In this document: one piece after another, positions 1-64,000 of the stretch
Layout: every line of letters starts with the position of its first letter
Numbering within the stretch: the stretch's first letter is position 1
Assembly: GCF_004353525.1 (NCBI RefSeq)
Contig: NZ_CP085524.1
Location: 62,001 to 126,000, forward strand
DNA length: 64,000 nucleotides
Source of the DNA: Zhaonella formicivorans
GTDB lineage: Bacteria; Bacillota; DUOV01; Zhaonellaceae
Reading direction: 5' to 3'
Translations under genes and position numbers: made by a program
Notes under the pieces: generated by a model
What the model saw: the letters and a program-made list of their open reading frames with translations, nothing else
Database searches by the model: none
What the model was told of the DNA's origin: nothing

Positions 1-165
1 CATGATTATGCTGCGCTGTTAAAAAAGGCCAAAGAATTGCGCGGCCAAGGGTTTATAGTGGAAATAGATTTGACAGGTGAGGGCTTGTTGGACTCAAATT
101 ATGTCCGAGGCAGGAAAATCAAACATGTCCTGGAAGTAGACGGGGGGATTACTGATGCTGGATAA
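1..165 (+). CDS. hisZ: ATP phosphoribosyltransferase regulatory subunit HisZ, C-terminal end (partial)
   Basis: An open frame runs in from the left edge and stops at 163-165, giving 54 residues that end in [14 protein letters not shown]. It precedes a short-form hisG and overlaps it by 11 bases. Short HisG enzymes lack the C-terminal regulatory domain and need HisZ, a class II histidyl-tRNA-synthetase-like protein without synthetase activity, so position and tail together support HisZ. A true histidyl-tRNA synthetase is the alternative; the hisG overlap argues against it. Only the C-terminus is visible. Confidence 0.7.
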
Positions 166-838
166 AATGACCATTGCCTTGCCCAAAGGCAAATTAGGGG
201 AAACAGCTGTGGAATTAATAGGACGCATCGGATTGCCCACCTCAGGTTTAAAAACTGATTCCAGAACGCTGATGTTTGATTATCCTGAGGCAAATCTACG
301 TTATATCATTTGCCGGCCAACTGATATACCTACCTATGTGGAGTACGGGGCCGCTGACCTGGGAATCGTGGGCAAGGATACCATTGTGGAAGCTAAAGCC
401 GATGTATTTGAGCTGGTGGACTTGAAATTCGGGAAATGCAGGTTTGTGGTGGCAGTTCCGGAAAATATGCTGGCAAGTTATGTTAAGGAAAATGGCGGTT
501 TTGACTTGAGCCGCTTAAATAATAACCGGGTTGCAACCAAGTTCCCCAGAGTTGCCGAGGATTTTTTTGCCGGATTGGGAATGCAAATGGAAGTTATCAA
601 GCTGCATGGCAATATAGAATTAGCGCCACGGGTGGGGCTGGCTGAAATGATTGTGGACATAGTTTCTACAGGTAAAACATTAAGGGAAAATGGACTGGTA
701 GCGGTGGAAGACATTTTTGAAGCTACAGCCAGGCTGATTGCTAACCGGGTGAGCTACCGGATGAAAAATGACAGGTTAACGGACATTGTTGCCCGGCTGC
801 GGCAGGTAATAGACAATGGAGGAACCAGTGATGCTTAG
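155..838 (+). CDS. hisG: ATP phosphoribosyltransferase, short form (HisG)
   Basis: Catalyses the first step of histidine synthesis, condensing ATP with PRPP in the cytoplasm. The 227-residue length is that of the HisZ-dependent short form. The N-terminus [16 protein letters not shown] and the PRPP-binding segment [17 protein letters not shown] near residue 170 are family hallmarks. The ATG at 155 lies inside the end of hisZ; a second in-frame ATG at 167 (MTIALPKGK) is also possible. The end overlaps the start of hisD by 8 bases, so the genes are probably translationally coupled. Feedback inhibition by histidine would act through HisZ. Confidence 0.93.
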
Positions 839-2120
839 AATAATAAATAGCAAGGAAACGGGAGTACAAGACCTTTTACGCAAAGTGCATGGCGTTGATG
901 AGTCTTTGATCAATAGCGTGCGGCAGATAGTGGAAGATGTGCGCATAAACGGTGAGGCAGCTGTCTTTCATTATACCAGACGCTTTGACGGTGCCGAACT
1001 CAGTGCAGCAACATGGCAGGTGACAGAAGCTGAACTGGAAGAGGCTTGCCGCCAGGTGGAAGAGGAATTTTTAGCCGCTTTACGGAGGGCTAAAGCCAAT
1101 ATAATTTCCTTTCACCAAAAACAGCTGCAAAAGTCCTGGTGGGAAACGGACTCGAAAGGTAACATTACGGGACAAATTTACCGGCCTGTGGAGCGGGTAG
1201 GCATTTATGTTCCAGGAGGTACGGCTGCCTATCCGTCATCTGTTCTAATGACTGCTCTGCCCGCTGTAGTGGCCGGAGTTAAAGAGATCATTATGACATC
1301 ACCGCCTAATGCAGATGGCACCATGAATCCATATACTCTGGTAGCGGCTAAAGAAGCAGGTGTAACGGCTGTTTATAAGGCTGGAGGTGCCCAGGCTATT
1401 GCTGCACTGGCCTATGGTACGGAAAATCTGCGACCGGTACAGAAAATTGTCGGGCCGGGCAACATTTTTGTTACTCTGGCTAAAAAAATGGTCTACGGCC
1501 AGGTGGATATCGATATGCTGGCCGGACCAAGCGAGATTCTGGTTATTGCCGATGAGACCGCCCGGCCGGAGTTTGTTGCTGCAGATCTGCTTTCCCAGGC
1601 AGAACACGATCCCCTGGCTTCAGCCATACTGCTTACCCCTTCCCAAGAGTTAGCCCAAGCAGTCCGGGGAGAAGTGGAAGTTCAGCTGGAGATGCTCCCC
1701 CGGAAGGAAATTGCCAGGAAGTCTATCGACAGTGCCAGCGGCATTATAGTTACGGAAGATCTGGAGGAAGCGCTTGCTTTGGCCAATGAATTTGCGCCGG
1801 AGCACCTGGAGCTGGCTGTAGAGGACCCTTTCCGCTGGCTGGGTAAAATCAGGAATGCCGGGGCAATTTTCTTGGGGCATTTTAGCCCGGAACCGTTAGG
1901 AGATTATTTTGCCGGTCCCAATCACGTTTTGCCTACCGGTGGAACAGCCAAATTCTACTCCCCGTTAAATGTGGATATTTATATGAAGAAGTCCAGCTTG
2001 ATTGTTTACAGCAGGCAAGGTTTAGAAGCTGCGTCCCAGGATATTATTAAGCTTGCCAGCGTAGAAGGGCTCGACGCCCACGCCAATGCGATTAGGGTAA
2101 GAGTAGCGGAAGAATGTTGA
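831..2120 (+). CDS. hisD: Histidinol dehydrogenase (HisD)
   Basis: NAD-dependent zinc enzyme oxidising histidinol to histidine in two steps. Recognisable stretches include [39 protein letters not shown] and [15 protein letters not shown], which carry the catalytic and zinc-binding residues. The longest frame opens at 816, but the ATG at 831 is better: a GGAGG at 818-822 sits 8 bases upstream, and this start gives 429 residues beginning MLRIINSK, a normal family length. The start overlaps the hisG stop. Confidence 0.94.
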
Positions 2121-2142
2121 CATACGAATATTATTTTTTTAG

Positions 2143-2177
2143 CCTGCGCTGATAGCTGACAGCTGAAGGCTGAAATG
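2143..2177 (+). repeat. Degenerate AGCTGAxG-type short repeat array
   Basis: Just after hisD there are four adjoining near-copies of an 8-9 base word (GCTGATA, GCTGACA, GCTGAAG, GCTGAAA) ending against the hisB ribosome binding site. The same word recurs between genes throughout this window, in both orientations. No coding role is apparent. Confidence 0.75.
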
Positions 2178-2187
2178 GAGGTAAGCC

Positions 2188-2778
2188 ATGACCCGTGTTG
2201 GAGCAGTATATCGAAAGACCGGGGAAACTGAGATTAAAATTAGCCTGGAATTAGATGGTAACGGGAACTTGACTGGTTCGTCAGGGTTGCCTTTCTTTGA
2301 CCACATGTTGCATTTATGGGCTAAGCATGGCAGCTTCAACTTGCACTTGGAAGTTAAGGGCGATTTGGAAGTGGACGGCCATCACACGGTGGAGGATATT
2401 GGCATAGTGCTGGGACAAGCTTTGACAAAAGCTTTAGGGGATAAATCAGGCATCACCCGTTACGGCCATATAATTTTACCCATGGATGAGGCTCTGGTCC
2501 TGGTTGCCTTGGATATCAGCGGTCGCCCCTATCTAAGTTTTGATGTGGAGTTGCCTAACGCTAAGTTAGGCACTTTTGACAGTGAATTAGTGGAAGAGTT
2601 TCTGCGGGCCTTTTGCGTCCATGGCGGCTTGACGCTGCATGTGAAGCTTTTGAGTGGCAAGAATACACACCATATAATTGAAGGGATCTTTAAAGCTTTA
2701 GCTCGGGCATTAAAGGATGCGGTAGCCATAGACCCTAAAGCCCACGGGTTGCTGCCCAGCACTAAAGGGCTGCTTTAA
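2188..2778 (+). CDS. hisB: Imidazoleglycerol-phosphate dehydratase (HisB)
   Basis: Monofunctional 196-residue dehydratase converting imidazoleglycerol phosphate to imidazoleacetol phosphate with two manganese ions. The metal-binding motifs are clear: FFDHMLHLWAKHG near residue 36, HHTVEDIGI near residue 65 and a second histidine cluster, THHIIEGIFKALARAL, near residue 160. There is no phosphatase domain, so histidinol phosphatase must be encoded elsewhere. GGAGG at 2178-2182 precedes the ATG. A repeat array separates it from hisD, an unusual break in an otherwise compact operon. Confidence 0.94.
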   Translation: MTRVGAVYRKTGETEIKISLELDGNGNLTGSSGLPFFDHMLHLWAKHGSFNLHLEVKGDLEVDGHHTVEDIGIVLGQALTKALGDKSGITRYGHIILPMDEALVLVALDISGRPYLSFDVELPNAKLGTFDSELVEEFLRAFCVHGGLTLHVKLLSGKNTHHIIEGIFKALARALKDAVAIDPKAHGLLPSTKGLL

Positions 2779-2779
2779 A

Positions 2780-2876
2780 TTAGTTGATAGTTGTTAGTTT
2801 TTAGTTGTTAGTTGTAAAAATTACAGTAAAGAATCAATTGCTTACAACTAGCAACCAACAACTAACAACTACTAAA
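2780..2876. repeat. Inverted arrays of TAGTTGTTAGT-type repeats forming a long hairpin
   Basis: Between hisB and hisH the left half repeats TAGTTGTTAGTTTTTAGTT and the right half carries the complementary phrase CAACAACTAACAACTA, separated by about 30 bases. The arms can pair into an imperfect stem of roughly 30 bp. The layout matches other inverted arrays in the window but uses a different repeat word. It is inside the operon, so it may be a transcript processing or attenuation structure, or only a parasitic repeat. Confidence 0.7.
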
Positions 2877-2925
2877 TTATAGTCGTATTTGCTAAAAGCA
2901 ATTGGTTAATTAAAGGACGTGAGTT

Positions 2926-3540
2926 GTGGTGATAGCAATAATAAACTACGGCATGGGAAACTTGCGCAGCGTACAAAAGGGCTTGGAAAGCGTTGGCTGC
3001 CAGGCCTTTATCACGAGCGATCCCCGGGAGATCCAGCGAGCTAAAGGAATAGTTCTGCCTGGTGTTGGAGCGTTTGCTGATGCTATAGAAAGTTTGAAAG
3101 AAAACGGCTTGATACCGGTAATTCATGAAGCAATTCGGGCTGGGAAGCCTTTTTTGGGCATTTGCCTGGGCATGCAGCTGCTCTTTGAATACAGCGAGGA
3201 AAATGGCTTGCACCAAGGACTCAGCATTTTTAAAGGGGGCGTAAAACGGCTGTCCTCCGGACTGAAAGTGCCCCATATGGGATGGAACCAACTGAAGTTT
3301 AAACGGGAAAGCCCTATTTTAAAAGACGTGCCTGAAGGCACAGCCTGCTATTTTGTCCATTCTTACCATGTTATACCGGATGAGCAGGAAGTGGTCATCG
3401 CTACCACCGAATATGGACAAGAGGTAGTGGCTATGGTAGCCAGGGAAAATGTATTCGGTATCCAGTTCCATCCGGAGAAAAGCAGTAAATGGGGCTTACG
3501 GATACTGAAAAATTACGGGGAGTTGGTGTCAACGTGTTAG
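2926..3540 (+). CDS. hisH: Imidazole glycerol phosphate synthase, glutaminase subunit (HisH)
   Basis: Class I glutamine amidotransferase that supplies ammonia to HisF. The nucleophile cysteine lies in GICLGMQLLFE near residue 80, and the His-Glu pair is in FGIQFHPEKS near residue 186. The length of 204 residues is normal. Two consecutive GTG codons (2926 and 2929) could start translation; AAAGGA at 2912-2917 fits either. The stop overlaps the start of hisA, as expected for coupled his genes. Confidence 0.94.
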   Translation: MVIAIINYGMGNLRSVQKGLESVGCQAFITSDPREIQRAKGIVLPGVGAFADAIESLKENGLIPVIHEAIRAGKPFLGICLGMQLLFEYSEENGLHQGLSIFKGGVKRLSSGLKVPHMGWNQLKFKRESPILKDVPEGTACYFVHSYHVIPDEQEVVIATTEYGQEVVAMVARENVFGIQFHPEKSSKWGLRILKNYGELVSTC

Positions 3541-4262
3541 TAATTCCGGCCATAGATTTAAAGGATGGAAAATGCGTACGGCTGTACCAGGGACGGATGG
3601 ACGAAACTACGGTGTTTTCAGATGACCCAGTGGCTATGGCCGAAAAATGGCAAATAGCCGGCGCCAGGCTTTTGCATTTGGTAGATCTTGACGGGGCCTT
3701 TTCCGGTTCTCCTAGAAATTCTGCAGTTATAACAAAAATTGTGCAAAAGTTAAAAATACCGGTGCAGCTGGGCGGTGGCATCCGCAATCTGGAAACAATC
3801 CGGCGGCTCCTGGAAGAAGGCATAAACCGGGTGATTTTAGGAACTTCTGCCGTAACTAATCCTCAGCTGGTAGAAAAAGCCTGTGCTCTCTACGGCGAGA
3901 GGATCCTTTTAGGGATCGATGCCAAGGATGGTTTAGTCGCGATCAATGGCTGGGAGTCCAACGTAAATAAAACATTTATTGAGCTGGCGCTGGAAATGAA
4001 AGATCTTGGCATTAAACGGGTAATTTTTACCGATACCAAGCTGGATGGAACATTACAAGGCCCAAACCTGAAAAGCACCAGGGAGTTAGCTGAAAAAACA
4101 GGTCTGAAAGTTATTGCCTCCGGAGGAATTTCCTCTCTGGCTGATATTGAGGCATTGCGGGAGCTGGAAGCCTACGGCGTTGAAGGAGTTATAACGGGCA
4201 AAGCTTTATATACGGGTAAAATCAAGTTGGAGGAAGCTATAGCGCTGGCGGAGAGGAAGTGA
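3534..4262 (+). CDS. hisA: ProFAR isomerase (HisA)
   Basis: TIM-barrel isomerase acting on the ProFAR intermediate of histidine synthesis. The proposed GTG at 3534 gives [20 protein letters not shown], the canonical N-terminus with catalytic Asp8, and 242 residues. The longer frame from 3489 would add 15 residues copied from the overlapping hisH frame and is unlikely. GGGGAG at 3517-3522 serves as ribosome binding site. The second half-barrel motif is [10 protein letters not shown]. It overlaps hisH by 7 bases. Confidence 0.93.
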
Positions 4263-4270
4263 GGGAAGCT

Positions 4271-5029
4271 ATGCTGACTAAAAGGATCATACCTTGCCTG
4301 GATGTACACCGGGGCAGGGTGGTTAAAGGGGTAAATTTCGTGGATATCCGGGATGCCGGTGACCCGGTAGCCCTGGCAGCGGCCTATGATGAGGCAGGCG
4401 CTGATGAGCTGGTTTTTCTGGATATTACCGCCTCCGTAGAAGAGCGGGAAATTATGTTAGATGTCGTGCGCCGTACTGCCGAAGAGGTGTTTATCCCTTT
4501 TACGGTAGGCGGAGGTTTAAGGACTATTGAGGACATCAGGGCTATGCTGGCTGCCGGTGCTGATAAGGTTTCTTTCTGTACTCCTGCGGTGCAGCGGCCT
4601 GAGCTGATTGAAGAAGCAGCCAAAAAATTCGGCAGCCAGTGTGTTGTAGTAGCTATTGATGCCAGGCGACAAGGCCCAGGTTCTTGGGAGGCATATATCC
4701 ATGGAGGCAGGACACCAACAGGACTCGATGTAGTTGCCTGGGCTAAAGAAGTGGAAGAGAGGGGCGCCGGCGAAATACTCTTAACCAGTATGGACCGGGA
4801 TGGGACTAAAGACGGATATGACCTGGAATTAACCAGCACTGTAAGTGCGACAGTCAATATCCCCGTAATCGCCTCAGGAGGAGTGGGAAATTTAAAACAT
4901 TTGCTGGATGGTCTGACCATTGGCAACGCCGATGCCGTGCTGGCTGCTTCTATTTTTCATTACGGTGAATATACGGTTGCCCAGGCGAAAGAGTATTTGG
5001 CGGAAAACGGGGTGTTGGTAAGAAGATGA
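4271..5029 (+). CDS. hisF: Imidazole glycerol phosphate synthase, cyclase subunit (HisF)
   Basis: TIM-barrel cyclase that joins HisH-derived ammonia to PRFAR, giving imidazoleglycerol phosphate and AICAR. The start at ATG 4271 gives [20 protein letters not shown] with catalytic Asp11 and 252 residues; GAGGGA at 4261-4266 is the ribosome binding site. An upstream GTG at 4259 overlaps hisA but gives an atypical extension. The phosphate-binding segments VIASGGVG and [11 protein letters not shown] are present near the C-terminus. Confidence 0.94.
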
Positions 5030-5688
5030 ATTTACAAGAAAGTGTATTGGATAATATTAAATATAATCAGCAAGGTTTAATTCCTGCTATTGTGCAAGAG
5101 TCAGATACAGGTGAAGTGCTGATGCTGGCCTATATGAACAGGGAATCTTTAGAGCGTTCACTGGCTACGGGCGAAACGTGGTTTTACAGCCGCAGCAGGC
5201 AGGAATTGTGGCATAAGGGCGCTACCTCCGGCCACATTCAAAAGATTGATGGAATTTATTACGACTGCGATGCGGATACGCTTTTGGTGAAAGTCAAACA
5301 AACCGGAGAAGCCTGTCATGAAGGCTATCATTCCTGCTTTCACTATGAACTGCAAAAGGACGGCACAGGGAAAATACTACAGGAGAAAGCGATAGCGGGC
5401 GGGATGAAACTTGGTAAAATATTAGAAGAAGTTTACCGGGTGATTTTAGACCGGCAGAAAAACCGCCCCGAGAAGTCTTACACTACCTACCTGTTTGAAA
5501 AAGGTGTTGATAAAATTTTGAAAAAAGTGGGCGAAGAAACAGCGGAAGTAATAATAGCAGCCAAAAATAACAACCCGGCAGAAGTGGTTTACGAAGTATC
5601 GGATTTGCTCTATCATCTGCTGGTGTTGCTGGTAGAGCAAGGTGTCAATTTGGAAAAAATTGCTGGGGAATTGCAGGGCAGAAGGTAA
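5026..5688 (+). CDS. hisI: Bifunctional phosphoribosyl-AMP cyclohydrolase / phosphoribosyl-ATP pyrophosphatase (HisIE)
   Basis: Fused enzyme for steps two and three of histidine synthesis. Residues 1 to about 115 form the zinc-dependent cyclohydrolase, with [26 protein letters not shown] and the cysteine pair in [12 protein letters not shown]. Residues from about 130 on are the MazG-like pyrophosphatase with [14 protein letters not shown]. The 220-residue length fits the fusion. ATGA overlaps the hisF stop, marking coupling. It is the last his gene; hisC does not follow. Confidence 0.94.
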
Positions 5689-5764
5689 AGAAAAAGACTG
5701 TCGATCTAATAATTAGCTTCCTGTTACCATATACTAAAAGATGTGAGGTACAGGAGGTGAAAAA

Positions 5765-6070
5765 ATGGAACCTGATGATGAACTGTTTCCCAATAGCCCC
5801 GGTGTTTACCGTACCGATGTAGAGACAAACCGGGCAGATGAAAAGATCAGCGGCGTAACCATGGATAAGGACTACGAGGTCTACAGCCATTATGAAATGC
5901 AGCAAAAACAAAGTGGTGGCAAAGTCCCTCCTCAAGCTAAGAATAAGACAGGCAGCAAATTCACGGCTGAAGCAGCTGCTGACTTAACTCCGGCAGATCA
6001 GGACTTTAAGCCTAATTATGATCGTGTACATGATTTAATGGTAGACAGCTATGGTATACAAAAGGAATAG
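5765..6070 (+). CDS. Small hydrophilic protein of unknown function
   Basis: 101 residues preceded by a strong ribosome binding site (CAGGAGGTGA at 5751-5760) and followed directly by a clear intrinsic terminator, so I consider it a real gene. The sequence is highly polar, rich in Asp, Glu, Lys and Gln, with no membrane segment, cysteine or recognised domain. A Pro/Gln/Lys-rich middle suggests partial disorder. Its 75-base distance from hisI suggests the end of the his transcript or a small unit of its own. No function can be assigned. Confidence 0.7.
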   Translation: MEPDDELFPNSPGVYRTDVETNRADEKISGVTMDKDYEVYSHYEMQQKQSGGKVPPQAKNKTGSKFTAEAAADLTPADQDFKPNYDRVHDLMVDSYGIQKE

Positions 6071-6083
6071 TAAATAATAAATA

Positions 6084-6112
6084 CCCCTCAAATGCGAGGG
6101 GTTTTATTTTTT
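6084..6112 (+). terminator. Intrinsic terminator
   Basis: CCCCTC at 6084-6089 pairs with GAGGGG at 6096-6101 around a six-base loop and is followed by a run of ten Ts broken by one A. It ends the transcript of the small unknown gene, and probably the his operon. Confidence 0.88.
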
Positions 6113-6140
6113 ACTTATAACTACAGAATTGCCTAAATTC

Positions 6141-6149
6141 TGATATAAT
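6141..6149 (+). promoter_or_regulatory. Extended -10 promoter element for pcrA
   Basis: TGATATAAT is an extended -10 match 100 bases upstream of pcrA, just after the previous terminator. No good -35 box is visible, as is often true of extended -10 promoters. The transcript would carry the repeat array at 6199-6232 in its leader. Confidence 0.5.
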
Positions 6150-6198
6150 GCTATCTAGAGAAAACAGCACAGCTGTTTGGAAGATTTCTTAAATTTTG

Positions 6199-6232
6199 TT
6201 AGCTGAAGGCTGATGGCCGGAGGCTGATAGCT
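6199..6232 (+). repeat. Degenerate AGCTGAxG-type repeat array
   Basis: Three to four near-copies of the word (AGCTGAAGG, CTGATGGC, GGCTGATAG) lie in the pcrA leader, ending 12 bases before its ribosome binding site. Same family as the array after hisD. Confidence 0.7.
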
Positions 6233-6251
6233 ATTCATCAGGAGGAAAACA

Positions 6252-8432
6252 ATGCTTGAACTTTTGAATAAACTCAATCCGGCCCAAAAGGAGGCTGTTC
6301 TGCATACAGATGGTCCTTTGCTCATTCTGGCGGGAGCGGGGAGCGGAAAAACCAGGGTTCTGACCAACCGGGTTGCTTATCTTATTGCACAAGGAGTGGC
6401 TCCTGACCGCATTTTGGCCATTACTTTTACCAATAAAGCCGCCAACAAAATGAAGGAACGGATCACGGGTCTGGTAGGTGCCTCTGCTGCAGCCAGGTTA
6501 TGGGTCAGTACTTTTCACGCCGCGTGCGTAAGGATCTTGCGGCGTGAAATAGCAGCCCTGGGTTACCAGAGCAACTTTGTGATTTACGATACTGCTGACC
6601 AGCAAACACTAATCAAAAACTGTCTGAAAGAGTTGAATCTGGATGAAAAGAAATTTACGCCCCGTTCCATTCAGGCTGCCATCAGCCAGGCCAAAAACAG
6701 GCTAAAGAGCGCCGAACAGTACGACCGGGAGGCTGCCGATTACTTTGAGCAAAAAGCAGCTGATGTTTTTAAGCTCTACCAGGACAAGCTTAAAGCCGCC
6801 AACGCCCTTGATTTTGATGACCTGCTGGTTTTAACTGTGAAGCTGTTCAAGGAAAACCGGACAGCGCTTCATTATTATCAGCACAAGTTTCAACATATCC
6901 TGGTGGATGAATACCAGGATACCAACCATGCCCAGTATGTGTTAATTAAAATGCTGGCTGAAGTCCACCGCAACATTTGTGTGGTTGGGGACCCTGATCA
7001 GTCCATTTATGGCTGGCGCGGGGCCGATATCCAAAATATCCTCGATTTTGAGGAAGATTATCCCGATGCTAAAGTTATTAAACTGGAACAAAATTACCGT
7101 TCCACTAAGACCATTTTGCAAGCAGCCAACCATGTGATTGCTAACAATACGGGGCGGAAAGAAAAGGCCCTCTGGACGGAAAACAAAAAGGGAGAACCGG
7201 TGATTTGCTTTATCGGCCAGGATGAACGCCATGAGGCGGAATTCATAGCCGGCGAAATTTACCGCCGGCACCATCAGGAAGGGCGTTCGTACAGGGAGTT
7301 TGCCGTGCTGTATCGTACCAACGCCCAATCCCGTGTTTTTGAAGAAACATTTATCAGGCATGGCATTCCCTATGAAGTTATCGGCGGATTGAAATTCTAC
7401 GAACGTAAAGAGATCAAAGATATACTGGCCTACCTGCGGGTTCTGGCTAATCCCAGCGACACTGTTAGCCTCTCCAGGATAATTAATGTGCCGAAGAGGG
7501 GGATTGGGGAGGCAACTTTTGCTAAAGTTGAGGAATTTGCCGGACAGGTAGGGTTAAGTCCCTATGAGGCTTTAAAAGTAGTAGGCAGTATCCCCGGTTT
7601 AACTCCCCGCTTTACCAAAGGCATAAAACAATTCAGTGAGCTGATGGAAAGCTTTAGAGAAAAAGTGGATAAAATACCTTTAACAGATTTGGTACAGACC
7701 ATCCTCACTGAAACCGGCTATTGGACTGAACTGGAACTGGAGAAAACAGTGGAGTCCCAGACCAGGATTGAAAACCTGCAGGAATTTTTGTCCGTTACTG
7801 CTGATTTTGATAAGCATGCCGAAGATAAAACCCTGGACGCCTTTTTGGCCCAAATTTCCTTGGTTTCCGACCTGGACAGCTACGCCGAGGGAGAAGCGGC
7901 TGTTGTTTTAATGACTTTACACACTGCTAAGGGGTTGGAGTACCCGGTGGTATTTCTGGCCGGTCTGGAGGAAGGGGTTTTCCCCCATTCCAGGGCTTTG
8001 TTGGACGAGCCGGAGCTTGAAGAGGAACGCCGTCTTTGCTACGTAGGCATGACCAGAGCGCAGGAAATGCTGTACATGACCCGGGCCTGGCAGCGCACTC
8101 TATACGGCAATACCCTCTACAACCCACCCTCCAGGTTCCTGGATGAGATTCCAGAAGAGTTGAAAGCGGGGGACGAGCTTAAACAAGTAACCAATTTAAG
8201 AACCGAAGCTAAAACGATAGGTTCACTACCGTTTAATAAGCCCGCTGCTGCTGTTGAACCCCGTGCAAAAGCCTCCTTTAATTTAGGAGACCATGTTATT
8301 CATGCCAAATGGGGAGAAGGTGTCATAGTGAAAATTGACGGCCAGGGGAAAGATGCGCAGATTTCCATCGCTTTCCCCAATTTGGGTATCAAGAATGTGC
8401 TTGCCCAGTATGCACCCATTCAGAAAGCATAG
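6252..8432 (+). CDS. pcrA: ATP-dependent DNA helicase PcrA (UvrD family)
   Basis: Superfamily 1A 3'-5' helicase of repair and replication restart. The Q-motif LNPAQKEAV (residues 8-16), Walker A AGAGSGKT (27-34), Walker B VDEYQDTN, motif III GDPDQSIYGWRGA and the late motifs TLHTAKGLEYPVVFLAG and VGMTRAQ are all present. The C-terminal 50 residues (FNLGDHVIHAKWGEGVIVK onward) form the Tudor-like fold typical of Firmicute PcrA. At 726 residues it is full length. CAGGAGGAAAAC precedes the ATG. It begins a unit running into the pyrophosphatase and ligA. Confidence 0.95.
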   Translation: MLELLNKLNPAQKEAVLHTDGPLLILAGAGSGKTRVLTNRVAYLIAQGVAPDRILAITFTNKAANKMKERITGLVGASAAARLWVSTFHAACVRILRREIAALGYQSNFVIYDTADQQTLIKNCLKELNLDEKKFTPRSIQAAISQAKNRLKSAEQYDREAADYFEQKAADVFKLYQDKLKAANALDFDDLLVLTVKLFKENRTALHYYQHKFQHILVDEYQDTNHAQYVLIKMLAEVHRNICVVGDPDQSIYGWRGADIQNILDFEEDYPDAKVIKLEQNYRSTKTILQAANHVIANNTGRKEKALWTENKKGEPVICFIGQDERHEAEFIAGEIYRRHHQEGRSYREFAVLYRTNAQSRVFEETFIRHGIPYEVIGGLKFYERKEIKDILAYLRVLANPSDTVSLSRIINVPKRGIGEATFAKVEEFAGQVGLSPYEALKVVGSIPGLTPRFTKGIKQFSELMESFREKVDKIPLTDLVQTILTETGYWTELELEKTVESQTRIENLQEFLSVTADFDKHAEDKTLDAFLAQISLVSDLDSYAEGEAAVVLMTLHTAKGLEYPVVFLAGLEEGVFPHSRALLDEPELEEERRLCYVGMTRAQEMLYMTRAWQRTLYGNTLYNPPSRFLDEIPEELKAGDELKQVTNLRTEAKTIGSLPFNKPAAAVEPRAKASFNLGDHVIHAKWGEGVIVKIDGQGKDAQISIAFPNLGIKNVLAQYAPIQKA

Positions 8433-8441
8433 GTGATCTTT

Positions 8442-9749
8442 ATGTCTGATGAGTTATATATAATCGGGCACCAAAACCCCGATACCGACTCCATTGTTGC
8501 AGCGATAGCTTACGCTTATTTTAAAACTGAGTTTCAGGATAAGAGGGCTATCCCAAGCAGATGTGGCAAGATCAATGGGGAGACGGCTTTTGTTTTGGAT
8601 TATTTTAAACAGGAAGAACCGATTTTATTGGAGGATGTAAAGCCAAGGGCCAGGGATATGTTAAAAGCAGACCCGGTTGCGACTTTGGCCGATGTGAGTT
8701 TAAGAGAGGCAGGAAATCAAATGAGGCAGCTGGGGATTAAGACTTTGGCTGTAGTTGATGACTCCGATCGCCTTTTAGGGCTATTGACGGTAGGCGACTT
8801 GGCCAGACTTTTGCTGGAAGCTTGGGATATAGGCAGCTTTCCCATGGATGAGCCGGTAGGTAAGTTCATGCGGACGGAAAATTTGGTGGTTTTTCAGGAC
8901 GATGATTTGGTGGAAGAGATAAAGCCAACCATGTTGGAAACGAGGTTTCGGAACTACCCGGTAGTAGATGCCAACCAGCGGTACCTAGGCATGGTTTCCC
9001 GTTATAACCTTCTGGCTTTACGGGGGAAAAAACTGGTGCTGGTTGATCACAATGAAAAAAGTCAAGCTGTGCACGGGGTAGAACAGGCTGAAGTCCTGGA
9101 GATTATTGACCACCACCGGATAGCTGATGTGGAAACGCCGGAGCCAATTATGATGCGCAATGAGCCGGTAGGGAGTACGGCGACTATCATAAGTAAAATA
9201 TACAATGAACATGAGATAGTTCCGCCGCCTAAAATCGCCGGACTGCTTTGTGCAGCAATTTTATCCGACACCCTGATTTTTAAATCGCCTACCACGACTT
9301 TTGCTGACAAAAAATACGCAGCGCAGATGGCAGCCGTTTCGGGGCTGGACATGATTGATTTCGGAAAGGCGATGTTTAGGGCCGGCTCAACGGTAGCAGG
9401 GCGCACCGGCCAGGATATTCTCTTTGAAGATTTCAAGGAATTCCACCTAGGCAGCAGTGTGGTCGGAATTGGACAAATAGAAGTAGTTGATGCCGATTTA
9501 ATTAAGGGGAAGATAGCGGAGCTCTTGGCAGCTTTGCAGGAAGCAGAGCGGGAAAAAGGGTATGATTTGGTAATTTTAATGCTGACGGATTTAATGCGGG
9601 ATGGAACTGAATTGCTTTTCACAGGCAGGCAGAGCAGAGTTGTGGAAAAAGCATTTAACGCCGGACCGGGGCAGAACAGCATCTTTCTACCCGGGGTTAT
9701 GTCCCGAAAAAAACAGGTAGTACCGCCGCTTAGCAGGTATCTGCAGTGA
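8442..9749 (+). CDS. ppaC: Manganese-dependent (family II) inorganic pyrophosphatase with CBS domains
   Basis: DHH-family pyrophosphatase hydrolysing pyrophosphate, with an inserted nucleotide-binding CBS pair. IIGHQNPDTDSIVAAIAY at the N-terminus and IIDHHRIAD are metal ligands; residues about 70-190 are two CBS motifs; the C-terminal substrate motif is SRKKQVVPPL. At 435 residues it lacks the extra DRTGG domain of longer members. CBS forms are regulated by AMP, ADP or diadenosine polyphosphates. The ATG at 8442 follows AGGTGA; a GTG at 8433 is less likely. It sits between pcrA and ligA, which are usually adjacent; ligase releases nicotinamide nucleotide rather than pyrophosphate, so the link is not biochemical. 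Confidence 0.92.
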   Translation: MSDELYIIGHQNPDTDSIVAAIAYAYFKTEFQDKRAIPSRCGKINGETAFVLDYFKQEEPILLEDVKPRARDMLKADPVATLADVSLREAGNQMRQLGIKTLAVVDDSDRLLGLLTVGDLARLLLEAWDIGSFPMDEPVGKFMRTENLVVFQDDDLVEEIKPTMLETRFRNYPVVDANQRYLGMVSRYNLLALRGKKLVLVDHNEKSQAVHGVEQAEVLEIIDHHRIADVETPEPIMMRNEPVGSTATIISKIYNEHEIVPPPKIAGLLCAAILSDTLIFKSPTTTFADKKYAAQMAAVSGLDMIDFGKAMFRAGSTVAGRTGQDILFEDFKEFHLGSSVVGIGQIEVVDADLIKGKIAELLAALQEAEREKGYDLVILMLTDLMRDGTELLFTGRQSRVVEKAFNAGPGQNSIFLPGVMSRKKQVVPPLSRYLQ

Positions 9750-9751
9750 AT

Positions 9752-9953
9752 TAGCCATCAGCCAGCAGCTATCAGCTCTTAGCTATCAGCTGCAAGTATC
9801 AGCTTTATTAGAAGCATTGGCTAGCATTAAAGTTTAAAGAGCGCGAAGCATTAGTTCATACAACTTGATTAACCATTTACTTTTTGTGAATGAAAGTTTG
9901 TTTAATGGTTATTAATAAAAGCTGACAGCTGGCAGCTGACGGCTGATGGCTAA
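9752..9953. repeat. Pair of inverted AGCTGAxG repeat arrays
   Basis: The left arm (9755-9804) holds about five copies of the reverse-complement word (CAGCTATCAGC type); the right arm (9920-9953) holds four copies in the forward sense (AGCTGACAGCTGGCAGCTGA). Together they could pair into a stem around a spacer of about 115 bases, which also holds a small inverted match, AACCATT with AATGGTT. This is the whole content of the 236-base gap before ligA. No promoter is evident. Confidence 0.75.
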
Positions 9954-9982
9954 CAAGCATACTGCATGCATGGAGGAGCTAA

Positions 9983-12020
<2,038 letters not shown>

Positions 12021-12053
12021 CATATTCGATACATAGGTTTTTCGACAGACCTT

Positions 12054-12366
12054 CATGCTGCTGTCGCAGCGCCATCAGAAAAATGAAAAATAGTAACCCA
12101 TTGTGTCGCAGCTGCTCTTTTTGACGGGCCGTAGAGCGCTCTGTGAAGAGTATAATTGGGGACATTCCCCGAACAAATATAAATCTTGCATAAGGGTGTG
12201 TCCCCTGACCTGTCCGGTCGAGCAGCATGGACTCACGAAGCGCTGGAGCGGCAGGACAGAGCGAAAGCCGCGTGCCGTTGGAAGTCCGGCACCGAGCAGT
12301 TGGTGCTCTTGATTCAGACAGCGGGAGCGACAGGACATAAACGTTATAGCTACTTTCGAGATAGCT
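12054..12366 (-). repeat. 315-bp repeat element, copy A
   Basis: This stretch is the reverse complement, with scattered changes, of 54451-54770. Shared landmarks are the end AGCTATCTCGAAA, the phrase AACGTTTATGTCC, a GC-rich variable middle, two nearby hairpins (GGGGACATTCCCC at 12160-12172 and GGGTGTGTCCCC at 12195-12206) and CACAATGGGTTA. Short frames cross both copies but diverge, so I do not call them genes. The GGGGACA hairpins resemble REP-type sequences mobilised by RAYT transposases; none is encoded here. Confidence 0.8.
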
Positions 12367-12467
12367 TAGTTAGCGAAAATTAAAAGCACCAGAATCAGGA
12401 ATATGGCAAATGCCATATGAGGACCGAAGAAACCATCTTTAAAACCTCCACCAAATCCTGCTCCCAT
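12366..12467 (-). CDS. YjcZ-family tiny membrane peptide
   Basis: A 33-codon gene on the minus strand from ATG at 12465-12467, with AAGGAGG 9 bases upstream. The peptide starts MGAGFGGGFKDGF and ends in one hydrophobic segment (MAFAIFLILVLLIFAN). This glycine-rich head plus single membrane helix is the pattern of the YjcZ/tiny-TM family common in spore formers, where several members occur in spores. Its stop touches the end of repeat copy A. It is convergent with ligA and upstream of nothing obvious on its own strand. The function of the family is not established. Confidence 0.75.
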   Translation of the reverse strand: MGAGFGGGFKDGFFGPHMAFAIFLILVLLIFAN

Positions 12468-12581
12468 TAAAGAATACCTCCTTACTTTAGTAATTTGTTT
12501 CTTGCCTAATATAGCTTATGAAAAATTAAACAGAATGTGATGGGTGAAAAAAATATAAACTCCAGGGTAGCTGGAGTTAGT

Positions 12582-14270
12582 TTAAGCTAAATTTTTTTCT
12601 AGCTTTCCTTTCGTAAACAAACGAATAAAGTGTTCCACCAAATGAGGGTCAAATTGAGTACCCGAACACCGTCTCAATTCCTCCAGGGCTGCCTCTCTTT
12701 CCATAGCAGTTTTATACGGCCTGTTGGTGGTCATGGCATCAAAGCTGTCTGCAATCCGCAAGATTCTTGCTTCAAGGGGGATGGCATCGCCTTTTAGTCC
12801 TGACGGGTAACCTGTGCCGTCAAAATTCTCATGGTGGTGTAGAATAAGTGGGGAGATATCCCGAAAGGCCCTGATAGGTTTGACTATTTCCGCTCCCCAA
12901 ACCGGATGCTGGTTAAAAATATGACGTTCTTCAGCAGTCAGTACAGTTGTTTTATTCAGTATATCCCGGGATATCTCGATTTTGCCAATGTCATGCAAAA
13001 ATGCTCCGTATGCGATACATTTGACTTGATTTTCGGTCAGACCTATTTCTTTGGCCAGTTCCTGGGCGTAGAGAGCGACCCGTTCGGAATGGCCATAGGT
13101 ATACCTGTCTTTGGCGTTGATGATGCTCACTAACGTACGCACGGAGTTGATTAAATCCTGCTCGTTTTTTCTTACCGAATTGCCGAGCTCATTAAAAACG
13201 GTAAAATATAATTCCACTTTATTTTTCGCGCTGTTTTTAGCTTTGTATAAGGCTTCATCTGCGCTGCGAATCAGCTCTTTTTTATTATCGGCATGTTCCG
13301 GATAACCGGCGATCCCGCAGGAGATAGTAAGCCGTCCTTGAGGCAGCAACTCGGCACCGTAAAAATCATGGGCGGAAATGTTGGAGCGTAAAGTATCAGC
13401 AACAACTACAGCTTGCTTGGCAGTTAAACCGGGAAGAATTATGGCGAACTCTTCTCCTCCATACCTGGCGGCAATGCCGATTTTGCCGATTTCGGCTTTT
13501 AATATTTTCCCAATCTCTTTGAGTACTTCATCACCTTGCTGATGTCCGTATGTGTCATTGTAAAACTTAAAATAATCAATATCCATCATGATCAGAGCCA
13601 GGTTAGTGTTGTTGACGCACGCTTGCTCCAGCTCAAAACTTAAAACTTCTTGGAAATGGCGGTGATTTGCCAGTCCGGTCAGATCGTCGTAATTAGCCAG
13701 GTTCTCAAGGTACTGCTGGGTTTCCAGCTCAATATTCCGCAGGTTGCCTATAAGCCAGTTGATCAAGAAGATTATACCAATCAACAAAATATCTGAATCA
13801 AAAGCATCGTATGTATTACTAGCTTTGAAATTATTTACGACATTTATGAATAGAAGTGCAAATGAGCACAAAGCAGTAACTGCGGTTCTATATATTTTAT
13901 CGTAGTTTAAAGCTGCTAATATTACCGGCATAAAAAAAAGCATTTTAATGTCGATATATTTTGAACCAAATAAGTTTAAAATAATAATTATTAAAATGGT
14001 GCAACAAACAAAAATATAATTTGCCAAGGTTGGCTTTTTTAAGGACAGGATTTGACCTTTGTATTTATATAAAACCAAATAAAGCAAGAGTGAAAAAGCA
14101 AAACTTATTAAAAAGGCACCTCTTCCAAAATATAAGTTATTGGGATCTATAACTTTAAGTCTATTGATAATCATGAAGACTGCAGCTAAATATATTAAGT
14201 AAGTTGTAATATGGGTTATTATTAAGTACTCCTCAATTTTATTAGAAGTTTTTTTATACCAATCTCTCAT
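12582..14270 (-). CDS. Membrane GGDEF / HD-GYP cyclic-di-GMP signalling protein
   Basis: 562 residues: about six hydrophobic segments in residues 15-180 act as a membrane sensor; a GGDEF domain follows (DDLTGL at 194-199, signature GGEEF at 271-275), then an HD-GYP phosphodiesterase domain (HD at 426-427, HHHENFDGTGYP at 478-489). Both catalytic signatures look intact, so it could make and degrade cyclic-di-GMP. AGAGGA lies upstream of the ATG. It directly follows agrD on the same strand, separated by a GC-rich hairpin, and may be read with the agr genes. The coding DNA for the membrane part is notably AT-rich. Confidence 0.9.
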   Translation of the reverse strand: MRDWYKKTSNKIEEYLIITHITTYLIYLAAVFMIINRLKVIDPNNLYFGRGAFLISFAFSLLLYLVLYKYKGQILSLKKPTLANYIFVCCTILIIIILNLFGSKYIDIKMLFFMPVILAALNYDKIYRTAVTALCSFALLFINVVNNFKASNTYDAFDSDILLIGIIFLINWLIGNLRNIELETQQYLENLANYDDLTGLANHRHFQEVLSFELEQACVNNTNLALIMMDIDYFKFYNDTYGHQQGDEVLKEIGKILKAEIGKIGIAARYGGEEFAIILPGLTAKQAVVVADTLRSNISAHDFYGAELLPQGRLTISCGIAGYPEHADNKKELIRSADEALYKAKNSAKNKVELYFTVFNELGNSVRKNEQDLINSVRTLVSIINAKDRYTYGHSERVALYAQELAKEIGLTENQVKCIAYGAFLHDIGKIEISRDILNKTTVLTAEERHIFNQHPVWGAEIVKPIRAFRDISPLILHHHENFDGTGYPSGLKGDAIPLEARILRIADSFDAMTTNRPYKTAMEREAALEELRRCSGTQFDPHLVEHFIRLFTKGKLEKNLA

Positions 14271-14294
14271 AACTGTACATCCTCTGAATTGGCA

Positions 14295-14316
14295 AAGGGC
14301 GGCAAAAACCGCCCTT
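14295..14316 (-). other. GC hairpin between agrD and the GGDEF/HD-GYP gene
   Basis: AAGGGCGG (14295-14302) and CCGCCCTT (14309-14316) pair around CAAAAA. No T-run follows in the direction of transcription, so it may be a weak terminator, attenuator or processing site controlling read-through from agrBD into the signalling gene. Confidence 0.55.
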
Positions 14317-14323
14317 AATGAGA

Positions 14324-14455
14324 TTATTTTTGCAATGTTTTAGGTAGTTTAGGTTGATACCAAGTAACTTGACAAGCTGAAGCAGCACTTATTGTGGCGA
14401 ACAAGGTAAGAATGCTTACAATACCTGTTAAGAAAGCTAATTTAATTTTGGTCAT
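14324..14455 (-). CDS. agrD: AgrD-like cyclic autoinducer peptide precursor
   Basis: A 43-residue precursor from ATG at 14453-14455, with GAAAGGAGGG placed inside the end of agrB. It has the AgrD layout: basic amphipathic N-terminal leader (MTKIKLAFLTGIVSILTLF), then ATISAASAC with the key Cys28, then QVTWY and the conserved tail QPKLPKTLQK. In AgrD proteins the cysteine forms a thiolactone with the C-terminus of the mature peptide and the Pro-containing tail is removed by AgrB. The predicted ring is therefore C-Q-V-T-W or C-Q-V-T-W-Y. It overlaps agrB by 14 bases. Confidence 0.88.
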   Translation of the reverse strand: MTKIKLAFLTGIVSILTLFATISAASACQVTWYQPKLPKTLQK

Positions 14456-15080
14456 ATTTTAACCCTCCTTTCAAAACCCATGATAGGGCATAATCAACTT
14501 TATCTATAAGTATAAAGCCCAAAGGAGTTATTGAGATACTGTGGCAAATTATTCCCAGACATGAAGCAATGACAACAGGAAAAGCAAATGCGATTTTTGC
14601 AAAGTGCATTAAATATAAAGCCATAAAGGTTATAAACAATGTAACAAAGGAAAGCATTCTTAACTTTTTACAGTACTTTTCTGACATGGGTTTTTCAGGT
14701 GTTTGTGCTGGAGACCAAAAATAATGAATAGTAAAAGCAATTATTGAAGTTAATATCAAAATGATAGTTTGGTTTGCTACTAGGAATTCATTGAAAATAT
14801 CGATTAATTTTGCAAGAGAAGTAAACGTGATACTACTAAACAACGCACAGTTTAACATAGTTTTGCAATGGGCACCACCCGCAGTAACTTTAACAATTGC
14901 AAATGAAGCAAGAACAACAAGCATTATTTTAAATACTCCGAGCAGCCAACTGATAAGAAAAGTCAGAAGCAAGCTAAAAGCTGTAGAAAGCACTGATTCC
15001 AGACCAAATTTAATGATTTCGAACTGTTCCTCATTTAAGTTAGTATTTTTAACAAGATATAAGCAAAATCGTTCAATCAC
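14442..15080 (-). CDS. agrB: AgrB-like peptide-processing membrane protease
   Basis: 212-residue multi-pass membrane protein. The catalytic pair of AgrB is present as H71 and C78 in VTAGGAHCKTMLNC, with the same spacing of seven as in the staphylococcal enzyme. AgrB cleaves the AgrD tail and forms the thiolactone. The start is GTG at 15078-15080, overlapping the stop of the upstream membrane gene, and the end overlaps agrD, so the three genes are coupled. The DNA is AT-rich compared with the his and gat genes. Confidence 0.9.
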   Translation of the reverse strand: MIERFCLYLVKNTNLNEEQFEIIKFGLESVLSTAFSLLLTFLISWLLGVFKIMLVVLASFAIVKVTAGGAHCKTMLNCALFSSITFTSLAKLIDIFNEFLVANQTIILILTSIIAFTIHYFWSPAQTPEKPMSEKYCKKLRMLSFVTLFITFMALYLMHFAKIAFAFPVVIASCLGIICHSISITPLGFILIDKVDYALSWVLKGGLKYDQN

Positions 15081-15543
15081 AGCTGTCCTTCCTTACTGTT
15101 TTTTGTTTATTGAAATAATTGAGAATAAAAGCTAAAGAAAGTAAGATTAGAACTTGAGGAAGGCCTAGTAATGTCCATAGCCATTGGTTCTTATATAATT
15201 CTTGAAAAGAAATGTTTAAGAAATTGAGTAATGCACCAAGTAGAAATTCACTGGCTGCAACAGTTATCATATTGGTTAAAGCGGCCATAAAAGCTAAACT
15301 TAATTTACATTTTGTAAACGAAACTAGAAGGACTACCAAAATAAAAATTAAAATAATAGTATGTACACCGTACGAGATAGGTAACAATCTAATTGAAAAC
15401 GCAGAAATGCCGTATATAACACCAATTCTTAAAATTAAATTCCAAATTAAAGGCAATTTAATGATTGCAAAGCAAAAAGCTGTGGAAGCTATAGTTTCAG
15501 GTAACCCCTGAAATAAGAAAGTAATCCATGGCATTTTAAGCAA
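15073..15543 (-). CDS. Small multi-pass membrane protein upstream of agrB, possible sensor-domain remnant or partner
   Basis: About 156 residues with four to five hydrophobic segments and no enzymatic motif. MPWITFLFQGLPETIASTAF followed by further helices resembles the membrane input region of AgrC-type sensor kinases, but no kinase domain follows: the frame ends in KKDSCD-like polar residues and runs straight into agrB. Start choice is open: TTG at 15543 has GGGAGAG 6 bases upstream; ATG at 15534 and TTG at 15570 are alternatives. The IS30 element lies about 80 bases upstream. It could be a full-length accessory protein or a truncated kinase. Confidence 0.6.
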   Translation of the reverse strand: MLKMPWITFLFQGLPETIASTAFCFAIIKLPLIWNLILRIGVIYGISAFSIRLLPISYGVHTIILIFILVVLLVSFTKCKLSLAFMAALTNMITVAASEFLLGALLNFLNISFQELYKNQWLWTLLGLPQVLILLSLAFILNYFNKQKTVRKDSCD

Positions 15544-15630
15544 AATTATCTCTCCCTCTCGTCCTTCCAATGCTGCTAAAGCATTATTCGACGAATTTCC
15601 AAGAATTCCTTTATTTACTAGAGAATTTTA

Positions 15631-15645
15631 AGAGAATTTTAAGAT
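15631..15645 (+). repeat. 15-bp direct repeat left of the IS30 element
   Basis: AGAGAATTTTAAGAT, identical to 17009-17023 on the other side of the insertion sequence. A partial extra copy lies at 15620-15632. It may be an unusually long target duplication or a chance local repeat. Confidence 0.65.
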
Positions 15646-15726
15646 GGTTCATTGTAAAATTAAATGCAACAGGTAAAATACAGTAAAAAAATAAACAACC
15701 ATAGTGAGAAATCATGTATGATTTAG

Positions 15727-16933
<1,207 letters not shown>

Positions 16934-17008
16934 GATGGATATTATTCTTTAAAACCTAAAATCATGATGATTCTCACTAGAGGTGTTGCATTTAATATTG
17001 CAATTTAG

Positions 17009-17023
17009 AGAGAATTTTAAGAT
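17009..17023 (+). repeat. 15-bp direct repeat right of the IS30 element
   Basis: AGAGAATTTTAAGAT, identical to 15631-15645. Confidence 0.65.
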
Positions 17024-17045
17024 AAAAACGAAAAAATCGTTGAAG

Positions 17046-17074
17046 TTGCAGAGGTTGATTTGTTTTGTTATAAT
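17046..17074 (+). promoter_or_regulatory. Promoter of the gatCAB operon
   Basis: TTGCAG (17046-17051), a 17-base spacer and a perfect TATAAT (17069-17074), 80 bases before gatC and just outside the IS30 element. The insertion therefore left this promoter intact. Confidence 0.72.
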
Positions 17075-17153
17075 TGGTAAAGATGTTTTTTGTCAAAAAA
17101 TAGTAAAGTAGATACCATGCCTTAATGAACTTATCCTCAGGAAGGTGAAGGAA

Positions 17154-17438
17154 TTGAATATAACCAAGAAAGATGTTGAGCATGTGGCCTTGCTGGCCCG
17201 CCTGGAACTTACCGAAGCTGAAAAAGAGAATTATACCAAAGAACTAAATGCAATCCTCGAATTTATGGACAAACTCAATGCATTGGATACAACCGGGGTC
17301 CAGCCAACAGCCCATGTTTTGAATATCCACAATGTGTTCAGGGAAGACGTGGCTTCAAATAATTTGGACCGGGAGGCAGTACTGCAAAATGCGCCGGATC
17401 AAAAAGACGGCCAGTTCCGCGTTCCAAGAATAGTATAA
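17154..17438 (+). CDS. gatC: Aspartyl/glutamyl-tRNA amidotransferase subunit C
   Basis: Small structural subunit of the GatCAB complex that converts Glu-tRNA(Gln) and Asp-tRNA(Asn) to the amidated forms. KKDVEHVALLARLELTEAE is the family N-terminus and FRVPRIV the usual C-terminal end. TTG at 17154 (94 residues) fits the AGGAAGG at 17139-17145; the GTG at 17145 would overlap that site. A repeat-bearing gap of 149 bases separates it from gatA. Confidence 0.92.
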   Translation: MNITKKDVEHVALLARLELTEAEKENYTKELNAILEFMDKLNALDTTGVQPTAHVLNIHNVFREDVASNNLDREAVLQNAPDQKDGQFRVPRIV

Positions 17439-17539
17439 ATTCTTGTCCTCCGTCGCCAGTCCTTGGTCACAAGTCAAGAGTGCACTGCTGGGATGGGGGT
17501 GCTTCGCACTAAGATTACTTAAAAAATACAGCCTAAAGC

Positions 17540-17572
17540 CATTGGCTAGTGGCTGACAGCTAACGGCTGGTC
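17540..17572 (+). repeat. Degenerate AGCTGAxG-type repeat array
   Basis: Between gatC and gatA: near-copies GGCTAGTGG, CTGACAGC, TAACGGCTGG, just before the gatA ribosome binding site. Same family as the other arrays. Confidence 0.65.
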
Positions 17573-17587
17573 TAGGGGGTAACGGTT

Positions 17588-19054
17588 TTGGAACTGTATG
17601 AATTGACAGCCCATGAATTACGGGAAAAGTTAATAAAAAAAGAAATCAGCTCGGTTGAGCTTACTAATGTTTTTTACAGCAGAATTGAAGCGGTGGAAAA
17701 CCACATCAAGTCCTACGTGACTTTTACCAAAGAGCGGGCGCTTAAGAAAGCGCGGCAGATTGATGCAATGCTGGCCAGGGGTGAACAAACCCACCCGCTG
17801 GCAGGTATCCCGATGGCCCTTAAGGATAATCTTTGTACCCAGGGAGTGAGGACCACCTGTTCTTCGAAAATGCTGGAAAATTACATACCGCCTTACGATG
17901 CAACAGTAGTGGAAAGACTAGATGCTGCCGGAGCGGTAACGCTTGGCAAGTTAAACATGGATGAATTTGCTATGGGTTCATCAACCGAAAATTCCCGTTT
18001 CTTCCCCACTTGTAACCCATGGGATTTAGAGCGGGTGCCGGGCGGTTCCAGCGGCGGGCCCTCAGCGGCGGTAGCAGCAGGCGAAGCCGTTTATTCTCTT
18101 GGTTCAGATACAGGAGGCTCTATTCGCCAACCTGCTTCCTTATGTGGTGTGGTGGGCTTAAAGCCTACATATGGTTTGGTTTCGCGCTATGGTTTGGTCG
18201 CTTTTGCGTCTTCCTTGGACCAAATCGGCCCATTTACCAGGGATGTCACCGATTGTGCTCTGGTGCTGCAGGCAATAGCCGGGCATGACCCCATGGATTC
18301 AACTTCCGCAGATTTACCAGTGCCAAACTACCAGGAAGCTTTAATACCCGATGTAAAGGGCCTAAAAATAGGGGTGCCAAAAGAGTATTTTGCTGCCGGT
18401 TTGGACCCGGAAGTGGAACAACTGGTTAAACAAGCCATTAAGAAATACGAGGAGTTGGGGGCGATTATTGAAGAAACCTCCATGCCTCACACCGAATATG
18501 CCTTGCCGGCTTATTATGTTATTGCCCCTGCCGAGTGCAGTTCAAATCTGGCCAGGTATGACGGCGTTCGTTATGGTTACCGGGACAAGGATGCCGAAGA
18601 TATTGTCAGCATGTTCATGAAAACCCGGGATGAAGGGTTCGGTCCGGAAGTTAAAAGGAGGATTATGCTGGGCACCTATGCTTTAAGTTCCGGATATTAT
18701 GATGCTTATTACCTTAAAGCGCTGAAGGTCAGAACCTTGATCAAACAAGATTTTGATAGGGCTTTTACTAAATATGATGTATTATTAACGCCTACCACCA
18801 CTTCAGTCGCATTCAAGTTCGGGGAAAAAACAGATGATCCTTTGGCCATGTATCAGAACGACATTTGCACTGTGACCATTAATCTAGCCGGGGTGCCAGC
18901 TATTTCCATTCCATGCGGTTTTAGCCGGGGTTTGCCGGTAGGATTACAACTAATTGCCAAACCGTTCGGGGAAACCACTTTATTCAGGGCGGCCTATGCT
19001 TTCGAAAGTGTAACAGATTATCACCGGCAAAGACCGCAAGTGGGGGTGAAGTAA
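17588..19054 (+). CDS. gatA: Aspartyl/glutamyl-tRNA amidotransferase subunit A
   Basis: Amidase-signature subunit that releases ammonia from glutamine. The Ser-cisSer-Lys triad is visible: K79 in IPMALKDN, S154 in PGGSSGG and S178 in [12 protein letters not shown]. 488 residues is normal. The start is TTG at 17588 after an AGGGGG site. Its stop overlaps the gatB ATG, so both are coupled. Confidence 0.95.
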
Positions 19055-20502
19055 TGAGCAGGGAATATGAAGCAGTAATTGGGTTGGAAGTACATGCAGA
19101 GTTAAAAACCAATTCTAAAATATTTTGCTCCTGCACTACGGAATTCGGCGGTGAACCCAATACTCATGTCTGCCCGGTTTGCCTCGGGTTGCCAGGAGTT
19201 TTGCCTGTTTTAAACAAAAAGGTAGTTGAATATGCCATGAAGGCAGGCCTGGCTTTAAACTGTAAAATTGCCTCATTTAGCAAGTTTGACCGGAAAAATT
19301 ATTATTATCCCGATTTACCCAAGAACTTTCAGACTTCCCAATATGATCTGCCTATTGCGCAAAATGGTTACCTGGACATCGAAGTGGACGGACAAGTTAA
19401 GCGCATTGGCATTACCAGGGTGCACATGGAGGAAGATGCAGGTAAACTGGTCCACTCCGGTGAAACTATTACTACTTCTTCCGGTTCGCTGGTAGACTAT
19501 AACAGGGCCGGTGTACCTTTAATCGAGATCGTATCGGAACCGGATTTGAGATCCCCGCAAGAAGCAAGGGCTTATATGGAGCTGTTGAAATCCATCCTGG
19601 AATATACCGAGGTTTCGGACTGTAAAATGGAAGAAGGTTCGCTGCGCTGCGACGCTAACGTTTCCGTAAGACCTAAAGGCACCTCGGAATTTGGTACCAA
19701 AACCGAAATCAAGAACATGAACTCTTTTAAAGCGCTGCAGAGGGCATTGGAATATGAGATTGAGCGGCAAATTCAGGTACTGGAAGAGGGAGGTAAGGTT
19801 ATCCAGGAAACGCGCTCCTGGGATGAGGCAAAAGGGGTAACTGTTTCCATGCGCAGCAAAGAAGAAGCTCATGATTACCGCTATTTTCCTGAGCCTGACC
19901 TGGTGCCCATTGTTATTGACGAAGAGTGGGTGGAAAGCATCAGAAAGAGCTTACCAGAGCTGCCTCAGGCCAGGAAAAAGCGCCTGATGGAAGATTTCGG
20001 ACTTCCTGCATATGACGCTGAAGTTCTAACCGGCTCCAAGGCGTTAGCTGAATTTTTTGATGCGGTGATGCAGCATTACAAAGATCCTAAAGTGGTTTCC
20101 AACTGGTTGATGGGAGAACTGTTGAGGTTGCTCAATGCCAGCAATAAAAGCATAGCGGAATCGCCGATTAAGCCACAGGGTTTGGCTGAATTATTAAACC
20201 TGCTGGACAAGGGGACTATCAGCGGTAAAATAGCCAAACAGGTTTTTGAAGAAATGTTTAACTCGGGTGAGTCGGCTGAAGCCATTGTAAAAGCTAAGGG
20301 CTTGGTGCAAATCAGTGATGAAGGTGCCATCGCCGCAGTAGTCGAGCAGGTCATTGCCAATAACCCCAAATCAGTGGAGGATTTTAAAAACGGCAAGGAA
20401 CAAGCTATCGGTTACCTGGTGGGACAGGTGATGAAAGAAACCAAAGGCAAAGCTAACCCAGCCCTGGTCAATAAGCTGTTGAGGGAGCAACTGAGCAAAT
20501 AG
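19054..20502 (+). CDS. gatB: Aspartyl/glutamyl-tRNA amidotransferase subunit B
   Basis: Kinase and tRNA-binding subunit of Gat[20 protein letters not shown] begins the catalytic cradle; the zinc cysteines lie in FCSCTTEF and HVCPVCLG (residues about 25-45); the C-terminal helical and YqeY-like tail ends [16 protein letters not shown]. 482 residues, full length. The ATG overlaps the gatA TAA. Confidence 0.95.
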
Positions 20503-20509
20503 GCAGTAT

Positions 20510-20690
20510 GGCAGCCATCAGCTATCAGCCGTCAGCCAAATAAAGATTCCCCTCACGAAAGCTATTTAATACTATTTTATTATTTAAAGATTTAGCACCA
20601 GCCATTGCTGGTGCTTTAAAATTAAATTATTGCTAGCTGCTAGCTGATGGCTGAAAGCTGAAAGCTGAAAGCCAATAGCAGCTGATGTGA
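20510..20690. repeat. Pair of inverted AGCTGAxG repeat arrays flanking the gatB terminator
   Basis: The left arm (20512-20537) reads GCCATCAGCTATCAGCCGTC; the right arm (20633-20685) holds about six forward copies (GCTGATGGCTGAAAGCTGAAA). The terminator at 20594 lies between them. The remaining 170 bases of this gap, up to the XRE gene at 20860, are AT-rich with no convincing promoter that I can fix. Confidence 0.75.
20594..20620 (+). terminator. Intrinsic terminator after gatB
   Basis: AGCACCAGC (20594-20602), loop CATT, GCTGGTGCT (20607-20615), then TTTAAAATT. Confidence 0.75.
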
Positions 20691-20859
20691 AGAATTTCTG
20701 TTGCAAAGAAGGATTTTTTTAAAATCTGGTAGAATTAAGAATTAAATTTTAGTTAAAAAAGTATGCTATTTATGTAGCTATATTTTAAATTTTAAGTTAG
20801 AATTATGGTAGGATTTAAAACATGCTGCAAAAAGTAAAGGGGACTGAAGGGGGAAAATC

Positions 20860-21396
20860 ATGCTAGGTGAAAAAATCCGTAGGAAACGCATAGAAAAAAA
20901 TATGAGTTTAAAAGAACTCGCTGAAAAAATAGAACTAACAGCAAGTTTTCTCAGTCAGGTTGAACGGGAACTGGCTGAACCTTCTATAACATCCCTGCGC
21001 AAGATTGCGGAAGCATTGGATGTGCCTATTTTTTATTTCCTGCTGGATGACGAAGACCACAGCCCGGTGGTTAGAAAAAGTCAAAGGAAGGTTTTGCGTT
21101 TTCCGCAGTCCCACCTTACTTATGAACTGTTGTCGCCTGATTTGAACAGGCAAATGGAAGTGCTTATCGCTAGGCTGGACCCCGGGGCATCCAGTGGTGA
21201 CGAGGCTTCCTCCCACCCTGGAGAGGAGTGCATCTTGGTATTAGAAGGTAAAATGGAAATCAAGGTAGGTGAGGAAACTTATTACTTGGAGGAAGGGGAT
21301 AGTATTTACTATTTTGCTTCAATACCGCATTCTTTAAGAAACTGTGGTGATGGCCAGTTAGTGTTTTTGTCAGCGATAACACCGCCTCAATTTTAG
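20860..21396 (+). CDS. XRE-family regulator with cupin domain
   Basis: 178-residue regulator. Residues about 5-58 are an HTH-XRE domain (IRRKRIEKNMSLKELAEKIE through FLSQVERELAEPSITSLRKI); residues about 105-175 form a cupin_2 barrel (HPGEECILVLEGKMEIKVG, EEGDSIYYFASIPHSLRN) that may sense a small ligand. Regulators of this type often control adjacent catabolic genes. It stands alone before the first PLP enzyme of the island and is a good candidate for a local controller. The ribosome binding site is GGGGGA, 7 bases before the ATG. Confidence 0.88.
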   Translation: MLGEKIRRKRIEKNMSLKELAEKIELTASFLSQVERELAEPSITSLRKIAEALDVPIFYFLLDDEDHSPVVRKSQRKVLRFPQSHLTYELLSPDLNRQMEVLIARLDPGASSGDEASSHPGEECILVLEGKMEIKVGEETYYLEEGDSIYYFASIPHSLRNCGDGQLVFLSAITPPQF

Positions 21397-21505
21397 TGTC
21401 AGGGAACAGTTTTATTGGTTTTTAAGCGCCCTATGGTTTATGCCTGGGAGCTAAAAATAAACTAAAACATTATGTGCCAACAAAATAATGAAAGGGGTAA
21501 GAAAC

Positions 21506-23002
21506 ATGGCAAAATGGAAGTTAATAGACTTGACTATCCATGAAGAAACTCTAGAAAAAACTGTACAGCGTGCTAGGGAAAGAAACATCATTATTCCCAC
21601 AATTGAGCAAATGAAGAATCCCGAAAAGATCCCTGCTAAGATCAAAGAACAATTAAAAAGCATTGGGCTATGGGATATCAATCCTTTAAACTTATTTAGA
21701 ATTACCTGGAAAAACGAACCCGTTAAAGAAGGTGGGCTTTACAACTCTCTTCCTAACTATATCGAAATACCTCCCGAAATATCCGGTGTTAATGCGAGAA
21801 TCTTTGCACTTTCCGGCAAATGGTTCCCTATTGGCGCCCATAAAGTTGGTGCAAGTTTTGCATGTTTAGTCCCGCGGCTTGTTACCGGACAATTCGATCC
21901 TACTTTCCACCAGGCTGTATGGCCTTCAACCGGTAACTACTGCCGTGGCGGAGCATATAACTCCTCGTTATTAGCTTGCCAGTCAATCGCTATCCTACCT
22001 GAAAACATGAGCAAAGAGCGCTTCGAGTGGCTGAAGAAAGTTGCAGGAGAAGTCATTGCTACTCCGGGATGTGAAAGTAACGTCAAAGAGATCTACGATA
22101 AGACTTGGGAATTGAGAAGAACCAGAGATAACGTTATGATTTTCAACCAATTTGGTGAATTGGGCAACCACCTCTGGCACTACGAAGTTACAGGCCATGC
22201 TATGGAAGATGTTCTTAAGGCAGAAATGGGTCCCAATGACAGACTGGCAGGCGTGTGCTTAACTTCGGGCTCTGCCGGTACCCTGGGCAGTGGAGACTAC
22301 CTGAAGGATGTCTATCCGAACAGCAAGATTGCCGTGGGCGAGGCATTACAGTGCCCCACACTCTTAAATAACGGTTTTGGCGATCACAGGATTGAAGGTA
22401 TTGGCGATAAGCACGTACCCTGGATTCATAACGTAAAGAATACAGATATGGTTATTGCCATTGATGATAACGACAGTTTAGGCTTATTCCGCCTGTTCAA
22501 CGAGCCTGCCGGCCACGAATACCTCAGAGAACAAGGGGTTTCTGAAGAATTAATTGCTAAGCTTCCGTGGGTAGGTATTTCCGGCGCTGCCAACATCTTG
22601 TGTGCCATTAAGTTTGCCAAGTACTATGAATTGACCAAGAACGATGTAGTTATTACTGTGCTGACAGATTCCGCCGAGATGTATCAATCCAGATTGGAAG
22701 AAATGAGAGAGGCAAAAGGCGGCAAATATGAGAAATTTGATGCTGCTATTGACCATGCTAAACACGTTCAGGCGGTCAGAACCGATTCAATGCAAGAATT
22801 AACTTACCAAGACAGGAAACGTATTCATAACCTGAAATACTACACTTGGATTGAACAGCAGATGTATGATCTTGATGAGTTGAATGCCCAGTGGTACGAT
22901 TATGACAATTACTGGGGTGAGCTGCATAAGATGGCCCCGGAACTTGACAAGTTAATTAAGCAATTTAACGACAGAACAGGATTGCTTAAAGGTTTAGAGT
23001 AA
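21506..23002 (+). CDS. Fold-type II PLP-dependent enzyme of uncertain reaction
   Basis: 498 residues from ATG at 21506 (AAAGGGG 9-13 bases upstream; ATG 21488 is an alternative). IGAHKVGASFACLVP around residue 110 looks like the lysine-PLP segment of the cysteine synthase/tryptophan synthase beta fold, and TSGSAGTLGSGDYLK the phosphate-binding loop; GISGAANILCAIKFAKYY lies nearer the C-terminus. It is about 100-150 residues longer than ordinary cysteine synthases or diaminopropionate ammonia-lyase (YgeX). It is followed by serine dehydratase and the Mo-hydroxylase accessory genes, suggesting a lyase or beta-replacement step on an amino acid made from purine. I cannot name the substrate. Confidence 0.7.
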   Translation: MAKWKLIDLTIHEETLEKTVQRARERNIIIPTIEQMKNPEKIPAKIKEQLKSIGLWDINPLNLFRITWKNEPVKEGGLYNSLPNYIEIPPEISGVNARIFALSGKWFPIGAHKVGASFACLVPRLVTGQFDPTFHQAVWPSTGNYCRGGAYNSSLLACQSIAILPENMSKERFEWLKKVAGEVIATPGCESNVKEIYDKTWELRRTRDNVMIFNQFGELGNHLWHYEVTGHAMEDVLKAEMGPNDRLAGVCLTSGSAGTLGSGDYLKDVYPNSKIAVGEALQCPTLLNNGFGDHRIEGIGDKHVPWIHNVKNTDMVIAIDDNDSLGLFRLFNEPAGHEYLREQGVSEELIAKLPWVGISGAANILCAIKFAKYYELTKNDVVITVLTDSAEMYQSRLEEMREAKGGKYEKFDAAIDHAKHVQAVRTDSMQELTYQDRKRIHNLKYYTWIEQQMYDLDELNAQWYDYDNYWGELHKMAPELDKLIKQFNDRTGLLKGLE

Positions 23003-23086
23003 AATATGCTCAGGTCAAGAGCAGAACAAATTAACAACTAACAACGGCTAATTTTAGCGAAGAGTTGCAGGAGGAGTTGGCCGGGA

Positions 23087-23749
23087 ATGACGTTGGACGT
23101 TTTTGATATTATTGGCCCCATCATGATTGGGCCGTCCAGTTCCCATACTGCCGGGGCAGTGCGTTTAGGCAGGCTTGCTCAAGCAGTTTTCGGGGAAATA
23201 CCGGAACAAGTTGATATTTTCCTGCACGGATCTTTTGCAAAGACTTACAAGGGCCACGGTACAGACGTGGCCCTTGTAGCAGGTCTTTTGGGTTTAGATA
23301 CTGACGATGCGGGAATTGCTTCAGCCCTTGAGTTGGCAAAAGTTCGGGGTTTGACTGTTAGTTTTATTCCTGCTGATTTGGGGGCTGTCCACCCTAATAC
23401 TGCCAAGCTGGTTATGCGCAAACAGGGCAGAAAAAGGGAGGTTTTGGGCTCCTCCATTGGCGGCGGTAACATTGTGGTAACTCAAATTGACGAATTTACT
23501 GTTGATTTGCGGGGCGATTTTTACACTATTATTGCTACTTATCTTGACCGCCCAGGCATGGTTGCCAAAGTTTCCGCACTTTTGGCCAAAGGCAGGGTAA
23601 ACATTGCCCAAATGAAAGTATCCAGGGTTGATAAAGGCGCCCAAGCCCTGATGGTGGTAGAAATTGATAATCAGGTGCCCGATGAAATAGCAGAGGAAAT
23701 ACGAGGGTTGGAAGGTATACAGAGTTTGTTGAAGATTAAACCTATCTAG
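23087..23749 (+). CDS. sdaAB: L-serine dehydratase, iron-sulfur-dependent, beta subunit
   Basis: 220-residue beta chain of the oxygen-labile [4Fe-4S] serine deaminase that makes pyruvate and ammonia. VFDIIGPIMIGPSSSHTAGAV is the family N-terminus; KRREVLGSSIGGGNI is in the core; residues from about 145 form a C-terminal ACT domain (YLDRPGMVAKVSALLAKG) for amino-acid sensing. GGAGGAG precedes the ATG. It is directly followed by the alpha subunit. Confidence 0.93.
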   Translation: MTLDVFDIIGPIMIGPSSSHTAGAVRLGRLAQAVFGEIPEQVDIFLHGSFAKTYKGHGTDVALVAGLLGLDTDDAGIASALELAKVRGLTVSFIPADLGAVHPNTAKLVMRKQGRKREVLGSSIGGGNIVVTQIDEFTVDLRGDFYTIIATYLDRPGMVAKVSALLAKGRVNIAQMKVSRVDKGAQALMVVEIDNQVPDEIAEEIRGLEGIQSLLKIKPI

Positions 23750-23769
23750 CGAAAGGAGGACTGGAAGCG

Positions 23770-24657
23770 ATGTTCTATAAAACCGTGGCGGAACTAGTGA
23801 AAACAGCTGAACAAAGAAAGTGTCCCATTTCAACCATTGTACTGGAGAATCAAGTAGAAAACACGGAACTGACCTTAGATGAACTGCTGAAACAGATGGA
23901 TAAAAACTGGTCAGTTATGGTTGAAGCTATGGAGCGGGGACTAAATGAAGAGGTGCGCTCCGTCAGCGGGTTGACCGGTGGTGACGCCAAAAAACTGTAT
24001 CAGGCGCATTTAAGTGGTTCCAGTCCCCTTAGCGGTGGTCCTGTTATGGAGACGGTAGCCAGGGCTTTGGCTGTGGCGGAAGTGAATGCTGCCATGGGCA
24101 GAATCGTGGCTGCCCCTACAGCAGGTTCTTGCGGTGTAGTGCCGGCCGTTGTTTATACTGTTGCCAATTTAAGAGGCAATTCCCGTTCTGACATAGTGAA
24201 AGCGCTTTTTACTGCTGCGGGATTTGGCATGATTATCGCTTACAATGCCTCAATTTCGGGAGCAGAGGGTGGCTGCCAGGCAGAATGTGGTTCGGCATCC
24301 TGTATGGCGGCTGCGGCCGCGGTGGAATTGGCCGGCGGAACTCCGGTTCAGGCTGCCCATGCCGGAGCTATTGCTTTAAAAAATGTTTTAGGTCTTGTAT
24401 GCGATCCGGTTGCTGGTTTGGTAGAAGTCCCGTGCATCAAGCGCAATGCCATGGCAGCTGCCAACGCTATGGTTGCCGCCGATTTGGCGTTATCCGGCAT
24501 TGAGAGCCGGATACCTATAGATGAGGTAATTGGCGCTATGAAGGAGATCGGAAAATCCATGCCGGCAACTTTAAAGGAAACAGCTTGCGGGGGATTAGCC
24601 AATACACCTACGGCAAGACTTTTGGAAAGGCAGCTCTTTGAAGCTTACGAGGAGTAA
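23770..24657 (+). CDS. sdaAA: L-serine dehydratase, iron-sulfur-dependent, alpha subunit
   Basis: 295-residue catalytic chain with cluster cysteines in APTAGSCGVVPAVVY, GGCQAECGSASCMAAAAA and LVCDPVAGLVEVPC. The two-subunit organisation is typical of Gram-positive anaerobes. With glyA nearby it supplies glycine to serine to pyruvate conversion. The ribosome binding site is AAAGGAGG, 11 bases before the ATG. Three bases separate its stop from yqeC. Confidence 0.94.
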   Translation: MFYKTVAELVKTAEQRKCPISTIVLENQVENTELTLDELLKQMDKNWSVMVEAMERGLNEEVRSVSGLTGGDAKKLYQAHLSGSSPLSGGPVMETVARALAVAEVNAAMGRIVAAPTAGSCGVVPAVVYTVANLRGNSRSDIVKALFTAAGFGMIIAYNASISGAEGGCQAECGSASCMAAAAAVELAGGTPVQAAHAGAIALKNVLGLVCDPVAGLVEVPCIKRNAMAAANAMVAADLALSGIESRIPIDEVIGAMKEIGKSMPATLKETACGGLANTPTARLLERQLFEAYEE

Positions 24658-24660
24658 TTC

Positions 24661-25419
24661 ATGAATATTTCAGAAGTTTTGGATTTAGATAAATATAGGG
24701 TGATAACGCTGGTTGGGGCAGGGGGGAAGACCTCCACGCTGCTGGCGATGGCCCATGAAGTACAAGAAAAGGGTATTAAAACAATTATTACAACCACAAC
24801 TAAAATGGCTGGCGATGAGGTCGCCGGCTTTAAGCTGATTTTGCACAATTCACTGGAAAAGCTGAGCTCCGGTTTGGCAGCTGGCCTCCATCAAGCGGGC
24901 GCTGTTGTTGTTGGCCGTGGGATGAGTGCTGAAGGGAAACTGCTGGGGATTGCGCCTGAGTGGGTAAGCGTCTTGAGTGATTACTCCCCAGACTGCATTT
25001 TTCTGATTGAGGGGGACGGTGCTGCCAGAAAACCCTTTAAAGCTCCCGGTAATAATGAGCCGGTTGTTCCTGACCGCACTAATCTGTTAATTGGGTTAGT
25101 GGGTGTGGATGCAATCGGCTTGTCATTAACTGAGGATAATATCCATCGGGCACACCGAGTCAGCAGTTTAACAGGTCTGCCCCTGGGTGCTGATTTAACC
25201 GTACAGGCTATTGCCGAGGTAATGATGCATCGCCATGGGTATAAAAAAAATCTGCCTCCCCACGCAGAGTACCTGGCCGTAATTAATAAAGTAGACACTT
25301 TCAGGGAGCTGCGGCAAGCAAGGGAATTGGCTGCTGCGCTTTTAGCAGCAGGATGCCCGAAAGTAATCATAGCAGCTATGCAGCAAAAATTTAAAGTCCG
25401 GGAGGTGCTGACCCGGTGA
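24661..25419 (+). CDS. yqeC: Selenium-dependent Mo-hydroxylase accessory protein YqeC
   Basis: 252 residues. A P-loop-like LVGAGGKTSTLLAMAHE lies near residue 15, followed by TTTTKMA and FLIEGDGAARKPFKAP. This is the pattern of the YqeC family that accompanies selenium-dependent molybdenum hydroxylases; it is predicted to be a nucleotide-binding maturation factor with no firmly proven reaction. It is sandwiched between sdaAA and mocA and overlaps mocA by 4 bases. Confidence 0.85.
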   Translation: MNISEVLDLDKYRVITLVGAGGKTSTLLAMAHEVQEKGIKTIITTTTKMAGDEVAGFKLILHNSLEKLSSGLAAGLHQAGAVVVGRGMSAEGKLLGIAPEWVSVLSDYSPDCIFLIEGDGAARKPFKAPGNNEPVVPDRTNLLIGLVGVDAIGLSLTEDNIHRAHRVSSLTGLPLGADLTVQAIAEVMMHRHGYKKNLPPHAEYLAVINKVDTFRELRQARELAAALLAAGCPKVIIAAMQQKFKVREVLTR

Positions 25420-26012
25420 AAATTGCAGTTGTAATTCTTGCTGCAGGCAAAGCTTCCCGCATGGGCAGGACCAAGCAGCTTCTACCCTGGGGTGAAAGCA
25501 CATTGCTGGGCAGTACTATAGATTTATACACCGGAGCAAAGGTTGATGAAGTTATAGTAGTGGTCGGACATTGTGCTGCTGAAATCAGGGCTGCCTTAAA
25601 AGATAAAGCTGTTCGCTGGGTAGAAAACAAAGCATATGAACAGGGTATGTCCACCTCCCTGAAAGCAGGTATAGAGGCTTTAAATGATGGTGTTTCAGCA
25701 GTTTTACTGGCCTTGGGGGATTTGCCGTTATTGAAAAAGGAAACCATTAGGTGTATGCTTAAAATATATAAAAATAATAATTGTAAAATAGTTATTCCTT
25801 ATTATCACAATAAGAGGGGTAATCCTGTTTTAATTTCCAGGGAATTATTTCCGGAGCTTTTAGCTATCCAAGGGGATCAGGGGGCCAGGGAAGTAATAAA
25901 AAAATACGAAAGCCAGGTCTATAAACTCCCCGTAGATGATCCCGGCATCCTGCAGGATGTTGATACTTGGGAAGATTATAAAAGGCTGTTAGCTCAAAGC
26001 CATCAGCCATGA
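25416..26012 (+). CDS. mocA: Molybdenum cofactor cytidylyltransferase (MocA-like)
   Basis: 198-residue nucleotidyltransferase. ILAAGKASRMGRTKQLLPWG is the signature of the MocA/CTP:molybdopterin cytidylyltransferase family, and LALGDLPLL the metal-binding loop. It would make the cytosine dinucleotide cofactor for the xanthine-dehydrogenase-type enzyme at 60588. The last codons (AQSHQP, CAAAGCCATCAGCCA) fall inside a repeat array, so its C-terminus may have been rewritten by repeat growth. Confidence 0.87.
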   Translation: MKIAVVILAAGKASRMGRTKQLLPWGESTLLGSTIDLYTGAKVDEVIVVVGHCAAEIRAALKDKAVRWVENKAYEQGMSTSLKAGIEALNDGVSAVLLALGDLPLLKKETIRCMLKIYKNNNCKIVIPYYHNKRGNPVLISRELFPELLAIQGDQGAREVIKKYESQVYKLPVDDPGILQDVDTWEDYKRLLAQSHQP

Positions 26013-26082
26013 GCTATCTTGAAAATAGCTATAACGTCTATGTCCTGTCGCTCCCAAGGTAGCTTCCACGGACATAAACGTT
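25996..26082 (-). repeat. Repeat array plus fragment of the 315-bp element (copy C)
   Basis: AGCCATCAGCCATGAGC overlaps the end of mocA, then AGCTATCTTGAAAATAGCT followed by ATAACGTCTATGTCCTGTCG at 26012-26050 matches one end of the element at 12054-12366 and 54451-54770. AACGTCTATGTCC and GGACATAAACGTT (26069-26081) form a hairpin. Only about 70 bases of the element are present. Confidence 0.7.
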
Positions 26083-26201
26083 GACCTAATTTTCACTGTA
26101 CTGCTGGTGCTGACGATAAGCAATGGTGTCTATTTTGAAAATGTGGCGGCTAACGTGCATAGCGCATGCATTGCTGTGCGACGCTTTGGAGGTGTAATGG
26201 T

Positions 26202-27005
26202 TTGAACCAAATATTAGTACTAATCAAGGGGGCCGGCGATTTGGCCACGGGTGTGGCGCACCGCTTGTTCAGGGCTGGATTTCGGGTCTTAATGACCGAA
26301 TTGGCACAGCCTACGGTAATTCGCCGCACTGTATCCTTTGCTGAAGCCATCTATACCGGTGAGAATAATGTTGAAGGGATAAGTGCAAGAGTAGCGACAG
26401 AAGATAATTGGCAAGAAGTGCTGGCACAGGCCAAAGTTCCGGTTTTGGTTGACCCTGAGGCTAAAATTATTGGACAGGCTAAACCGGAAGTGGTGATAGA
26501 TGCGATCATTGCGAAAAAAAACCTTGGTACTAACCCACGGTTGGCGCCGGTTGTCATAGCTCTAGGCCCTGGATTTTCCGCCCCGGAAGATGCCCATGCC
26601 GTTATTGAAACCCAGCGGGGCCACGATTTAGGAAGGGTGATCTACCGGGGACAGGCCCTGCCTAACACAGGTGTTCCCGGCGAAATCGGAGGTAAAAGCT
26701 GGGAAAGGGTGTTACGCGCTCCCAGGGACGGTGTGTTTCAAAGTCAGGCGCAAATTGGTGATTTTGTACAGGCGGGCCAAGTAGTAGGACATGTGGAAGG
26801 GGTGCCTGTATCATCCTTACTAACGGGGTACTTACGTGGCATCCTGCGTGACGGTCTGGAGGTCCACGAGGGAATGAAAATAGGTGATGTAGATCCCCGA
26901 GCCGAAAAGTCTCACTGCTTTACTATTTCCGATAAGGCCAGAGCTCTTGGAGGAGCGGTTTTGGAGGCTATGCTATATCTCCTTCGCCAACAAGGAGTGT
27001 TATGA
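26202..27005 (+). CDS. yqeB: Selenium-dependent molybdenum hydroxylase system protein YqeB
   Basis: 267 residues from TTG at 26202, which follows GGAGGTG with 7 bases; the frame could extend to 26166 with atypical residues. LIKGAGDLATGVAHRLFRAGF is a Rossmann-like start and VIALGPGFSAPEDAHAVIET a second conserved stretch of the YqeB/EF2570 family. It is found with selenium-dependent molybdenum hydroxylases and is thought to act in their maturation, possibly in selenium insertion. It lies between mocA and an XdhC-like gene. Confidence 0.87.
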   Translation: MNQILVLIKGAGDLATGVAHRLFRAGFRVLMTELAQPTVIRRTVSFAEAIYTGENNVEGISARVATEDNWQEVLAQAKVPVLVDPEAKIIGQAKPEVVIDAIIAKKNLGTNPRLAPVVIALGPGFSAPEDAHAVIETQRGHDLGRVIYRGQALPNTGVPGEIGGKSWERVLRAPRDGVFQSQAQIGDFVQAGQVVGHVEGVPVSSLLTGYLRGILRDGLEVHEGMKIGDVDPRAEKSHCFTISDKARALGGAVLEAMLYLLRQQGVL

Positions 27006-27062
27006 GTTTTGAGTTTTGAGTTTTGAGTTTTGAGTTATGAGTTTTGAGTTATGAGTTTTGAG
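27003..27062 (+). repeat. Tandem GAGTTTT heptamer repeat
   Basis: About eight head-to-tail copies of TGAGTTT or TGAGTTA start within the yqeB stop codon and continue to 27062. Slipped-strand variation is likely. Confidence 0.9.
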
Positions 27063-27101
27063 CGAAGGTTGCGTTGGTCGCTGAAGAGGAGAGAATAATA
27101 T

Positions 27102-28157
27102 ATGGATAAAAAAGTGCTTGATGCCATAATTGAATTAGTTAGTGAGGAAACCCCTGCGGTATTGGCTACCATCATAAAAGTAACAGGTTCTGTTCCTCGG
27201 CACGAGGGCGCTAAAATGCTGGTTTTCCCCGAAGGCAGGGTAGTTGGGACGATTGGCGGCGGTTGTGGAGAGGCTGAGGTCCGCAGGGAAGCGCTCATTG
27301 TATTGGATACTAACCAGCCCAGAAGTTACTCGGTCTACTTAAACAGCGATTTGGCTGCTGATGAAGGTATGGTTTGTGGCGGGATAATGGAAGTTTTTTT
27401 GGAACCGGTAGGAGAAAAACTTATCTTTCAAAAAGCCCGAGAGTGTTTGGAAGCTTCCCGCCCTGCTGTGTTAGTAACAGCTTTAGAACAGCGTGCGCGC
27501 AAGGCCCTTTATGACGTGAACGGGAAACTGCTGGCAGGCGAAGAGCAACCGGGCATAACAGCAGATAAATTAAAAACCGTTTTTGCTGCGGGTCGCGCTT
27601 CTTCCGAAGATTTTCCGGGTTTGGGGCGCGTGCTGCTGGAGCCGGTTCTACCTGTAGAAAAGCTGTTAATCTTAGGAGCAGGGCATGTTGCCCAGCCGGT
27701 GGCTCTAATGGGCAAATGGCTGGATTTTCATGTTACCGTTATTGATGACCGGCCTGACTTTGCCAATCAGGTCCGTTATCCCGGGGTGGATGAAGTTATC
27801 TGCGCCGATTTTGTAAGCGCTATCCGCCAGTATGGCATTGATCCAAATACATACATAGTTATTGTTACGAGAGGACATCAATACGATGAAGCCTGCCTGC
27901 GGGAGGTATTGGGCAGTTCCGCCAAGTACCTGGGGATGATTGGCAGCAGGAGAAGGGTCAAGCTGTTATTAAATAAACTTAAGGAGGAAGGATTCCCTGC
28001 GGAGGACCTAGATAAAGTAAAAAGCCCGATTGGTTTAAATATCGGGGCAGAAACACCTGCTGAAATTGCTGTCAGTATCTTGGCGGAAATTATAGCTGTG
28101 CGCAGAGGCCGGGATAGCTGTCAGCCACCAGCCGTCAGCTGTCAGCCAAAACAATAG
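27102..28157 (+). CDS. XdhC/CoxI-family Mo-hydroxylase maturation protein
   Basis: 351 residues. The N-terminal XdhC domain (PAVLATIIKVTGSVPRHEGA near residue 20, then GTIGGGCGEAEV) and a C-terminal Rossmann domain (LLILGAGHVAQPVALMGK near 190, YLGMIGSRRR near 275) define the family, which binds molybdenum cofactor and inserts it, sulfurated, into xanthine dehydrogenases. The final residues (DSCQPPAVSCQPKQ) are encoded by an intergenic-type repeat array, so the natural end may lie near RRGRD. It follows yqeB after a tandem repeat. Confidence 0.9.
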   Translation: MDKKVLDAIIELVSEETPAVLATIIKVTGSVPRHEGAKMLVFPEGRVVGTIGGGCGEAEVRREALIVLDTNQPRSYSVYLNSDLAADEGMVCGGIMEVFLEPVGEKLIFQKARECLEASRPAVLVTALEQRARKALYDVNGKLLAGEEQPGITADKLKTVFAAGRASSEDFPGLGRVLLEPVLPVEKLLILGAGHVAQPVALMGKWLDFHVTVIDDRPDFANQVRYPGVDEVICADFVSAIRQYGIDPNTYIVIVTRGHQYDEACLREVLGSSAKYLGMIGSRRRVKLLLNKLKEEGFPAEDLDKVKSPIGLNIGAETPAEIAVSILAEIIAVRRGRDSCQPPAVSCQPKQ

Positions 28158-28276
28158 GGTGCTTACCACACCACCGTGAGTACTAATACGTAAAATATGT
28201 ATCTGTAAGAGCGGTTTTAGGGTATAAAATGACAAGGTTGTTGGCTGAAGGCTGATAGCTGATTGCTGATTGCTAA
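28117..28276. repeat. Pair of inverted AGCTGAxG arrays after the XdhC-like gene
   Basis: The left arm (28117-28148, AGCTGTCAGCCACCAGCC) overlaps the last codons of the gene; the right arm (28231-28276) reads GGCTGAAGGCTGATAGCTGA. The rest of the 392-base gap to glyA (28277-28549) is AT-rich and I see no defined promoter or riboswitch in it. Confidence 0.75.
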
Positions 28277-28549
28277 CATTCATACTGCCTGCATTAAATA
28301 TAATTAAATTTTTTAAAGTGTAAAAAAGGAATTCCCTGTTCAGCGTTGAATATAATTAAATACATGGGACATAATTTAAGAAGTGTTTAATTTTTTCCAG
28401 ATTATAGCTTGAATGCAGTTTTGGTCGAAATTTTAAATCTATCCTGGGTTGGTTAGTTGCAGTTGCCTGCTTGTGACCCCTTTTAACGTTGACGCAACTG
28501 TTAACTGCTTTTAATTTATTTTAACTTGTTAATGCTAGGAGGATGGAGG

Positions 28550-29791
28550 ATGAAACATTTACGGGAAATTGACCCGGAAATTGCCGAGGTTCTTGATTTG
28601 GAACGCGGCAGGCAAAATGACAAGATTGAGCTGATTGCTTCCGAAAACTTTGTGAGCCCTGCTGTGATGGAGGCCCAAGGTTCAGTACTGACAAACAAGT
28701 ATGCCGAAGGTTATCCTGGTAAGCGCTACTATGGCGGCTGTGAGTATGTAGATATTGCTGAAAACCTCGCCAGAGAAAGGGCAAAAAAACTTTTTGGCGC
28801 TGACCATGCTAACGTACAGCCCCATTCGGGGGCTAATGCCAACACTGCCGTATACCTGGCGGTATTAAAACCAGGAGATACAGTATTAGGCATGAATTTA
28901 GCCCATGGTGGTCACTTAACTCATGGAAGTCCGGTAAACATCTCGGGACTTTACTATAACTTTGTTCCGTATGGCGTAGATGAAGTTACCCAAACTATAG
29001 ACTATGATAAAGTAGCTGAGTTGGCCAGGGAACATAAGCCAAAATTGCTTGTTGCCGGAGCCAGCGCTTACCCGCGCAAATTTGATTTTGCGAGATTAAA
29101 GGACATAGCCGATGAAGTAGGGGCTCTATTTATGGTGGATATGGCCCACATCGCCGGTCTTGTAGCCACTGGACTTCATCCTAACCCGGTTCCATATGCG
29201 GACTTTGTAACTTCTACTACCCATAAAACTTTAAGGGGACCAAGAGGCGGGCTCATTCTGTGCAAAGAAGAGCATGCCAAAGCTATTGACAAAGCTGTAT
29301 TCCCGGGCTTGCAAGGCGGACCGCTGATGCATGTTATTGCGGCCAAAGCCGTAGCCTTTAAAGAAGCTTTAAGTCCCGCTTTTAAGGCCTATCAAGAGCA
29401 GGTGGTAAAAAATGCTGCTACCTTAGCAAAAGCCCTGATGGACAAAGGGTTTAACCTTGTCTCCGGCGGCACTGACAACCACTTGATGTTGGTAGATGTA
29501 CGCAGTCGTCAGCTTACAGGTAAAGAAGCAGAGCACCGTTTGGATGAAATTGGCATCACAGTAAACAAAAATGCTATTCCTTTTGACCCTGAAAGCCCAT
29601 TTGTAACCAGTGGCATCCGCATTGGTACACCTGCTGCTACAACAAGGGGCTTTAAAGAAGAGGATATGCTTGCCGTAGCCGAAATCATAGATAAAGCATT
29701 GTCGCCGGCATTCGAAAGCAGCATTGAAGAACTCAGGGCCAGGGTGAAAGAATTGTGTGCTAAAGCGCCTCTTTACAAAGATTTATATTAA
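28550..29791 (+). CDS. glyA: Serine hydroxymethyltransferase (GlyA)
   Basis: PLP enzyme interconverting glycine plus methylene-tetrahydrofolate with serine. [37 protein letters not shown], the PLP-lysine segment [13 protein letters not shown] and [14 protein letters not shown] are diagnostic. The ATG at 28550 directly follows GGATGGAGG; the longer frame from 28526 reads through the ribosome binding site and is unlikely. 413 residues. In this setting it may drive glycine into serine for the dehydratase; it is also a housekeeping enzyme. Confidence 0.95.
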
Positions 29792-29904
29792 TTAAAAACC
29801 CGTGTTAAGATTTTGTTAAGGTGCTGCCTAGGAGCAGGATTTTGTAAAAGAAAGTCGAATATACTTAGCTAAGCTAAGCAGATAAGAATATAACTAAAAG
29901 ATAA

Positions 29905-29995
29905 TTTCATTACCACGGCCCAGGTGCCGGGAACCAGGGTACGGGAAAAATTTGCGTCAAAGCGCTAATGCCGGTTGGTGTTGGCGCTTTTTATA
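29905..29995 (+). promoter_or_regulatory. Structured leader RNA with terminator upstream of ygeY (candidate riboswitch, unknown class)
   Basis: A conserved core, GGTGCCGGGAACCAGGGTAC then GG (29923-29944), is followed by a terminator: AAGCGCTAA (29960-29968) pairs with TTGGCGCTT (29981-29989) before a T-run. The same core and terminator layout appears at 56378-56456 before carbamate kinase. The arrangement is that of a transcription-attenuating riboswitch, though 240 bases still separate the terminator from ygeY. The intervening 29996-30235 is AT-rich with no other feature. I cannot match it to a known class. Confidence 0.55.
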
Positions 29996-30235
29996 TTGTA
30001 GGGCAGAGTTGCCATTAATTTGGTTATTTTATTCTATATAATTGTAAAAATCTAAAAAAGTTTAGAAATAGAAAAAGGATTTTCGCAAAATGTGGTGAAT
30101 ATACTACTTGGATATGATTTAAATACTGGTCTATAATTTAATATTATTTAAAAAGAGTTATCGTTTACTGGATTCCATTATCGATTGCATACTATGAAAA
30201 TCTAGGTGAAAAATATTGTAGAAAGGATGCGCGCA

Positions 30236-31444
30236 ATGGCTGCTAACCTGAAAGACTTAGCTCAAAAAATAAATGAATACGTGGAAAAGGAACAAGATAA
30301 TATTGTACAGTTCTTAAAGGAGTTTATTGCCATTGAAAGTGTTACCTATAACGAAGGAAATGCAGTCAAATTTTTAGCCGATAAAATGAAAGAATTCGGC
30401 TATGATGAGGTGAGAATAGATCCCGTCGGCAATGTGATAGGACGCATTGGCTCCGGAAAAACGGTTCTATTGTATGATGCCCATATTGATACTGTAGAAC
30501 CGGGAGAGGCTAAAGACTGGGGATTTAACCCGCTGGAAGCCCAAGTTAAGGAGGGCGTTATTCATGGCCGTGGTGCGGTGGATGATAAGGGCTGCTTGGC
30601 AGGTATAACATACGCTGGTAAAGCCATCAAAGAGCTTGGTTTAGAAAGTGATTTTACCTTATGGGTATCAGGTTCGATATCTGAAGAAGATGTTGAAGGA
30701 TCCTGCGTACAAGCGATGATGGAAGAAAATAAGGATATTAAGCCTGATTTTATTCTAGTCGCTGAACCGAGCAGCATGAGGTTGGTAAGAGGTCATAAAG
30801 GCAGGGCCTTATTGAAGATTACAGTTCCTGGCAAGGCCGCCCATGCCAGTGCCGCCTGGAGAGGCGAAAATGCTTTGATTAAAGCTTTGCCGATTATAGA
30901 AGGTATCGACAAATATAATGATTTTATTGAAGATCCTTTTTTGGGCAAAGGGACCATAGAAGTTACCAAAGTTGATTGTAAGACACCGTCTTTAAATACA
31001 ATTCCAGGAGAAGTTACAATCATCTGCGACCGCCGAATTTCATGCGGGGAATCAATTGAGGACCTGCTTAACGAAGTGAAGCCGTTTGTTGATAAAGTCT
31101 CAGGAGCGAAAGCTGAAATCGATACGGAGAAAGTTACTTCGTACACCGGCTATGAGATTACTTGTGTTGATTACTTCCCTTCTTGGGTCATGCCGGAAGA
31201 TCACAAGATTGTAGTTGCAGGTAGAAAGGCTTTTAGTACACTCTTTGGCAAAGAACCGGTTGTAGGCAAGTGGGATTTTTGCACCAATGCAACTCACTTA
31301 TGTGGCAGAACAGGTATTCCCAGCCTGGGATTTGGGCCCGGCGATGAATCCTTATGCCACTCAACCGAAGATAAAGTGCCTATTAGCGAGTTAGTTGATG
31401 CCATTAAGTTTTATGCATTATTTCCATTTGCCATAATTGAATAA
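30236..31444 (+). CDS. ygeY: YgeY-family M20 metallohydrolase
   Basis: 402-residue M20 peptidase/deacylase-like enzyme of the selenium-metabolism-linked YgeY group. Metal ligands are visible: His in LLYDAHIDTVEPG, Asp in GRGAVDDKGCLAG, the Glu pair in SGSISEEDVEG, Glu in VAEPSSM and His in ESLCHSTEDKVP. Such enzymes usually cleave amide bonds such as ureido or acyl groups on amino acids. ATG 30236 follows GAAAGGA; the frame could extend to 30206. Its partner ygeW follows, as in the E. coli yge/yqe island. Confidence 0.88.
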   Translation: MAANLKDLAQKINEYVEKEQDNIVQFLKEFIAIESVTYNEGNAVKFLADKMKEFGYDEVRIDPVGNVIGRIGSGKTVLLYDAHIDTVEPGEAKDWGFNPLEAQVKEGVIHGRGAVDDKGCLAGITYAGKAIKELGLESDFTLWVSGSISEEDVEGSCVQAMMEENKDIKPDFILVAEPSSMRLVRGHKGRALLKITVPGKAAHASAAWRGENALIKALPIIEGIDKYNDFIEDPFLGKGTIEVTKVDCKTPSLNTIPGEVTIICDRRISCGESIEDLLNEVKPFVDKVSGAKAEIDTEKVTSYTGYEITCVDYFPSWVMPEDHKIVVAGRKAFSTLFGKEPVVGKWDFCTNATHLCGRTGIPSLGFGPGDESLCHSTEDKVPISELVDAIKFYALFPFAIIE

Positions 31445-31546
31445 TGTGGAAACTTGGCCGCGCTAAATTCCCTGAAAAGAAGGATTAGTGCAGGCTTTAG
31501 TTTACATAACATTGCAGAATTTATAAAAATAAAAGGAGGAAAAAAG

Positions 31547-32545
31547 ATGCAAACACATTTCAAGGGTAAGCACCTATTATGCGAACAAGACTGGACAAAT
31601 GAGGAACTGGAAACTTTATTTAGAGTGGCTGAAGATCTCAAAATGAAGTATGCCATGGATGTTCCTCATGAACTATGTAAAAATAAATCTTTGTTCATGC
31701 TTTTCTTCGAAGAATCAACCCGTACCAGAAACGCTTTCGAGTGTGGAATTACACAGCTCGGCGGTCATGCCAACTACCTAACTCCGAAAGCTACCCAGAT
31801 TGATCACGGCGAAACAGCAAAAGATACCATTGAAGTGCTGAGCCGCATGGGCCATGGTATCGGGATCCGTAACACCTTGGTAGGCGGACATAAATGGATG
31901 GCTGAAGTGGCTAAATACTCTAAAATACCCGTTTACAACATGCAGTGCGATATCTGGCATCCAACCCAATCTATTGCCGACTTGTTTACTATCAGGGAGA
32001 AATTTGGCACGAACTTGAGAGGTCTAAAGTTTGTTATTTCCTGGACCTCTGCTCCCAACTATGTACGTCCCTTATCAATGGCCCAATCTCTTGTTGCTTT
32101 GATGCCTCGTTTTGGGATGGATGTAACTTTGGCTCATCCTGAGAAATTCGATTTGATGCCGGAAGTTATTGAAATGGCCAAAGAAAACGCCAGAAAGGCC
32201 GGTTCTAAATTTGAAATTGTGCATGATATGGATGAGGCGTGCAAAGATGCCGATATCATCTATGCTAAAGGTTGGGGTCCGATTATGCACGTGGGCAATG
32301 ACGAGGCTGCCGGCTTGAAACTTATTGATGAGAACCCGGGCTGGATCGTTGACAGCAGACGGATGAAGCTTGCGAAAGAGCACGCAATCTACATGCACTG
32401 CATGCCTGCCGACCGTGACGTAGAAGTAACAAGCGAGGTTATGGATGGACCGCAGTCAGTCCTCTACGATCAAGCTGAAAACAGGATGCATACCATTAAA
32501 GCTTTAATGGCTTTAACTATGGGTAACGTAGCTTCGAGAAGATAA
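31547..32545 (+). CDS. ygeW: Knotted carbamoyltransferase YgeW
   Basis: 332-residue member of the aspartate/ornithine carbamoyltransferase superfamily. The carbamoyl-phosphate loop is FFEESTRTRNAFE, and the second phosphate motif DIWHPTQSIADL; HCMPADRDVEVTSEVMDGPQ is specific to the YgeW group. The acceptor is not settled; in this family the reaction may run towards carbamoyl phosphate from a ureido compound. ATG 31547 follows AAAAGGAGG; the 31-residue upstream extension is unlikely. A strong terminator follows. Confidence 0.9.
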   Translation: MQTHFKGKHLLCEQDWTNEELETLFRVAEDLKMKYAMDVPHELCKNKSLFMLFFEESTRTRNAFECGITQLGGHANYLTPKATQIDHGETAKDTIEVLSRMGHGIGIRNTLVGGHKWMAEVAKYSKIPVYNMQCDIWHPTQSIADLFTIREKFGTNLRGLKFVISWTSAPNYVRPLSMAQSLVALMPRFGMDVTLAHPEKFDLMPEVIEMAKENARKAGSKFEIVHDMDEACKDADIIYAKGWGPIMHVGNDEAAGLKLIDENPGWIVDSRRMKLAKEHAIYMHCMPADRDVEVTSEVMDGPQSVLYDQAENRMHTIKALMALTMGNVASRR

Positions 32546-32573
32546 ATTGGATGCTAATCAATTTCTTGAGAAT

Positions 32574-32605
32574 AAAAAAGCCTAACCTTAGGTTAGGCTT
32601 TTTTT
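32574..32605 (+). terminator. Intrinsic terminator after ygeW
   Basis: AAAAAAGCCTAACC, loop TTA, GGTTAGGCTTTTTTT: near-perfect and T-rich on both strands. Confidence 0.92.
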
Positions 32606-32724
32606 ATAGTAAATTATCAGGTGGCAATTAAATACCATGGATGGCTTTTTGTTTCAAAGTTATAATATACCAAAAGATACTGAAAGTATCCTGACCAGCA
32701 AGCGCATCTTGAGGAGGAGTAGTG

Positions 32725-33360
32725 ATGGTTAAAATCTTAGGCATCAGCGGCAGTCCAAGGAAAGGCGCTACCGAATATGTGGTGGGGGAAGCGCTTAAAG
32801 CTGCTGCTGAAATACCGGGCGTGGAAACGGAGATGATTACCCTTCGCGGCAAAAAAATTGCTCCGTGCAACCATTGTGATTATTGCCGGCGTGAGAAGAC
32901 ATGGTGTGTTATTAAAGATGACATGCTTGATCTGATTACCAAGTTTATAGAAGCGGATGCATTTATTATAGCTTCGCCTGTTTATGTATATACCACAACA
33001 CCACAGTTGCAGGCATTCTTTAGCCGGATGAGAGCATGTTTCCATGTGTTTCCCGGCAGGCTGCGCAATAAATTCGGAGCGGCTATTGCCGTAGGGGGTA
33101 CCCGAAACGGCGGACAGGAGATGACCATTAATACCATTATTAACCTGCTGATGGCCAGGGGCATTAATGTTGTAAGCAATGAGACTGGCGGATATGCCGG
33201 TGGCAAAGTTTGGTCCAAAGATAAAAAGGCTGAAGGTGCTGCCGAGGATTTGATTGGCATGGAGACAGTTACGAAGCTTGCTAAAAAACTGGCAGAAGTG
33301 GCCGTAACTTATGCGGCCGGACTAAAAGCTATAGCAGAAAATACAGATCAGGTAGGGTAA
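32725..33360 (+). CDS. Iron-sulfur flavoprotein (NADPH-dependent FMN reductase family), copy 1
   Basis: 211 residues. The flavodoxin-like FMN loop is GISGSPRKGATE. A C-x2-C-x2-C-x6-C motif at C48, C51, C54 and C61 is the [4Fe-4S] signature of Isf-type proteins, which shuttle electrons between ferredoxin and other partners. SPVYVYTTTPQLQAFFSRM and AVGGTRNGGQE complete the FMN site. It is a close paralogue of the gene at 38619. A likely role is electron supply to a reductive step in the island. GAGGAGGAG precedes the ATG at 32725. Confidence 0.85.
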   Translation: MVKILGISGSPRKGATEYVVGEALKAAAEIPGVETEMITLRGKKIAPCNHCDYCRREKTWCVIKDDMLDLITKFIEADAFIIASPVYVYTTTPQLQAFFSRMRACFHVFPGRLRNKFGAAIAVGGTRNGGQEMTINTIINLLMARGINVVSNETGGYAGGKVWSKDKKAEGAAEDLIGMETVTKLAKKLAEVAVTYAAGLKAIAENTDQVG

Positions 33361-33824
33361 ACAGCTTAATGATTAATATGGTGGTCTAAATTCAGAAGAG
33401 TTTTCCTCTGGATAATTTCACATTGCCATGCTTTGTCAACACAAAGATGTTTTAGAAGAGTGAAATAAAAATTTTTGTTTAACTATGTTGAAAACGTTTG
33501 ATTATAGAGGAATTTGGTTGCTAGTTGTAGAATATATGCTTTAGAAATACTGAAAAAGTTAAATTTAACAAAATTAAAACTAACCTAAAACTAAGGTCTG
33601 CAAACCACTGATTTTATTCAAGTTGTGTTTTTAAAATTAGTTGGTTTTAAGAGAGGTCCGGGTTGGCCAAGTTGCCGGTTTAAACGAACAAGTCTTGGGT
33701 GTAGTAGCATTGAAAGGGGTGAGGGCCGCGCTATGCTGATTGTTCAAGGCCGGTGCCACGCTTGGTTTATCTTGGGCAGTGATGAATTAAGACTTTGCCA
33801 ATTACCAAACGCGGGAGGGAGAAC
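33361..33824 (+). other. 464-base non-coding gap
   Basis: AT-rich first half, more GC-rich second half (33655-33790). The only open frame, at 33625, has no family resemblance and overlaps the permease start. I see no clear promoter, terminator or riboswitch, although the region must hold the signals for the transporter genes that follow. Confidence 0.4.
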
Positions 33825-34919
33825 ATGGCAACTAAAGATGTAACAAACGGTGAAAACATAATAATCAAAGGTATGAAAAGCTTAACACTGCCATTGCTGG
33901 CTATAATTTCGGCGTTGGTATTAGGTGCGATAATTATCATTCTGATGAAGCTGGACCCTATCAAAGCATACCAAAGCCTTTTAAAAGGCTCATTGGGCAG
34001 CACTAATGCGATCGGTGAGACTTTGGTTAAAACTACGCCGCTTATTTTTACAGGCTTAAGTTTCGCGCTGGCAAAACGGTGCGGTTTAATTAACCTCGGT
34101 GCAGAAGGACAGCTATATATGGGTGGTTTTTTGGCAACTGTAGTGGGTATCTATATAAAAGGACTGCCCTTGTTTATTCATTTGCCATTGGCAATCCTGG
34201 CAGGTTTTATTGGAGGAGGCTTATGGGGACTTTTAGCTGCGTGGCTGAAAGTGAAATTCGGGGCCAGTGAGTTGATTACCACAATTATGTTAAACTATAT
34301 AGCTATTCACTGGGTCAGTTATCTGGTTACCGGACCCATGAAAGAGCCGCCGGGGAATTTCCCGCAAACGCCGGCAGTGGAGTTATCTGCACAGTTGCCC
34401 AGGATACTTCCGGGGACAAGGCTGCATTTAGGGTTGATAGTTGCTTTGTTGGCTATTGTATTATTTTATATCTTTCTCTGGAAAACAACAGTTGGTTATG
34501 AAACCAGGGTTGTGGGGCAAAACATTGATGCCGCCCGGTATGCCGGAATAAATCCAGAGCGCAATGCATATTTAGCAATGTTTATCGCGGGCGGCTTTGG
34601 CGGAATGGCTGGCATGAACGAGATCTTGGGAATACAGCAAAGGTTGTTTCAGGCATTTTCCCCGGGTTACGGTTTTGACGGCATTGCAGTCGCGCTGCTT
34701 GGACAGAACACTCCTATCGGTATTCTTCTATCCGGAATACTGTTTGGCATTTTGCGCAGCGGTGCCAATATGATGCAAATGGCTGCCAAGGTCCCCATTG
34801 CAGTAATCTATATTATTCAGGCTTTAGTTATCATGTTCGTCGTCGGCAGTAGCATTTTTACCATGCTGCAGAAACGTAGAAGTTTAGCAGCCGCCGCGAA
34901 GGGAGGCAACGTCCAGTGA
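33825..34919 (+). CDS. ABC transporter permease, nucleoside/purine type (BPD_transp_2), set 1A
   Basis: 364-residue inner-membrane permease with about nine hydrophobic segments and the family phrases ETLVKTTPLIFTGLSFALA, GLINLGAEGQLYMGG and GFDGIAVALLGQNTPIG. These are the hallmarks of the YufP/NupB-type permeases that work with BmpA-like lipoproteins. ATG 33825 follows GGGAGGGAG; a start at 33795 adds residues lacking support. It overlaps the next permease by 4 bases. Confidence 0.9.
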   Translation: MATKDVTNGENIIIKGMKSLTLPLLAIISALVLGAIIIILMKLDPIKAYQSLLKGSLGSTNAIGETLVKTTPLIFTGLSFALAKRCGLINLGAEGQLYMGGFLATVVGIYIKGLPLFIHLPLAILAGFIGGGLWGLLAAWLKVKFGASELITTIMLNYIAIHWVSYLVTGPMKEPPGNFPQTPAVELSAQLPRILPGTRLHLGLIVALLAIVLFYIFLWKTTVGYETRVVGQNIDAARYAGINPERNAYLAMFIAGGFGGMAGMNEILGIQQRLFQAFSPGYGFDGIAVALLGQNTPIGILLSGILFGILRSGANMMQMAAKVPIAVIYIIQALVIMFVVGSSIFTMLQKRRSLAAAAKGGNVQ

Positions 34920-35836
34920 TAGATGTAATTACAAATTTCCTTGCAGCAGATATTCGCACAGCGACACCGATTCTGTTGGCTGCCCTGGGCTTGGTTTACG
35001 GAGAAAGATCCGGTGTGGTAAACATCGGCGCTGAGGGGATGATGTTGACCGGAGCGTTAGCCGGTGTAGCCGGGTCCTATTATTTGGGGAGCGCATGGTA
35101 TGGGGCTTTAGCCGGCATGCTTTGCGGCGCTTTGATTTCTCTTATCTTTGCTTATTTAACAATTACAGTTAAGGCAGACCAGGTAGTTGTGGGTGCGGCA
35201 ATCAATATTTTGGGACTGGGAATAACGACTTCCTTTGCCCGCGTTATGTTTGGTGTTAATACCGCTCCGCCCAAAATCGATTCTTTCACTCCGGTAGCGG
35301 TACCTGTATTATCCAAAATTCCTGTAATCGGACCGGTGTTCTTCCAACAGAACGCTTTAGTTTATATTGCCTTGCTGCTTGTCCCGGTTGCCTATTTCAT
35401 TTTGTTTAAAACTGATATCGGTTTAAAAGTAAGGGCAGTGGGCGAACACCCCAAAGCTTGCGACACAGTGGGTATTGACGTATATAAAGTACGTTACGGC
35501 AGTGTCCTTGTTAGCGGCTTATTATCAGGTTTGGCTGGCTCCTACGTATCGCTGGGACTTTTGAGCTTTTTTACGGAAAATATGATAGCCGGCCGGGGTT
35601 TCATAGCTTTGGCAGCGGTTATCTTTGGCAAGTGGAATCCACTGGGCGCTTTGGGCGCAGCCCTGCTGTTCGGTGCAGGAGATGCCCTGCAGTTCCGCTT
35701 GCAGGCTTCAGGGACCGAGATTCCGTTTCAATTCCTGCTCATGGTGCCGTATATATTGACTATTTTAGCTTTGGCAGGCTTTGTTGGTAAGTCCCAGGGA
35801 CCTGCCGCCAGTGGTGTGCCCTACAGCAAAGAATAA
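34916..35836 (+). CDS. ABC transporter permease, nucleoside/purine type, set 1B
   Basis: 306-residue partner permease (YufQ/NupC-like). Typical phrases are ATPILLAALGLVYGERSGVV, NIGAEGMMLTGALAG and GRGFIALAAVIFGKWNPLG. It starts at GTG 34916, overlapping the previous stop. The ATPase for this pair is probably the one at 39614, since no ATPase is adjacent. Confidence 0.9.
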   Translation: MIDVITNFLAADIRTATPILLAALGLVYGERSGVVNIGAEGMMLTGALAGVAGSYYLGSAWYGALAGMLCGALISLIFAYLTITVKADQVVVGAAINILGLGITTSFARVMFGVNTAPPKIDSFTPVAVPVLSKIPVIGPVFFQQNALVYIALLLVPVAYFILFKTDIGLKVRAVGEHPKACDTVGIDVYKVRYGSVLVSGLLSGLAGSYVSLGLLSFFTENMIAGRGFIALAAVIFGKWNPLGALGAALLFGAGDALQFRLQASGTEIPFQFLLMVPYILTILALAGFVGKSQGPAASGVPYSKE

Positions 35837-35898
35837 TTAGTTATCGCTTGCTGGAATAAAGCTAGGTGCACACTGTCGTTGCACAGAGAGGTGAGTAG

Positions 35899-37248
35899 AT
35901 GTCGACTTTAATTAAAAATGGCTGGATCCTTACCATGGATGACGATAGCACAGTCTACGCTAACGGTTACCTTTGGATTTCCGCTGACCGGATCGCGGAA
36001 GTGGGACAGGATCCTGAACGGCAAGATGAGCTTTCCCGGGAAGCGGATGAGGTCATTGATGCAGCTGGTAAAATTGTCATACCCGGCCTCATCAATGCCC
36101 ATACCCACCTGTTCCAGACTTTTACCAGGGGTTTAGCTGATGATAAACCTCTGTTGGATTGGCTGCGGGAAGAAATCTGGCCTTTTTCGTTAAAAATGGA
36201 AGAGGAAGACTTTTATTTGGCGGCACTTATCGGTTGCGTGGAAAATTTGAAAACCGGTGCAACCAGCGTAATTGATCAGCATTATATTCATACCACCAAG
36301 GGTACTTCCGACAGGGTGTTCAGCGCCATGCAGCAAAGCGGAATCAGGGGCAGCCTTTGCCGGTGCTTTGCCAATATAGAATACCATCCGGATTTAAGGG
36401 AAGAGAAAGAAGTCATTTTAGGCGAACTGGAGCGTTTGTACAGGGAATGGCATGGGAAAGCAGACGGCAGGCTGACATTGTCGGTAGGTCCGTTGAACCC
36501 ATGGGGCTGCAGCCCGGACCTGCTGGTGGAAAGCGCTGAGTTTGCAAGGGGGCATGGTTTAAAATATCAGGTTCACACAGCTGAGACCCGCTCCGTTGTG
36601 GAACGTACTGTTGAAAAGTACGGTAAGAGGAATGTTGCATTTTTCCATGAACTCGGGGTTTTAGGGCCGGATACGCAGCTGGTGCATGCTGTATGGCTGG
36701 ATGATACTGAAATCGACATGGTAAAAGACTCCGGCGCCATGATCGTGCACTGTCCGGTTGCCAATATGTATCTGGCTTCAGGTGTGGCTCCGGTGCCAAA
36801 GTATTTGGAAAATGACATTATTGTGGCTTTGGCGACTGATGGACCAGGCAGCAACAACAGTCAGGATATGGTGGCGGTTCTCAAGTTTACCGCCTGCCTG
36901 CATAAAGTTTCGACATTGAACTCCACTGTGCTTTATCCTGAAGATGTTCTGGCTATGGCCACCGCAGGCGGGGCAAAGGCAATGGGCAGGGAAGATTTGG
37001 GCAAGCTTGCCAAAGGCATGAAAGCGGACATAGTTATTGTGGACTGGAAAAAACCTCATATCGCACCTGTCCATAGGCCTGTATCGGCTCTAGTATACAA
37101 CGCCAATGGGAATGATGTAGATACTGTGCTGGTAGACGGTAAAGTAGTAGTTAAAAATGGAAAAGCGGTTCTTGTCGATGAGGAGGCATTAATTGCTGAA
37201 TGCCAAGGCCGAATTAAAGCCATTCGCAAAGCGTTGGGCAGAGACTAA
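35899..37248 (+). CDS. Amidohydrolase, guanine/8-oxoguanine/triazine deaminase-like, copy 1
   Basis: 449-residue metallo-dependent hydrolase of the COG0402 deaminase group. Metal ligands: H-x-H in NAHTHLFQTFTRG, His in KYQVHTAET, His in LVHAVWLDD and Asp in ALATDGPGSNNSQDM. Members deaminate or dechlorinate purine, pterin and triazine rings. Placement directly after purine-type permeases supports a role in deaminating an imported purine. It is a paralogue of 51444. The ribosome binding site is AGAGAGGTGA, 6 bases before the ATG. Confidence 0.85.
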   Translation: MSTLIKNGWILTMDDDSTVYANGYLWISADRIAEVGQDPERQDELSREADEVIDAAGKIVIPGLINAHTHLFQTFTRGLADDKPLLDWLREEIWPFSLKMEEEDFYLAALIGCVENLKTGATSVIDQHYIHTTKGTSDRVFSAMQQSGIRGSLCRCFANIEYHPDLREEKEVILGELERLYREWHGKADGRLTLSVGPLNPWGCSPDLLVESAEFARGHGLKYQVHTAETRSVVERTVEKYGKRNVAFFHELGVLGPDTQLVHAVWLDDTEIDMVKDSGAMIVHCPVANMYLASGVAPVPKYLENDIIVALATDGPGSNNSQDMVAVLKFTACLHKVSTLNSTVLYPEDVLAMATAGGAKAMGREDLGKLAKGMKADIVIVDWKKPHIAPVHRPVSALVYNANGNDVDTVLVDGKVVVKNGKAVLVDEEALIAECQGRIKAIRKALGRD

Positions 37249-37272
37249 CGGCAGCTGCTGTTAGCCTGTTTC

Positions 37273-37281
37273 TGATATAAT
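37273..37281 (+). promoter_or_regulatory. Extended -10 promoter element for the bmpA copy 1 unit
   Basis: TGATATAAT at 37273-37281 lies 127 bases upstream of the lipoprotein gene and just after the amidohydrolase. The 5' leader that follows has no recognised fold. Confidence 0.45.
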
Positions 37282-37408
37282 TTTGCGAAAGGGGGTGGCA
37301 CAAGGCCAATTCGGTATAAACACGATTAGAAGCGAAGCCAAGTGTTTTTCCATCAAGTCTTTCCCGTTCGACTCTAAAAGCTACGGGTAAAAAAATTAAG
37401 GAGGAAAA

Positions 37409-38434
37409 ATGATGAAGCGGTTTCTAAGTGTTGGTTTAATCTTGGTATTGCTTGCAGCCCTCTTGCTGGCCGGCTGCGGCGGTTCCAAACAGGCTGAAGA
37501 CAACAAAGATAATGCAAGTGCACCCCAGAAAGACAAGCTTAAAGTTGCGGCTTTACTACCAGGCACTATCAACGACCAAGGATGGAATGCTACTGCCTAT
37601 CGCGGCCTGAAGCTAATTGAAGAAAAATTCGGTGCTGAAATTGCTTATACCGAGAAAGTGGCCCAGTCGGATATGGAAGAAAACTTCCGCGGCTATGCTT
37701 CACAGGGATTTGACATAGTGATTGGTCATGGCTTTGAGTTTGGGGATGCTGCTAAAAAAGTAGCTCCTGAATTTCCGGATGTTAAGTTCATTGTAACCAG
37801 CACCAACATCCACCAAGAGCCGAACCTGGCCTCTTTGAATACCGATAACTACGAGCAAGGGTTCTTACAAGGCGTAGTTGCAGGCTTAATCACTAAAACC
37901 GGTAAGGTAGGAGCTGTTGGTGGCATGGAGATTCCTCCTATAGCTGATTCTCTTAGGGGATTTGAAAAAGGTGCAAAATATGTAAACCAAAATGTTGAGG
38001 TGCTTTCCGCATTTACCGGTGATTTTGAAGATGCAGCCAAGGCTAAAGAAACTGCTTTGGCCATGATTGAAAAAGGCGCGGATGTGATTATGGCAGACGC
38101 TGACCAGGCAGGGATAGGCGCTATTGAAGCCGCTAAAGAAAAAGGCGTCCTGGCAATAGGCGCTAACGGTGACCAGAACTCTTTGGCCCCTGATACGGTT
38201 GTAACCAGTGGTTTTGATGACCTGGCATTTGCCATGGAGATCCTTGTTAACGACATTGTTAACGGCAAGTTCGAACCCAAGTTCTACGATCTTGGAGTTG
38301 CAGAAGGTGCTGTCTACCTGGCTCCGTACCATAGCTTTGAAGATAAGCTAGATCAGGCCGTTAAAGATAAAATTCAACAGATCTTTGAAGATATGAAATC
38401 CAATAAGCTTGATGCCCACGCTCTAGATAAATAA
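37409..38434 (+). CDS. BmpA/PnrA-like substrate-binding lipoprotein, copy 1
   Basis: 341 residues with a lipoprotein signal peptide and lipobox LLAGC (Cys23), so it is anchored outside the membrane. Core phrases: ALLPGTINDQGWNATAYRG, YASQGFDIVIGHGFEFGDA, GGMEIPPIADSLRGFEKGA. The family binds purine nucleosides or bases for ABC import. It is one of three paralogues here, all differing in pocket regions, so they may have different specificities. AAGGAGG precedes two adjacent ATG codons. Confidence 0.9.
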   Translation: MMKRFLSVGLILVLLAALLLAGCGGSKQAEDNKDNASAPQKDKLKVAALLPGTINDQGWNATAYRGLKLIEEKFGAEIAYTEKVAQSDMEENFRGYASQGFDIVIGHGFEFGDAAKKVAPEFPDVKFIVTSTNIHQEPNLASLNTDNYEQGFLQGVVAGLITKTGKVGAVGGMEIPPIADSLRGFEKGAKYVNQNVEVLSAFTGDFEDAAKAKETALAMIEKGADVIMADADQAGIGAIEAAKEKGVLAIGANGDQNSLAPDTVVTSGFDDLAFAMEILVNDIVNGKFEPKFYDLGVAEGAVYLAPYHSFEDKLDQAVKDKIQQIFEDMKSNKLDAHALDK

Positions 38435-38458
38435 TGTGAATATCAATAGTTTAATATT

Positions 38459-38479
38459 GGGGAGGGTTACTCCCTCCCC
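38459..38479 (+). terminator. Hairpin terminator after bmpA copy 1
   Basis: GGGGAGGG, loop TTACT, CCCTCCCC, then TTACATTTTAA. The T-tract is weak, so partial read-through is possible. Confidence 0.65.
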
Positions 38480-38618
38480 TTACATTTTAATATTATGATT
38501 CTTTTAGATTTTCAAAGGTAAGCGGCGTTTTTTATAGCTTTCGAAAACAATATGTGGGGCCGGCGCCCCGCGTTGTTAAATAAAATTCAAGTCACTGTAA
38601 ACACACAGGAGGGAAACT

Positions 38619-39290
38619 ATGGCTAAAATTTTAGGGATATGCGGGAGTGTCCGGAAAGGAGCAACAGAACACGCAGTAAGGGAAGCACTCAAAGCGGCAG
38701 AGAAAATTCCAGGAATCGAAACAGAATTTTGGACGGTCCGGGGGAAGAAAATAGGGTACTGTGTGCACTGTGACCGTTGCATCAGGGATAAGACCATGTG
38801 TGTCATTCAAGATGATCTCAAAGAACTGGAAAACCTCGTTTTGGAGGCCGACGGATTTATCATTGGCTCTCCGGTATACGACATGAACATTTCTGCCCAA
38901 TTGACAGCAGTGTTCAATAGGTTAAGACCTATCTACCTTGTACACCCGGGGGTATTGAAAAACAAAGTAGGCGGGGCAATAGCCACCGGTGGAACCAGGC
39001 ATGGCGGGCAGGAATTTGCCCTACAAGCTATTTTGAATTTCTACATCATGCATGAAATGCTGGCTTGTGGCGGATTAGGCGGCTGCTACAACGGCGGCAA
39101 AATCTGGTCTAAAGACATGAAAGCCCAAGGAGCAATAGATGATGCCGTAGGCATGGATACAGTAAGAAGGCTGGGCCGTGGTGTGGCGGAAGCGGCTATT
39201 GTTACGGCGCTGGGAAGAAAAGAATGGAGGGAAAAAGCCAAAGAACTAAATATTGACATTGAAGGCCAATCACCCCTGCGTGACCACTAA
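38619..39290 (+). CDS. Iron-sulfur flavoprotein, copy 2
   Basis: 223-residue paralogue of the protein at 32725, sharing ILGICGSVRKGATEH and the C48, C51, C54, C61 [4Fe-4S] motif (YCVHCDRCIRDKTMC), plus GSPVYDMNISAQLTAVFNRL and ATGGTRHGGQE. It precedes the MoaD-like gene by 21 bases and probably belongs to a unit with it. It may feed electrons to or from the AOR-type enzyme or a reductive purine step. Confidence 0.85.
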   Translation: MAKILGICGSVRKGATEHAVREALKAAEKIPGIETEFWTVRGKKIGYCVHCDRCIRDKTMCVIQDDLKELENLVLEADGFIIGSPVYDMNISAQLTAVFNRLRPIYLVHPGVLKNKVGGAIATGGTRHGGQEFALQAILNFYIMHEMLACGGLGGCYNGGKIWSKDMKAQGAIDDAVGMDTVRRLGRGVAEAAIVTALGRKEWREKAKELNIDIEGQSPLRDH

Positions 39291-39311
39291 AATGGCGGAG
39301 AGAGAATTTAA

Positions 39312-39587
39312 ATGCAAGTCCATGTAAAGTATTTTAACATCCTTCAGGAAGTTACAGGAAAGAAGGAAGAAATCCTAGATGTTGAGGACAATGCGGATTT
39401 GGCAGCCCTGATAGCCTTAATAGCGGGGAAGTACGGCGAATCAGAAATGGCGTTTTTCGACAGGGAAAAGAGGAGTCTTGCGGCCCATATTAGGGTATTT
39501 GTTGATAAAAAGCTAGTATATAATCCGGAGTATAAACTTTATGAAGGAGCCCAAGTCGCTTTGTTTTTTGCAGTAGTCGGCGGCTAA
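39312..39587 (+). CDS. MoaD/ThiS-family sulfur carrier
   Basis: 91 residues of beta-grasp type ending in the required Gly-Gly (FFAVVGG). In anaerobes such MoaD-like proteins often stand next to tungsten AOR-family genes, where they may supply the dithiolene sulfur for a dedicated pterin. Here the AOR gene is 2.7 kb downstream, after the ATPase and a lipoprotein. It follows the iron-sulfur flavoprotein. Confidence 0.85.
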   Translation: MQVHVKYFNILQEVTGKKEEILDVEDNADLAALIALIAGKYGESEMAFFDREKRSLAAHIRVFVDKKLVYNPEYKLYEGAQVALFFAVVGG

Positions 39588-39613
39588 TCTATAATATGTG
39601 AGGTGGTCCTCTG

Positions 39614-41131
39614 ATGTCCGCTTTTTTACAAATGAAAAACATTGTCAAGCAATTTCCGGGTGTTCGGGCTAACGATAATGTAAACTTTGAAGTGGAAGCC
39701 GGAGAAGTGCATACCCTTTTGGGGGAAAATGGCGCCGGGAAGAGTACTCTGATGAGTATCCTTTACGGGCTGTATCAGCCCACGTCCGGGGAAATCTATT
39801 TAAAAGGTAAAAGAGTTGAAATTACTTCTCCGAAAGTGGCTATTGAGCTTGGAATCGGAATGGTTCACCAGCATTTTATGTTAATTCCGGCCTTAACTGT
39901 TGTGGAAAATGTCATTCTGGGTATGAAGTCAGATAAGGGAGCAGTTTTGGATTTGGAAGGTGCTGCCAAAAAAATCACTGCCCTGTCCAGACAGTACAAC
40001 ATGGACATTGATCCCTGGGCTAAAGTGTGGCAGCTCAGTGTCGGCCAGCAGCAGCGACTGGAGATTATTAAAGCCCTTTACCGTGGCGCCGACCTGTTGA
40101 TCTTGGATGAACCTACTGCTGTGTTGACTCCGCAGGAAGTAGAAGAATTGTTTGTAATGATGCGGAAGCTTACCCAGGAAGGGCATACTGTAATCTTTAT
40201 CAGCCACAAGCTGGATGAAATTATGACCATCAGCCAGCGGGTGACCGTTTTGCGGGCCGGAAAATCAGTGGCAACAGTTAACACCAAGGATACGGATAAA
40301 CAGGAGTTGGCAAGGCTCATGGTGGGCAGGGATGTATTCCTGCGCTTCGATAAGAAGCCTTGTTGCCCGGGGCAGCCTGTTTTGGAAATGCAAGGCGTGG
40401 AATGTTTAAATAATAAAGGTTTAAAAGCACTAAAACAGCTCTCTTTAACCGTTTGCGCCGGTGAAGTGCTTGGTATTGCCGGGGTTGACGGCAACGGACA
40501 GTCGGAGTTGGTGGAAACGATTACAGGTTTACGCAAAGTAACAGCGGGTACCGTAAAAGTTAACGGACAAGACGTGACAAATAAACCTCCCAGAGAAATT
40601 TTGGAGCATAAGGTTGCCCATATTCCGGAAGACCGGCATAAGCGCGGCCTGGTAATGGGTATGTCAATTAAGGAAAACGTTATGCTCATGAGTTATTATA
40701 AGAAGCCTTTTGCCAACGGTTTGTTCTTAGACTGGAAATATATCGAAAATTTTGCTGAAGAACTGGTGGAGCAGTATAACGTAAAAACTCCGGGCATCGA
40801 GGTGCTGGCTAAAAACCTTTCCGGCGGTAACCAGCAGAAGGTTATTCTGGGAAGGGAAATTTCCCGTGAACCAAACCTTTTAATTGCCATGCACCCCACC
40901 AGAGGTCTGGATATTGGAGCTACCGAATACGTGCATAAGCGGATCATTCAGGAAAGAGACAGGGGCTGTGGGGTACTCCTGGTTTCTACCGAGCTGGAAG
41001 AGATACTCTCTTTAAGCGACAGGATTGCTGTCATGTACGGTGGAGAAATCATGGGCATTGTCGATGCCAAAAATGCCAATATTGAAGAGTTAGGCCTGAT
41101 GATGGCAGGAACGAAACAGGTGGCATGCTAA
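39614..41131 (+). CDS. ABC transporter ATP-binding protein, two ATPase domains, set 1
   Basis: 505 residues with two tandem ATPase domains as in nucleoside/sugar importers. Domain 1: Walker A GENGAGKST, signature LSVGQQQRLEI, Walker B LLILDEPTAV. Domain 2 has a degenerate Walker A GVDGNGQSE, signature LSGGNQQKVILG and HPTRGLD, which is normal for this family. It energises import with the permeases at 33825 and 34916 and lipoproteins such as copies 1 and 2. Confidence 0.92.
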   Translation: MSAFLQMKNIVKQFPGVRANDNVNFEVEAGEVHTLLGENGAGKSTLMSILYGLYQPTSGEIYLKGKRVEITSPKVAIELGIGMVHQHFMLIPALTVVENVILGMKSDKGAVLDLEGAAKKITALSRQYNMDIDPWAKVWQLSVGQQQRLEIIKALYRGADLLILDEPTAVLTPQEVEELFVMMRKLTQEGHTVIFISHKLDEIMTISQRVTVLRAGKSVATVNTKDTDKQELARLMVGRDVFLRFDKKPCCPGQPVLEMQGVECLNNKGLKALKQLSLTVCAGEVLGIAGVDGNGQSELVETITGLRKVTAGTVKVNGQDVTNKPPREILEHKVAHIPEDRHKRGLVMGMSIKENVMLMSYYKKPFANGLFLDWKYIENFAEELVEQYNVKTPGIEVLAKNLSGGNQQKVILGREISREPNLLIAMHPTRGLDIGATEYVHKRIIQERDRGCGVLLVSTELEEILSLSDRIAVMYGGEIMGIVDAKNANIEELGLMMAGTKQVAC

Positions 41132-41213
41132 AGGCGTTTTTAGCCGTCAGCAATGACAAAGTGGGCGGTGCAAAATAAAGAAGGCAAAATAATTTCGGAG
41201 GAGAGGATGGAAC

Positions 41214-42233
41214 ATGTTTCAAAGGAAAAAATGGACTATTGCTCTGGTTTTGGTGCTGGCTCTAGCGGTTTTAGCCGGTTGCGGCGGACAGAAAGCTGAC
41301 AACTCGGGAACTGAACAGCCCCAGGGTGACAGTAAAGAGACATTGAAAGTCGGTATTCTTTTACCGGGCAACATCAACGACAAGGGTTGGAACGCCAGCG
41401 CCTATGAGGGCTTGATGCAAGCTAAGGAAAAGTTTGGTGTAGAAGTGACTTATCAGGAGAATGTTACCCAGTCTGATATGGAGGAAGTATTCAGGAATTA
41501 CGCGACAAACGGATATAACTTGATTATTGGTCATGGCTATCAATTTAGCGATGCAGCACAAAAGGTAGCGGAAGAATTTCCTGATGCCAAGTTTGCCATT
41601 CTTAACGGGTATGTAAGTAATGGCAAAAATTTGGCTTCATACAGTTTCACCAACTGGCAGCCTGGCTATGTTGCTGGGACCTTGGCCGGGTTATTGACTA
41701 AAACAAATAAAATCGGCGCTATTGGGGCTCAAAAAATACCTGTTATTGAGGACGCTTTAGAAGCTTTTAAAGATGCCGCTAAAGCTGTAAATCCAAATGC
41801 TGAGGTTGTTATAACCTATGTGGACTCTTGGGATGATGTGGCTAAAGGGAAAGAAACCGCATTGGCAATGATCAACAATGGTGCTGATGTCGTCACTTGC
41901 GATGCTAATGCAGTTGGCTTGGGCGCTATTGAAGCAGCAAAAGAAAAAGGTACTTATCATATCGGTTTTGTTGATGACCAATATAATGTTGCTCCTGAAG
42001 TAGTGGTAGCCAGCGCTATTCAAAGCAACCAGGAGATGGTTAAGTATGTAGTTAAAGCAGTATTGGACGGCAACTTCAAACCTGAACAAAATGTATTGGG
42101 TATTAAGGAAGGAGTAGAGGGAATCAGTTCCTTCCATGATTGGGAGAGCAAACTCCCCAAAGAAGTTATTGACAAAGTGATGCAAGTGAATCAAGATATA
42201 ATTGATGGCAAGATCACCTGGACCAAAAAGTAA
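41214..42233 (+). CDS. BmpA/PnrA-like substrate-binding lipoprotein, copy 2
   Basis: 339 residues; signal peptide with lipobox VLAGC (Cys23). LLPGNINDKGWNASAYEGL and YATNGYNLIIGHGYQFSDA mark the family; the pocket segment FVDDQYNVAPEVVVASAIQS resembles copy 3 more than copy 1. It lies between the ATPase and the AOR-family gene. GGAGGAGAGG precedes the ATG. Confidence 0.9.
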   Translation: MFQRKKWTIALVLVLALAVLAGCGGQKADNSGTEQPQGDSKETLKVGILLPGNINDKGWNASAYEGLMQAKEKFGVEVTYQENVTQSDMEEVFRNYATNGYNLIIGHGYQFSDAAQKVAEEFPDAKFAILNGYVSNGKNLASYSFTNWQPGYVAGTLAGLLTKTNKIGAIGAQKIPVIEDALEAFKDAAKAVNPNAEVVITYVDSWDDVAKGKETALAMINNGADVVTCDANAVGLGAIEAAKEKGTYHIGFVDDQYNVAPEVVVASAIQSNQEMVKYVVKAVLDGNFKPEQNVLGIKEGVEGISSFHDWESKLPKEVIDKVMQVNQDIIDGKITWTKK

Positions 42234-42261
42234 ATACTGAAGGTCAAGGGTCGGGAAGCAG

Positions 42262-42310
42262 AATGCCGGTACCTCCTTGGGAGACATCTCAGGAAGTGCC
42301 GGCATTTTTA
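42262..42310 (+). terminator. Intrinsic terminator after bmpA copy 2
   Basis: AATGCCGGTAC (42262-42272) and the matching GTGCCGGCATT (42296-42306) form a long stem with a secondary CC/GG extension, followed by TTTTTA. The AOR-family gene starts 24 bases later, so it may depend on read-through. Confidence 0.75.
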
Positions 42311-42333
42311 GTAATGAGAAAGGAAGGTGCACA

Positions 42334-44034
42334 GTGGACATTTTAAGAATTAACTTGGCCACCAAAGAGTGCGTAAGACAAAGCTTGTGCAGCAGTGAAG
42401 CAATAATCGGGGGCAGGGCTCTGACCAGTAAAATGCTGGTTGAAGAGATTCCCGCTGGTTGTGATCCTTTGGGTCCCGTTAACAAGCTGATTTTTGCCAA
42501 CGGTGCTCTGGCTGCAGCGGGTGTGTCCAGCGCCGGCAGACTCTCCGTTGGCGGTAAAAGCCCTCTCACCGGAGGAGCAAAAGAGGCCAATGCAGGAGGA
42601 ACGGCAGCCGACAGCCTTGCCAAGCTTGGTCTGAGGGCACTGGTGCTGGAGGATAAAGCTCCAAAAGGAGAAAGTTACATTATTGTACTGAATGACGAAG
42701 GCTGTTTTTTCCATAGCGCCGAAGAATATAAGGGGATGGGGAACTTTCAGTTGGCCGAAGCTCTCTTTGGTAAATACGGCAAAGAGAATTCCCTGATTAC
42801 AGTTGGCCCGGCCGGTGAACAGGGGCTGTATGCTGCAGGAATTGCCGTGACGGATATGTATGGGAGGCCAAGCAGGATGGCTGCCAGGGGAGGCCTGGGC
42901 GCTGTAATGGGGACAAAAGGGGTTAAAGCTATTGTAATAAGCAAGAAAGGCAGTTACCGCTATCCCAACCTGAAAAGTGAAGAGTTTATGTCAGCCCGCA
43001 AAAAATTTAATGCTCAGGTTGCAAACAGCGAAAGGGTCCAGGTCCTAAAAAAATACGGCACCGCTTCTACAGTTATGGCAGTACAAAACCTTGGGGCTTT
43101 ACCTACCAACAATTTCAGCGCCGGGCAATTTGAACATGCGGAAAAAATCAGCGGAGAAGCGTTATACGAGCTTATTCAAGCCAGAGGTGGGGAAGGCCGC
43201 AACTGGGAACCTTGCATGGCAGGTTGTTTGGTGCAGTGTTCCAATGTAGTTCCTGATGCCAGCGGCAAAGAATTGGTCGCCCCTTTGGAATATGAAACTA
43301 TCTGCTTATTAGGCTCCAATTTAGGCATAGGAGACCTGGATGAAATTGGCAAACTTAATTGGCTATGTAACGATTTAGGTGTGGATACCATTGAAATCGG
43401 CGGGGCGCTAGGTGTAATGGCCGAAGCCGGTTTGGCCAATTTTGGCTCGTATGCGGACTTTGAAAGTATTTTGCAAGAAATGTACCGTGGGACTTTACAA
43501 GGAAGACTGGCCGGCATGGGTGCAGCGCTGTGCGGAACGATCCTGGGCATTGAAAGAGTACCTGCAGTAAAAAAACAGGCCATGTCAGCTTATGACCCCA
43601 GGGGAGTGAAGGGCACTGGAATAACTTATGCAACCACTCCCATGGGAGCAGACCATACAGCCGGCTTGACGGTCTTTTTCCCTGTGGATCACCACGACAA
43701 AACCGGCCAAGTCGAAATTTCCAGGAAAATGCAAATTCAGAGGGCGGCTTACGATGCCATGGGGCTTTGTGCTTTTTTAACAAGCGCCACCGGCCAGACA
43801 CCCCAGGTAATTATCGACTTGGTGAATACATTGTATGGCATTGATTTTACTGTAGAACAGTGGAATAGTCTGGCATTGGAAACTATCAAGAGGGAGATTG
43901 AGTTTAACAGGGCGGCAGGCCTTGGTAAAGATACCGACCGCATTCCTGAATATTTTAAGCGGGAAAAACTTCCCCCCTTTGACTTGCTCTGGGATCTGGA
44001 GGATGAAGAACTGGAAGCTGTGTTCGGCTGTTAG
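42334..44034 (+). CDS. Aldehyde:ferredoxin oxidoreductase (AOR)-family tungsten enzyme
   Basis: 566 residues. The N-terminal domain (LRINLATKECVRQ, GGRALTSKML) binds the bispterin; the cluster cysteines lie in EPCMAGCLVQCSN, spaced C-x3-C-x3-C rather than the usual C-x2-C-x3-C, with a distal candidate Cys in GLCAFLTSATG. GTG 42334 follows GGAAGG and gives the expected MDILRIN start; the longer frame from 42277 would start within the terminator. The substrate could be an aldehyde, or a carboxylate reduced in reverse. The neighbouring alcohol dehydrogenase suggests aldehyde handling. Confidence 0.87.
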   Translation: MDILRINLATKECVRQSLCSSEAIIGGRALTSKMLVEEIPAGCDPLGPVNKLIFANGALAAAGVSSAGRLSVGGKSPLTGGAKEANAGGTAADSLAKLGLRALVLEDKAPKGESYIIVLNDEGCFFHSAEEYKGMGNFQLAEALFGKYGKENSLITVGPAGEQGLYAAGIAVTDMYGRPSRMAARGGLGAVMGTKGVKAIVISKKGSYRYPNLKSEEFMSARKKFNAQVANSERVQVLKKYGTASTVMAVQNLGALPTNNFSAGQFEHAEKISGEALYELIQARGGEGRNWEPCMAGCLVQCSNVVPDASGKELVAPLEYETICLLGSNLGIGDLDEIGKLNWLCNDLGVDTIEIGGALGVMAEAGLANFGSYADFESILQEMYRGTLQGRLAGMGAALCGTILGIERVPAVKKQAMSAYDPRGVKGTGITYATTPMGADHTAGLTVFFPVDHHDKTGQVEISRKMQIQRAAYDAMGLCAFLTSATGQTPQVIIDLVNTLYGIDFTVEQWNSLALETIKREIEFNRAAGLGKDTDRIPEYFKREKLPPFDLLWDLEDEELEAVFGC

Positions 44035-44073
44035 CTGGCAGCTGCCTCGAAAATAACTGTAACGTCTGTGTCC
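44034..44073 (-). repeat. Fragment of the 315-bp element (copy D)
   Basis: GCTGCCTCGAAAATAACTGT then AACGTCTGTGTCC resembles the end of the element seen at 12330-12366, 26012-26045 and 54451-54480, directly behind the AOR-family stop codon. Only about 35 bases are recognisable. Confidence 0.5.
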
Positions 44074-44098
44074 ATATTGCAAATAGGAGGTTATTTCT

Positions 44099-45250
44099 AT
44101 GCCGAAAAGATTCTTTTTGCCCACCCAACTCATCCATGGAGCCGGTGCCTTAAAAGAGTTGGGGAAATTTGTTTCCAAAGATGATAACGTGATTGTGGTT
44201 ACTGACAAAGGACTGGTCAAAGTTGGATTGGTGGAAAAGCTCTTGGCTGAGCTGGCGACCATTGGCGCCACGTGGGCTGTTTTTGATGACATCGAACCAA
44301 ACCCCCATGCCGATACTGTTCGAAAGGCGCTGGCTTTTGCCAAGGAGCAGGGTGTCAATACGGTAGTCACTATAGGGGGCGGGAGCCCTATGGATGTGGC
44401 TAAGGTAGTAGCAATGCTTCTAACCAATGAAGGGGATATTTCTGATTACCAGTGGAACGGGAAAGCCGTAACTAAACCACCGGCAACGCTGGTGGCAATT
44501 CCAACCACCGCAGGTACGGGAAGCGAGGTAACGAGAACTGCGGTCATTATCGACAGGAATACTAAGAAAGGAATAGGAAATGATGCCTTGTTTCCCAAAG
44601 CGGCGCTGGTAGATCCCGAGCTGATGGTGTCTTTACCGCCTCAGATCACGGCTTTTACCGGCATGGATGCTTTAACCCACGCTATTGAAGCTTATGTTGG
44701 TTTAGGCGCCAACCCTGCTACCGATGCTTGGGCGTTACAGGCAATAGAACTGTTGGTAGAGTACCTACCAAAAGCATTTGCCAACGGAGCGGATCTGGAA
44801 GCCCGGGAAAAAGTTGCCCTGGCTTCGAGTATGGCCGGGGCGGCCATGGACCAAGCCGGCCTCGGTTTCATACATGCTATGTCAGGACCCTTAAGCAGTT
44901 ACTATGATGTTCCGCACGGCCTGTCTAATGCTGTATTGCTTCCCTATGGCATGCAGTTTAATTTGATTGCTGCCCCGAAAAAAATGGCCCGAATCGCCCA
45001 ACTTTTTGGGGTAGATACTTTTGGCATGAGCCTAAGGGAAGCAGCCCAGGCAGCTGTGGACGCAGTGGAACAGCTCTGCCGGGATTTAGAAATTCCTGCG
45101 GATTTGAGCAGTTACTGCCAGGCAGAGGAAGACATTGAGAAGTTTGCAGTGGAAGCAATAAATATGTTCTTGATGCGTAACAACCCCAGAAGACCAAGGG
45201 TTAGCGATTGTGCTGACGTATTCAGAAAAGTCCTGCTACCCGAGAAATAA
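44099..45250 (+). CDS. Iron-containing alcohol dehydrogenase
   Basis: 383-residue type III NAD(P)-dependent dehydrogenase. GGGSPMDVAKVVAML is the nucleotide loop, IPTTAGTGSEVTRTAVI the conserved phosphate region; iron ligands lie in GMDALTHAIEAY, FIHAMSGPLSSYYDVPHG and similar. It follows the AOR gene, so the two may interconvert acid, aldehyde and alcohol and balance redox. The ribosome binding site is TAGGAGG, 8 bases before the ATG. Confidence 0.92.
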   Translation: MPKRFFLPTQLIHGAGALKELGKFVSKDDNVIVVTDKGLVKVGLVEKLLAELATIGATWAVFDDIEPNPHADTVRKALAFAKEQGVNTVVTIGGGSPMDVAKVVAMLLTNEGDISDYQWNGKAVTKPPATLVAIPTTAGTGSEVTRTAVIIDRNTKKGIGNDALFPKAALVDPELMVSLPPQITAFTGMDALTHAIEAYVGLGANPATDAWALQAIELLVEYLPKAFANGADLEAREKVALASSMAGAAMDQAGLGFIHAMSGPLSSYYDVPHGLSNAVLLPYGMQFNLIAAPKKMARIAQLFGVDTFGMSLREAAQAAVDAVEQLCRDLEIPADLSSYCQAEEDIEKFAVEAINMFLMRNNPRRPRVSDCADVFRKVLLPEK

Positions 45251-45272
45251 GTAATTATTGGCTTGATTAACG

Positions 45273-45299
45273 TAGCCCCCAATAGGGGGCTATTTTTTT
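45273..45299 (+). terminator. Intrinsic terminator after the alcohol dehydrogenase gene
   Basis: TAGCCCCC, loop AATA, GGGGGCTA, then seven Ts. Confidence 0.93.
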
Positions 45300-45380
45300 A
45301 TAATATTTTATTCAAGGGAAGGAGTTTCAAAAATAAAGTCGAACTATAAAAATAAGTTTCATAACAAAAGGAGCAATTGA

Positions 45381-46241
45381 ATGGCAAATAAAAAGATCTC
45401 CCGTGGTGCATATGCCAGGATCCAATCCACGTATTCAACGCTTTTACCTGCAGAGAAACAAATAGCCGACTTTATCTTAAAAAATGCGGAGAAAATTGAA
45501 GAGCTTTCAATTAACGAATTGGCCAGCTATGCCCAGACGAGCAAGTCTACTGTGACCAGGTTTTGCCAGAGACTGGGCTATGATGGATTTAAACAATTCC
45601 GGTTGTCAGCTGCAAAAGACCATGTGATGGGTTTTGATTACAGCCAGGAACTCTCTGATGAAGAAACAAATACAGCTGATCTGGTGCAAAACATCTGCCA
45701 GTCCAACGCCAGGGCTTGTTTGGACACTCCCCTGCTTTTAGATCCTGAAAGCTTGGAAAAAGCAACCCGGATTTTACTTAAAGCTAAAAGAATCTTTATT
45801 TTTGGTGACGGCCCTGTGGCTTCTGTAGCTATAGATTTTTTTCAAAAAATGCTGCGTCTAGGTTTATTCTGCGTATATTCCATGGACCGTAGGTTTCAGC
45901 AGATGCAGGCGGTATTAACAACGAAGGAGGATGCAGTAATTGCCTTTGATTTAGCTGGTTCTACCAAATCCACCATTACTGCGATTAAGTCAGCCAGAAA
46001 TAATGGCAGTAAAACCATCGCAGTAACCAATACTGTAGGGGCCCCTATCACTAAAGAGGCCGAATTGAGTTTGTTTGGTCCCGGGAGGATAGGATCCCAT
46101 CTTACAGGAACCCTAGAGCCAAGAATAGTGCAGCTATGTATTGTTGACTGCCTGTTTACGCTGCTGGTAAAGTTATCTGGTGAAAAAGCCACAGCAAATC
46201 TAAAAAAGACAAAAGAAGTTATTTTATCCGACTGGGTATAA
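45381..46241 (+). CDS. RpiR/MurR-family transcriptional regulator
   Basis: 286 residues: an N-terminal HTH_6 domain (LLPAEKQIADFILKNAEKIE, then ELASYAQTSKSTVTRFCQRL) and a C-terminal SIS domain from about residue 125 (AKRIFIFGDGPVASVAIDFF, then FDLAGSTKSTITAIKSA). SIS domains normally sense phosphosugars, but family members near purine or allantoin genes also occur. It stands alone between terminators, just upstream of the second transporter set, and is likely to control it. ribosome binding site AAAGGAGC. Confidence 0.9.
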   Translation: MANKKISRGAYARIQSTYSTLLPAEKQIADFILKNAEKIEELSINELASYAQTSKSTVTRFCQRLGYDGFKQFRLSAAKDHVMGFDYSQELSDEETNTADLVQNICQSNARACLDTPLLLDPESLEKATRILLKAKRIFIFGDGPVASVAIDFFQKMLRLGLFCVYSMDRRFQQMQAVLTTKEDAVIAFDLAGSTKSTITAIKSARNNGSKTIAVTNTVGAPITKEAELSLFGPGRIGSHLTGTLEPRIVQLCIVDCLFTLLVKLSGEKATANLKKTKEVILSDWV

Positions 46242-46281
46242 CAAATAAGTAAGACTTTATTGTTTAGAAATGATAAAAATA

Positions 46282-46329
46282 TAGACAAAATTTTGTTATC
46301 TGCAAAATTTCTAAGAGGAATTTTGTCTA
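46282..46329 (+). promoter_or_regulatory. Inverted-repeat operator candidate
   Basis: TAGACAAAATT (46282-46292) and its exact complement AATTTTGTCTA (46319-46329) enclose 26 bases; the left arm is also part of a 12-base palindrome ACAAAATTTTGT (46285-46296). It lies between the RpiR gene and a candidate promoter for bmpA copy 3, so it may be the RpiR binding site. Confidence 0.5.
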
Positions 46330-46354
46330 AGGTAGCGAATCACAATCATGTGGT

Positions 46355-46363
46355 TGCTATAAT
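46355..46363 (+). promoter_or_regulatory. Extended -10 promoter element for transporter set 2
   Basis: TGCTATAAT, an extended -10 box 26 bases after the operator candidate and about 115 bases before bmpA copy 3. No strong -35 box is visible, which would suit an activated or repressed promoter. Confidence 0.5.
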
Positions 46364-46476
46364 GAACATGTAAAAGTGAAGTTCAGCTAAGTAAAAGGAG
46401 GGAGGTTAGGAGAAAAATCGGGTGGGTAAAAGGTGGTTGGGCAAAAAAGTTAAAAAGTTAATTAGAGGAGGAACTT

Positions 46477-47541
46477 ATGTTGAAAATCCGTAAGCACAAT
46501 AAGTTGTTAATGGTGTTGTCCCTGTTAACGGTTTTAAGCTTGTTGGTGATTGGTTGCTCCGCGCCTAAAGCTCCCGAGGAAAAGGGCGGAGAGCAAAAAG
46601 ATGACAGCGCAGCTAAGGATACTTTTAAGGTTGCCACAGTCTTAACCGGTCCAATTAATGATGCCGGTTGGAATGAATCAGCTTATAAAGGTTTGATGAA
46701 GGCAAAAGAAACTCTTGGCGTGGAAGTTGCTTACACCGAAAACGTACCCCAGCCCGATTTCGAAACTGCAATCCGTGACTATGCTGACAAGGGCTATGAC
46801 CTGATTATTGCTCACGGTTTTGAATTTACCGATGCAGCCAAAGCAGTTGCTCCCAATTACCCTGATATTCAGTTTGCTGTAGTTAACGGCAGTGTTGCTC
46901 AAGAGCCGAACCTTGGTTCTTTCCGCTTTGACACTCCGCAAGTAGGTTTTCTGGCCGGTGCATTTGCCGGTTTAATCACTAAGAGTAATGTAGTGGGAAT
47001 GATTGGCGGCATGAAATTCCCCCACATTCAAGATTCTTTAACTGGCTTTGAAGCGGGTGCCAAGTATGTCAATCCCGACGTGAAAGTATTACAGGCATAC
47101 ACCGAGTCCTGGACAGATATTCCTAAAGGGAAAGAAACAGCACTGGCTATGATCGACCAGGGGGCAGACGTTGTTTGCACCAACGCCAACCAGGTTGGCC
47201 TAGGAGGCATTGAAGCTGCCAAGGAAAGAGGCGTTTACGCCATCGGTTATATTGATGACCAGTACAAAGTTGCCCCCGGTACTGTGCCGGTTTCCGCCAT
47301 TCAGAGCGTTGAAGACCTGGTAGTCAAGATCATTGAAATGGCTAAAGCCGAGCCTATTAAACCGCAAACCTACCTCCTGGGTGCTAAAGACGGTGTTGTG
47401 AGACTGTCTGATTTCTATGAGCTTGGGAAAGAACCTGTACCGGATGAAATCAAGCAGAAAATGCAGGAAATCCTTGAAGGTTTAAAAGACGGTTCACTTA
47501 AGGAACAGGGAATTGTTCCTAAATCCAGCTTTGAAAAATAA
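46477..47541 (+). CDS. BmpA/PnrA-like substrate-binding lipoprotein, copy 3
   Basis: 354 residues; signal peptide with lipobox LVIGC (Cys27). VLTGPINDAGWNESAYKGL and YADKGYDLIIAHGFEFTDA mark the family. It heads the complete transporter set 2 (lipoprotein, ATPase, two permeases). GAGGAGG precedes the ATG; a strong terminator follows, giving higher expression of the binding protein than of the membrane parts. Confidence 0.92.
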   Translation: MLKIRKHNKLLMVLSLLTVLSLLVIGCSAPKAPEEKGGEQKDDSAAKDTFKVATVLTGPINDAGWNESAYKGLMKAKETLGVEVAYTENVPQPDFETAIRDYADKGYDLIIAHGFEFTDAAKAVAPNYPDIQFAVVNGSVAQEPNLGSFRFDTPQVGFLAGAFAGLITKSNVVGMIGGMKFPHIQDSLTGFEAGAKYVNPDVKVLQAYTESWTDIPKGKETALAMIDQGADVVCTNANQVGLGGIEAAKERGVYAIGYIDDQYKVAPGTVPVSAIQSVEDLVVKIIEMAKAEPIKPQTYLLGAKDGVVRLSDFYELGKEPVPDEIKQKMQEILEGLKDGSLKEQGIVPKSSFEK

Positions 47542-47551
47542 GCAGATAAAG

Positions 47552-47582
47552 TTCCCGGGGTTTTATCCCCGGGAAGTTTTTT
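47552..47582 (+). terminator. Intrinsic terminator between bmpA copy 3 and its ATPase
   Basis: TTCCCGGGG, loop TTTTAT, CCCCGGGAA, then GTTTTTT. Probably a partial terminator that sets the ratio of binding protein to transporter. Confidence 0.88.
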
Positions 47583-47629
47583 AAACCAGTGCCGCCACCG
47601 GGCAGGCAGGAAAGAGAGGTAGAAACGTC

Positions 47630-49180
47630 TTGGCAAATTCAAATCAGACAGAAATCCTGGTGGAAATGCGGGGCATAACTAAACAGTTTCCCGGTGTTCT
47701 GGCTAACGATAACGTTGACTTTGAGCTGCGCAGAGGGGAAATTCATACTCTTTTAGGAGAAAACGGTGCGGGTAAATCGACTCTGATGAATATCCTCTAT
47801 GGCATGTATGCTCCTGACAATGGAGAGATCTATATAAAGGGAAAAAAGGTTTATTTTAAGTCTCCTGCTGACGCTATAGCCCACCGGATTGGGATGATAC
47901 ACCAGCATTTCATGCTAATTCCGCCCCTAACAGTAGTAGAGAATGTGGCTCTCGGGCTTAGGGATCAAAACCCTTTCCGATTAGATCTAAAAAAGGTTGA
48001 AAAGGAAATTATGGAGTTGTCCGAGAAATTTGGCTTGGATATTGATCCTTGGGCTAAAATTTGGCAGCTTTCGGTAGGGGCGCAGCAGCGGGTAGAAATT
48101 TTAAAGGCCCTTTACCGGGGGGCAGACGTTTTGATTATGGATGAGCCTACAGCTGTTTTAACTCCGCAGGAAGTGGAAGAGCTGTTTGTTGTTTTGCAAG
48201 ATTTAGCCGGCCAGGGCAATGGCATAATATTCATCTCTCACAAACTATGGGAAGTTATGCGAATTTCCAATCGGGTTACAATCCTGAGAGACGGCAGAAA
48301 AATCGACACAGTTAATACCACGGATATAACCAAAAATCAGTTGGCCGCCATGATGGTAGGCAGGGAAGTAATACTGCAGTATGAACATCCGGAGGTTGAA
48401 TTGGGTCCGGTTGTTTTAGAGTTACAGGATGTTTGCGCCAGCGGTGATAAAGGTCTCCCAGCTCTTACTAATGTCAGCTTTAAAGTTCATGGCGGTGAAA
48501 TAGTAGGAATTGCGGGAGTAGATGGCAACGGGCAAAAAGAGCTGGCAGAGGTAATTCACGGCTTGCGTAAAGTTACCGGTGGTAGGATCCTTTTAGACGG
48601 GAAAGATGTTACCAACAAGCCACCTAAAGAAATTCTTGATTCGGGTTTGGGGCATATCCCGGAGGACCGCCATAAAACAGGTTTAGTACTGGATTTCAGC
48701 ATTGCAGAGAATATGGTATTGGAGACATTTGATGAGGAGCCTTTCACCAGCCGAGGTTGGTATCAGCCCAATGCGGTCAAGGACTTTGCCTGGAAGAAAG
48801 TGGAGGAGTTTGATGTGCGCTGTCCCGGCGTTGACACTTTAGCCCGCTCTCTTTCTGGCGGAAACCAGCAGAAAATTGTTTTAGCCCGGGAAATTAGCCG
48901 CAGCCCAAAGCTTTTGGTTGCGGCCCAGCCTAGCCGCGGTTTGGATGTCGGGGCTACTGAATTTGTACAGCGCCGTCTAATAGAAGAACGTACAAAAGGC
49001 AGAGCGGTGCTCTTGATTTCCACTGACCTGGATGAGGTGTTGGCTGTTTCTGACCGCGTGCTGGTTATTTACGAAGGTCAAATTATGGGTCAAATTATTC
49101 CCGGCCAAGCAACTTTTGAAGAGATCGGACTGTTGATGGCAGGTACCCGCCAGGACAGCGGTGAAGGGAGTGACAAATAA
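47630..49180 (+). CDS. ABC transporter ATP-binding protein, two ATPase domains, set 2
   Basis: 516 residues, paralogue of 39614. Walker A GENGAGKST, signature LSVGAQQRVEI and Walker B VLIMDEPTAV in domain 1; GVDGNGQKE, LSGGNQQKIVLAREI and QPSRGLD in domain 2. The start is TTG 47630 after GAGAGG. Its TAA overlaps the ATG of the next permease. Confidence 0.92.
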   Translation: MANSNQTEILVEMRGITKQFPGVLANDNVDFELRRGEIHTLLGENGAGKSTLMNILYGMYAPDNGEIYIKGKKVYFKSPADAIAHRIGMIHQHFMLIPPLTVVENVALGLRDQNPFRLDLKKVEKEIMELSEKFGLDIDPWAKIWQLSVGAQQRVEILKALYRGADVLIMDEPTAVLTPQEVEELFVVLQDLAGQGNGIIFISHKLWEVMRISNRVTILRDGRKIDTVNTTDITKNQLAAMMVGREVILQYEHPEVELGPVVLELQDVCASGDKGLPALTNVSFKVHGGEIVGIAGVDGNGQKELAEVIHGLRKVTGGRILLDGKDVTNKPPKEILDSGLGHIPEDRHKTGLVLDFSIAENMVLETFDEEPFTSRGWYQPNAVKDFAWKKVEEFDVRCPGVDTLARSLSGGNQQKIVLAREISRSPKLLVAAQPSRGLDVGATEFVQRRLIEERTKGRAVLLISTDLDEVLAVSDRVLVIYEGQIMGQIIPGQATFEEIGLLMAGTRQDSGEGSDK

Positions 49181-50295
49181 TGAAGGAAGAAATCAATATT
49201 TCCCGTTTGAACATCAAGAAAAGACAAAAAGAAAATAAATCAGTTTTTGGCATCTTTGCTCCCTTTATTGCTGTGGTGTTAGCTTTGCTTGTAGGTGCGT
49301 TAATTATTGCGATGGCAGGGGCTAGCCCTCTTTATGCTTACCAATGGTTACTTTATGGAGCTTTCGGCAGCTTAAACAGCTTTTCGGAGACTTTAATCAA
49401 AACTACTCCCCTGTTGATATCGGGACTGGGCTTGGCAATTGCTTTTAGAAGCAACATGATCTCCATTGGTGCCGAGGGGCAGATCATTATGGGAGGCCTG
49501 TTTGCCACCTTGGCAGGGTTATATATCACAGGTTTGCCGGCTGTAGTTATGATTCCTCTTTTGATCATTGCCGGTTTTATCGGTGGAGCAATTTGGGGCG
49601 CTATTCCAGGTTTGCTGAAGGCCAAGCTGGGAGTATCTGAAATAATCAATACCATTATGCTCAACTACATTGCCCTGTACTTTGTTAACTACTTGCTGGA
49701 TATTCCCTTGCGGGAACCTCCCGGTTACTTTCCGCAGAGCGCGCAAATTGTTAAGGAAGCGTGGCTGCCGGTTATACTTCCCGGTACCAGGCTGCACGCC
49801 GGCTTCCTGCTTGGTTTGCTTTTGGTAGTGGCATACTATTTCCTGATGTTTAGATTGCCTTTAGGCTACAAGATCAGGGCAGTGGGCCTTAACCCTCATG
49901 CCGCCAGGTATGGTGGAATCAACGTAGAGCGCAACATGGTTATTGCTATGGCATTATCAGGCGGGTTGGCTGGAATTGCCGGTATGAGCGAAATTGCCGG
50001 CGTACAGCATCGACTTTTAGGTGCTTTTTCCTCGGGTTACGGGTTTGATGCTATTGCAGTGGCCTTGTTAGGAAAGCTCCATCCGTTAGGGGTGCTTGCT
50101 TCGGCGCTGTTTTTCGGAGCGCTAAGGGTTGGGGCTAACAGCATGCAGCGGGCTGCACAGGTTCCTGCCTCTGTGGTTTATGTAATCCAGGGACTGGTAG
50201 TGATCTTTGTTTTAACTGATACTTTTTTACAAAAGCACATGGTTAGCTGGCGTAAATCCAGGCCGGCAAAAAAGACGTCAGGAGAGGAGGCTTAA
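49180..50295 (+). CDS. ABC transporter permease, nucleoside/purine type, set 2A
   Basis: 371 residues with about nine membrane segments; SETLIKTTPLLISGLGLAIA, ISIGAEGQIIMGGLFA and GFDAIAVALLGKLHPLG match the set 1A protein. A short basic N-terminus is cytoplasmic. Coupled to the ATPase by TAATG. Confidence 0.91.
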   Translation: MKEEINISRLNIKKRQKENKSVFGIFAPFIAVVLALLVGALIIAMAGASPLYAYQWLLYGAFGSLNSFSETLIKTTPLLISGLGLAIAFRSNMISIGAEGQIIMGGLFATLAGLYITGLPAVVMIPLLIIAGFIGGAIWGAIPGLLKAKLGVSEIINTIMLNYIALYFVNYLLDIPLREPPGYFPQSAQIVKEAWLPVILPGTRLHAGFLLGLLLVVAYYFLMFRLPLGYKIRAVGLNPHAARYGGINVERNMVIAMALSGGLAGIAGMSEIAGVQHRLLGAFSSGYGFDAIAVALLGKLHPLGVLASALFFGALRVGANSMQRAAQVPASVVYVIQGLVVIFVLTDTFLQKHMVSWRKSRPAKKTSGEEA

Positions 50296-50296
50296 C

Positions 50297-51247
50297 ATGG
50301 ATTGGTCAAAAGTTTTCAATGAAGTATTTATAATCGGCTTCTTAACTGCGTCAGTCAGAATGGCCGCTCCCCTTCTCCTGGCAAGCCTTGGTGCCATTTT
50401 TACCGCCAGGGTAGGCATTATCAACCTGGCTTTGGAGGGTATCATGCTGGTTGGGGCTTTTAGCGGCTTTTACGGAGCTTATTTGACCGGCAATCCTCTT
50501 GTTGGTGCTTTATTTGGCATGGCTGGTGGGGCCTTAACAGCTCTTATCTTAGGTTTTTTAGCAATTACTGTGGGTGCAAACCAGACAGTTGCAGGCACTG
50601 GGATTAATATTTTTGCCCTGGGAATTACCAGTTATTTGCTGAGCGTTGCTTTCGGAATCGGAAACAGGCCTTCTGCAGTGCCTTCTTTTAAGGAAATTCC
50701 GATACCGGTCCTGGCTGACATCCCGATAATCGGTCCGATGCTTTTTAACCATATAGGGCTTGTCTATCTGGCTTTCCTACTGGTACCGGTGGTTTGGTAT
50801 ATTCTTTTCCGCACTCCTTTTGGGTTGACTATGCGTTCTGTGGGGGAACACCCCAAAGCTGTTGATACTTTGGGCGGAAATGTAATTAGAACCAGATACA
50901 TTTGCGTAATCATTTCCGGTATTTTAGCCGGTTTGGGCGGTGCTGTCCTTTCTATAGGACAATTGTCCGTATTTATGGAAAATATCACGGCCGGCAGAGG
51001 TTATATAGCTTTAGCTGCTGTTACATTTGGCAAATGGAATCCTTTAGGAGTGCTTGGAGCCTCTATGCTTTTTGGGGCTGCAGACGGGCTGCAGCTCCGG
51101 CTGCAGGCCGTAGGGCTCAAGATTCCTTACCAGTTCCTCCTCATGCTCCCATATCTTTTGACCATGATTGCTTTGGCAGGGTTGGTAGGAAAAACCACGC
51201 CTCCTGCAGCTATGGGTAAACCTTACTCTAAACAAGATGCAAGATGA
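50297..51247 (+). CDS. ABC transporter permease, nucleoside/purine type, set 2B
   Basis: 316 residues, paralogue of 34916. SVRMAAPLLLASLGAIFTA, INLALEGIMLVGAFSG and GRGYIALAAVTFGKWNPLG are conserved. One base separates it from the previous stop; GGAGAGGAGG is inside the end of that gene. A bidirectional-looking terminator follows. Confidence 0.91.
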   Translation: MDWSKVFNEVFIIGFLTASVRMAAPLLLASLGAIFTARVGIINLALEGIMLVGAFSGFYGAYLTGNPLVGALFGMAGGALTALILGFLAITVGANQTVAGTGINIFALGITSYLLSVAFGIGNRPSAVPSFKEIPIPVLADIPIIGPMLFNHIGLVYLAFLLVPVVWYILFRTPFGLTMRSVGEHPKAVDTLGGNVIRTRYICVIISGILAGLGGAVLSIGQLSVFMENITAGRGYIALAAVTFGKWNPLGVLGASMLFGAADGLQLRLQAVGLKIPYQFLLMLPYLLTMIALAGLVGKTTPPAAMGKPYSKQDAR

Positions 51248-51336
51248 GGTTGCGTAAGTTTGTGTGCCTGTAAAATGCTTTAGTAGTAAGGCTGGAACGC
51301 ATTCAGGTTGAAAATTGAATCCGCATATTGTAAGCT

Positions 51337-51384
51337 AAAAGGAGTTTAGAGTAATTATTTTTGTCATTACTATAAACTCCTTTT
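51337..51384 (+). terminator. Long hairpin terminator after transporter set 2
   Basis: AAAAGGAGTTTA (51337-51348) and TAAACTCCTTTT (51373-51384) form a perfect 12-bp outer stem, extended inside by AGTAAT/ATTACT. Confidence 0.82.
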
Positions 51385-51443
51385 GATTCTACCAAATAAT
51401 TAGGTACAAAGGTACAAGCCGATTTTTTGCGGGGGTGGAGCTT

Positions 51444-52847
51444 ATGCTTGATTTGTTAATTAAAAATGCAACAGTAGTAACAATGAATAAGCGTCGGGAA
51501 ATACTGCGGGACGGGGCTGTTGCAGTTCAAGGAGACCGTATTGTTGAGACAGGTGCTGCTGCTGAGCTGGTGAAAAAATATCCTGATGTTAAGAAAACCA
51601 TTGATGCAGCAGGAAAGGCAGTTTTCCCAGGTCTGATTAACACCCATAATCATTTATTTCAGACATTGCTTAAGGGTTTGGGCGACGATAAAGTGCTTTC
51701 TGATTGGCTCGCCCAAATGACATTCCCCAGTGCGGTGCATTTGACTCCTGAAGATACTTACTATGGAGCTATGCTGGGCTGCATCGATGGCATCCGCAGC
51801 GGTACAACAACCATGCTTGATTATATGTACCCACATCCCCAGCCTGGCTTATCGGACGGTATCATCAAAGCTTTCCGTGAGCTTGGTATAAGAGGCGTTT
51901 TTGGCAGGGGCTATATGGATACAGGTGTGGAGTTCGGTGTCCAGCCGGGAATTATGCAGGACGTAGCCACTATAGAAAAAGATGCGCGGCGGCTGCTGGA
52001 GGAGTACCATCATGCGGATGATGGCCGCTTGCAAATCTGGCTGGCACCTGCCGCTGTCTGGTCTAATTCCAGGGAATCCTTGGAAATGACCGCCAGGCTG
52101 GCTAAAGAATACAACACCGGCATAACTATCCATATTTCCGAAACACCCTTTGACCGGGAAGCAGCCAGACAGCTACACGGCTACTGGGATATTGACGTTT
52201 TAGAAAAACTGGGGCTTATGGGTCCTAACCTGCTGATGGTGCATTGTGTCCATCTTACCCCCAAAGATATCAGAATGGCCAAATATTTTGACGCTAAGGT
52301 TTCCCATAACCCGGTAAGCAATATGTACTTGTCCTCCGGTGTACCTCCCATTCCCCGCTTAGTGGAAGCCGGCGTTACAGTCAGTGTGGCTACTGACGGG
52401 GCAGGCAGCAACAACTCGAATGATATGTTGGAAGTATTAAAGTTTACAGCCCTGCTGCAAAAAGTGCACCATACTGATCCAACAATCATCACTGCTGAGA
52501 AAGTTTTGGAAATGGCCACTATTGACGGGGCGAGGGCTTTGGGTATGGAGGACCGGATTGGATCATTAGAACCGGGTAAAAAAGCTGACCTGTTTATCTT
52601 TAACCCGGCGGCTGCTGCGAAAGCAGTGCCGATGCATCACCCGGTTTCAACCTTAGTCTATTCTTCAAGCCAAGCTAACGTGGAAACGGTTATTATAGAC
52701 GGCCGGATTGTCATGGAAAACGGAATATTAACAAGGGTAGATGAAAGGGAAATGCTGAAAAAAGGACAACAAGCCGCCGATGACTTGAGTCGCCGGGCCG
52801 GAACATACCACTTGAAAGACAGACCCTGGCGGTCGCTGGCTTATTAG
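51444..52847 (+). CDS. Amidohydrolase, guanine/8-oxoguanine/triazine deaminase-like, copy 2
   Basis: 467 residues, paralogue of 35899 sharing HLFQT-LLKGLGDDK-type surroundings. Metal ligands: H-x-H in NTHNHLFQTLLKG, His in ITIHISETP, His in MVHCVHLTPKD, Asp in VATDGAGSNNSNDM. Most likely a ring deaminase or hydrolase for a purine-derived substrate. ATG 51444 (MLDLLIKNATVVTMN) follows GGGGGTGGAG; the GTG at 51435 falls in that site. Confidence 0.86.
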   Translation: MLDLLIKNATVVTMNKRREILRDGAVAVQGDRIVETGAAAELVKKYPDVKKTIDAAGKAVFPGLINTHNHLFQTLLKGLGDDKVLSDWLAQMTFPSAVHLTPEDTYYGAMLGCIDGIRSGTTTMLDYMYPHPQPGLSDGIIKAFRELGIRGVFGRGYMDTGVEFGVQPGIMQDVATIEKDARRLLEEYHHADDGRLQIWLAPAAVWSNSRESLEMTARLAKEYNTGITIHISETPFDREAARQLHGYWDIDVLEKLGLMGPNLLMVHCVHLTPKDIRMAKYFDAKVSHNPVSNMYLSSGVPPIPRLVEAGVTVSVATDGAGSNNSNDMLEVLKFTALLQKVHHTDPTIITAEKVLEMATIDGARALGMEDRIGSLEPGKKADLFIFNPAAAAKAVPMHHPVSTLVYSSSQANVETVIIDGRIVMENGILTRVDEREMLKKGQQAADDLSRRAGTYHLKDRPWRSLAY

Positions 52848-52871
52848 GCCTGCGCCCGAATGGAGTCTCTG

Positions 52872-53027
52872 ATCGTTAGCCACCAGTCCCCAGCATCGGC
52901 TTGCAGCCGTATCCTTAGTACTTGGTCGTTAGTCCTTAGTTGCATGTTATTCTTATAAAGCATTTATGTTTAACACTAACGACTAATGACTAATGACTAA
53001 CGACGGTGCAGCTTGCTGGGGACTAAT
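52872..53027. repeat. Large imperfect inverted repeat with CTAACGA/TAATGAC words
   Basis: Outer arms AGTCCCCAGC (52885-52894) and GCTGGGGACT (53015-53024) match perfectly; inside, TCGTTAGTCCTTAGT opposes ACTAACGACTAATGACTAA. The structure fills the 291-base gap together with an extended -10 box nearer the next gene. Confidence 0.75.
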
Positions 53028-53087
53028 GTTTTTGGAATTATTTTCTTAGCTTAAGAAGGAAAAGTTTAATCTATATTGAATTATTAA

Positions 53088-53096
53088 TGATATAAT
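53088..53096 (+). promoter_or_regulatory. Extended -10 promoter element for the threonine-synthase-like gene
   Basis: TGATATAAT at 53088-53096, 43 bases before the start codon, in an AT-rich stretch without a clear -35 box. Confidence 0.5.
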
Positions 53097-53138
53097 TTAA
53101 TTATATAGAAATGCTGAAATAATAAAGGAGTGACATCA

Positions 53139-54392
53139 GTGAAGAATGTAAAGCACCTCCAGTGTATTAATTGCGGCAAAACTTACCCTGCCGAACCCGG
53201 TGTTTACACCTGCCCTGATTGTGGACCGGCTGACGGCATCTTAGATGTTATTTACGACTATGATTACATTGCCAAAAACTATTCGAAGGATTATTTTGCC
53301 AACAACAAAAATTATTCCATTTGGCGTTATGAGCCGTTCTTACCTGTCCAACCCGACGGACCCAAGCCCACACTGCGGGTAGGCTGGTCGCCGCTTTACC
53401 GCACTAAGGCATTAGCGGAAGCTATCGGTTTAGAAAATTTATATATGAAAGACGACGGGCAAAACCCCACCGCTTCTTTGAAAGACAGGGCTTCGGCCAT
53501 TGCGGTTGCCAAAGCGGCTGAGGAAAAGGCGCCTATTATCGCCTGCTCTTCTACCGGCAATGCTGCCTCTTCCCTGGCAGGCAATGCTGCTTCTATCGGC
53601 ATTAAGACCTGCATTTTCGTACCCGGTCGGGCACCTCAGGGAAAAGTGGCACAGCTCAGGATCTTCGGCGCCAATGTAATCAGTGTTCAGGGTTCTTACG
53701 AGGATGCTTTTAAGTTATCGGCAGCTGCCATTGAAAGGTATGGCTGGTACAACCGGAACGCAGCCATCAACCCATACCTGGTAGAAGGTAAGAAGACTGT
53801 TACCCTGGAGATCTGCGAACAGATGAATTGGCAGGTACCCGACTGGATTGTATTCTCCGTGGGCGACGGCTGCACCATTGCCGGCGCTTGGAAAGGCTAT
53901 GTCGACTTATACAAAGCAGGCTTTATAGATCGCTTGCCGAAAGTGGCAGGTGTTCAGGCCGAAGGATGTGCACCGCTTACCAAAGCGTTCCACAGCGGCA
54001 AGAAATTTGAGCCTACAGAGGAGAACACCATAGCTGACAGCATTGCAGTAGGTGTGCCCAGAAACGCTGAGAAGGCGCTGCGGGCTGTAAGGGAGTCTAA
54101 AGGCACTTTCATTAATGTTTCGGACGAGGAAATTTTGGCTGCAATGCGGCTTTTGGGCAATACCTCCGGCATTTTCGGTGAACCTGCCGGTGTTGCAGGT
54201 CTGGCAGGCTTGAAGAAACTGGTTGCTAACGGAACTATCGGCAAACATGAGACTGTAGTCTGCGCGGTCACCGGTAACGGCTTGAAAGACGTAAATAATG
54301 CCATTAAAGCTGCGGGAGAGCCAATTAAAGTCAAGCCCGATCTGGACGAATTGTTCTCCGTGCTCGAAGGCATCCCGGGGCTGGTATCTTAA
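53139..54392 (+). CDS. Threonine-synthase-family PLP enzyme
   Basis: 417 residues. A zinc ribbon at the N-terminus (LQCINCGKTYP, YTCPDCG) precedes a fold-type II PLP domain with the lysine in NPTASLKDRASAIAVAKAA and the phosphate loop FSVGDGCTIAG. By sequence this is the threonine synthase family, but no homoserine genes are nearby. In this context a beta- or gamma-elimination on an amino acid produced from purine, such as diaminopropionate, is possible. GTG 53139 follows AAAGGAG with 8 bases; GTG 53130 overlaps that site. Confidence 0.8.
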   Translation: MKNVKHLQCINCGKTYPAEPGVYTCPDCGPADGILDVIYDYDYIAKNYSKDYFANNKNYSIWRYEPFLPVQPDGPKPTLRVGWSPLYRTKALAEAIGLENLYMKDDGQNPTASLKDRASAIAVAKAAEEKAPIIACSSTGNAASSLAGNAASIGIKTCIFVPGRAPQGKVAQLRIFGANVISVQGSYEDAFKLSAAAIERYGWYNRNAAINPYLVEGKKTVTLEICEQMNWQVPDWIVFSVGDGCTIAGAWKGYVDLYKAGFIDRLPKVAGVQAEGCAPLTKAFHSGKKFEPTEENTIADSIAVGVPRNAEKALRAVRESKGTFINVSDEEILAAMRLLGNTSGIFGEPAGVAGLAGLKKLVANGTIGKHETVVCAVTGNGLKDVNNAIKAAGEPIKVKPDLDELFSVLEGIPGLVS

Positions 54393-54396
54393 TTTA

Positions 54397-54450
54397 GCTA
54401 TCAGCCCTCAGCATTCAGCTTTCAGCTATCAGCTGTCAGCCATCAGCTTT
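54397..54450 (-). repeat. AGCTGAxG-type array, reverse orientation
   Basis: About six copies (GCTATCAGCCCTCAGC, then TTCAGCTATCAGCTGTCAGC) directly after the threonine-synthase-like gene. The opposing forward array lies at 54805-54840, so the 315-bp element is framed by an inverted pair. Confidence 0.78.
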
Positions 54451-54770
54451 TAGCTATCTCGAAAATGTAACCCTTGTGTCCGCTGCTCCGGGATGCCTTC
54501 GCCAAGAGCGCTTGCTGCTTAAGCGTTTGACTTTCAGCGGCACGCGGCCCTCGCTTTGTCCGTGCCGCTCCAGCGCTCTCGCTGCGTCCATGCTGCTCGG
54601 CCGAACAGAGGTCAGGGGACACACCCCAATGCAAGATTTATATGTGTTCGGGGAATGTCCCCAATTAATACTCTTCGCAGAGCGCTCTATGGCTTGTCAT
54701 ATGTCGCAGCTACACACAATGGGTTATAATTTTTCATACTTATGATGGCACTGCGAGAGCAGCATGGGTT
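54451..54770 (+). repeat. 315-bp repeat element, copy B
   Basis: Inverted relative to copy A (12054-12366). Shared parts: AGCTATCTCGAAAATG, GGTCAGGGGACACACCCC, the hairpin GGGGAATGTCCCC at 54652-54664, CAGAGCGCTCTA and CACACAATGGGTTATAA. The GC-rich middle differs by insertions and substitutions. No credible gene inside. Confidence 0.82.
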
Positions 54771-54876
54771 CCTATTCACTGTTTTCGGAACTGTTTGCCG
54801 CAATGTTAGGCTGAAAGCTGGTGGCTGCGGGCTGAAGGCTAAAATTCATATAACATGCATGTACGGGGGGAAGGAA

Positions 54877-56238
54877 ATGGCCCTGATTATTAAAAACGGC
54901 TCGGTAGTAACGGAACAAGGTGTGGTCAACAAGGACCTAAAGGTGGAAAATGAAAAGATCGCTGTCATTGCAGACAACATTGAGGCAAGCGTTTCTGATG
55001 AGGTGATCGATGCCAGGGGCAAATTGGTCTTGCCTGGGGTAATCGATGCTCACGTTCACTTTAATATGCCTGCGGGAAATACGGTGACAGCCGATAATTT
55101 TGAGAGCGGAACCACCTCTGCCGCTTGCGGAGGGGTTACTACCTTTATTGATTATGCTGAACTGGTAGAAGGAAAAACACTGCTTGAGTCTCTGAAAATT
55201 CGTGAAGCGCAAGCAATTGGGCATAGCTTCATAGATTATAACTTACATTTAGAAATACCCGGTCAATGCGATTTTTCTCTGCTCGACGAGTTAGAGGAAA
55301 TTAAAGCATATGGTGTTAAAAGTTTAAAAGTTTACACTACTTATGCCATGCAGCTTCCCGATGCCAAGATTAAAGAACTGTTGAAGAAAGCCGGAAAGCT
55401 GGGCATGCTGGTTACGATTCATGCTGAAGATAATGATATTGTGCTTGCCATGAAAGAAGAGTTTCTGGCCAAGGGAAAAACCTCCCCTGCTTATCATGCT
55501 GCCAGCAGGCCCCATATTGTTGAAACTAATTGCATTGAGAAAATGATCGCATATGCCAGAGAGGCTGAAGCACCGGTGTATTTTGTTCATGTTTCAACCG
55601 GGGAAGGAGCCCGGAAAATTAAGAAGGCGCAGGAAGAAGGACAAGTTGTCTACGGCGAAACCTGCCCCCATTATCTGGTTTTAACCGATGAGTGCTATGA
55701 AAGGCCTCAAGCTCAAAAGTATATTATGACACCTCCTTTACGTAAAAAAGAAGACCAGGACTTATTGTGGGAGGGCCTGGCTAATGGTACTTTCCAGTGT
55801 ATCACTACTGACCATTGTGCTTTTTCATTGGAACAGAAATTGGCATCGGATTCCTGTTTTAATTCTCTAGCCGGTATCCCTGGAACCGAGACGCTGCTTC
55901 CCTTGGTATACAGTGAAGGAGTGGCGAAAGGCAGGATTACATTAGAGCAAATGGTAAGCTTGTTAGCTACGAACCCTGCTAAAATTTTTGGCCTATACCC
56001 ACAAAAAGGTGTGATTGCAGAGGGAAGCGATGCTGATCTGACTTTACTGGATCCTGAAAAAGAGGTAACTTTGACAGGTGAAGCGTTACACTCGGCTTCC
56101 GGCTATACTCCCTTTGAAGGTATGCGGGTCAAGGGATATCCCATTTTAACCATCCTGCGGGGAAAGGTCTTGTATCAGGATGGAAAATTTGTGGCAGAAG
56201 CCCCCGAGGGAAGATTTGTAAAAGCTGTAAGCAAATAA
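54877..56238 (+). CDS. Dihydropyrimidinase/hydantoinase-family cyclic amidohydrolase
   Basis: 453 residues. The binuclear metal site is clear: D-x-H-x-H in VIDAHVHFNMPAG, the lysine to be carboxylated in VKSLKVYTTYA, His in VTIHAEDND and VYFVHVSTGEG, Asp in TTDHCAFS. The family opens cyclic imide or ureide rings; E. coli HyuA/YgeZ of the purine island belongs here. It is a candidate for opening the pyrimidine ring of xanthine or another ureide. ATG 54877 follows GGGGGGAAGGAA; the frame upstream to 54742 runs through repeat DNA and is rejected. Confidence 0.88.
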   Translation: MALIIKNGSVVTEQGVVNKDLKVENEKIAVIADNIEASVSDEVIDARGKLVLPGVIDAHVHFNMPAGNTVTADNFESGTTSAACGGVTTFIDYAELVEGKTLLESLKIREAQAIGHSFIDYNLHLEIPGQCDFSLLDELEEIKAYGVKSLKVYTTYAMQLPDAKIKELLKKAGKLGMLVTIHAEDNDIVLAMKEEFLAKGKTSPAYHAASRPHIVETNCIEKMIAYAREAEAPVYFVHVSTGEGARKIKKAQEEGQVVYGETCPHYLVLTDECYERPQAQKYIMTPPLRKKEDQDLLWEGLANGTFQCITTDHCAFSLEQKLASDSCFNSLAGIPGTETLLPLVYSEGVAKGRITLEQMVSLLATNPAKIFGLYPQKGVIAEGSDADLTLLDPEKEVTLTGEALHSASGYTPFEGMRVKGYPILTILRGKVLYQDGKFVAEAPEGRFVKAVSK

Positions 56239-56329
56239 GTTATAAATTTTTTATTAAAAGCACTCCCCAAAACTTTGATTATAGTGTATAATATTACTGC
56301 AGATAAAATTTCTGAATTTCTCTTATCTT

Positions 56330-56456
56330 ATTAACCGCCATAACCTAATTTCACACATATCAATAACCGGCGGCTTTGGTACCGGGAACTGAAGTCCGTA
56401 CGGTTGCCCTGAAACGAGGGAAAGCGCTTATCCGGCAGGATTGGCGCTTTTTTTAT
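56330..56456 (+). promoter_or_regulatory. Structured leader RNA with terminator upstream of carbamate kinase (candidate riboswitch, unknown class)
   Basis: Core GGTACCGGGAACTGAAGTCC then GTACGG (56378-56403) matches the core at 29923-29944. CCGCC (56335-56339) can pair with GGCGG (56369-56373), CCCT with AGGG (56407-56420). A terminator follows: AGCGCTTATCC (56423-56433), loop GGCA, GGATTGGCGCT (56438-56448), then seven Ts. Only the core, the AAAGCGC start of the terminator and TTGGCGC are shared, while the linkers vary, as in a folded regulatory RNA. The other 120 bases before the gene show nothing further. Confidence 0.58.
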
Positions 56457-56579
56457 TACGGGCAGAAGGGTATATTCTTCCTCGGTTTGCTGCTTTTTCT
56501 TACGAGTAACTAAAAAGCTTCCTTAGCGGAGCATTGTTAAATGCTTTCTTATCAGTATATGTGAGGAGGATTAGAAGTA

Positions 56580-57515
56580 ATGAAGACAGTAGTTGTGGCC
56601 CTCGGAGGCAATGCAATTTTGCAGCCTAAGCAAAAGGGGACTATCGAAGAACAAATGGCTAACGTCAACGCCAGTGCCAAAAACATCGTTAAGCTGATTC
56701 AGGAAGGTTACCGGGTTGTTGTGGCTCATGGCAACGGCCCCCAGGTGGGCAACATCCTCTTGCAAAACGCTGCTGCCCGGGAACAGGTTCCGGCTATGCC
56801 GCTGGATGTTTGCGGTGCAGAAAGCCAGGGACTGATTGGCTACATGATTCAGCAAAATATCCGGAACGAGCTGAAAAAAGCCGGAATTGATAAACCGGTG
56901 GTTACTATCTTAACCCAAGTGGTTGTGGACCGTCATGACCCCGCTTTTCAAAACCCTACAAAGCCGGTTGGTGCTTTCTACAGCAAGGAAGAAGCGGAGA
57001 AAAACATGAAAGAAAAAGGAGAAACCTGGATTGAAGACAGCGGGCGCGGCTGGAGAAAAGTCGTACCATCCCCTAAACCACAGGAAGTGGTGGAATTAGA
57101 GGCAGTCCGTACCCTGGTGGAGACCGGTGCGGTGGTAATCGCCGTCGGCGGCGGAGGGATTCCTGTTGTTAAGGAGGGCGATAAGCTTGTAGGAGTTGAG
57201 GCGGTTATTGATAAAGATTTGGCCAGCAGTTTGTTAGCTAAAAATTTAGGAGCGGATATCCTGGCAATTGCGACTGATGTTCCCTATGTAGCTATAAATT
57301 ACGGTAAGCCTGACCAAAAGAATTTAAAAAGCATGACCGTAGCAGAGGCTAAAAAATACCTGGAAGAAGGCCAGTTCGGTAAAGGCAGCATGGGACCTAA
57401 AGTGCAGGCTGTGCTTAACTTTGTGGAGGCAGGCGGCCAAGGCATCATTACTTCGCTGGACACTTTGCGGGAAGCGGTGGTGGGCGATGCCGGCACTAAG
57501 GTAGTAAATAGCTAA
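56580..57515 (+). CDS. arcC: Carbamate kinase
   Basis: 311 residues. VVALGGNAILQPKQKGTIEE, VVVAHGNGPQVGNILLQ and VIAVGGGGIPV are the substrate and ATP sites of carbamate kinases (ArcC/YqeA). It makes ATP from carbamoyl phosphate and ADP. No ornithine carbamoyltransferase or arginine deiminase is nearby; the carbamoyl phosphate source here is most likely YgeW. ribosome binding site GAGGAGG, 8 bases before the ATG. Confidence 0.94.
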   Translation: MKTVVVALGGNAILQPKQKGTIEEQMANVNASAKNIVKLIQEGYRVVVAHGNGPQVGNILLQNAAAREQVPAMPLDVCGAESQGLIGYMIQQNIRNELKKAGIDKPVVTILTQVVVDRHDPAFQNPTKPVGAFYSKEEAEKNMKEKGETWIEDSGRGWRKVVPSPKPQEVVELEAVRTLVETGAVVIAVGGGGIPVVKEGDKLVGVEAVIDKDLASSLLAKNLGADILAIATDVPYVAINYGKPDQKNLKSMTVAEAKKYLEEGQFGKGSMGPKVQAVLNFVEAGGQGIITSLDTLREAVVGDAGTKVVNS

Positions 57516-57524
57516 CAGGTAATG

Positions 57525-57720
57525 TCTCGGGTCAGTCGTTAGTTTTCAGCTTTCAGCTGTCAGCCATAAGCTTCCAACAATTAGCGGTGGGTTCATAATT
57601 AGTAATGATTAGTGGCTAATTGGTACATAAGCCACAAAAGACTACATCCAGCTAAGAACTAACGACCAAGGACTAAGGACACTACTGCAAGACGATGCTG
57701 GTGATTGATGACTGGTGACC
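57525..57720. repeat. Mixed repeat region between carbamate kinase and the UbiD-like gene
   Basis: TCAGTCGTTAGTTTTCAGC, then a short AGCTGAxG-type array in reverse (TTTCAGCTGTCAGCC), then after about 80 bases AAGAACTAACGACCAAGGAC. CGTTAGTT and AACTAACG are inverted. Similar in style to 52872-53027. Confidence 0.65.
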
Positions 57721-57772
57721 GGGTGCAGAGTTATATCTAAATAGTCTTAATACTAAAAGGGGAGGGAAACTT

Positions 57773-59110
57773 GTGTCACAAGTTAACGACTTACGGTCTT
57801 TTATTGAGGTGCTCAGAACTAACAACCAGCTAGCCGAAATTGAAAAAGAAGTCAGCCTCCAATATGAAATCGGCACCGTTTTGGCCAATCTGGAGAAAAA
57901 GAACCTGGGGGCAGGCTTTTTTAAAAATGTCAAGGACCGGGATATCCCGGTAATTGGCGGCGTTCTTGGTTCTATGGAAAGGATCGCCTTAGCCCTGGGG
58001 TGCAGCAAGGATAAAATAGTGGAAGTTACAGGCCAAGCCCTGGACAACCCCATTAAGCCTGTAAAGGTAGCCAATGCTCCCTGCCAGGAAAATATTTTGA
58101 CCGGCGACCAGGTGGACTTGGGCAAACTGCCTATTCCCCAGCACGCCCCGAAAGACGGCGGGCCATTTATCACCGGCGGGGTAATAGTTTCCAAAGAACT
58201 GCATGGCACTCGCCAGAACCTGTCCTTCCAAAGGATGCAGGTCAAAGGCAGGGATAAGCTCGGCATCATGATCAACGAGTGGCGGCATCTGAAGGAATTC
58301 TACGATGAGGCGGAAGCCGAGGGTAAAGCTCTGCCCATCGCAATTGCCATTGGCGTAGACCCGGTGATTTACATCGGGGCCGGCTTGCGCTACGACGGTG
58401 ATGAAATGGAACTGGCCGGCGCTTTGAGGGGGGAACCCATCGAGGTTGTTAAGTGTATCACCTCGGATGTTTATGTGCCTGCCAGGGCTGAAATTATCAT
58501 TGAGGCGGAAGTTGTCCCCAATTACAGGGAAGAGGAAGGGCCGCTGGGTGAATTTACAGGGCATTACAGCGATCCCTGGCCCAGCCCCACGCTGAAGGTC
58601 AATGCGATCACATATAGAAATAACCCCATTTACCAGACTATTGCCGGTGCTTCTTTCGAGCATATCAATTTAGGCAATGTGCTGCCCCGGGAGCCGCTCC
58701 TGAAGAAGTTTACCACTTATGTTTCCAAAGGAGTAATCAACGTTCACATTCCTCCTTACGGCAGCGGCTTCCTGGCACTGGTGCAGCTCAGAAAGAAAAA
58801 CCCGGGTGAACCCAAGAATGTGGCTTTGGCAGCCATGATGACTTATGTCAACATTAAGAATGTGATTGTGGTAGACGAGGATGTAGATATCTACAACCCG
58901 TCCGATGTGATGTGGGCTGTGTCCAACAGGGTAGTGCCTGAACGGGACATTTTCTACATTCCCAACGCCCAGGGCCATGAACTGGATCCTTGCTCTGACA
59001 ACAGGGGTGTACAAACAAAGATGGGAATTGACGCTACTTTGGCTGAAGACAGCAAAGGCTTGGAGCGTGTGGTTTATCCTGATGTGGACTTGAGCGAATA
59101 CCTGAAATAG
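57773..59110 (+). CDS. UbiD-family prenylated-FMN decarboxylase
   Basis: 445 residues. GPLGEFTGHYSDPWPSPTLK with the catalytic glutamates, QHAPKDGGPFITGGVIVSKE and NLSFQRMQVKGRDKLGIMI are typical of UbiD, which needs prenylated FMN made by UbiX; no ubiX is visible here. UbiD enzymes (de)carboxylate aromatic and unsaturated acids. Within a purine island it is a candidate for removing the carboxylate of an imidazole intermediate such as 4-amino-5-imidazolecarboxylate. The start is GTG 57773 after GGGGAGGG. It belongs to a run with the next three genes. Confidence 0.88.
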   Translation: MSQVNDLRSFIEVLRTNNQLAEIEKEVSLQYEIGTVLANLEKKNLGAGFFKNVKDRDIPVIGGVLGSMERIALALGCSKDKIVEVTGQALDNPIKPVKVANAPCQENILTGDQVDLGKLPIPQHAPKDGGPFITGGVIVSKELHGTRQNLSFQRMQVKGRDKLGIMINEWRHLKEFYDEAEAEGKALPIAIAIGVDPVIYIGAGLRYDGDEMELAGALRGEPIEVVKCITSDVYVPARAEIIIEAEVVPNYREEEGPLGEFTGHYSDPWPSPTLKVNAITYRNNPIYQTIAGASFEHINLGNVLPREPLLKKFTTYVSKGVINVHIPPYGSGFLALVQLRKKNPGEPKNVALAAMMTYVNIKNVIVVDEDVDIYNPSDVMWAVSNRVVPERDIFYIPNAQGHELDPCSDNRGVQTKMGIDATLAEDSKGLERVVYPDVDLSEYLK

Positions 59111-59145
59111 GGAGACAGATCACGAAAATTCAGGGAGGGACAACA

Positions 59146-60459
59146 ATGGCAACTGTAATTAAAGGCGGTTTTTTAATGACCGAAGAGGGCATCAAAAAAG
59201 ACTGGGGAGTAAGAGTGGAGGGCAACAGGATTGTCCAAGTGGGTCCTAACGGAGGACTGCGAGTGGATTCCGGTGACAAAGTGCTGGATGCCACTGACAG
59301 GCTGGTAGCTCCTGGTTTTATCAACGGGCACATGCATATGTACGGGGTTTTATCCCACGGCATTACAGTGGAAGCGCTGGTCACGGAGTTCTCCAGCTTT
59401 TTGGAAGATTTCTGGTGGCCCTACGTTGAAGACCGCCTCGATCACCAATTAGTAGAGATAACCACCAGGTGGGCCTGTGTGGAGATGATTAAAAGCGGCA
59501 TTACCACCTTTATGGACGTGCTGGAGGGTCCTAATTCCATTCCCGGAGCTTTGGAGGTAGAAGCAAAAGTTGTCAACGCGGCAGGTCTAAGGGGCATTCT
59601 CACTTTTGAGGCCTGTGAGCGCATGGGCAAAGAGAACGGACAGCTCGGACTGAAAGAAAACGCCGACTTTGTCAGGAAATACAACAAGCCGGGCAATTTA
59701 GTACAGGGCATGATGAGCATCCACACCCTCTTCACCGCTGACCAGGACTATGTGGTTCAGGCCAGGGAAATGGCCAAGGAATTGGGCTGCGATATCCATA
59801 TGCACCTTTCTGAAAGCGTTTATGAGCCCAACTGGACTTTAAAAAGATATGGTAAGCGGCCTGTGGAGATCTATGATGAGTTGGGATATATGGGACCCAA
59901 TGTGGTTGCCTCCCAAGGCGTGCAGCTTGAACCCCATGAGATCGACATTATCGCCAAGCGGGGAGCCAGACTGGTGCACATGCCCCTCTCCAACTGCGAA
60001 GTGGGCGGCGGTGTGGCACCCGTGCCGGATCTCCTGGCAAAAGGGATTAAGGTAGGCCTTGGTACCGATGGCTATGTAAACAGTTTCTTTGAAGTGATGC
60101 GGGGCGCTTTCCTGATTCATAAAGCATACCGCCAGGACCCCCAGGTAATGCCGGCGAAAGACGTTTACAAGATGGCAACCAGCCTTGGGGCAGAAGCATT
60201 GGGTTATAAGGATTTAGGGAAGCTGGAAGAAGGCTGTCTGGCTGACATCATTACAATTAAAATAGATACGCCGACCCCAATCAATGAGCACAACGTCTAT
60301 GACCAGCTGGTGCTCTTCCGCAACCCTTCCGACGTAGTTGACGTAATGGTTGACGGCAAGTTTGTCATGGAGAGCGGCAGGCTTCTGACTGTTGATGAAG
60401 AAAAGGCTAAGGCTGAAACCAGGGCGGCAGCCGATAAGTTTTGGAAGGGCAACAAATAG
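59146..60459 (+). CDS. SsnA-like amidohydrolase
   Basis: 437 residues, COG0402 deaminase group. NGHMHMYGVLSHGI holds H-x-H, FLEDFWWPYVEDRLD is a segment shared with SsnA aminohydrolases, DIHMHLSES gives the next His and GLGTDGYVNSFFEVM the Asp. SsnA accompanies selenium-dependent xanthine dehydrogenase genes. It is only distantly related to the two amidohydrolases at 35899 and 51444. GGGAGGG precedes the ATG; it follows the decarboxylase by 35 bases. Confidence 0.85.
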   Translation: MATVIKGGFLMTEEGIKKDWGVRVEGNRIVQVGPNGGLRVDSGDKVLDATDRLVAPGFINGHMHMYGVLSHGITVEALVTEFSSFLEDFWWPYVEDRLDHQLVEITTRWACVEMIKSGITTFMDVLEGPNSIPGALEVEAKVVNAAGLRGILTFEACERMGKENGQLGLKENADFVRKYNKPGNLVQGMMSIHTLFTADQDYVVQAREMAKELGCDIHMHLSESVYEPNWTLKRYGKRPVEIYDELGYMGPNVVASQGVQLEPHEIDIIAKRGARLVHMPLSNCEVGGGVAPVPDLLAKGIKVGLGTDGYVNSFFEVMRGAFLIHKAYRQDPQVMPAKDVYKMATSLGAEALGYKDLGKLEEGCLADIITIKIDTPTPINEHNVYDQLVLFRNPSDVVDVMVDGKFVMESGRLLTVDEEKAKAETRAAADKFWKGNK

Positions 60460-60517
60460 TGATAAGTTTTTAATGCTTTTCTAGACATTTAACTAGTATA
60501 ATTACAGGTTTGAATCT

Positions 60518-60572
60518 ATTGGCTAACAGCTGATGGCTGATAGCTGAAGGCTGACAGCTGACGGCTGATAAA
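60518..60572 (+). repeat. Degenerate AGCTGAxG-type repeat array
   Basis: About six forward copies (GGCTAACAGCTGATGG, then CTGATAGCTGAAGGC, then TGACAGCTGACGGCTGATAA) lie immediately upstream of the ribosome binding site of the next gene. Confidence 0.78.
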
Positions 60573-60587
60573 TGTGGAGGTGACTTT

Positions 60588-62942
60588 ATGCCACTGATGG
60601 GGAGCAAGAGCTTCAGGGTTCTGAATAGGGCGGTACCCCGGGTTGATGCGGTTGACAAGGTTACGGGCCGTGCTCAATATGCTGCTGATCTGAAATTTCC
60701 CAATATGCTGGTGGGCGGATGCCTGAGAAGCGGGTTAAGCCATGCTAACATTGTCAAAATCGATACTTCCAAGGCAAAAGCTATTCCCGGTGTAAAAGCT
60801 GTCTTAACTGCAGCGGATATTCCCAAACCGCAAAGCTGGGCCGACTACATGTACATCACCGATAAAGTCAGGTATGTGGGCGATGTTGTGGCCATAGCGG
60901 CTGCCGAGGACAAAGAAACCCTCGAAGAGGCTTTAAAAGCAATTGAGGTTGAATACGAAGAGCTGGAGGGTGTATATACCATTGACGACGCCTTAAAACC
61001 CGACGCAATCCAGGTCAGGGAAAAGGGTGTAGGCTTGGTGGACGGTATCCCCACACCCGGGACTAAAGGAAACGTTTTCTTAGAGTCATATTACCCAATA
61101 CGCAAGGGAAATGTGGAAGAAGCCTTCAAGCAGTGTGACGTGATTATTGAACGGGAGTACAGGACCCAATTTGTGGAGCATTCCTATATTGAACCGGAAG
61201 CTTGTGTGGCGGTTTCCAACCCGGTTGACGGCACCATGACGGTTTATTCATCTTCCCAGAACCCCTTTTTTGGCAGAAGGTATATTGCCGATGCTTTGCA
61301 AATTCCAATGAATAAGGCCCGTCTAGTACAGCAGACGCTGGGCGGATCTTTCGGGGGTAAAGAGGAACTGGTAGGGCTCACGGTAGGCAGGGCAGCTTTA
61401 CTTGCCAAAGCCACCGGTCGACCGGTGAAAATGGTGGTGAGCCGGGAAGAGTCTTTCCTGGAGAGCTCCAAGCGCCATCCCTTCAGGTTCCGTTACAAAA
61501 TCGGGGCGACTAAAGACGGCAGGATTTTGGCTTTGGAAGGTCAGCTGATTGACAACAGCGGTGCCTATAACAACCAGACCCAGTATATGAACTGCAGGGC
61601 GGCTATCCATTCTGCCGGCGTTTATAATATACCCAACGTCAAAACCGACACTTTCGGCGTCTTCACCAACAATATCCATGGAGGGGCATTCCGCGGGTAC
61701 AGCTCACCGCAGGTTATCTTTGCCCAGGAATCCTTAATTGAGGAATTGGCTGAGGCGCTGAACATGGATGTCATTGAATTAAGAAGAAAGAACTTGTTAA
61801 AACAGTACGACTTAACTGCAACCGGCCAAAAGCTGGTCCAACCTACGCTTATCCGGGAAATCATGGAATACATGTTGGAAAAAACGGACTTTGTGGCCAA
61901 ACGGGAGCAATATAAGCAGCAAACCGGACCAAAGAGGCGCGGCATTGGCTTTGTGACCTGTTACCGGGGCTGCGGCCTCGGAGCCGAATCGCCCGATGCC
62001 TCCGGTGCCCAAGTAACTGCCCTGGAAGACGGGACAATCATCATTAATTCCGGTACTGCCGAAAACGGGCAGGGTTTAAAGACCGCCTATACGCAGATTG
62101 CAGCTGAAGCTTTGGGGGTGCGGGTGGAGGATATCCACCATATCGGTGTGGATACCCATGCTATCGCCGACAGCGGTATGACTGTTGCTTCCCGGGGAAC
62201 GGTAATGGGTGCCCAGTCCATGAGAAAAGCAGCATTGAAGCTGAGAAAACTCCTTGAGGAAACTGCTGCGGATATGTTGAACCTTTCCCCGCTGGATGAA
62301 GTGGTAATCGAAGACAGCATGTGTTATGCCAAAAGCGATCCCAACACAAAGATACCGCTAAGCAAAGTATGTGCTGCCCGGCTCTGGTCCGGTAAACAGC
62401 TGAGCGTCTACGAATGGTTTGAACCCAAACCGCTGCATTTTGATCACCATACCGGCCAGGGGGATGTGTTCCCCACCTATTCCTACGCCTGCGTAGTGGC
62501 GGAAGTGGAGGTTGATCTGGAAACAGGCTATGTGGATGTGCTGAAAGTGTCTTCCGGCCATGACTGCGGCACAGTAATCAACCCCGCTTTGGCCAAAGGC
62601 CAGATCTACGGCGGTATAGCCATGGGAATGGGGTTTGCGCTTACTGAAGAAGTGGAAGTGGAGCAAGGAAAAGTAGGGACGGTAAACTTCGATTCCTATA
62701 TTTTCCCCACAGCCATGGATGTACCTGAAATGGAACCGGTATTGTTTGAATGCGACGATCCCGAGGGGACTTACGGGGCAAAAAGTTTAGGCGAGCCTGC
62801 GACGGAAGCTGTGGGAGCGGCAATTGCCAGCGCAGTGAACAGCGTGCTGAAAGAAGCCAGAGGTGAACGTCTCAGAAGGCTGCCCTTCGACCTGGAACGT
62901 GTGCTGTTAGGTAAATCCTTAAGGGCAGGAGGTAATTCCTGA
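60588..62942 (+). CDS. Xanthine-dehydrogenase-family molybdenum-binding subunit
   Basis: 784 residues. VDAVDKVTGRAQYAADLKFP starts the fused a/b-hammerhead domain; QTLGGSFGGKEEL and AFRGYSSPQ contact the cofactor; the catalytic glutamate is in KSLGEPATEAVGAAIA near the C-terminus. It has no iron-sulfur or FAD domain of its own. With yqeB, yqeC and mocA upstream, a selenium-dependent hydroxylase with cytosine-dinucleotide cofactor (XdhD type) is likely; the selenium would be a labile ligand, not selenocysteine. It overlaps the FAD subunit gene by one base. Confidence 0.92.
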   Translation: MPLMGSKSFRVLNRAVPRVDAVDKVTGRAQYAADLKFPNMLVGGCLRSGLSHANIVKIDTSKAKAIPGVKAVLTAADIPKPQSWADYMYITDKVRYVGDVVAIAAAEDKETLEEALKAIEVEYEELEGVYTIDDALKPDAIQVREKGVGLVDGIPTPGTKGNVFLESYYPIRKGNVEEAFKQCDVIIEREYRTQFVEHSYIEPEACVAVSNPVDGTMTVYSSSQNPFFGRRYIADALQIPMNKARLVQQTLGGSFGGKEELVGLTVGRAALLAKATGRPVKMVVSREESFLESSKRHPFRFRYKIGATKDGRILALEGQLIDNSGAYNNQTQYMNCRAAIHSAGVYNIPNVKTDTFGVFTNNIHGGAFRGYSSPQVIFAQESLIEELAEALNMDVIELRRKNLLKQYDLTATGQKLVQPTLIREIMEYMLEKTDFVAKREQYKQQTGPKRRGIGFVTCYRGCGLGAESPDASGAQVTALEDGTIIINSGTAENGQGLKTAYTQIAAEALGVRVEDIHHIGVDTHAIADSGMTVASRGTVMGAQSMRKAALKLRKLLEETAADMLNLSPLDEVVIEDSMCYAKSDPNTKIPLSKVCAARLWSGKQLSVYEWFEPKPLHFDHHTGQGDVFPTYSYACVVAEVEVDLETGYVDVLKVSSGHDCGTVINPALAKGQIYGGIAMGMGFALTEEVEVEQGKVGTVNFDSYIFPTAMDVPEMEPVLFECDDPEGTYGAKSLGEPATEAVGAAIASAVNSVLKEARGERLRRLPFDLERVLLGKSLRAGGNS

Positions 62943-63817
62943 TGATGCGCTTTGCATACTTAAGACCTGCTTCGGTTCAGGAAGCATGTGAGTTGCTGAA
63001 TAAATACGGCGGCGCGGCTAAAGTCATAGCCGGCGGCACCGACCTGATGGTCCAAATCCGCGATGAGGATAAAAAATTGGCGGGACTGAAATACGTGGTG
63101 GATATCAGCCAATTGAACGGCCTGCGCTACATCCAGGGAGACGAGGACGTGGTCCGCATTGGCGCCCTGGTTACCCATGACCAGATTTATAATTCGCCCA
63201 TGCTCAGGACAGCAGCGCCTTTTCTCCCCGCAGCCTGTAACACTGTCGGCTCACCCCAGATCAGGCACCGTGGCACCATCGGGGGAAGTGTCTGCAACGC
63301 TTCCCCGGCGGCGGACCCGGTACCGGCGCTGGTGGCACTGGATGCCAGCTTAAAGCTGGAAAGCGTGCGGGGGGTCAGGGTAGTGCCGGTTACAAGTGTT
63401 TTTGAAAAACCCTACCGTACGAATATCGCTGCTGATGAGCTGTTGACGGAAATCAGCTTTAAGCGGCTGCCGGCAGGAGCCAAAACAGCTTTCCTGAAGC
63501 TGGGCAGGAGAAAAGCGCTGGCCATTGCCAGAATGAATGTGGCTGTCTGCCTGGTTTTGGACGGAGAGGGGAAAGTGGCCGAGGCCCGTATTGCTCCCGG
63601 TTCCGTCCTGCCGAAGCCCGGCCGGGTAGCTGCTGCAGAGGAAGTGCTGGTAGGTAAGGTGCCAACTGCTGAGCTTTTGGAAGAGGCCGGTAAGAAAGTG
63701 GCGGAAGAAATGGTCAAACAATCGGGAATCAGGTGGTCTACTCCATATAAAGAGCCTGTGATTGCGGTTTTGACCCGCAGGGCGCTGCAGCAAGCGATAG
63801 TGTTAACTAACTTATGA
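62942..63817 (+). CDS. Xanthine-dehydrogenase-family FAD-binding subunit
   Basis: 291 residues. AKVIAGGTDLMVQIRDEDK and CNTVGSPQIRHRGTIGGSVC then NASPAADPVPAL are the two FAD segments of the CoxM/XdhB family, and FLKLGRRKALAIA the C-terminal domain start. It passes electrons from the iron-sulfur subunit to an acceptor. The third, [2Fe-2S] subunit is not in the remaining 183 bases. AGGAGG precedes two ATG codons at 62942 and 62945. Confidence 0.93.
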   Translation: MMRFAYLRPASVQEACELLNKYGGAAKVIAGGTDLMVQIRDEDKKLAGLKYVVDISQLNGLRYIQGDEDVVRIGALVTHDQIYNSPMLRTAAPFLPAACNTVGSPQIRHRGTIGGSVCNASPAADPVPALVALDASLKLESVRGVRVVPVTSVFEKPYRTNIAADELLTEISFKRLPAGAKTAFLKLGRRKALAIARMNVAVCLVLDGEGKVAEARIAPGSVLPKPGRVAAAEEVLVGKVPTAELLEEAGKKVAEEMVKQSGIRWSTPYKEPVIAVLTRRALQQAIVLTNL

Positions 63818-63938
63818 AAAATGCAGTTTAAGGAGTATATGGGACAGACTAAACCCAAAATGTCACCTGAAAAACGAGATAGCCCAGAAGAACAGTAAAA
63901 CAAAACACCTCCAACCTCTATGAAGAGCATAACAATGC

Positions 63939-64000
63939 GGATTCAAAGCCTGTCAAGAGGTCATTGCCTTCGAAGAAAGGCATTTGACAGTCTTTGAACC
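63939..64000. repeat. Large imperfect palindrome at the window edge
   Basis: Three pairs nest: TTCAAAG (63942-63948) with CTTTGAA (63992-63998), CTGTCAA (63950-63956) with TTGACAG (63984-63990) and TGCCTT (63965-63970) with AAGGCA (63977-63982). It could be a terminator-like hairpin, an element end or a REP-type unit; its surroundings are cut off. The stretch 63818-63938 holds only a doubtful 19-codon frame. Confidence 0.65.

Follow-up and report, generated by a model that had tools for sequence, protein, structure and literature searches.

How is a cyclic-peptide signal read at an agr locus that has neither AgrC nor AgrA, and what does it control? Agr signalling is usually taught as a kinase-regulator circuit. 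In the window, by which we mean the whole 64,000-nucleotide stretch of the Zhaonella formicivorans genome that was analysed, no kinase or LytTR gene adjoins the AgrB and AgrD genes, so that the AgrC and AgrA of a canonical AgrBDCA locus are both missing. An earlier note had proposed that peptide sensing may be tied here to cyclic di-GMP (c-di-GMP) without AgrC and AgrA, the signal being read by the membrane domain of a GGDEF/HD-GYP enzyme encoded downstream or else by a receptor elsewhere. The tie itself was strongly supported by gene order, by an independent genome collection and by the lack of any other AgrC-type receptor in the genome; the membrane domain of the enzyme, which has no detectable relation to AgrC, is less likely to be the receptor than a separate membrane protein, and looks more like the partner that receives the signal.

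Genes of the operon and the predicted peptide

The four genes are encoded on the minus strand of the window in the order membrane (TM) protein, AgrB, AgrD and membrane GGDEF/HD-GYP enzyme, the N-terminal membrane domain of which is termed GN. The features of the region are as follows.

15570..15073, minus strand: ORF of a five-helix membrane (TM) protein, 165 aa, no family match above cut-off (Pfam, NCBIfam)
15080..14442, minus strand: AgrB (PF04647, E 2.5e-32, 112.2 bits versus a cut-off of 23)
14455..14324, minus strand: AgrD precursor (TIGR04223, 43.9 bits versus a cut-off of 19)
14270..12582, minus strand: GN-GGDEF-HD-GYP enzyme, 562 aa (PF00990, 1.1e-45; PF13487, 1.7e-42)
12558..12578, minus strand: terminator-like hairpin at the operon end (consensus scan, 8-pair stem, T-rich tail)
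15646..17009, plus strand: IS30 element with an NF033563 transposase, 75 bp upstream of the TM ORF

The TM ORF and AgrB overlap by 8 bp and AgrB and AgrD by 14 bp, and a gap of 53 bp separates AgrD from the enzyme gene; judged from the sequence, TM protein, AgrB, AgrD and enzyme are one tightly packed operon. All members of the same-strand set described previously (a membrane-only protein, overlapping AgrB and AgrD, and a GGDEF/HD-GYP protein) were recovered by coordinates and family matches. The start of the TM protein is more likely a TTG at 15543 than the ORF start at 15570, because a ribosome site precedes the TTG and homologues start there. The sole terminator-like site found was 3' of the enzyme gene, in a region where the number of such sites was not above chance expectation (consensus scan). 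A search of window positions 9000-20000 against Rfam gave no match. Between the operon and ligA, a possible gene of 33 aa (12366..12467, minus strand) with a good ribosome site, MGAGFGGGFKDGFFGPHMAFAIFLILVLLIFAN, resembles YjcZ-type small sporulation proteins, yet it had no family match.

The limits of the IS30 element were set by comparison with its other genomic copies (three full and almost identical, one partial), which are 99.9-100% identical and have the same start and end. It sits between gatC and the agr operon and is flanked on either side by the repeat GAGAATTTTAAGA. The element is not a member of the agr system and may affect the operon promoter; at 75 bp from the first ORF, it makes expression of the window copy uncertain. 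The AT-rich DNA remarked on in the earlier note is real in this copy (GC of 32.6% in AgrB versus 45% in the flanks). AT-richness as a general mark of AgrB-GN-GGDEF loci was ruled out, since the difference in GC between AgrB and flanks over 50 such loci averaged only -0.8 points (sd 5.7), which makes the window copy atypical. The window AgrB formed a long branch on the AgrB tree, with a position that was not fixed, and horizontal transfer of the operon, as read from the atypical GC, is possible.

AgrB is complete, as claimed, with catalytic His71 and Cys78 both invariant among 16 relatives (alignment A4), and Cys28 and the QPKLP tail of AgrD were correctly assigned. The predicted AgrD ring is a 5-residue thiolactone, Cys-Gln-Val-Thr-Trp (CQVTW), followed by the tail YQPKLPKTLQK; we assume the five-residue ring size by comparison with the C. 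perfringens precursor, and take the tail to be similar to the clostridial type. In 47 of 50 precursors of such loci, a conserved YQPExPxxLRK-type tail was preceded by four variable residues and, before these, a Cys (45) or Ser (2). The ring was hypervariable across precursors, which fits the expectation for a private signal. The two AgrD precursors with Ser for the ring Cys (L084 and L159) would yield a lactone, not a thiolactone.

The TM protein and the GN-GGDEF-HD-GYP enzyme

Profiles of TM proteins from GGDEF loci, of TM proteins preceding two-helix GHKL kinases and of residues 1-230 of fused AgrC-type kinases were compared by hhalign. TM proteins of GGDEF loci matched those of kinase loci (99.8%) and the N-termini of fused AgrC-type kinases (99.6%), and the latter two also matched each other (99.9%). 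AgrB is encoded next to the fused kinases, and several of these loci also have a LytTR regulator. In their sensor region, two of the fused kinases (L051 and L085) gave matches to the NCBI AgrC model, and another (L076) had no match to this model at the threshold used. On the strength of this profile homology, the window TM protein is an AgrC-type sensor half without a kinase, in keeping with its earlier likening to a kinase input domain. The homology was visible by profiles only, direct BLASTP of the window TM protein against those of sister genomes giving no useful signal. The TM family shares the conserved motif R-x-LPI-x-FG-x-HT, and the structure model of the protein has five helices (mean pLDDT of 83); a PDB fold search with this model returned no similar solved structure. 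The TM protein is, by its homology, the likeliest receptor of the peptide.

GN comprises residues 1-186 of the window enzyme (family A1), without a family match above cut-off, and the N-terminal ~185 residues form one family across the cassette enzymes. When tested for DUF4118 (DUF4118/PilS-like membrane domains), the window GN scored 15.3 bits versus a cut-off of 28.4, and weak DUF4118 matches were present in 7 of 16 GN members. A hidden relationship of GN to AgrC was ruled out (hhalign probability ≤2.4%). From its place beside the sensor half, GN looks like the partner receiving the signal.

The motifs of the window enzyme are intact (RYGGEEF in GGDEF, HDIGK and HHENFDGTGYP in HD-GYP), and it retains the invariant N238 and D247, which we take to be the positions used for guanine by canonical c-di-GMP cyclases such as PleD. 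Among 54 enzymes compared, the HD residues were intact in all and the GYP motif in 53 (one gap), and the GGDEF motif was altered in 20; hydrolysis by HD-GYP is thus probably the conserved output. In a model of low confidence, the last membrane helix continues into the GGDEF domain.

We then considered receptors elsewhere in the genome, which is closed (3.31 Mb). It encodes one AgrB, one member of the TM family (search E up to 0.1), two weak matches to HATPase_c_5, both in large kinases, and one LytTR protein. The latter was ruled out as AgrA because its partner is a 5TMR-LYT histidine kinase, which makes the pair a LytST system. The earlier statement that no histidine kinase or LytTR regulator is present therefore applies to the neighbourhood of the locus, and no intact agrC/agrA pair was found in the rest of the genome either. 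A sister genome (G002) has AgrB, AgrD, a TM protein and a split GHKL kinase, and no LytTR protein. Genome G001, from a relative in the same family, has a GN-GGDEF-HD-GYP gene at the end of a contig and, without AgrB, a decayed remnant of a sensor half and kinase (L015, 3580..4225, minus strand).

Recurrence of the gene order and outputs attached to GN

AgrB was present in 165 of the 399 genomes of the phylum, and the order TM protein, AgrB, AgrD, GGDEF/HD-GYP occurred ~18 times in 60 AgrB neighbourhoods. A search of the same 399 genomes for GN gave matches in 107. Linkage was counted for 51 GN-GGDEF enzymes, each with over 1.6 kb of sequence available upstream: AgrB was found no more than 700 bp upstream in 48, AgrD beside 47 and the TM protein beside 46. 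Two of the three loci without AgrB keep AgrD and the TM protein, and the third, which scored low for GN, lacks all of these. Loci with the GN-GGDEF cassette were found in ~29 families, so that a GGDEF/HD-GYP gene next to agrBD is a recurrent feature of related genomes and not peculiar to the window. With only 7 GGDEF genes in the 3.31-Mb genome, chance adjacency to AgrBD amounts to ~0.2% for one locus (~3,200 genes assumed) and is negligible for the conserved pattern.

An independent test was made in a named genome collection, with the 80 top-ranking relatives of the enzyme. GN was present in 3 of these 80, and exactly those 3 had AgrB, compared with none of the other 77; all three have TM protein, AgrB and enzyme in the same order and belong to Bacillota-type anaerobes. 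The link between GN and AgrB was significant (Fisher's exact test, P = 0.0004) against the 23 others with GGDEF and HD-GYP in one frame.

In other agr loci, the position of the enzyme is occupied by a kinase joined to GN, of the PAS-HisKA type in L075 and of the GAF-HisKA-REC type in L089. Six GN-kinases are encoded directly downstream of a TM protein, in some loci without AgrBD, indicating that TM protein and GN travel as a pair. On the AgrB tree, strongly supported branches forced at least 5 changes of the GN-GGDEF label, and several GN-kinase loci were nested among GN-GGDEF loci. Together with the GN-kinases in agr and TM loci, these changes point to a unit with exchangeable outputs: the sensor half and GN appear, from their gene arrangements, to be a unit to which varied outputs attach. 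The TM protein also accompanies kinases without GN, and 14 GN-kinases were located away from agr genes, so that kinase-bearing GN is not exclusive to agr. Fusion of TM protein and GN in one gene, sought as direct proof of contact, was found in none of the GN loci surveyed. In two loci (L063 and L169), a second unit of sensor half and GN-histidine kinase follows directly downstream of the AgrBD-GGDEF unit; by this arrangement, the same peptide may act on a kinase and on a c-di-GMP enzyme alike.

We lean, by a little, towards a modular receptor class in which a free-standing AgrC sensor half drives a GHKL kinase, a GN-HisKA kinase or a GN-GGDEF-HD-GYP enzyme. If so, the last form would be cyclic-peptide quorum sensing that controls c-di-GMP directly, without phosphorylation.

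Proposed mechanism, alternatives and known systems

For the window locus, a reasonably probable reading is that of a complete peptide signalling unit, in which a split-AgrC receptor acts through GN on c-di-GMP turnover. As suggested by the protein families, AgrB would cut and cyclise AgrD into the predicted 5-residue thiolactone CQVTW, which would be exported and sensed at the membrane by the TM protein. The latter would, as the gene pairing suggests, contact the 6-helix GN domain in place of a GHKL kinase. Through the long helix that connects GN with the GGDEF domain, this would shift the balance of c-di-GMP synthesis versus hydrolysis, in a direction on which the model is tentative. The host genome has seven c-di-GMP-I riboswitches, which could be the readers of the enzyme's output. 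Among those examined in its own loci, some (L257, L261, L259 and L260) are located before pilC/pilin, a chemoreceptor and two HD-domain genes, so that altered c-di-GMP might be read out in pilus, chemoreceptor and HD-domain genes; others precede small genes.

This split-receptor reading draws on the presence of AgrB, AgrD and TM protein beside nearly every GN-GGDEF enzyme, on the restriction of AgrB to GN loci in the independent collection, on the homology of the TM protein to the sensor half of fused kinases, some of which match the NCBI AgrC model, on the TM/GN-kinase pairs and on the GN-kinase fusions that occupy the enzyme's position in other agr loci, on a genome without another AgrC-type receptor or AgrA, and on the intact HD residues and the riboswitches, one of them before pilC and pilin. 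Counted against it were the lack of AgrC homology in GN and of TM-GN fusions, the 14 GN-kinases away from agr genes, the IS30 element, which may have cut the promoter, and the sister genome G002, in which the same task is done by a kinase.

That GN, the part conserved in every cassette enzyme, binds the peptide directly, the TM protein being a mere accessory (e.g., in export or assembly), would account for the few GN-GGDEF loci without an intact TM protein nearby; we consider it unlikely, because the homology to the AgrC sensor belongs to the TM protein and not to GN, and because the occurrence of TM proteins with kinases lacking GN, and with GN-kinases in the absence of AgrB, is unexpected for an export or assembly factor. 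We think it about equally unlikely that an unlinked kinase reads the peptide, as is proposed for VirS in C. perfringens, with the GGDEF/HD-GYP gene as a cotranscribed neighbour or target. There are precedents for AgrBD pairs that have no AgrCA beside them, in the Agr-like system of C. perfringens (VirS/VirR) and Agr1 of C. difficile (PMC11641729), and loss of AgrA in C. difficile R20291 changes transcription of unlinked GGDEF/EAL genes (PMC3754575); the GN-specific linkage over ~29 families, the single TM/AgrC-type sensor of the genome and the assignment of its one LytTR system to LytST argue against such a route here. Very unlikely, in our estimation, is a relic, gained by transfer and switched off by IS30. 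The atypical GC, the recent IS30 copy, the TM protein with split kinase in G002 and the decayed pair in G001 would fit it, but none of the four reading frames or catalytic motifs is disrupted, and the kinase-less order is the rule for the GN-GGDEF family elsewhere, so that the window copy bears no sign of kinase loss.

If the peptide sets c-di-GMP directly, as in the split-receptor reading, the main density signal of Gram-positive bacteria and the main second messenger of lifestyle would be joined in one operon, the receptor used by some AgrBD pairs without AgrCA would be revealed, and a short synthetic peptide would become a tool for setting cellular c-di-GMP. The ~29 families with this pattern make several hosts open to testing. 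In the open journal literature searched, judged mostly by titles and abstracts, no paper was found that connects AgrBD with GGDEF/HD-GYP within a single locus.

The window locus shares AgrB and AgrD with the staphylococcal-type agr system (AgrBDCA), together with a sensor that is related by homology to the N-terminal portion of AgrC. It lacks the LytTR regulator AgrA and the kinase portion of AgrC, for which a membrane GGDEF/HD-GYP enzyme stands in. Among quorum signals that target c-di-GMP enzymes, DSF works through RpfC and RpfG, an HD-GYP protein, and BDSF through RpfR. Control of a c-di-GMP enzyme by a density signal would be shared with the window locus under the proposed mechanism, but DSF and BDSF are fatty acids of Gram-negative bacteria with unrelated receptors, whereas the predicted signal of the window is a ribosomal cyclic peptide. 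The Agr-like system of C. perfringens and Agr1 of C. difficile resemble the window locus in having AgrBD without adjacent AgrCA (PMC11641729); they are thought to act via unlinked histidine kinases, whereas the window operon itself encodes a c-di-GMP enzyme along with the sensor half of an AgrC. The agr system of C. difficile likewise influences c-di-GMP enzymes, but there loss of AgrA changes the transcription of unlinked genes (PMC3754575), whereas the enzyme of the window is encoded in the operon itself.

Follow-up and report, generated by a model that had tools for sequence, protein, structure and literature searches.

The 35 main open reading frames (ORFs) between positions 20860 and 63817 of the window (the whole 64,000-nt stretch of DNA analysed, to which all coordinates refer unless the host genome is named) form a catabolic island that, as far as gene content can tell, is a specialised second version of the reductive urate pathway, made up of paralogs and extended by an entry module. 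We somewhat favour the view that these two parts together serve the anaerobic catabolism of a substituted fused-pyrimidine base, either purine- or pteridine-like. The best reading of the substrate is a fused pyrimidine bearing amino groups and a carboxy or hydroxymethyl group, and what is broken down is probably not uric acid but something purine-like, for which a pterin is one candidate. A ring with a carbon substituent, which the earlier note on this DNA did not consider, is where a UbiD decarboxylase, a tungsten aldehyde oxidoreductase and an Fe-dependent alcohol dehydrogenase, together with the deaminases, point. That note had described a near-complete purine fermentation system, a reading that is only partly supported: anaerobic chemistry of the fused-pyrimidine type stands, but the canonical Se-XDH, SsnA, YgfK and YgeY of reductive urate breakdown are encoded at 495–510 kb of the host genome.

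According to the ORF list and HMM scans, all 35 main ORFs lie on the plus strand, from an XRE-cupin regulator (20860) to the FAD subunit of a xanthine dehydrogenase (XDH)-type enzyme (62942–63817), just as had been noted before; minus-strand ORFs within the island are shorter and overlap plus-strand genes. Because co-orientation extends to the upstream gatA and gatB and the GC skew keeps a positive sign all along, it is gene content, not strandedness, that sets the island apart. Beyond the window end lies an IS6-like element (locus L058), followed by a 2Fe-2S subunit of the Mo-hydroxylase and an 843-amino-acid PreA/YgfK-type reductase; in a relative (G002), by contrast, the Mo-hydroxylase and reductase genes are contiguous. 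Rfam and tRNA scans of the 64-kb window gave no matches.

The putative ring-opening and carbamoyl-phosphate enzymes are as follows.

30206–31444, plus strand: YgeY-family M20 hydrolase, 38% identical to E. coli YgeY
31454–32545, plus strand: island-type carbamoyltransferase, OTC-like, equivalent to YgeW by context
53130–54392, plus strand: threonine-synthase-like (thrC-like) PLP enzyme, one copy in the genome
54742–56238, plus strand: HyuA, D-hydantoinase/dihydropyrimidinase, the sole HyuA-type gene in the genome
56580–57515, plus strand: carbamate kinase (TIGR00746 442, cut-off 358)
59146–60459, plus strand: AH3, SsnA-like ring-opening amidohydrolase paralog with a TDGY..xFE motif
60588–62942, plus strand: Mo-hydroxylase catalytic subunit (xdhMo), xanthine-type Glu and Arg kept
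62942–63817, plus strand: Mo-hydroxylase FAD subunit, its 2Fe-2S subunit and the reductase lying beyond the IS6-like element

The genes at 495–510 kb exceed the equivalog cut-offs throughout (Se-XDH 1445 versus 830, SsnA 688 versus 456, YgeY 707 versus 322, YgfK 1615 versus 835), whereas most of their island counterparts fall short. AH3 scores 278 against 455.5 (TIGR03314) and is 29% identical to E. coli SsnA, with which it shares its motif; xdhMo lies below all XDH cut-offs (TIGR03311 419 versus 830) and does not qualify as a Se-dependent XDH or XdhD; and the YgfK part of the 843-amino-acid fusion reaches 357 against 835, although its role fits. The gene at 31454, previously called YgeW, is ruled out as such (TIGR03316 213 versus 500) and is OTC-like instead. 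The thrC-like enzyme scores 61 against 276 with the diaminopropionate ammonia-lyase profile and is 22% identical to E. coli YgeX, of which it is proposed to be a functional replacement. The island YgeY (TIGR03526 408 versus 321.5) and HyuA (TIGR02033 491 versus 393; 38% to E. coli HyuA) belong to their families. HyuA was tried as a discriminator of imidazole-containing substrates and proved uninformative, since it is near-universal (34 of the 35 genomes checked) and does not discriminate between substrates.

The remaining genes encode regulators, importers, maturation factors and enzymes of amino-acid metabolism.

20860–21396, plus strand: XRE-cupin regulator, PuuR-like, with 57–72% orthologs in island-type and canonical urate clusters
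21488–23002, plus strand: PALP1, PLP-dependent enzyme, recurring in purine clusters L180, L181 and L188 and in the xanthinase-type locus L102
23087–24657, plus strand: sdaAB, beta and alpha parts of an Fe-S L-serine ammonia-lyase, which turns serine into pyruvate (TIGR00719 231, cut-off 161; TIGR00718 363, cut-off 243)
24661–28157, plus strand: yqeC, mocA, yqeB and xdhC, maturation of selenium-dependent Mo/W enzymes
28526–29791, plus strand: glyA, serine hydroxymethyltransferase (HMM scan)
33795–35836, plus strand: two permeases of BMP-type ABC importer A (HMM scan)
37409–38434, plus strand: BMP/PnrA-type substrate-binding lipoprotein 1 (HMM scan)
39614–41131, plus strand: ABC ATPase of importer A (HMM scan)
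41214–42233, plus strand: BMP-type substrate-binding protein 2 (HMM scan)
45381–46241, plus strand: RpiR-family regulator (HMM scan)
46477–51247, plus strand: BMP-type ABC importer B (substrate-binding protein 3, ATPase, two permeases)

YqeC, MocA and YqeB exceed their cut-offs, the XdhC-AOR factor reaches 328 against 350, and the host genome encodes SelD (401 bits, with an in-frame TGA), so that a selenium-dependent Mo-hydroxylase system is present. Importers of type B are common neighbours of UbiD in other genomes, and NCS2-type permease genes adjoin UbiD in two loci (L034 and L036). The PDB chains nearest to the island binding proteins are assorted BMP proteins, one of them atrazine-binding (6pi5), and are too varied for the imported ligand to be called.

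Several of these genes bear on the explanation put forward in the earlier note, in which the island is the organism's xanthine/urate (reductive purine) pathway; the paralogs at 495–510 kb would then be its second copy, with side reactions left to UbiD, the aldehyde oxidoreductase and the alcohol dehydrogenase. Genes for the XRE regulator, PALP1, the thrC-like enzyme, HyuA, GlyA, serine dehydratase and carbamate kinase are met again in purine clusters, several of which (L187, L188 and L189) also hold true SsnA and Se-XDH. This explanation gains some room from the XRE, thrC-like and PALP genes that the island has in common with true urate clusters, and from the xanthine-type Glu and Arg pair in the xdhMo pocket, a purine-type feature that suits the favoured reading as well. 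Since HyuA and the thrC-like enzyme are single-copy and island-borne, the island probably also serves urate breakdown, with HyuA, the lyases and carbamate kinase probably shared with the 495–510 kb cluster. We nevertheless consider it unlikely, if still a serious contender, that the island is simply the urate pathway: equivalog-level SsnA, YgfK, Se-XDH and YgeY are encoded elsewhere in the genome, the carbamoyltransferase belongs to an island-context clade (31 rows, 99*) apart from those found beside SsnA, and UbiD tracks this carbamoyltransferase and AH3, not SsnA. Of 399 genomes, UbiD occurs in 16 and the island carbamoyltransferase in 22, and the two co-occur across Bacillota, with 13 genomes shared (p about 3e-16); counted by genus, 9 are shared (p = 3e-15). 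AH3 nearly always accompanies this co-occurrence, its orthologs being present in 31 of the 32 genomes that bear UbiD or the carbamoyltransferase and true SsnA in 25 of the 32. The module extends across Clostridia, Halanaerobiales, one MAG each of Fusobacteria and Treponema, and gut genera that can be cultured, Pseudoflavonifractor among them, and in Sporomusa KB1 (L032) AH2, importer, UbiD, XDH, UacY, AH3, reductase and HyuA form a single run.

The enzymes of the proposed entry module, listed with the two Fe-S flavoproteins and the MoaD-like protein, are as follows.

32722–33360, plus strand: Fe-S flavoprotein, FMN_red fold, CxxCxxC..C motif
35899–37248, plus strand: AH1, deaminase-type amidohydrolase (HMM scan and TDGxGSNNS motif)
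38619–39290, plus strand: Fe-S flavoprotein 2
39312–39587, plus strand: MoaD/SAMP-like protein (42 bits, cut-off 49.5)
42277–44034, plus strand: AOR-family tungsten aldehyde oxidoreductase (AOR), AFOR_N and AFOR_C domains
44099–45250, plus strand: Fe-dependent alcohol dehydrogenase (Fe-ADH), adjoining UbiD in L039, L040, L041 and L185
51435–52847, plus strand: AH2, deaminase-type amidohydrolase (TDGxGSNNS), recurrent partner of UbiD and the carbamoyltransferase
57773–59110, plus strand: UbiD prFMN decarboxylase, own clade, nearest solved chain 6h6v

The AOR (assigned to its family by both domains), MoaD-like, Fe-ADH, RpiR, two Fe-S flavoprotein, thrC-like and PALP genes are additions to the earlier gene list, which had also counted three deaminase-type amidohydrolases; two of these (35899 and 51435) are indeed of that type, but the third (59146) is AH3. 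The solved chain nearest to AH1 is 3hpa, with 8-oxoguanine deaminase (7ww2) next, and the top PDB match of AH2 is atrazine chlorohydrolase. The latter match and the atrazine-binding relative of the importer proteins would suit degradation of some unrelated heterocycle or a xenobiotic, for example a triazine, which can scarcely be credited given the wide spread in gut and sediment anaerobes, the purine-type partner genes, and the fact that triazine rings have no route through UbiD, Mo-hydroxylase and carbamoyltransferase.

UbiD itself is a clear family member (TIGR00148 371 versus 245), with its GEFTG Glu motif at residue 259, and a UbiX homolog is encoded at 828948 of the host genome. Its neighbours in 32 loci include Fe-S flavoproteins (16), AH2-type amidohydrolases (16), UbiX (13) and Fe-ADH (10), and AOR recurs beside the carbamoyltransferase or UbiD in several lineages. 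The alcohol-to-acid series is not universal, since gut Pseudoflavonifractor-type loci carry the UbiD module with a RibD_C protein instead of a nearby Fe-ADH or AOR. Some UbiDs also adjoin conserved blocks of genes (radical SAM, AMMECR1, RecA, TusA, Band 7), which resemble ordinary flanks and were set aside. A literature search found no paper combining UbiD, amidohydrolase, carbamoyltransferase and purine.

The xanthinase genes were reportedly identified by Tong et al. in 2023. In classical xanthinase (Xau, Rabinowitz) fermentation, the island UbiD would decarboxylate 4-aminoimidazole-5-carboxylate on the way to formiminoglycine and glycine; the Xau pathway does include a decarboxylase step, of the UbiD type, and a formiminotransferase (PMC6620236), and the island holds UbiD, several amidohydrolases, GlyA and serine dehydratase. 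The tree and the partner genes led us to reject this role for the island UbiD, and the reading as a whole is highly improbable. The island UbiD clade (95*, with tier 2 98*) is separate from that of Xau-type UbiDs, which are marked by neighbouring genes for shell proteins and formiminotransferase (L103, L190); the host genome has no UbiD of the Xau clade, and one genome (G048) carries both types. No island ORF has an adenine-deaminase-like (XauA-like) amidohydrolase or PF04199 cyclase as its best hit, such genes being present in L102/L103-type loci; the island also lacks a shell protein and, as had been remarked, a formiminotransferase, FTCD being confined to 3.138 and 3.313 Mb in the host genome.

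A 5-substituted pyrimidine (5-hydroxymethylcytosine, 5-hydroxymethyluracil or 5-carboxyuracil) could in principle pass through a deaminase, Fe-ADH, AOR, UbiD as iso-orotate decarboxylase, a PreA-type dihydropyrimidine dehydrogenase, dihydropyrimidinase and phosphorolysis. HyuA exceeds the dihydropyrimidinase cut-off, the reductase has a PreA-like domain, and Fe-ADH, AOR and UbiD suit a CH2OH-to-H series; yet this route is improbable, as it leaves no role for the conserved Mo-hydroxylase beside AH3, the paired YgeY and carbamoyltransferase steps or the purine-like lyases, and the deaminases resemble 8-oxoguanine deaminase.

For the favoured fused-pyrimidine substrate, we infer the reactions and their order from the family assignments. 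The base would enter through the two BMP-type importers and lose its ring amino groups to AH1 and AH2; a side group at the CH2OH or CHO level would be oxidized by Fe-ADH and AOR to COOH, which UbiD, with prFMN from the genome's UbiX, would release as CO2. The Mo-hydroxylase may then adjust the oxidation state of the ring, the PreA/YgfK-type reductase dearomatize the pyrimidine-dione, and AH3 (in SsnA's place) and HyuA open the rings. Phosphorolysis by the carbamoyltransferase would release carbamoyl phosphate, from which carbamate kinase could make ATP; YgeY would remove the last ureido or amide group, and the PLP lyases, GlyA and serine dehydratase would lead to pyruvate. A pterin is our best guess at the substrate, suggested by the gene set. 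More speculatively, and unlikely as it stands, the island may encode an undescribed anaerobic pathway for folate-derived 6-hydroxymethyl- or 6-carboxypterin, in which the C6 side group would be oxidized by Fe-ADH and AOR and removed by UbiD, AH1 or AH2 would deaminate the ring to lumazine, and the paralogous reductive urate pathway would open it to carbamoyl phosphate, ammonia, glycine and pyruvate.

Resolution of the reductive urate pathway itself came only in 2025, and this locus points to a sister pathway that has specialised enzymes of its own for the ring-opening, carbamoyltransferase and Mo-hydroxylase steps and is inherited together with a UbiD decarboxylase. Should its substrate prove to be a pterin or other modified base, it would fill a gap concerning vitamin-derived and modified heterocycles in anaerobes, including gut bacteria; in any case, SsnA-like, YgeY-like and XDH-like genes should not be annotated as urate degradation by homology alone.

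Among known systems, the solved UbiD closest to that of the island (6h6v), the furan-2,5-dicarboxylate decarboxylase HmfF, is a heteroaromatic decarboxylase, whereas the island enzyme stands in a context of N-heterocycle deamination and ring opening. The Xau pathway is also anaerobic and shares amidohydrolases and a decarboxylase step, but differs in UbiD clade and in the partner genes listed above. The pterin deaminase/folate degradation system of Variovorax, for which lumazine-6-carboxylic acid is a possible intermediate, shares deamination of the pterin ring but is aerobic, and UbiD, AOR and reductive ring opening are not described there (PMC9513972). For the yanthine route of reductive uric acid breakdown in E. 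coli and C. difficile (XdhD, YgfK/UacX, SsnA, HyuA, YgeW/UacY, YgeY and YgeX; PMC12507026), in which the Mo-enzyme reduces urate to 2,8-dioxopurine, every step has a counterpart in the island set: Mo-enzyme, SsnA-like amidohydrolase, HyuA, carbamoyltransferase, M20 hydrolase, PLP lyase and carbamate kinase, with the dearomatizing reductase just outside the window. The island paralogs are nevertheless only 22–38% identical to the E. coli enzymes (carbamate kinase and the Fe-S subunit, 48%), an OTC-like enzyme stands for YgeW and a thrC-like one for YgeX, and UbiD, AOR, Fe-ADH, extra deaminases and BMP importers are added.

The gene run at 20860-63817, which an earlier note had read as a near-complete purine fermentation system, is real and richer than first described. 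By ORF calling and HMM scans it comprises 35 main ORFs, every one on the plus strand, and the earlier gene list is correct in outline. Plain purine fermentation finds only partial support; the island is best described as a reductive purine-type pathway in a variant form that is new, with a substrate that can be named only as a candidate.

Features of the island, in gene order
20860 onwards, plus strand: XRE-cupin regulator; PALP1; sdaAB; yqeC-mocA-yqeB-xdhC; glyA; YgeY; carbamoyltransferase (31454); Fe-S flavoprotein
next, plus strand: BMP-type importer A with amidohydrolase AH1 (35899); two binding proteins; second Fe-S flavoprotein; MoaD-like protein
next, plus strand: tungsten AOR; Fe-ADH; RpiR; BMP-type importer B; amidohydrolase AH2 (51435); threonine-synthase-like PLP enzyme; HyuA
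to 63817, plus strand: carbamate kinase; UbiD; amidohydrolase AH3 (59146); Mo and FAD subunits of an XDH-type enzyme

The carbamoyltransferase, previously called YgeW, is OTC-like and scores 213 against a YgeW cut-off of 500. Of three amidohydrolases described as deaminase-type, AH1 and AH2 bear that out (motif TDGxGSNNS), whereas AH3 carries an SsnA-type motif (TDGY..xFE). Aligned with xanthine oxidase, the Mo-subunit retains the Glu (GGKE) and Arg (AFRG) that match the substrate-binding pair of that enzyme, plus the catalytic Glu (GEP); the two Phe that sandwich xanthine are not conserved in this alignment. Upstream of gatAB lie a GGDEF/HD c-di-GMP protein (12582-14270) and an IS30 transposase (15727-16806); in locus L109 a GGDEF-HD protein is likewise found upstream of the XRE gene.

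The system extends beyond the window. Just past position 64000, an IS6-like element (L058:155-1632) with a transposase ORF interrupts the XDH genes after the FAD subunit. Beyond it come the 2Fe-2S subunit of the XDH and an 843-aa reductase, which combines a PreA/DHO_dh-type domain (residues ~15-311) with an NAD(P)H part of YgfK/GltD type (~319-828). A relative (G002) carries carbamate kinase-UbiD-AH3-xdhMo-xdhFAD-xdhFeS-reductase in one stretch with no insertion, at 76-89% identity. These two gene orders indicate that the putative dearomatising reductase absent from the window does exist, parted from the XDH FAD gene by an insertion sequence, which may exert a polar effect on the genes for the Fe-S subunit and reductase.

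A canonical reductive urate cluster lies elsewhere in the genome (495000-510000), where selenium-dependent XDH, SsnA, YgeY, YgfK, carbamate kinase and 8-oxoguanine deaminase pass curated cut-offs; the island versions of XDH, SsnA, YgfK and YgeW score under them. Island pathway enzymes are 22-38% identical to their E. coli counterparts (48% for carbamate kinase and the Fe-S subunit). The canonical cluster has its own carbamoyltransferase, OTC-like (328 aa) and not a knotted YgeW. In the carbamoyltransferase tree, island-context sequences form a single clade (31 rows, branch value 99; 8 of the 31 have no marker gene within the stretch read), and all those adjoining true SsnA fall outside it. The cut-off-passing set at 495-510 kb, the failing island versions and this tree argue against the island being the canonical urate cluster. 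The SelD gene of this genome (2511176-2512102) contains an in-frame TGA, so SelD is probably itself a selenoprotein.

The purine reading nevertheless retains support from shared genes. The canonical cluster (495000-510000) contains no HyuA or YgeX of its own, and a search of the genome found no second copy of HyuA or of the threonine-synthase-like lyase; the other HyuA match (31% identical) is, judged by its overlap with the end of a carbamoyltransferase match, probably a dihydroorotase beside aspartate carbamoyltransferase. Genes for the XRE regulator, PALP1, the thrC-like enzyme, HyuA, glyA or sda turn up again in purine clusters, and a number of these clusters (L187, L188, L189) also have true SsnA. 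Given this recurrence and the single-copy HyuA and thrC-like lyase, the island probably serves both pathways.

Xanthinase (Xau) loci encode a decarboxylase, ring hydrolases and formimidoyltransferase, with shell proteins in microcompartment forms (PMC6620236). Two microcompartment-type loci (L103, L190; genomes G049, G087) carry UbiX, UbiD, a shell-domain protein, an adenine-deaminase-like protein and XDH, with formiminotransferase also in L103. Their UbiDs form a clade apart from island UbiDs (29 rows, branch value 95; 98 on adding five deeper relatives), and one genome (G048) has both types. The earlier note recognised no formiminotransferase in the island, and both copies in the genome lie outside it. 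Genome search and UbiD tree found no Xau-clade UbiD in this genome, and together these results make a xanthinase pathway very unlikely. In G048, a putative xanthinase cluster (L102, C29) comprises UbiD, formiminotransferase, cyclase and an adenine-deaminase-like protein, with PALP1-type PLP genes flanking it.

A sample of 399 genomes from the phylum includes 22 with island-type carbamoyltransferase (identity of 61% or more), 16 with island-type UbiD (49% or more) and 13 with both (p = 3e-16); counted over 267 genera, the sets number 9 and 11 and have 9 in common (p = 3e-15), these p-values being only indicative because thresholds were set after viewing the identity lists. At a stricter 70% or more for both proteins, 7 are common to sets of 9 and 10 (p = 1e-11). 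Of 32 UbiD- or carbamoyltransferase-bearing genomes checked, 31 have AH3 orthologs (44-83%) and 25 have true SsnA (47% or more). The commonest neighbours at 32 UbiD loci are Fe-S flavoprotein (16), AH2-type amidohydrolase (16), UbiX (13), BMP importers, Fe-ADH (10) and RibD_C (7); in several lineages (L045, L064, L109, L110, L174, L184) AOR is found next to carbamoyltransferase or UbiD. The RibD_C protein (DHFR-like fold) regularly accompanies island-type UbiD, both in gut-type genomes and in G412 (L033, L035, L044, L054, L042, L046, L174). Pseudoflavonifractor-type genomes split the set into two separate modules (L033, L035, L104, L105, L112), importer-RibD_C-flavoprotein-AH-UbiD-UbiX and ygeY<>carbamoyltransferase-AH3-XDH-reductase, and Sporomusa KB1 has a single run (L032), AH2-importer-UbiD-XDH-flavoprotein-M20-UacY-AH3-reductase-HyuA.

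In the first module, AH1 and AH2 would deaminate the substrate, and a ring carbon substituent would be taken off; Fe-ADH, AOR and UbiD fit a series CH2OH -> CHO -> COOH -> H. A pterin, for example 6-hydroxymethylpterin or pterin-6-carboxylate, is the leading but tentative candidate, of rather low probability: pterins occur naturally, are fused pyrimidines and can bear both an amino group and a hydroxymethyl or carboxy group. Folate breakdown has been proposed to pass through lumazine-6-carboxylic acid (PMC9513972). Alternative candidates are 8-carboxy-purines, 7-carboxy-7-deazaguanine and 5-substituted pyrimidines. NCS2-type permease genes adjoin UbiD in L034 and L036, which fits an oxo-purine-like base. 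In one genus (G048, L111:3159-5236; G153, L186), an MtmB-like protein and a B12-binding corrinoid protein lie within the carbamoyltransferase-AH3-XDH module, hinting at demethylation of an N-methylated base there; the MtmB-like gene is free of in-frame stops and therefore has no pyrrolysine codon.

The second module would work along the lines of the reductive urate pathway (PMC12507026): a Mo-enzyme, a pyrimidine-reducing flavoenzyme and SsnA-like and HyuA ring openers would be followed by ATP formation through carbamoyltransferase and carbamate kinase, and then by an M20 hydrolase and a PLP lyase.
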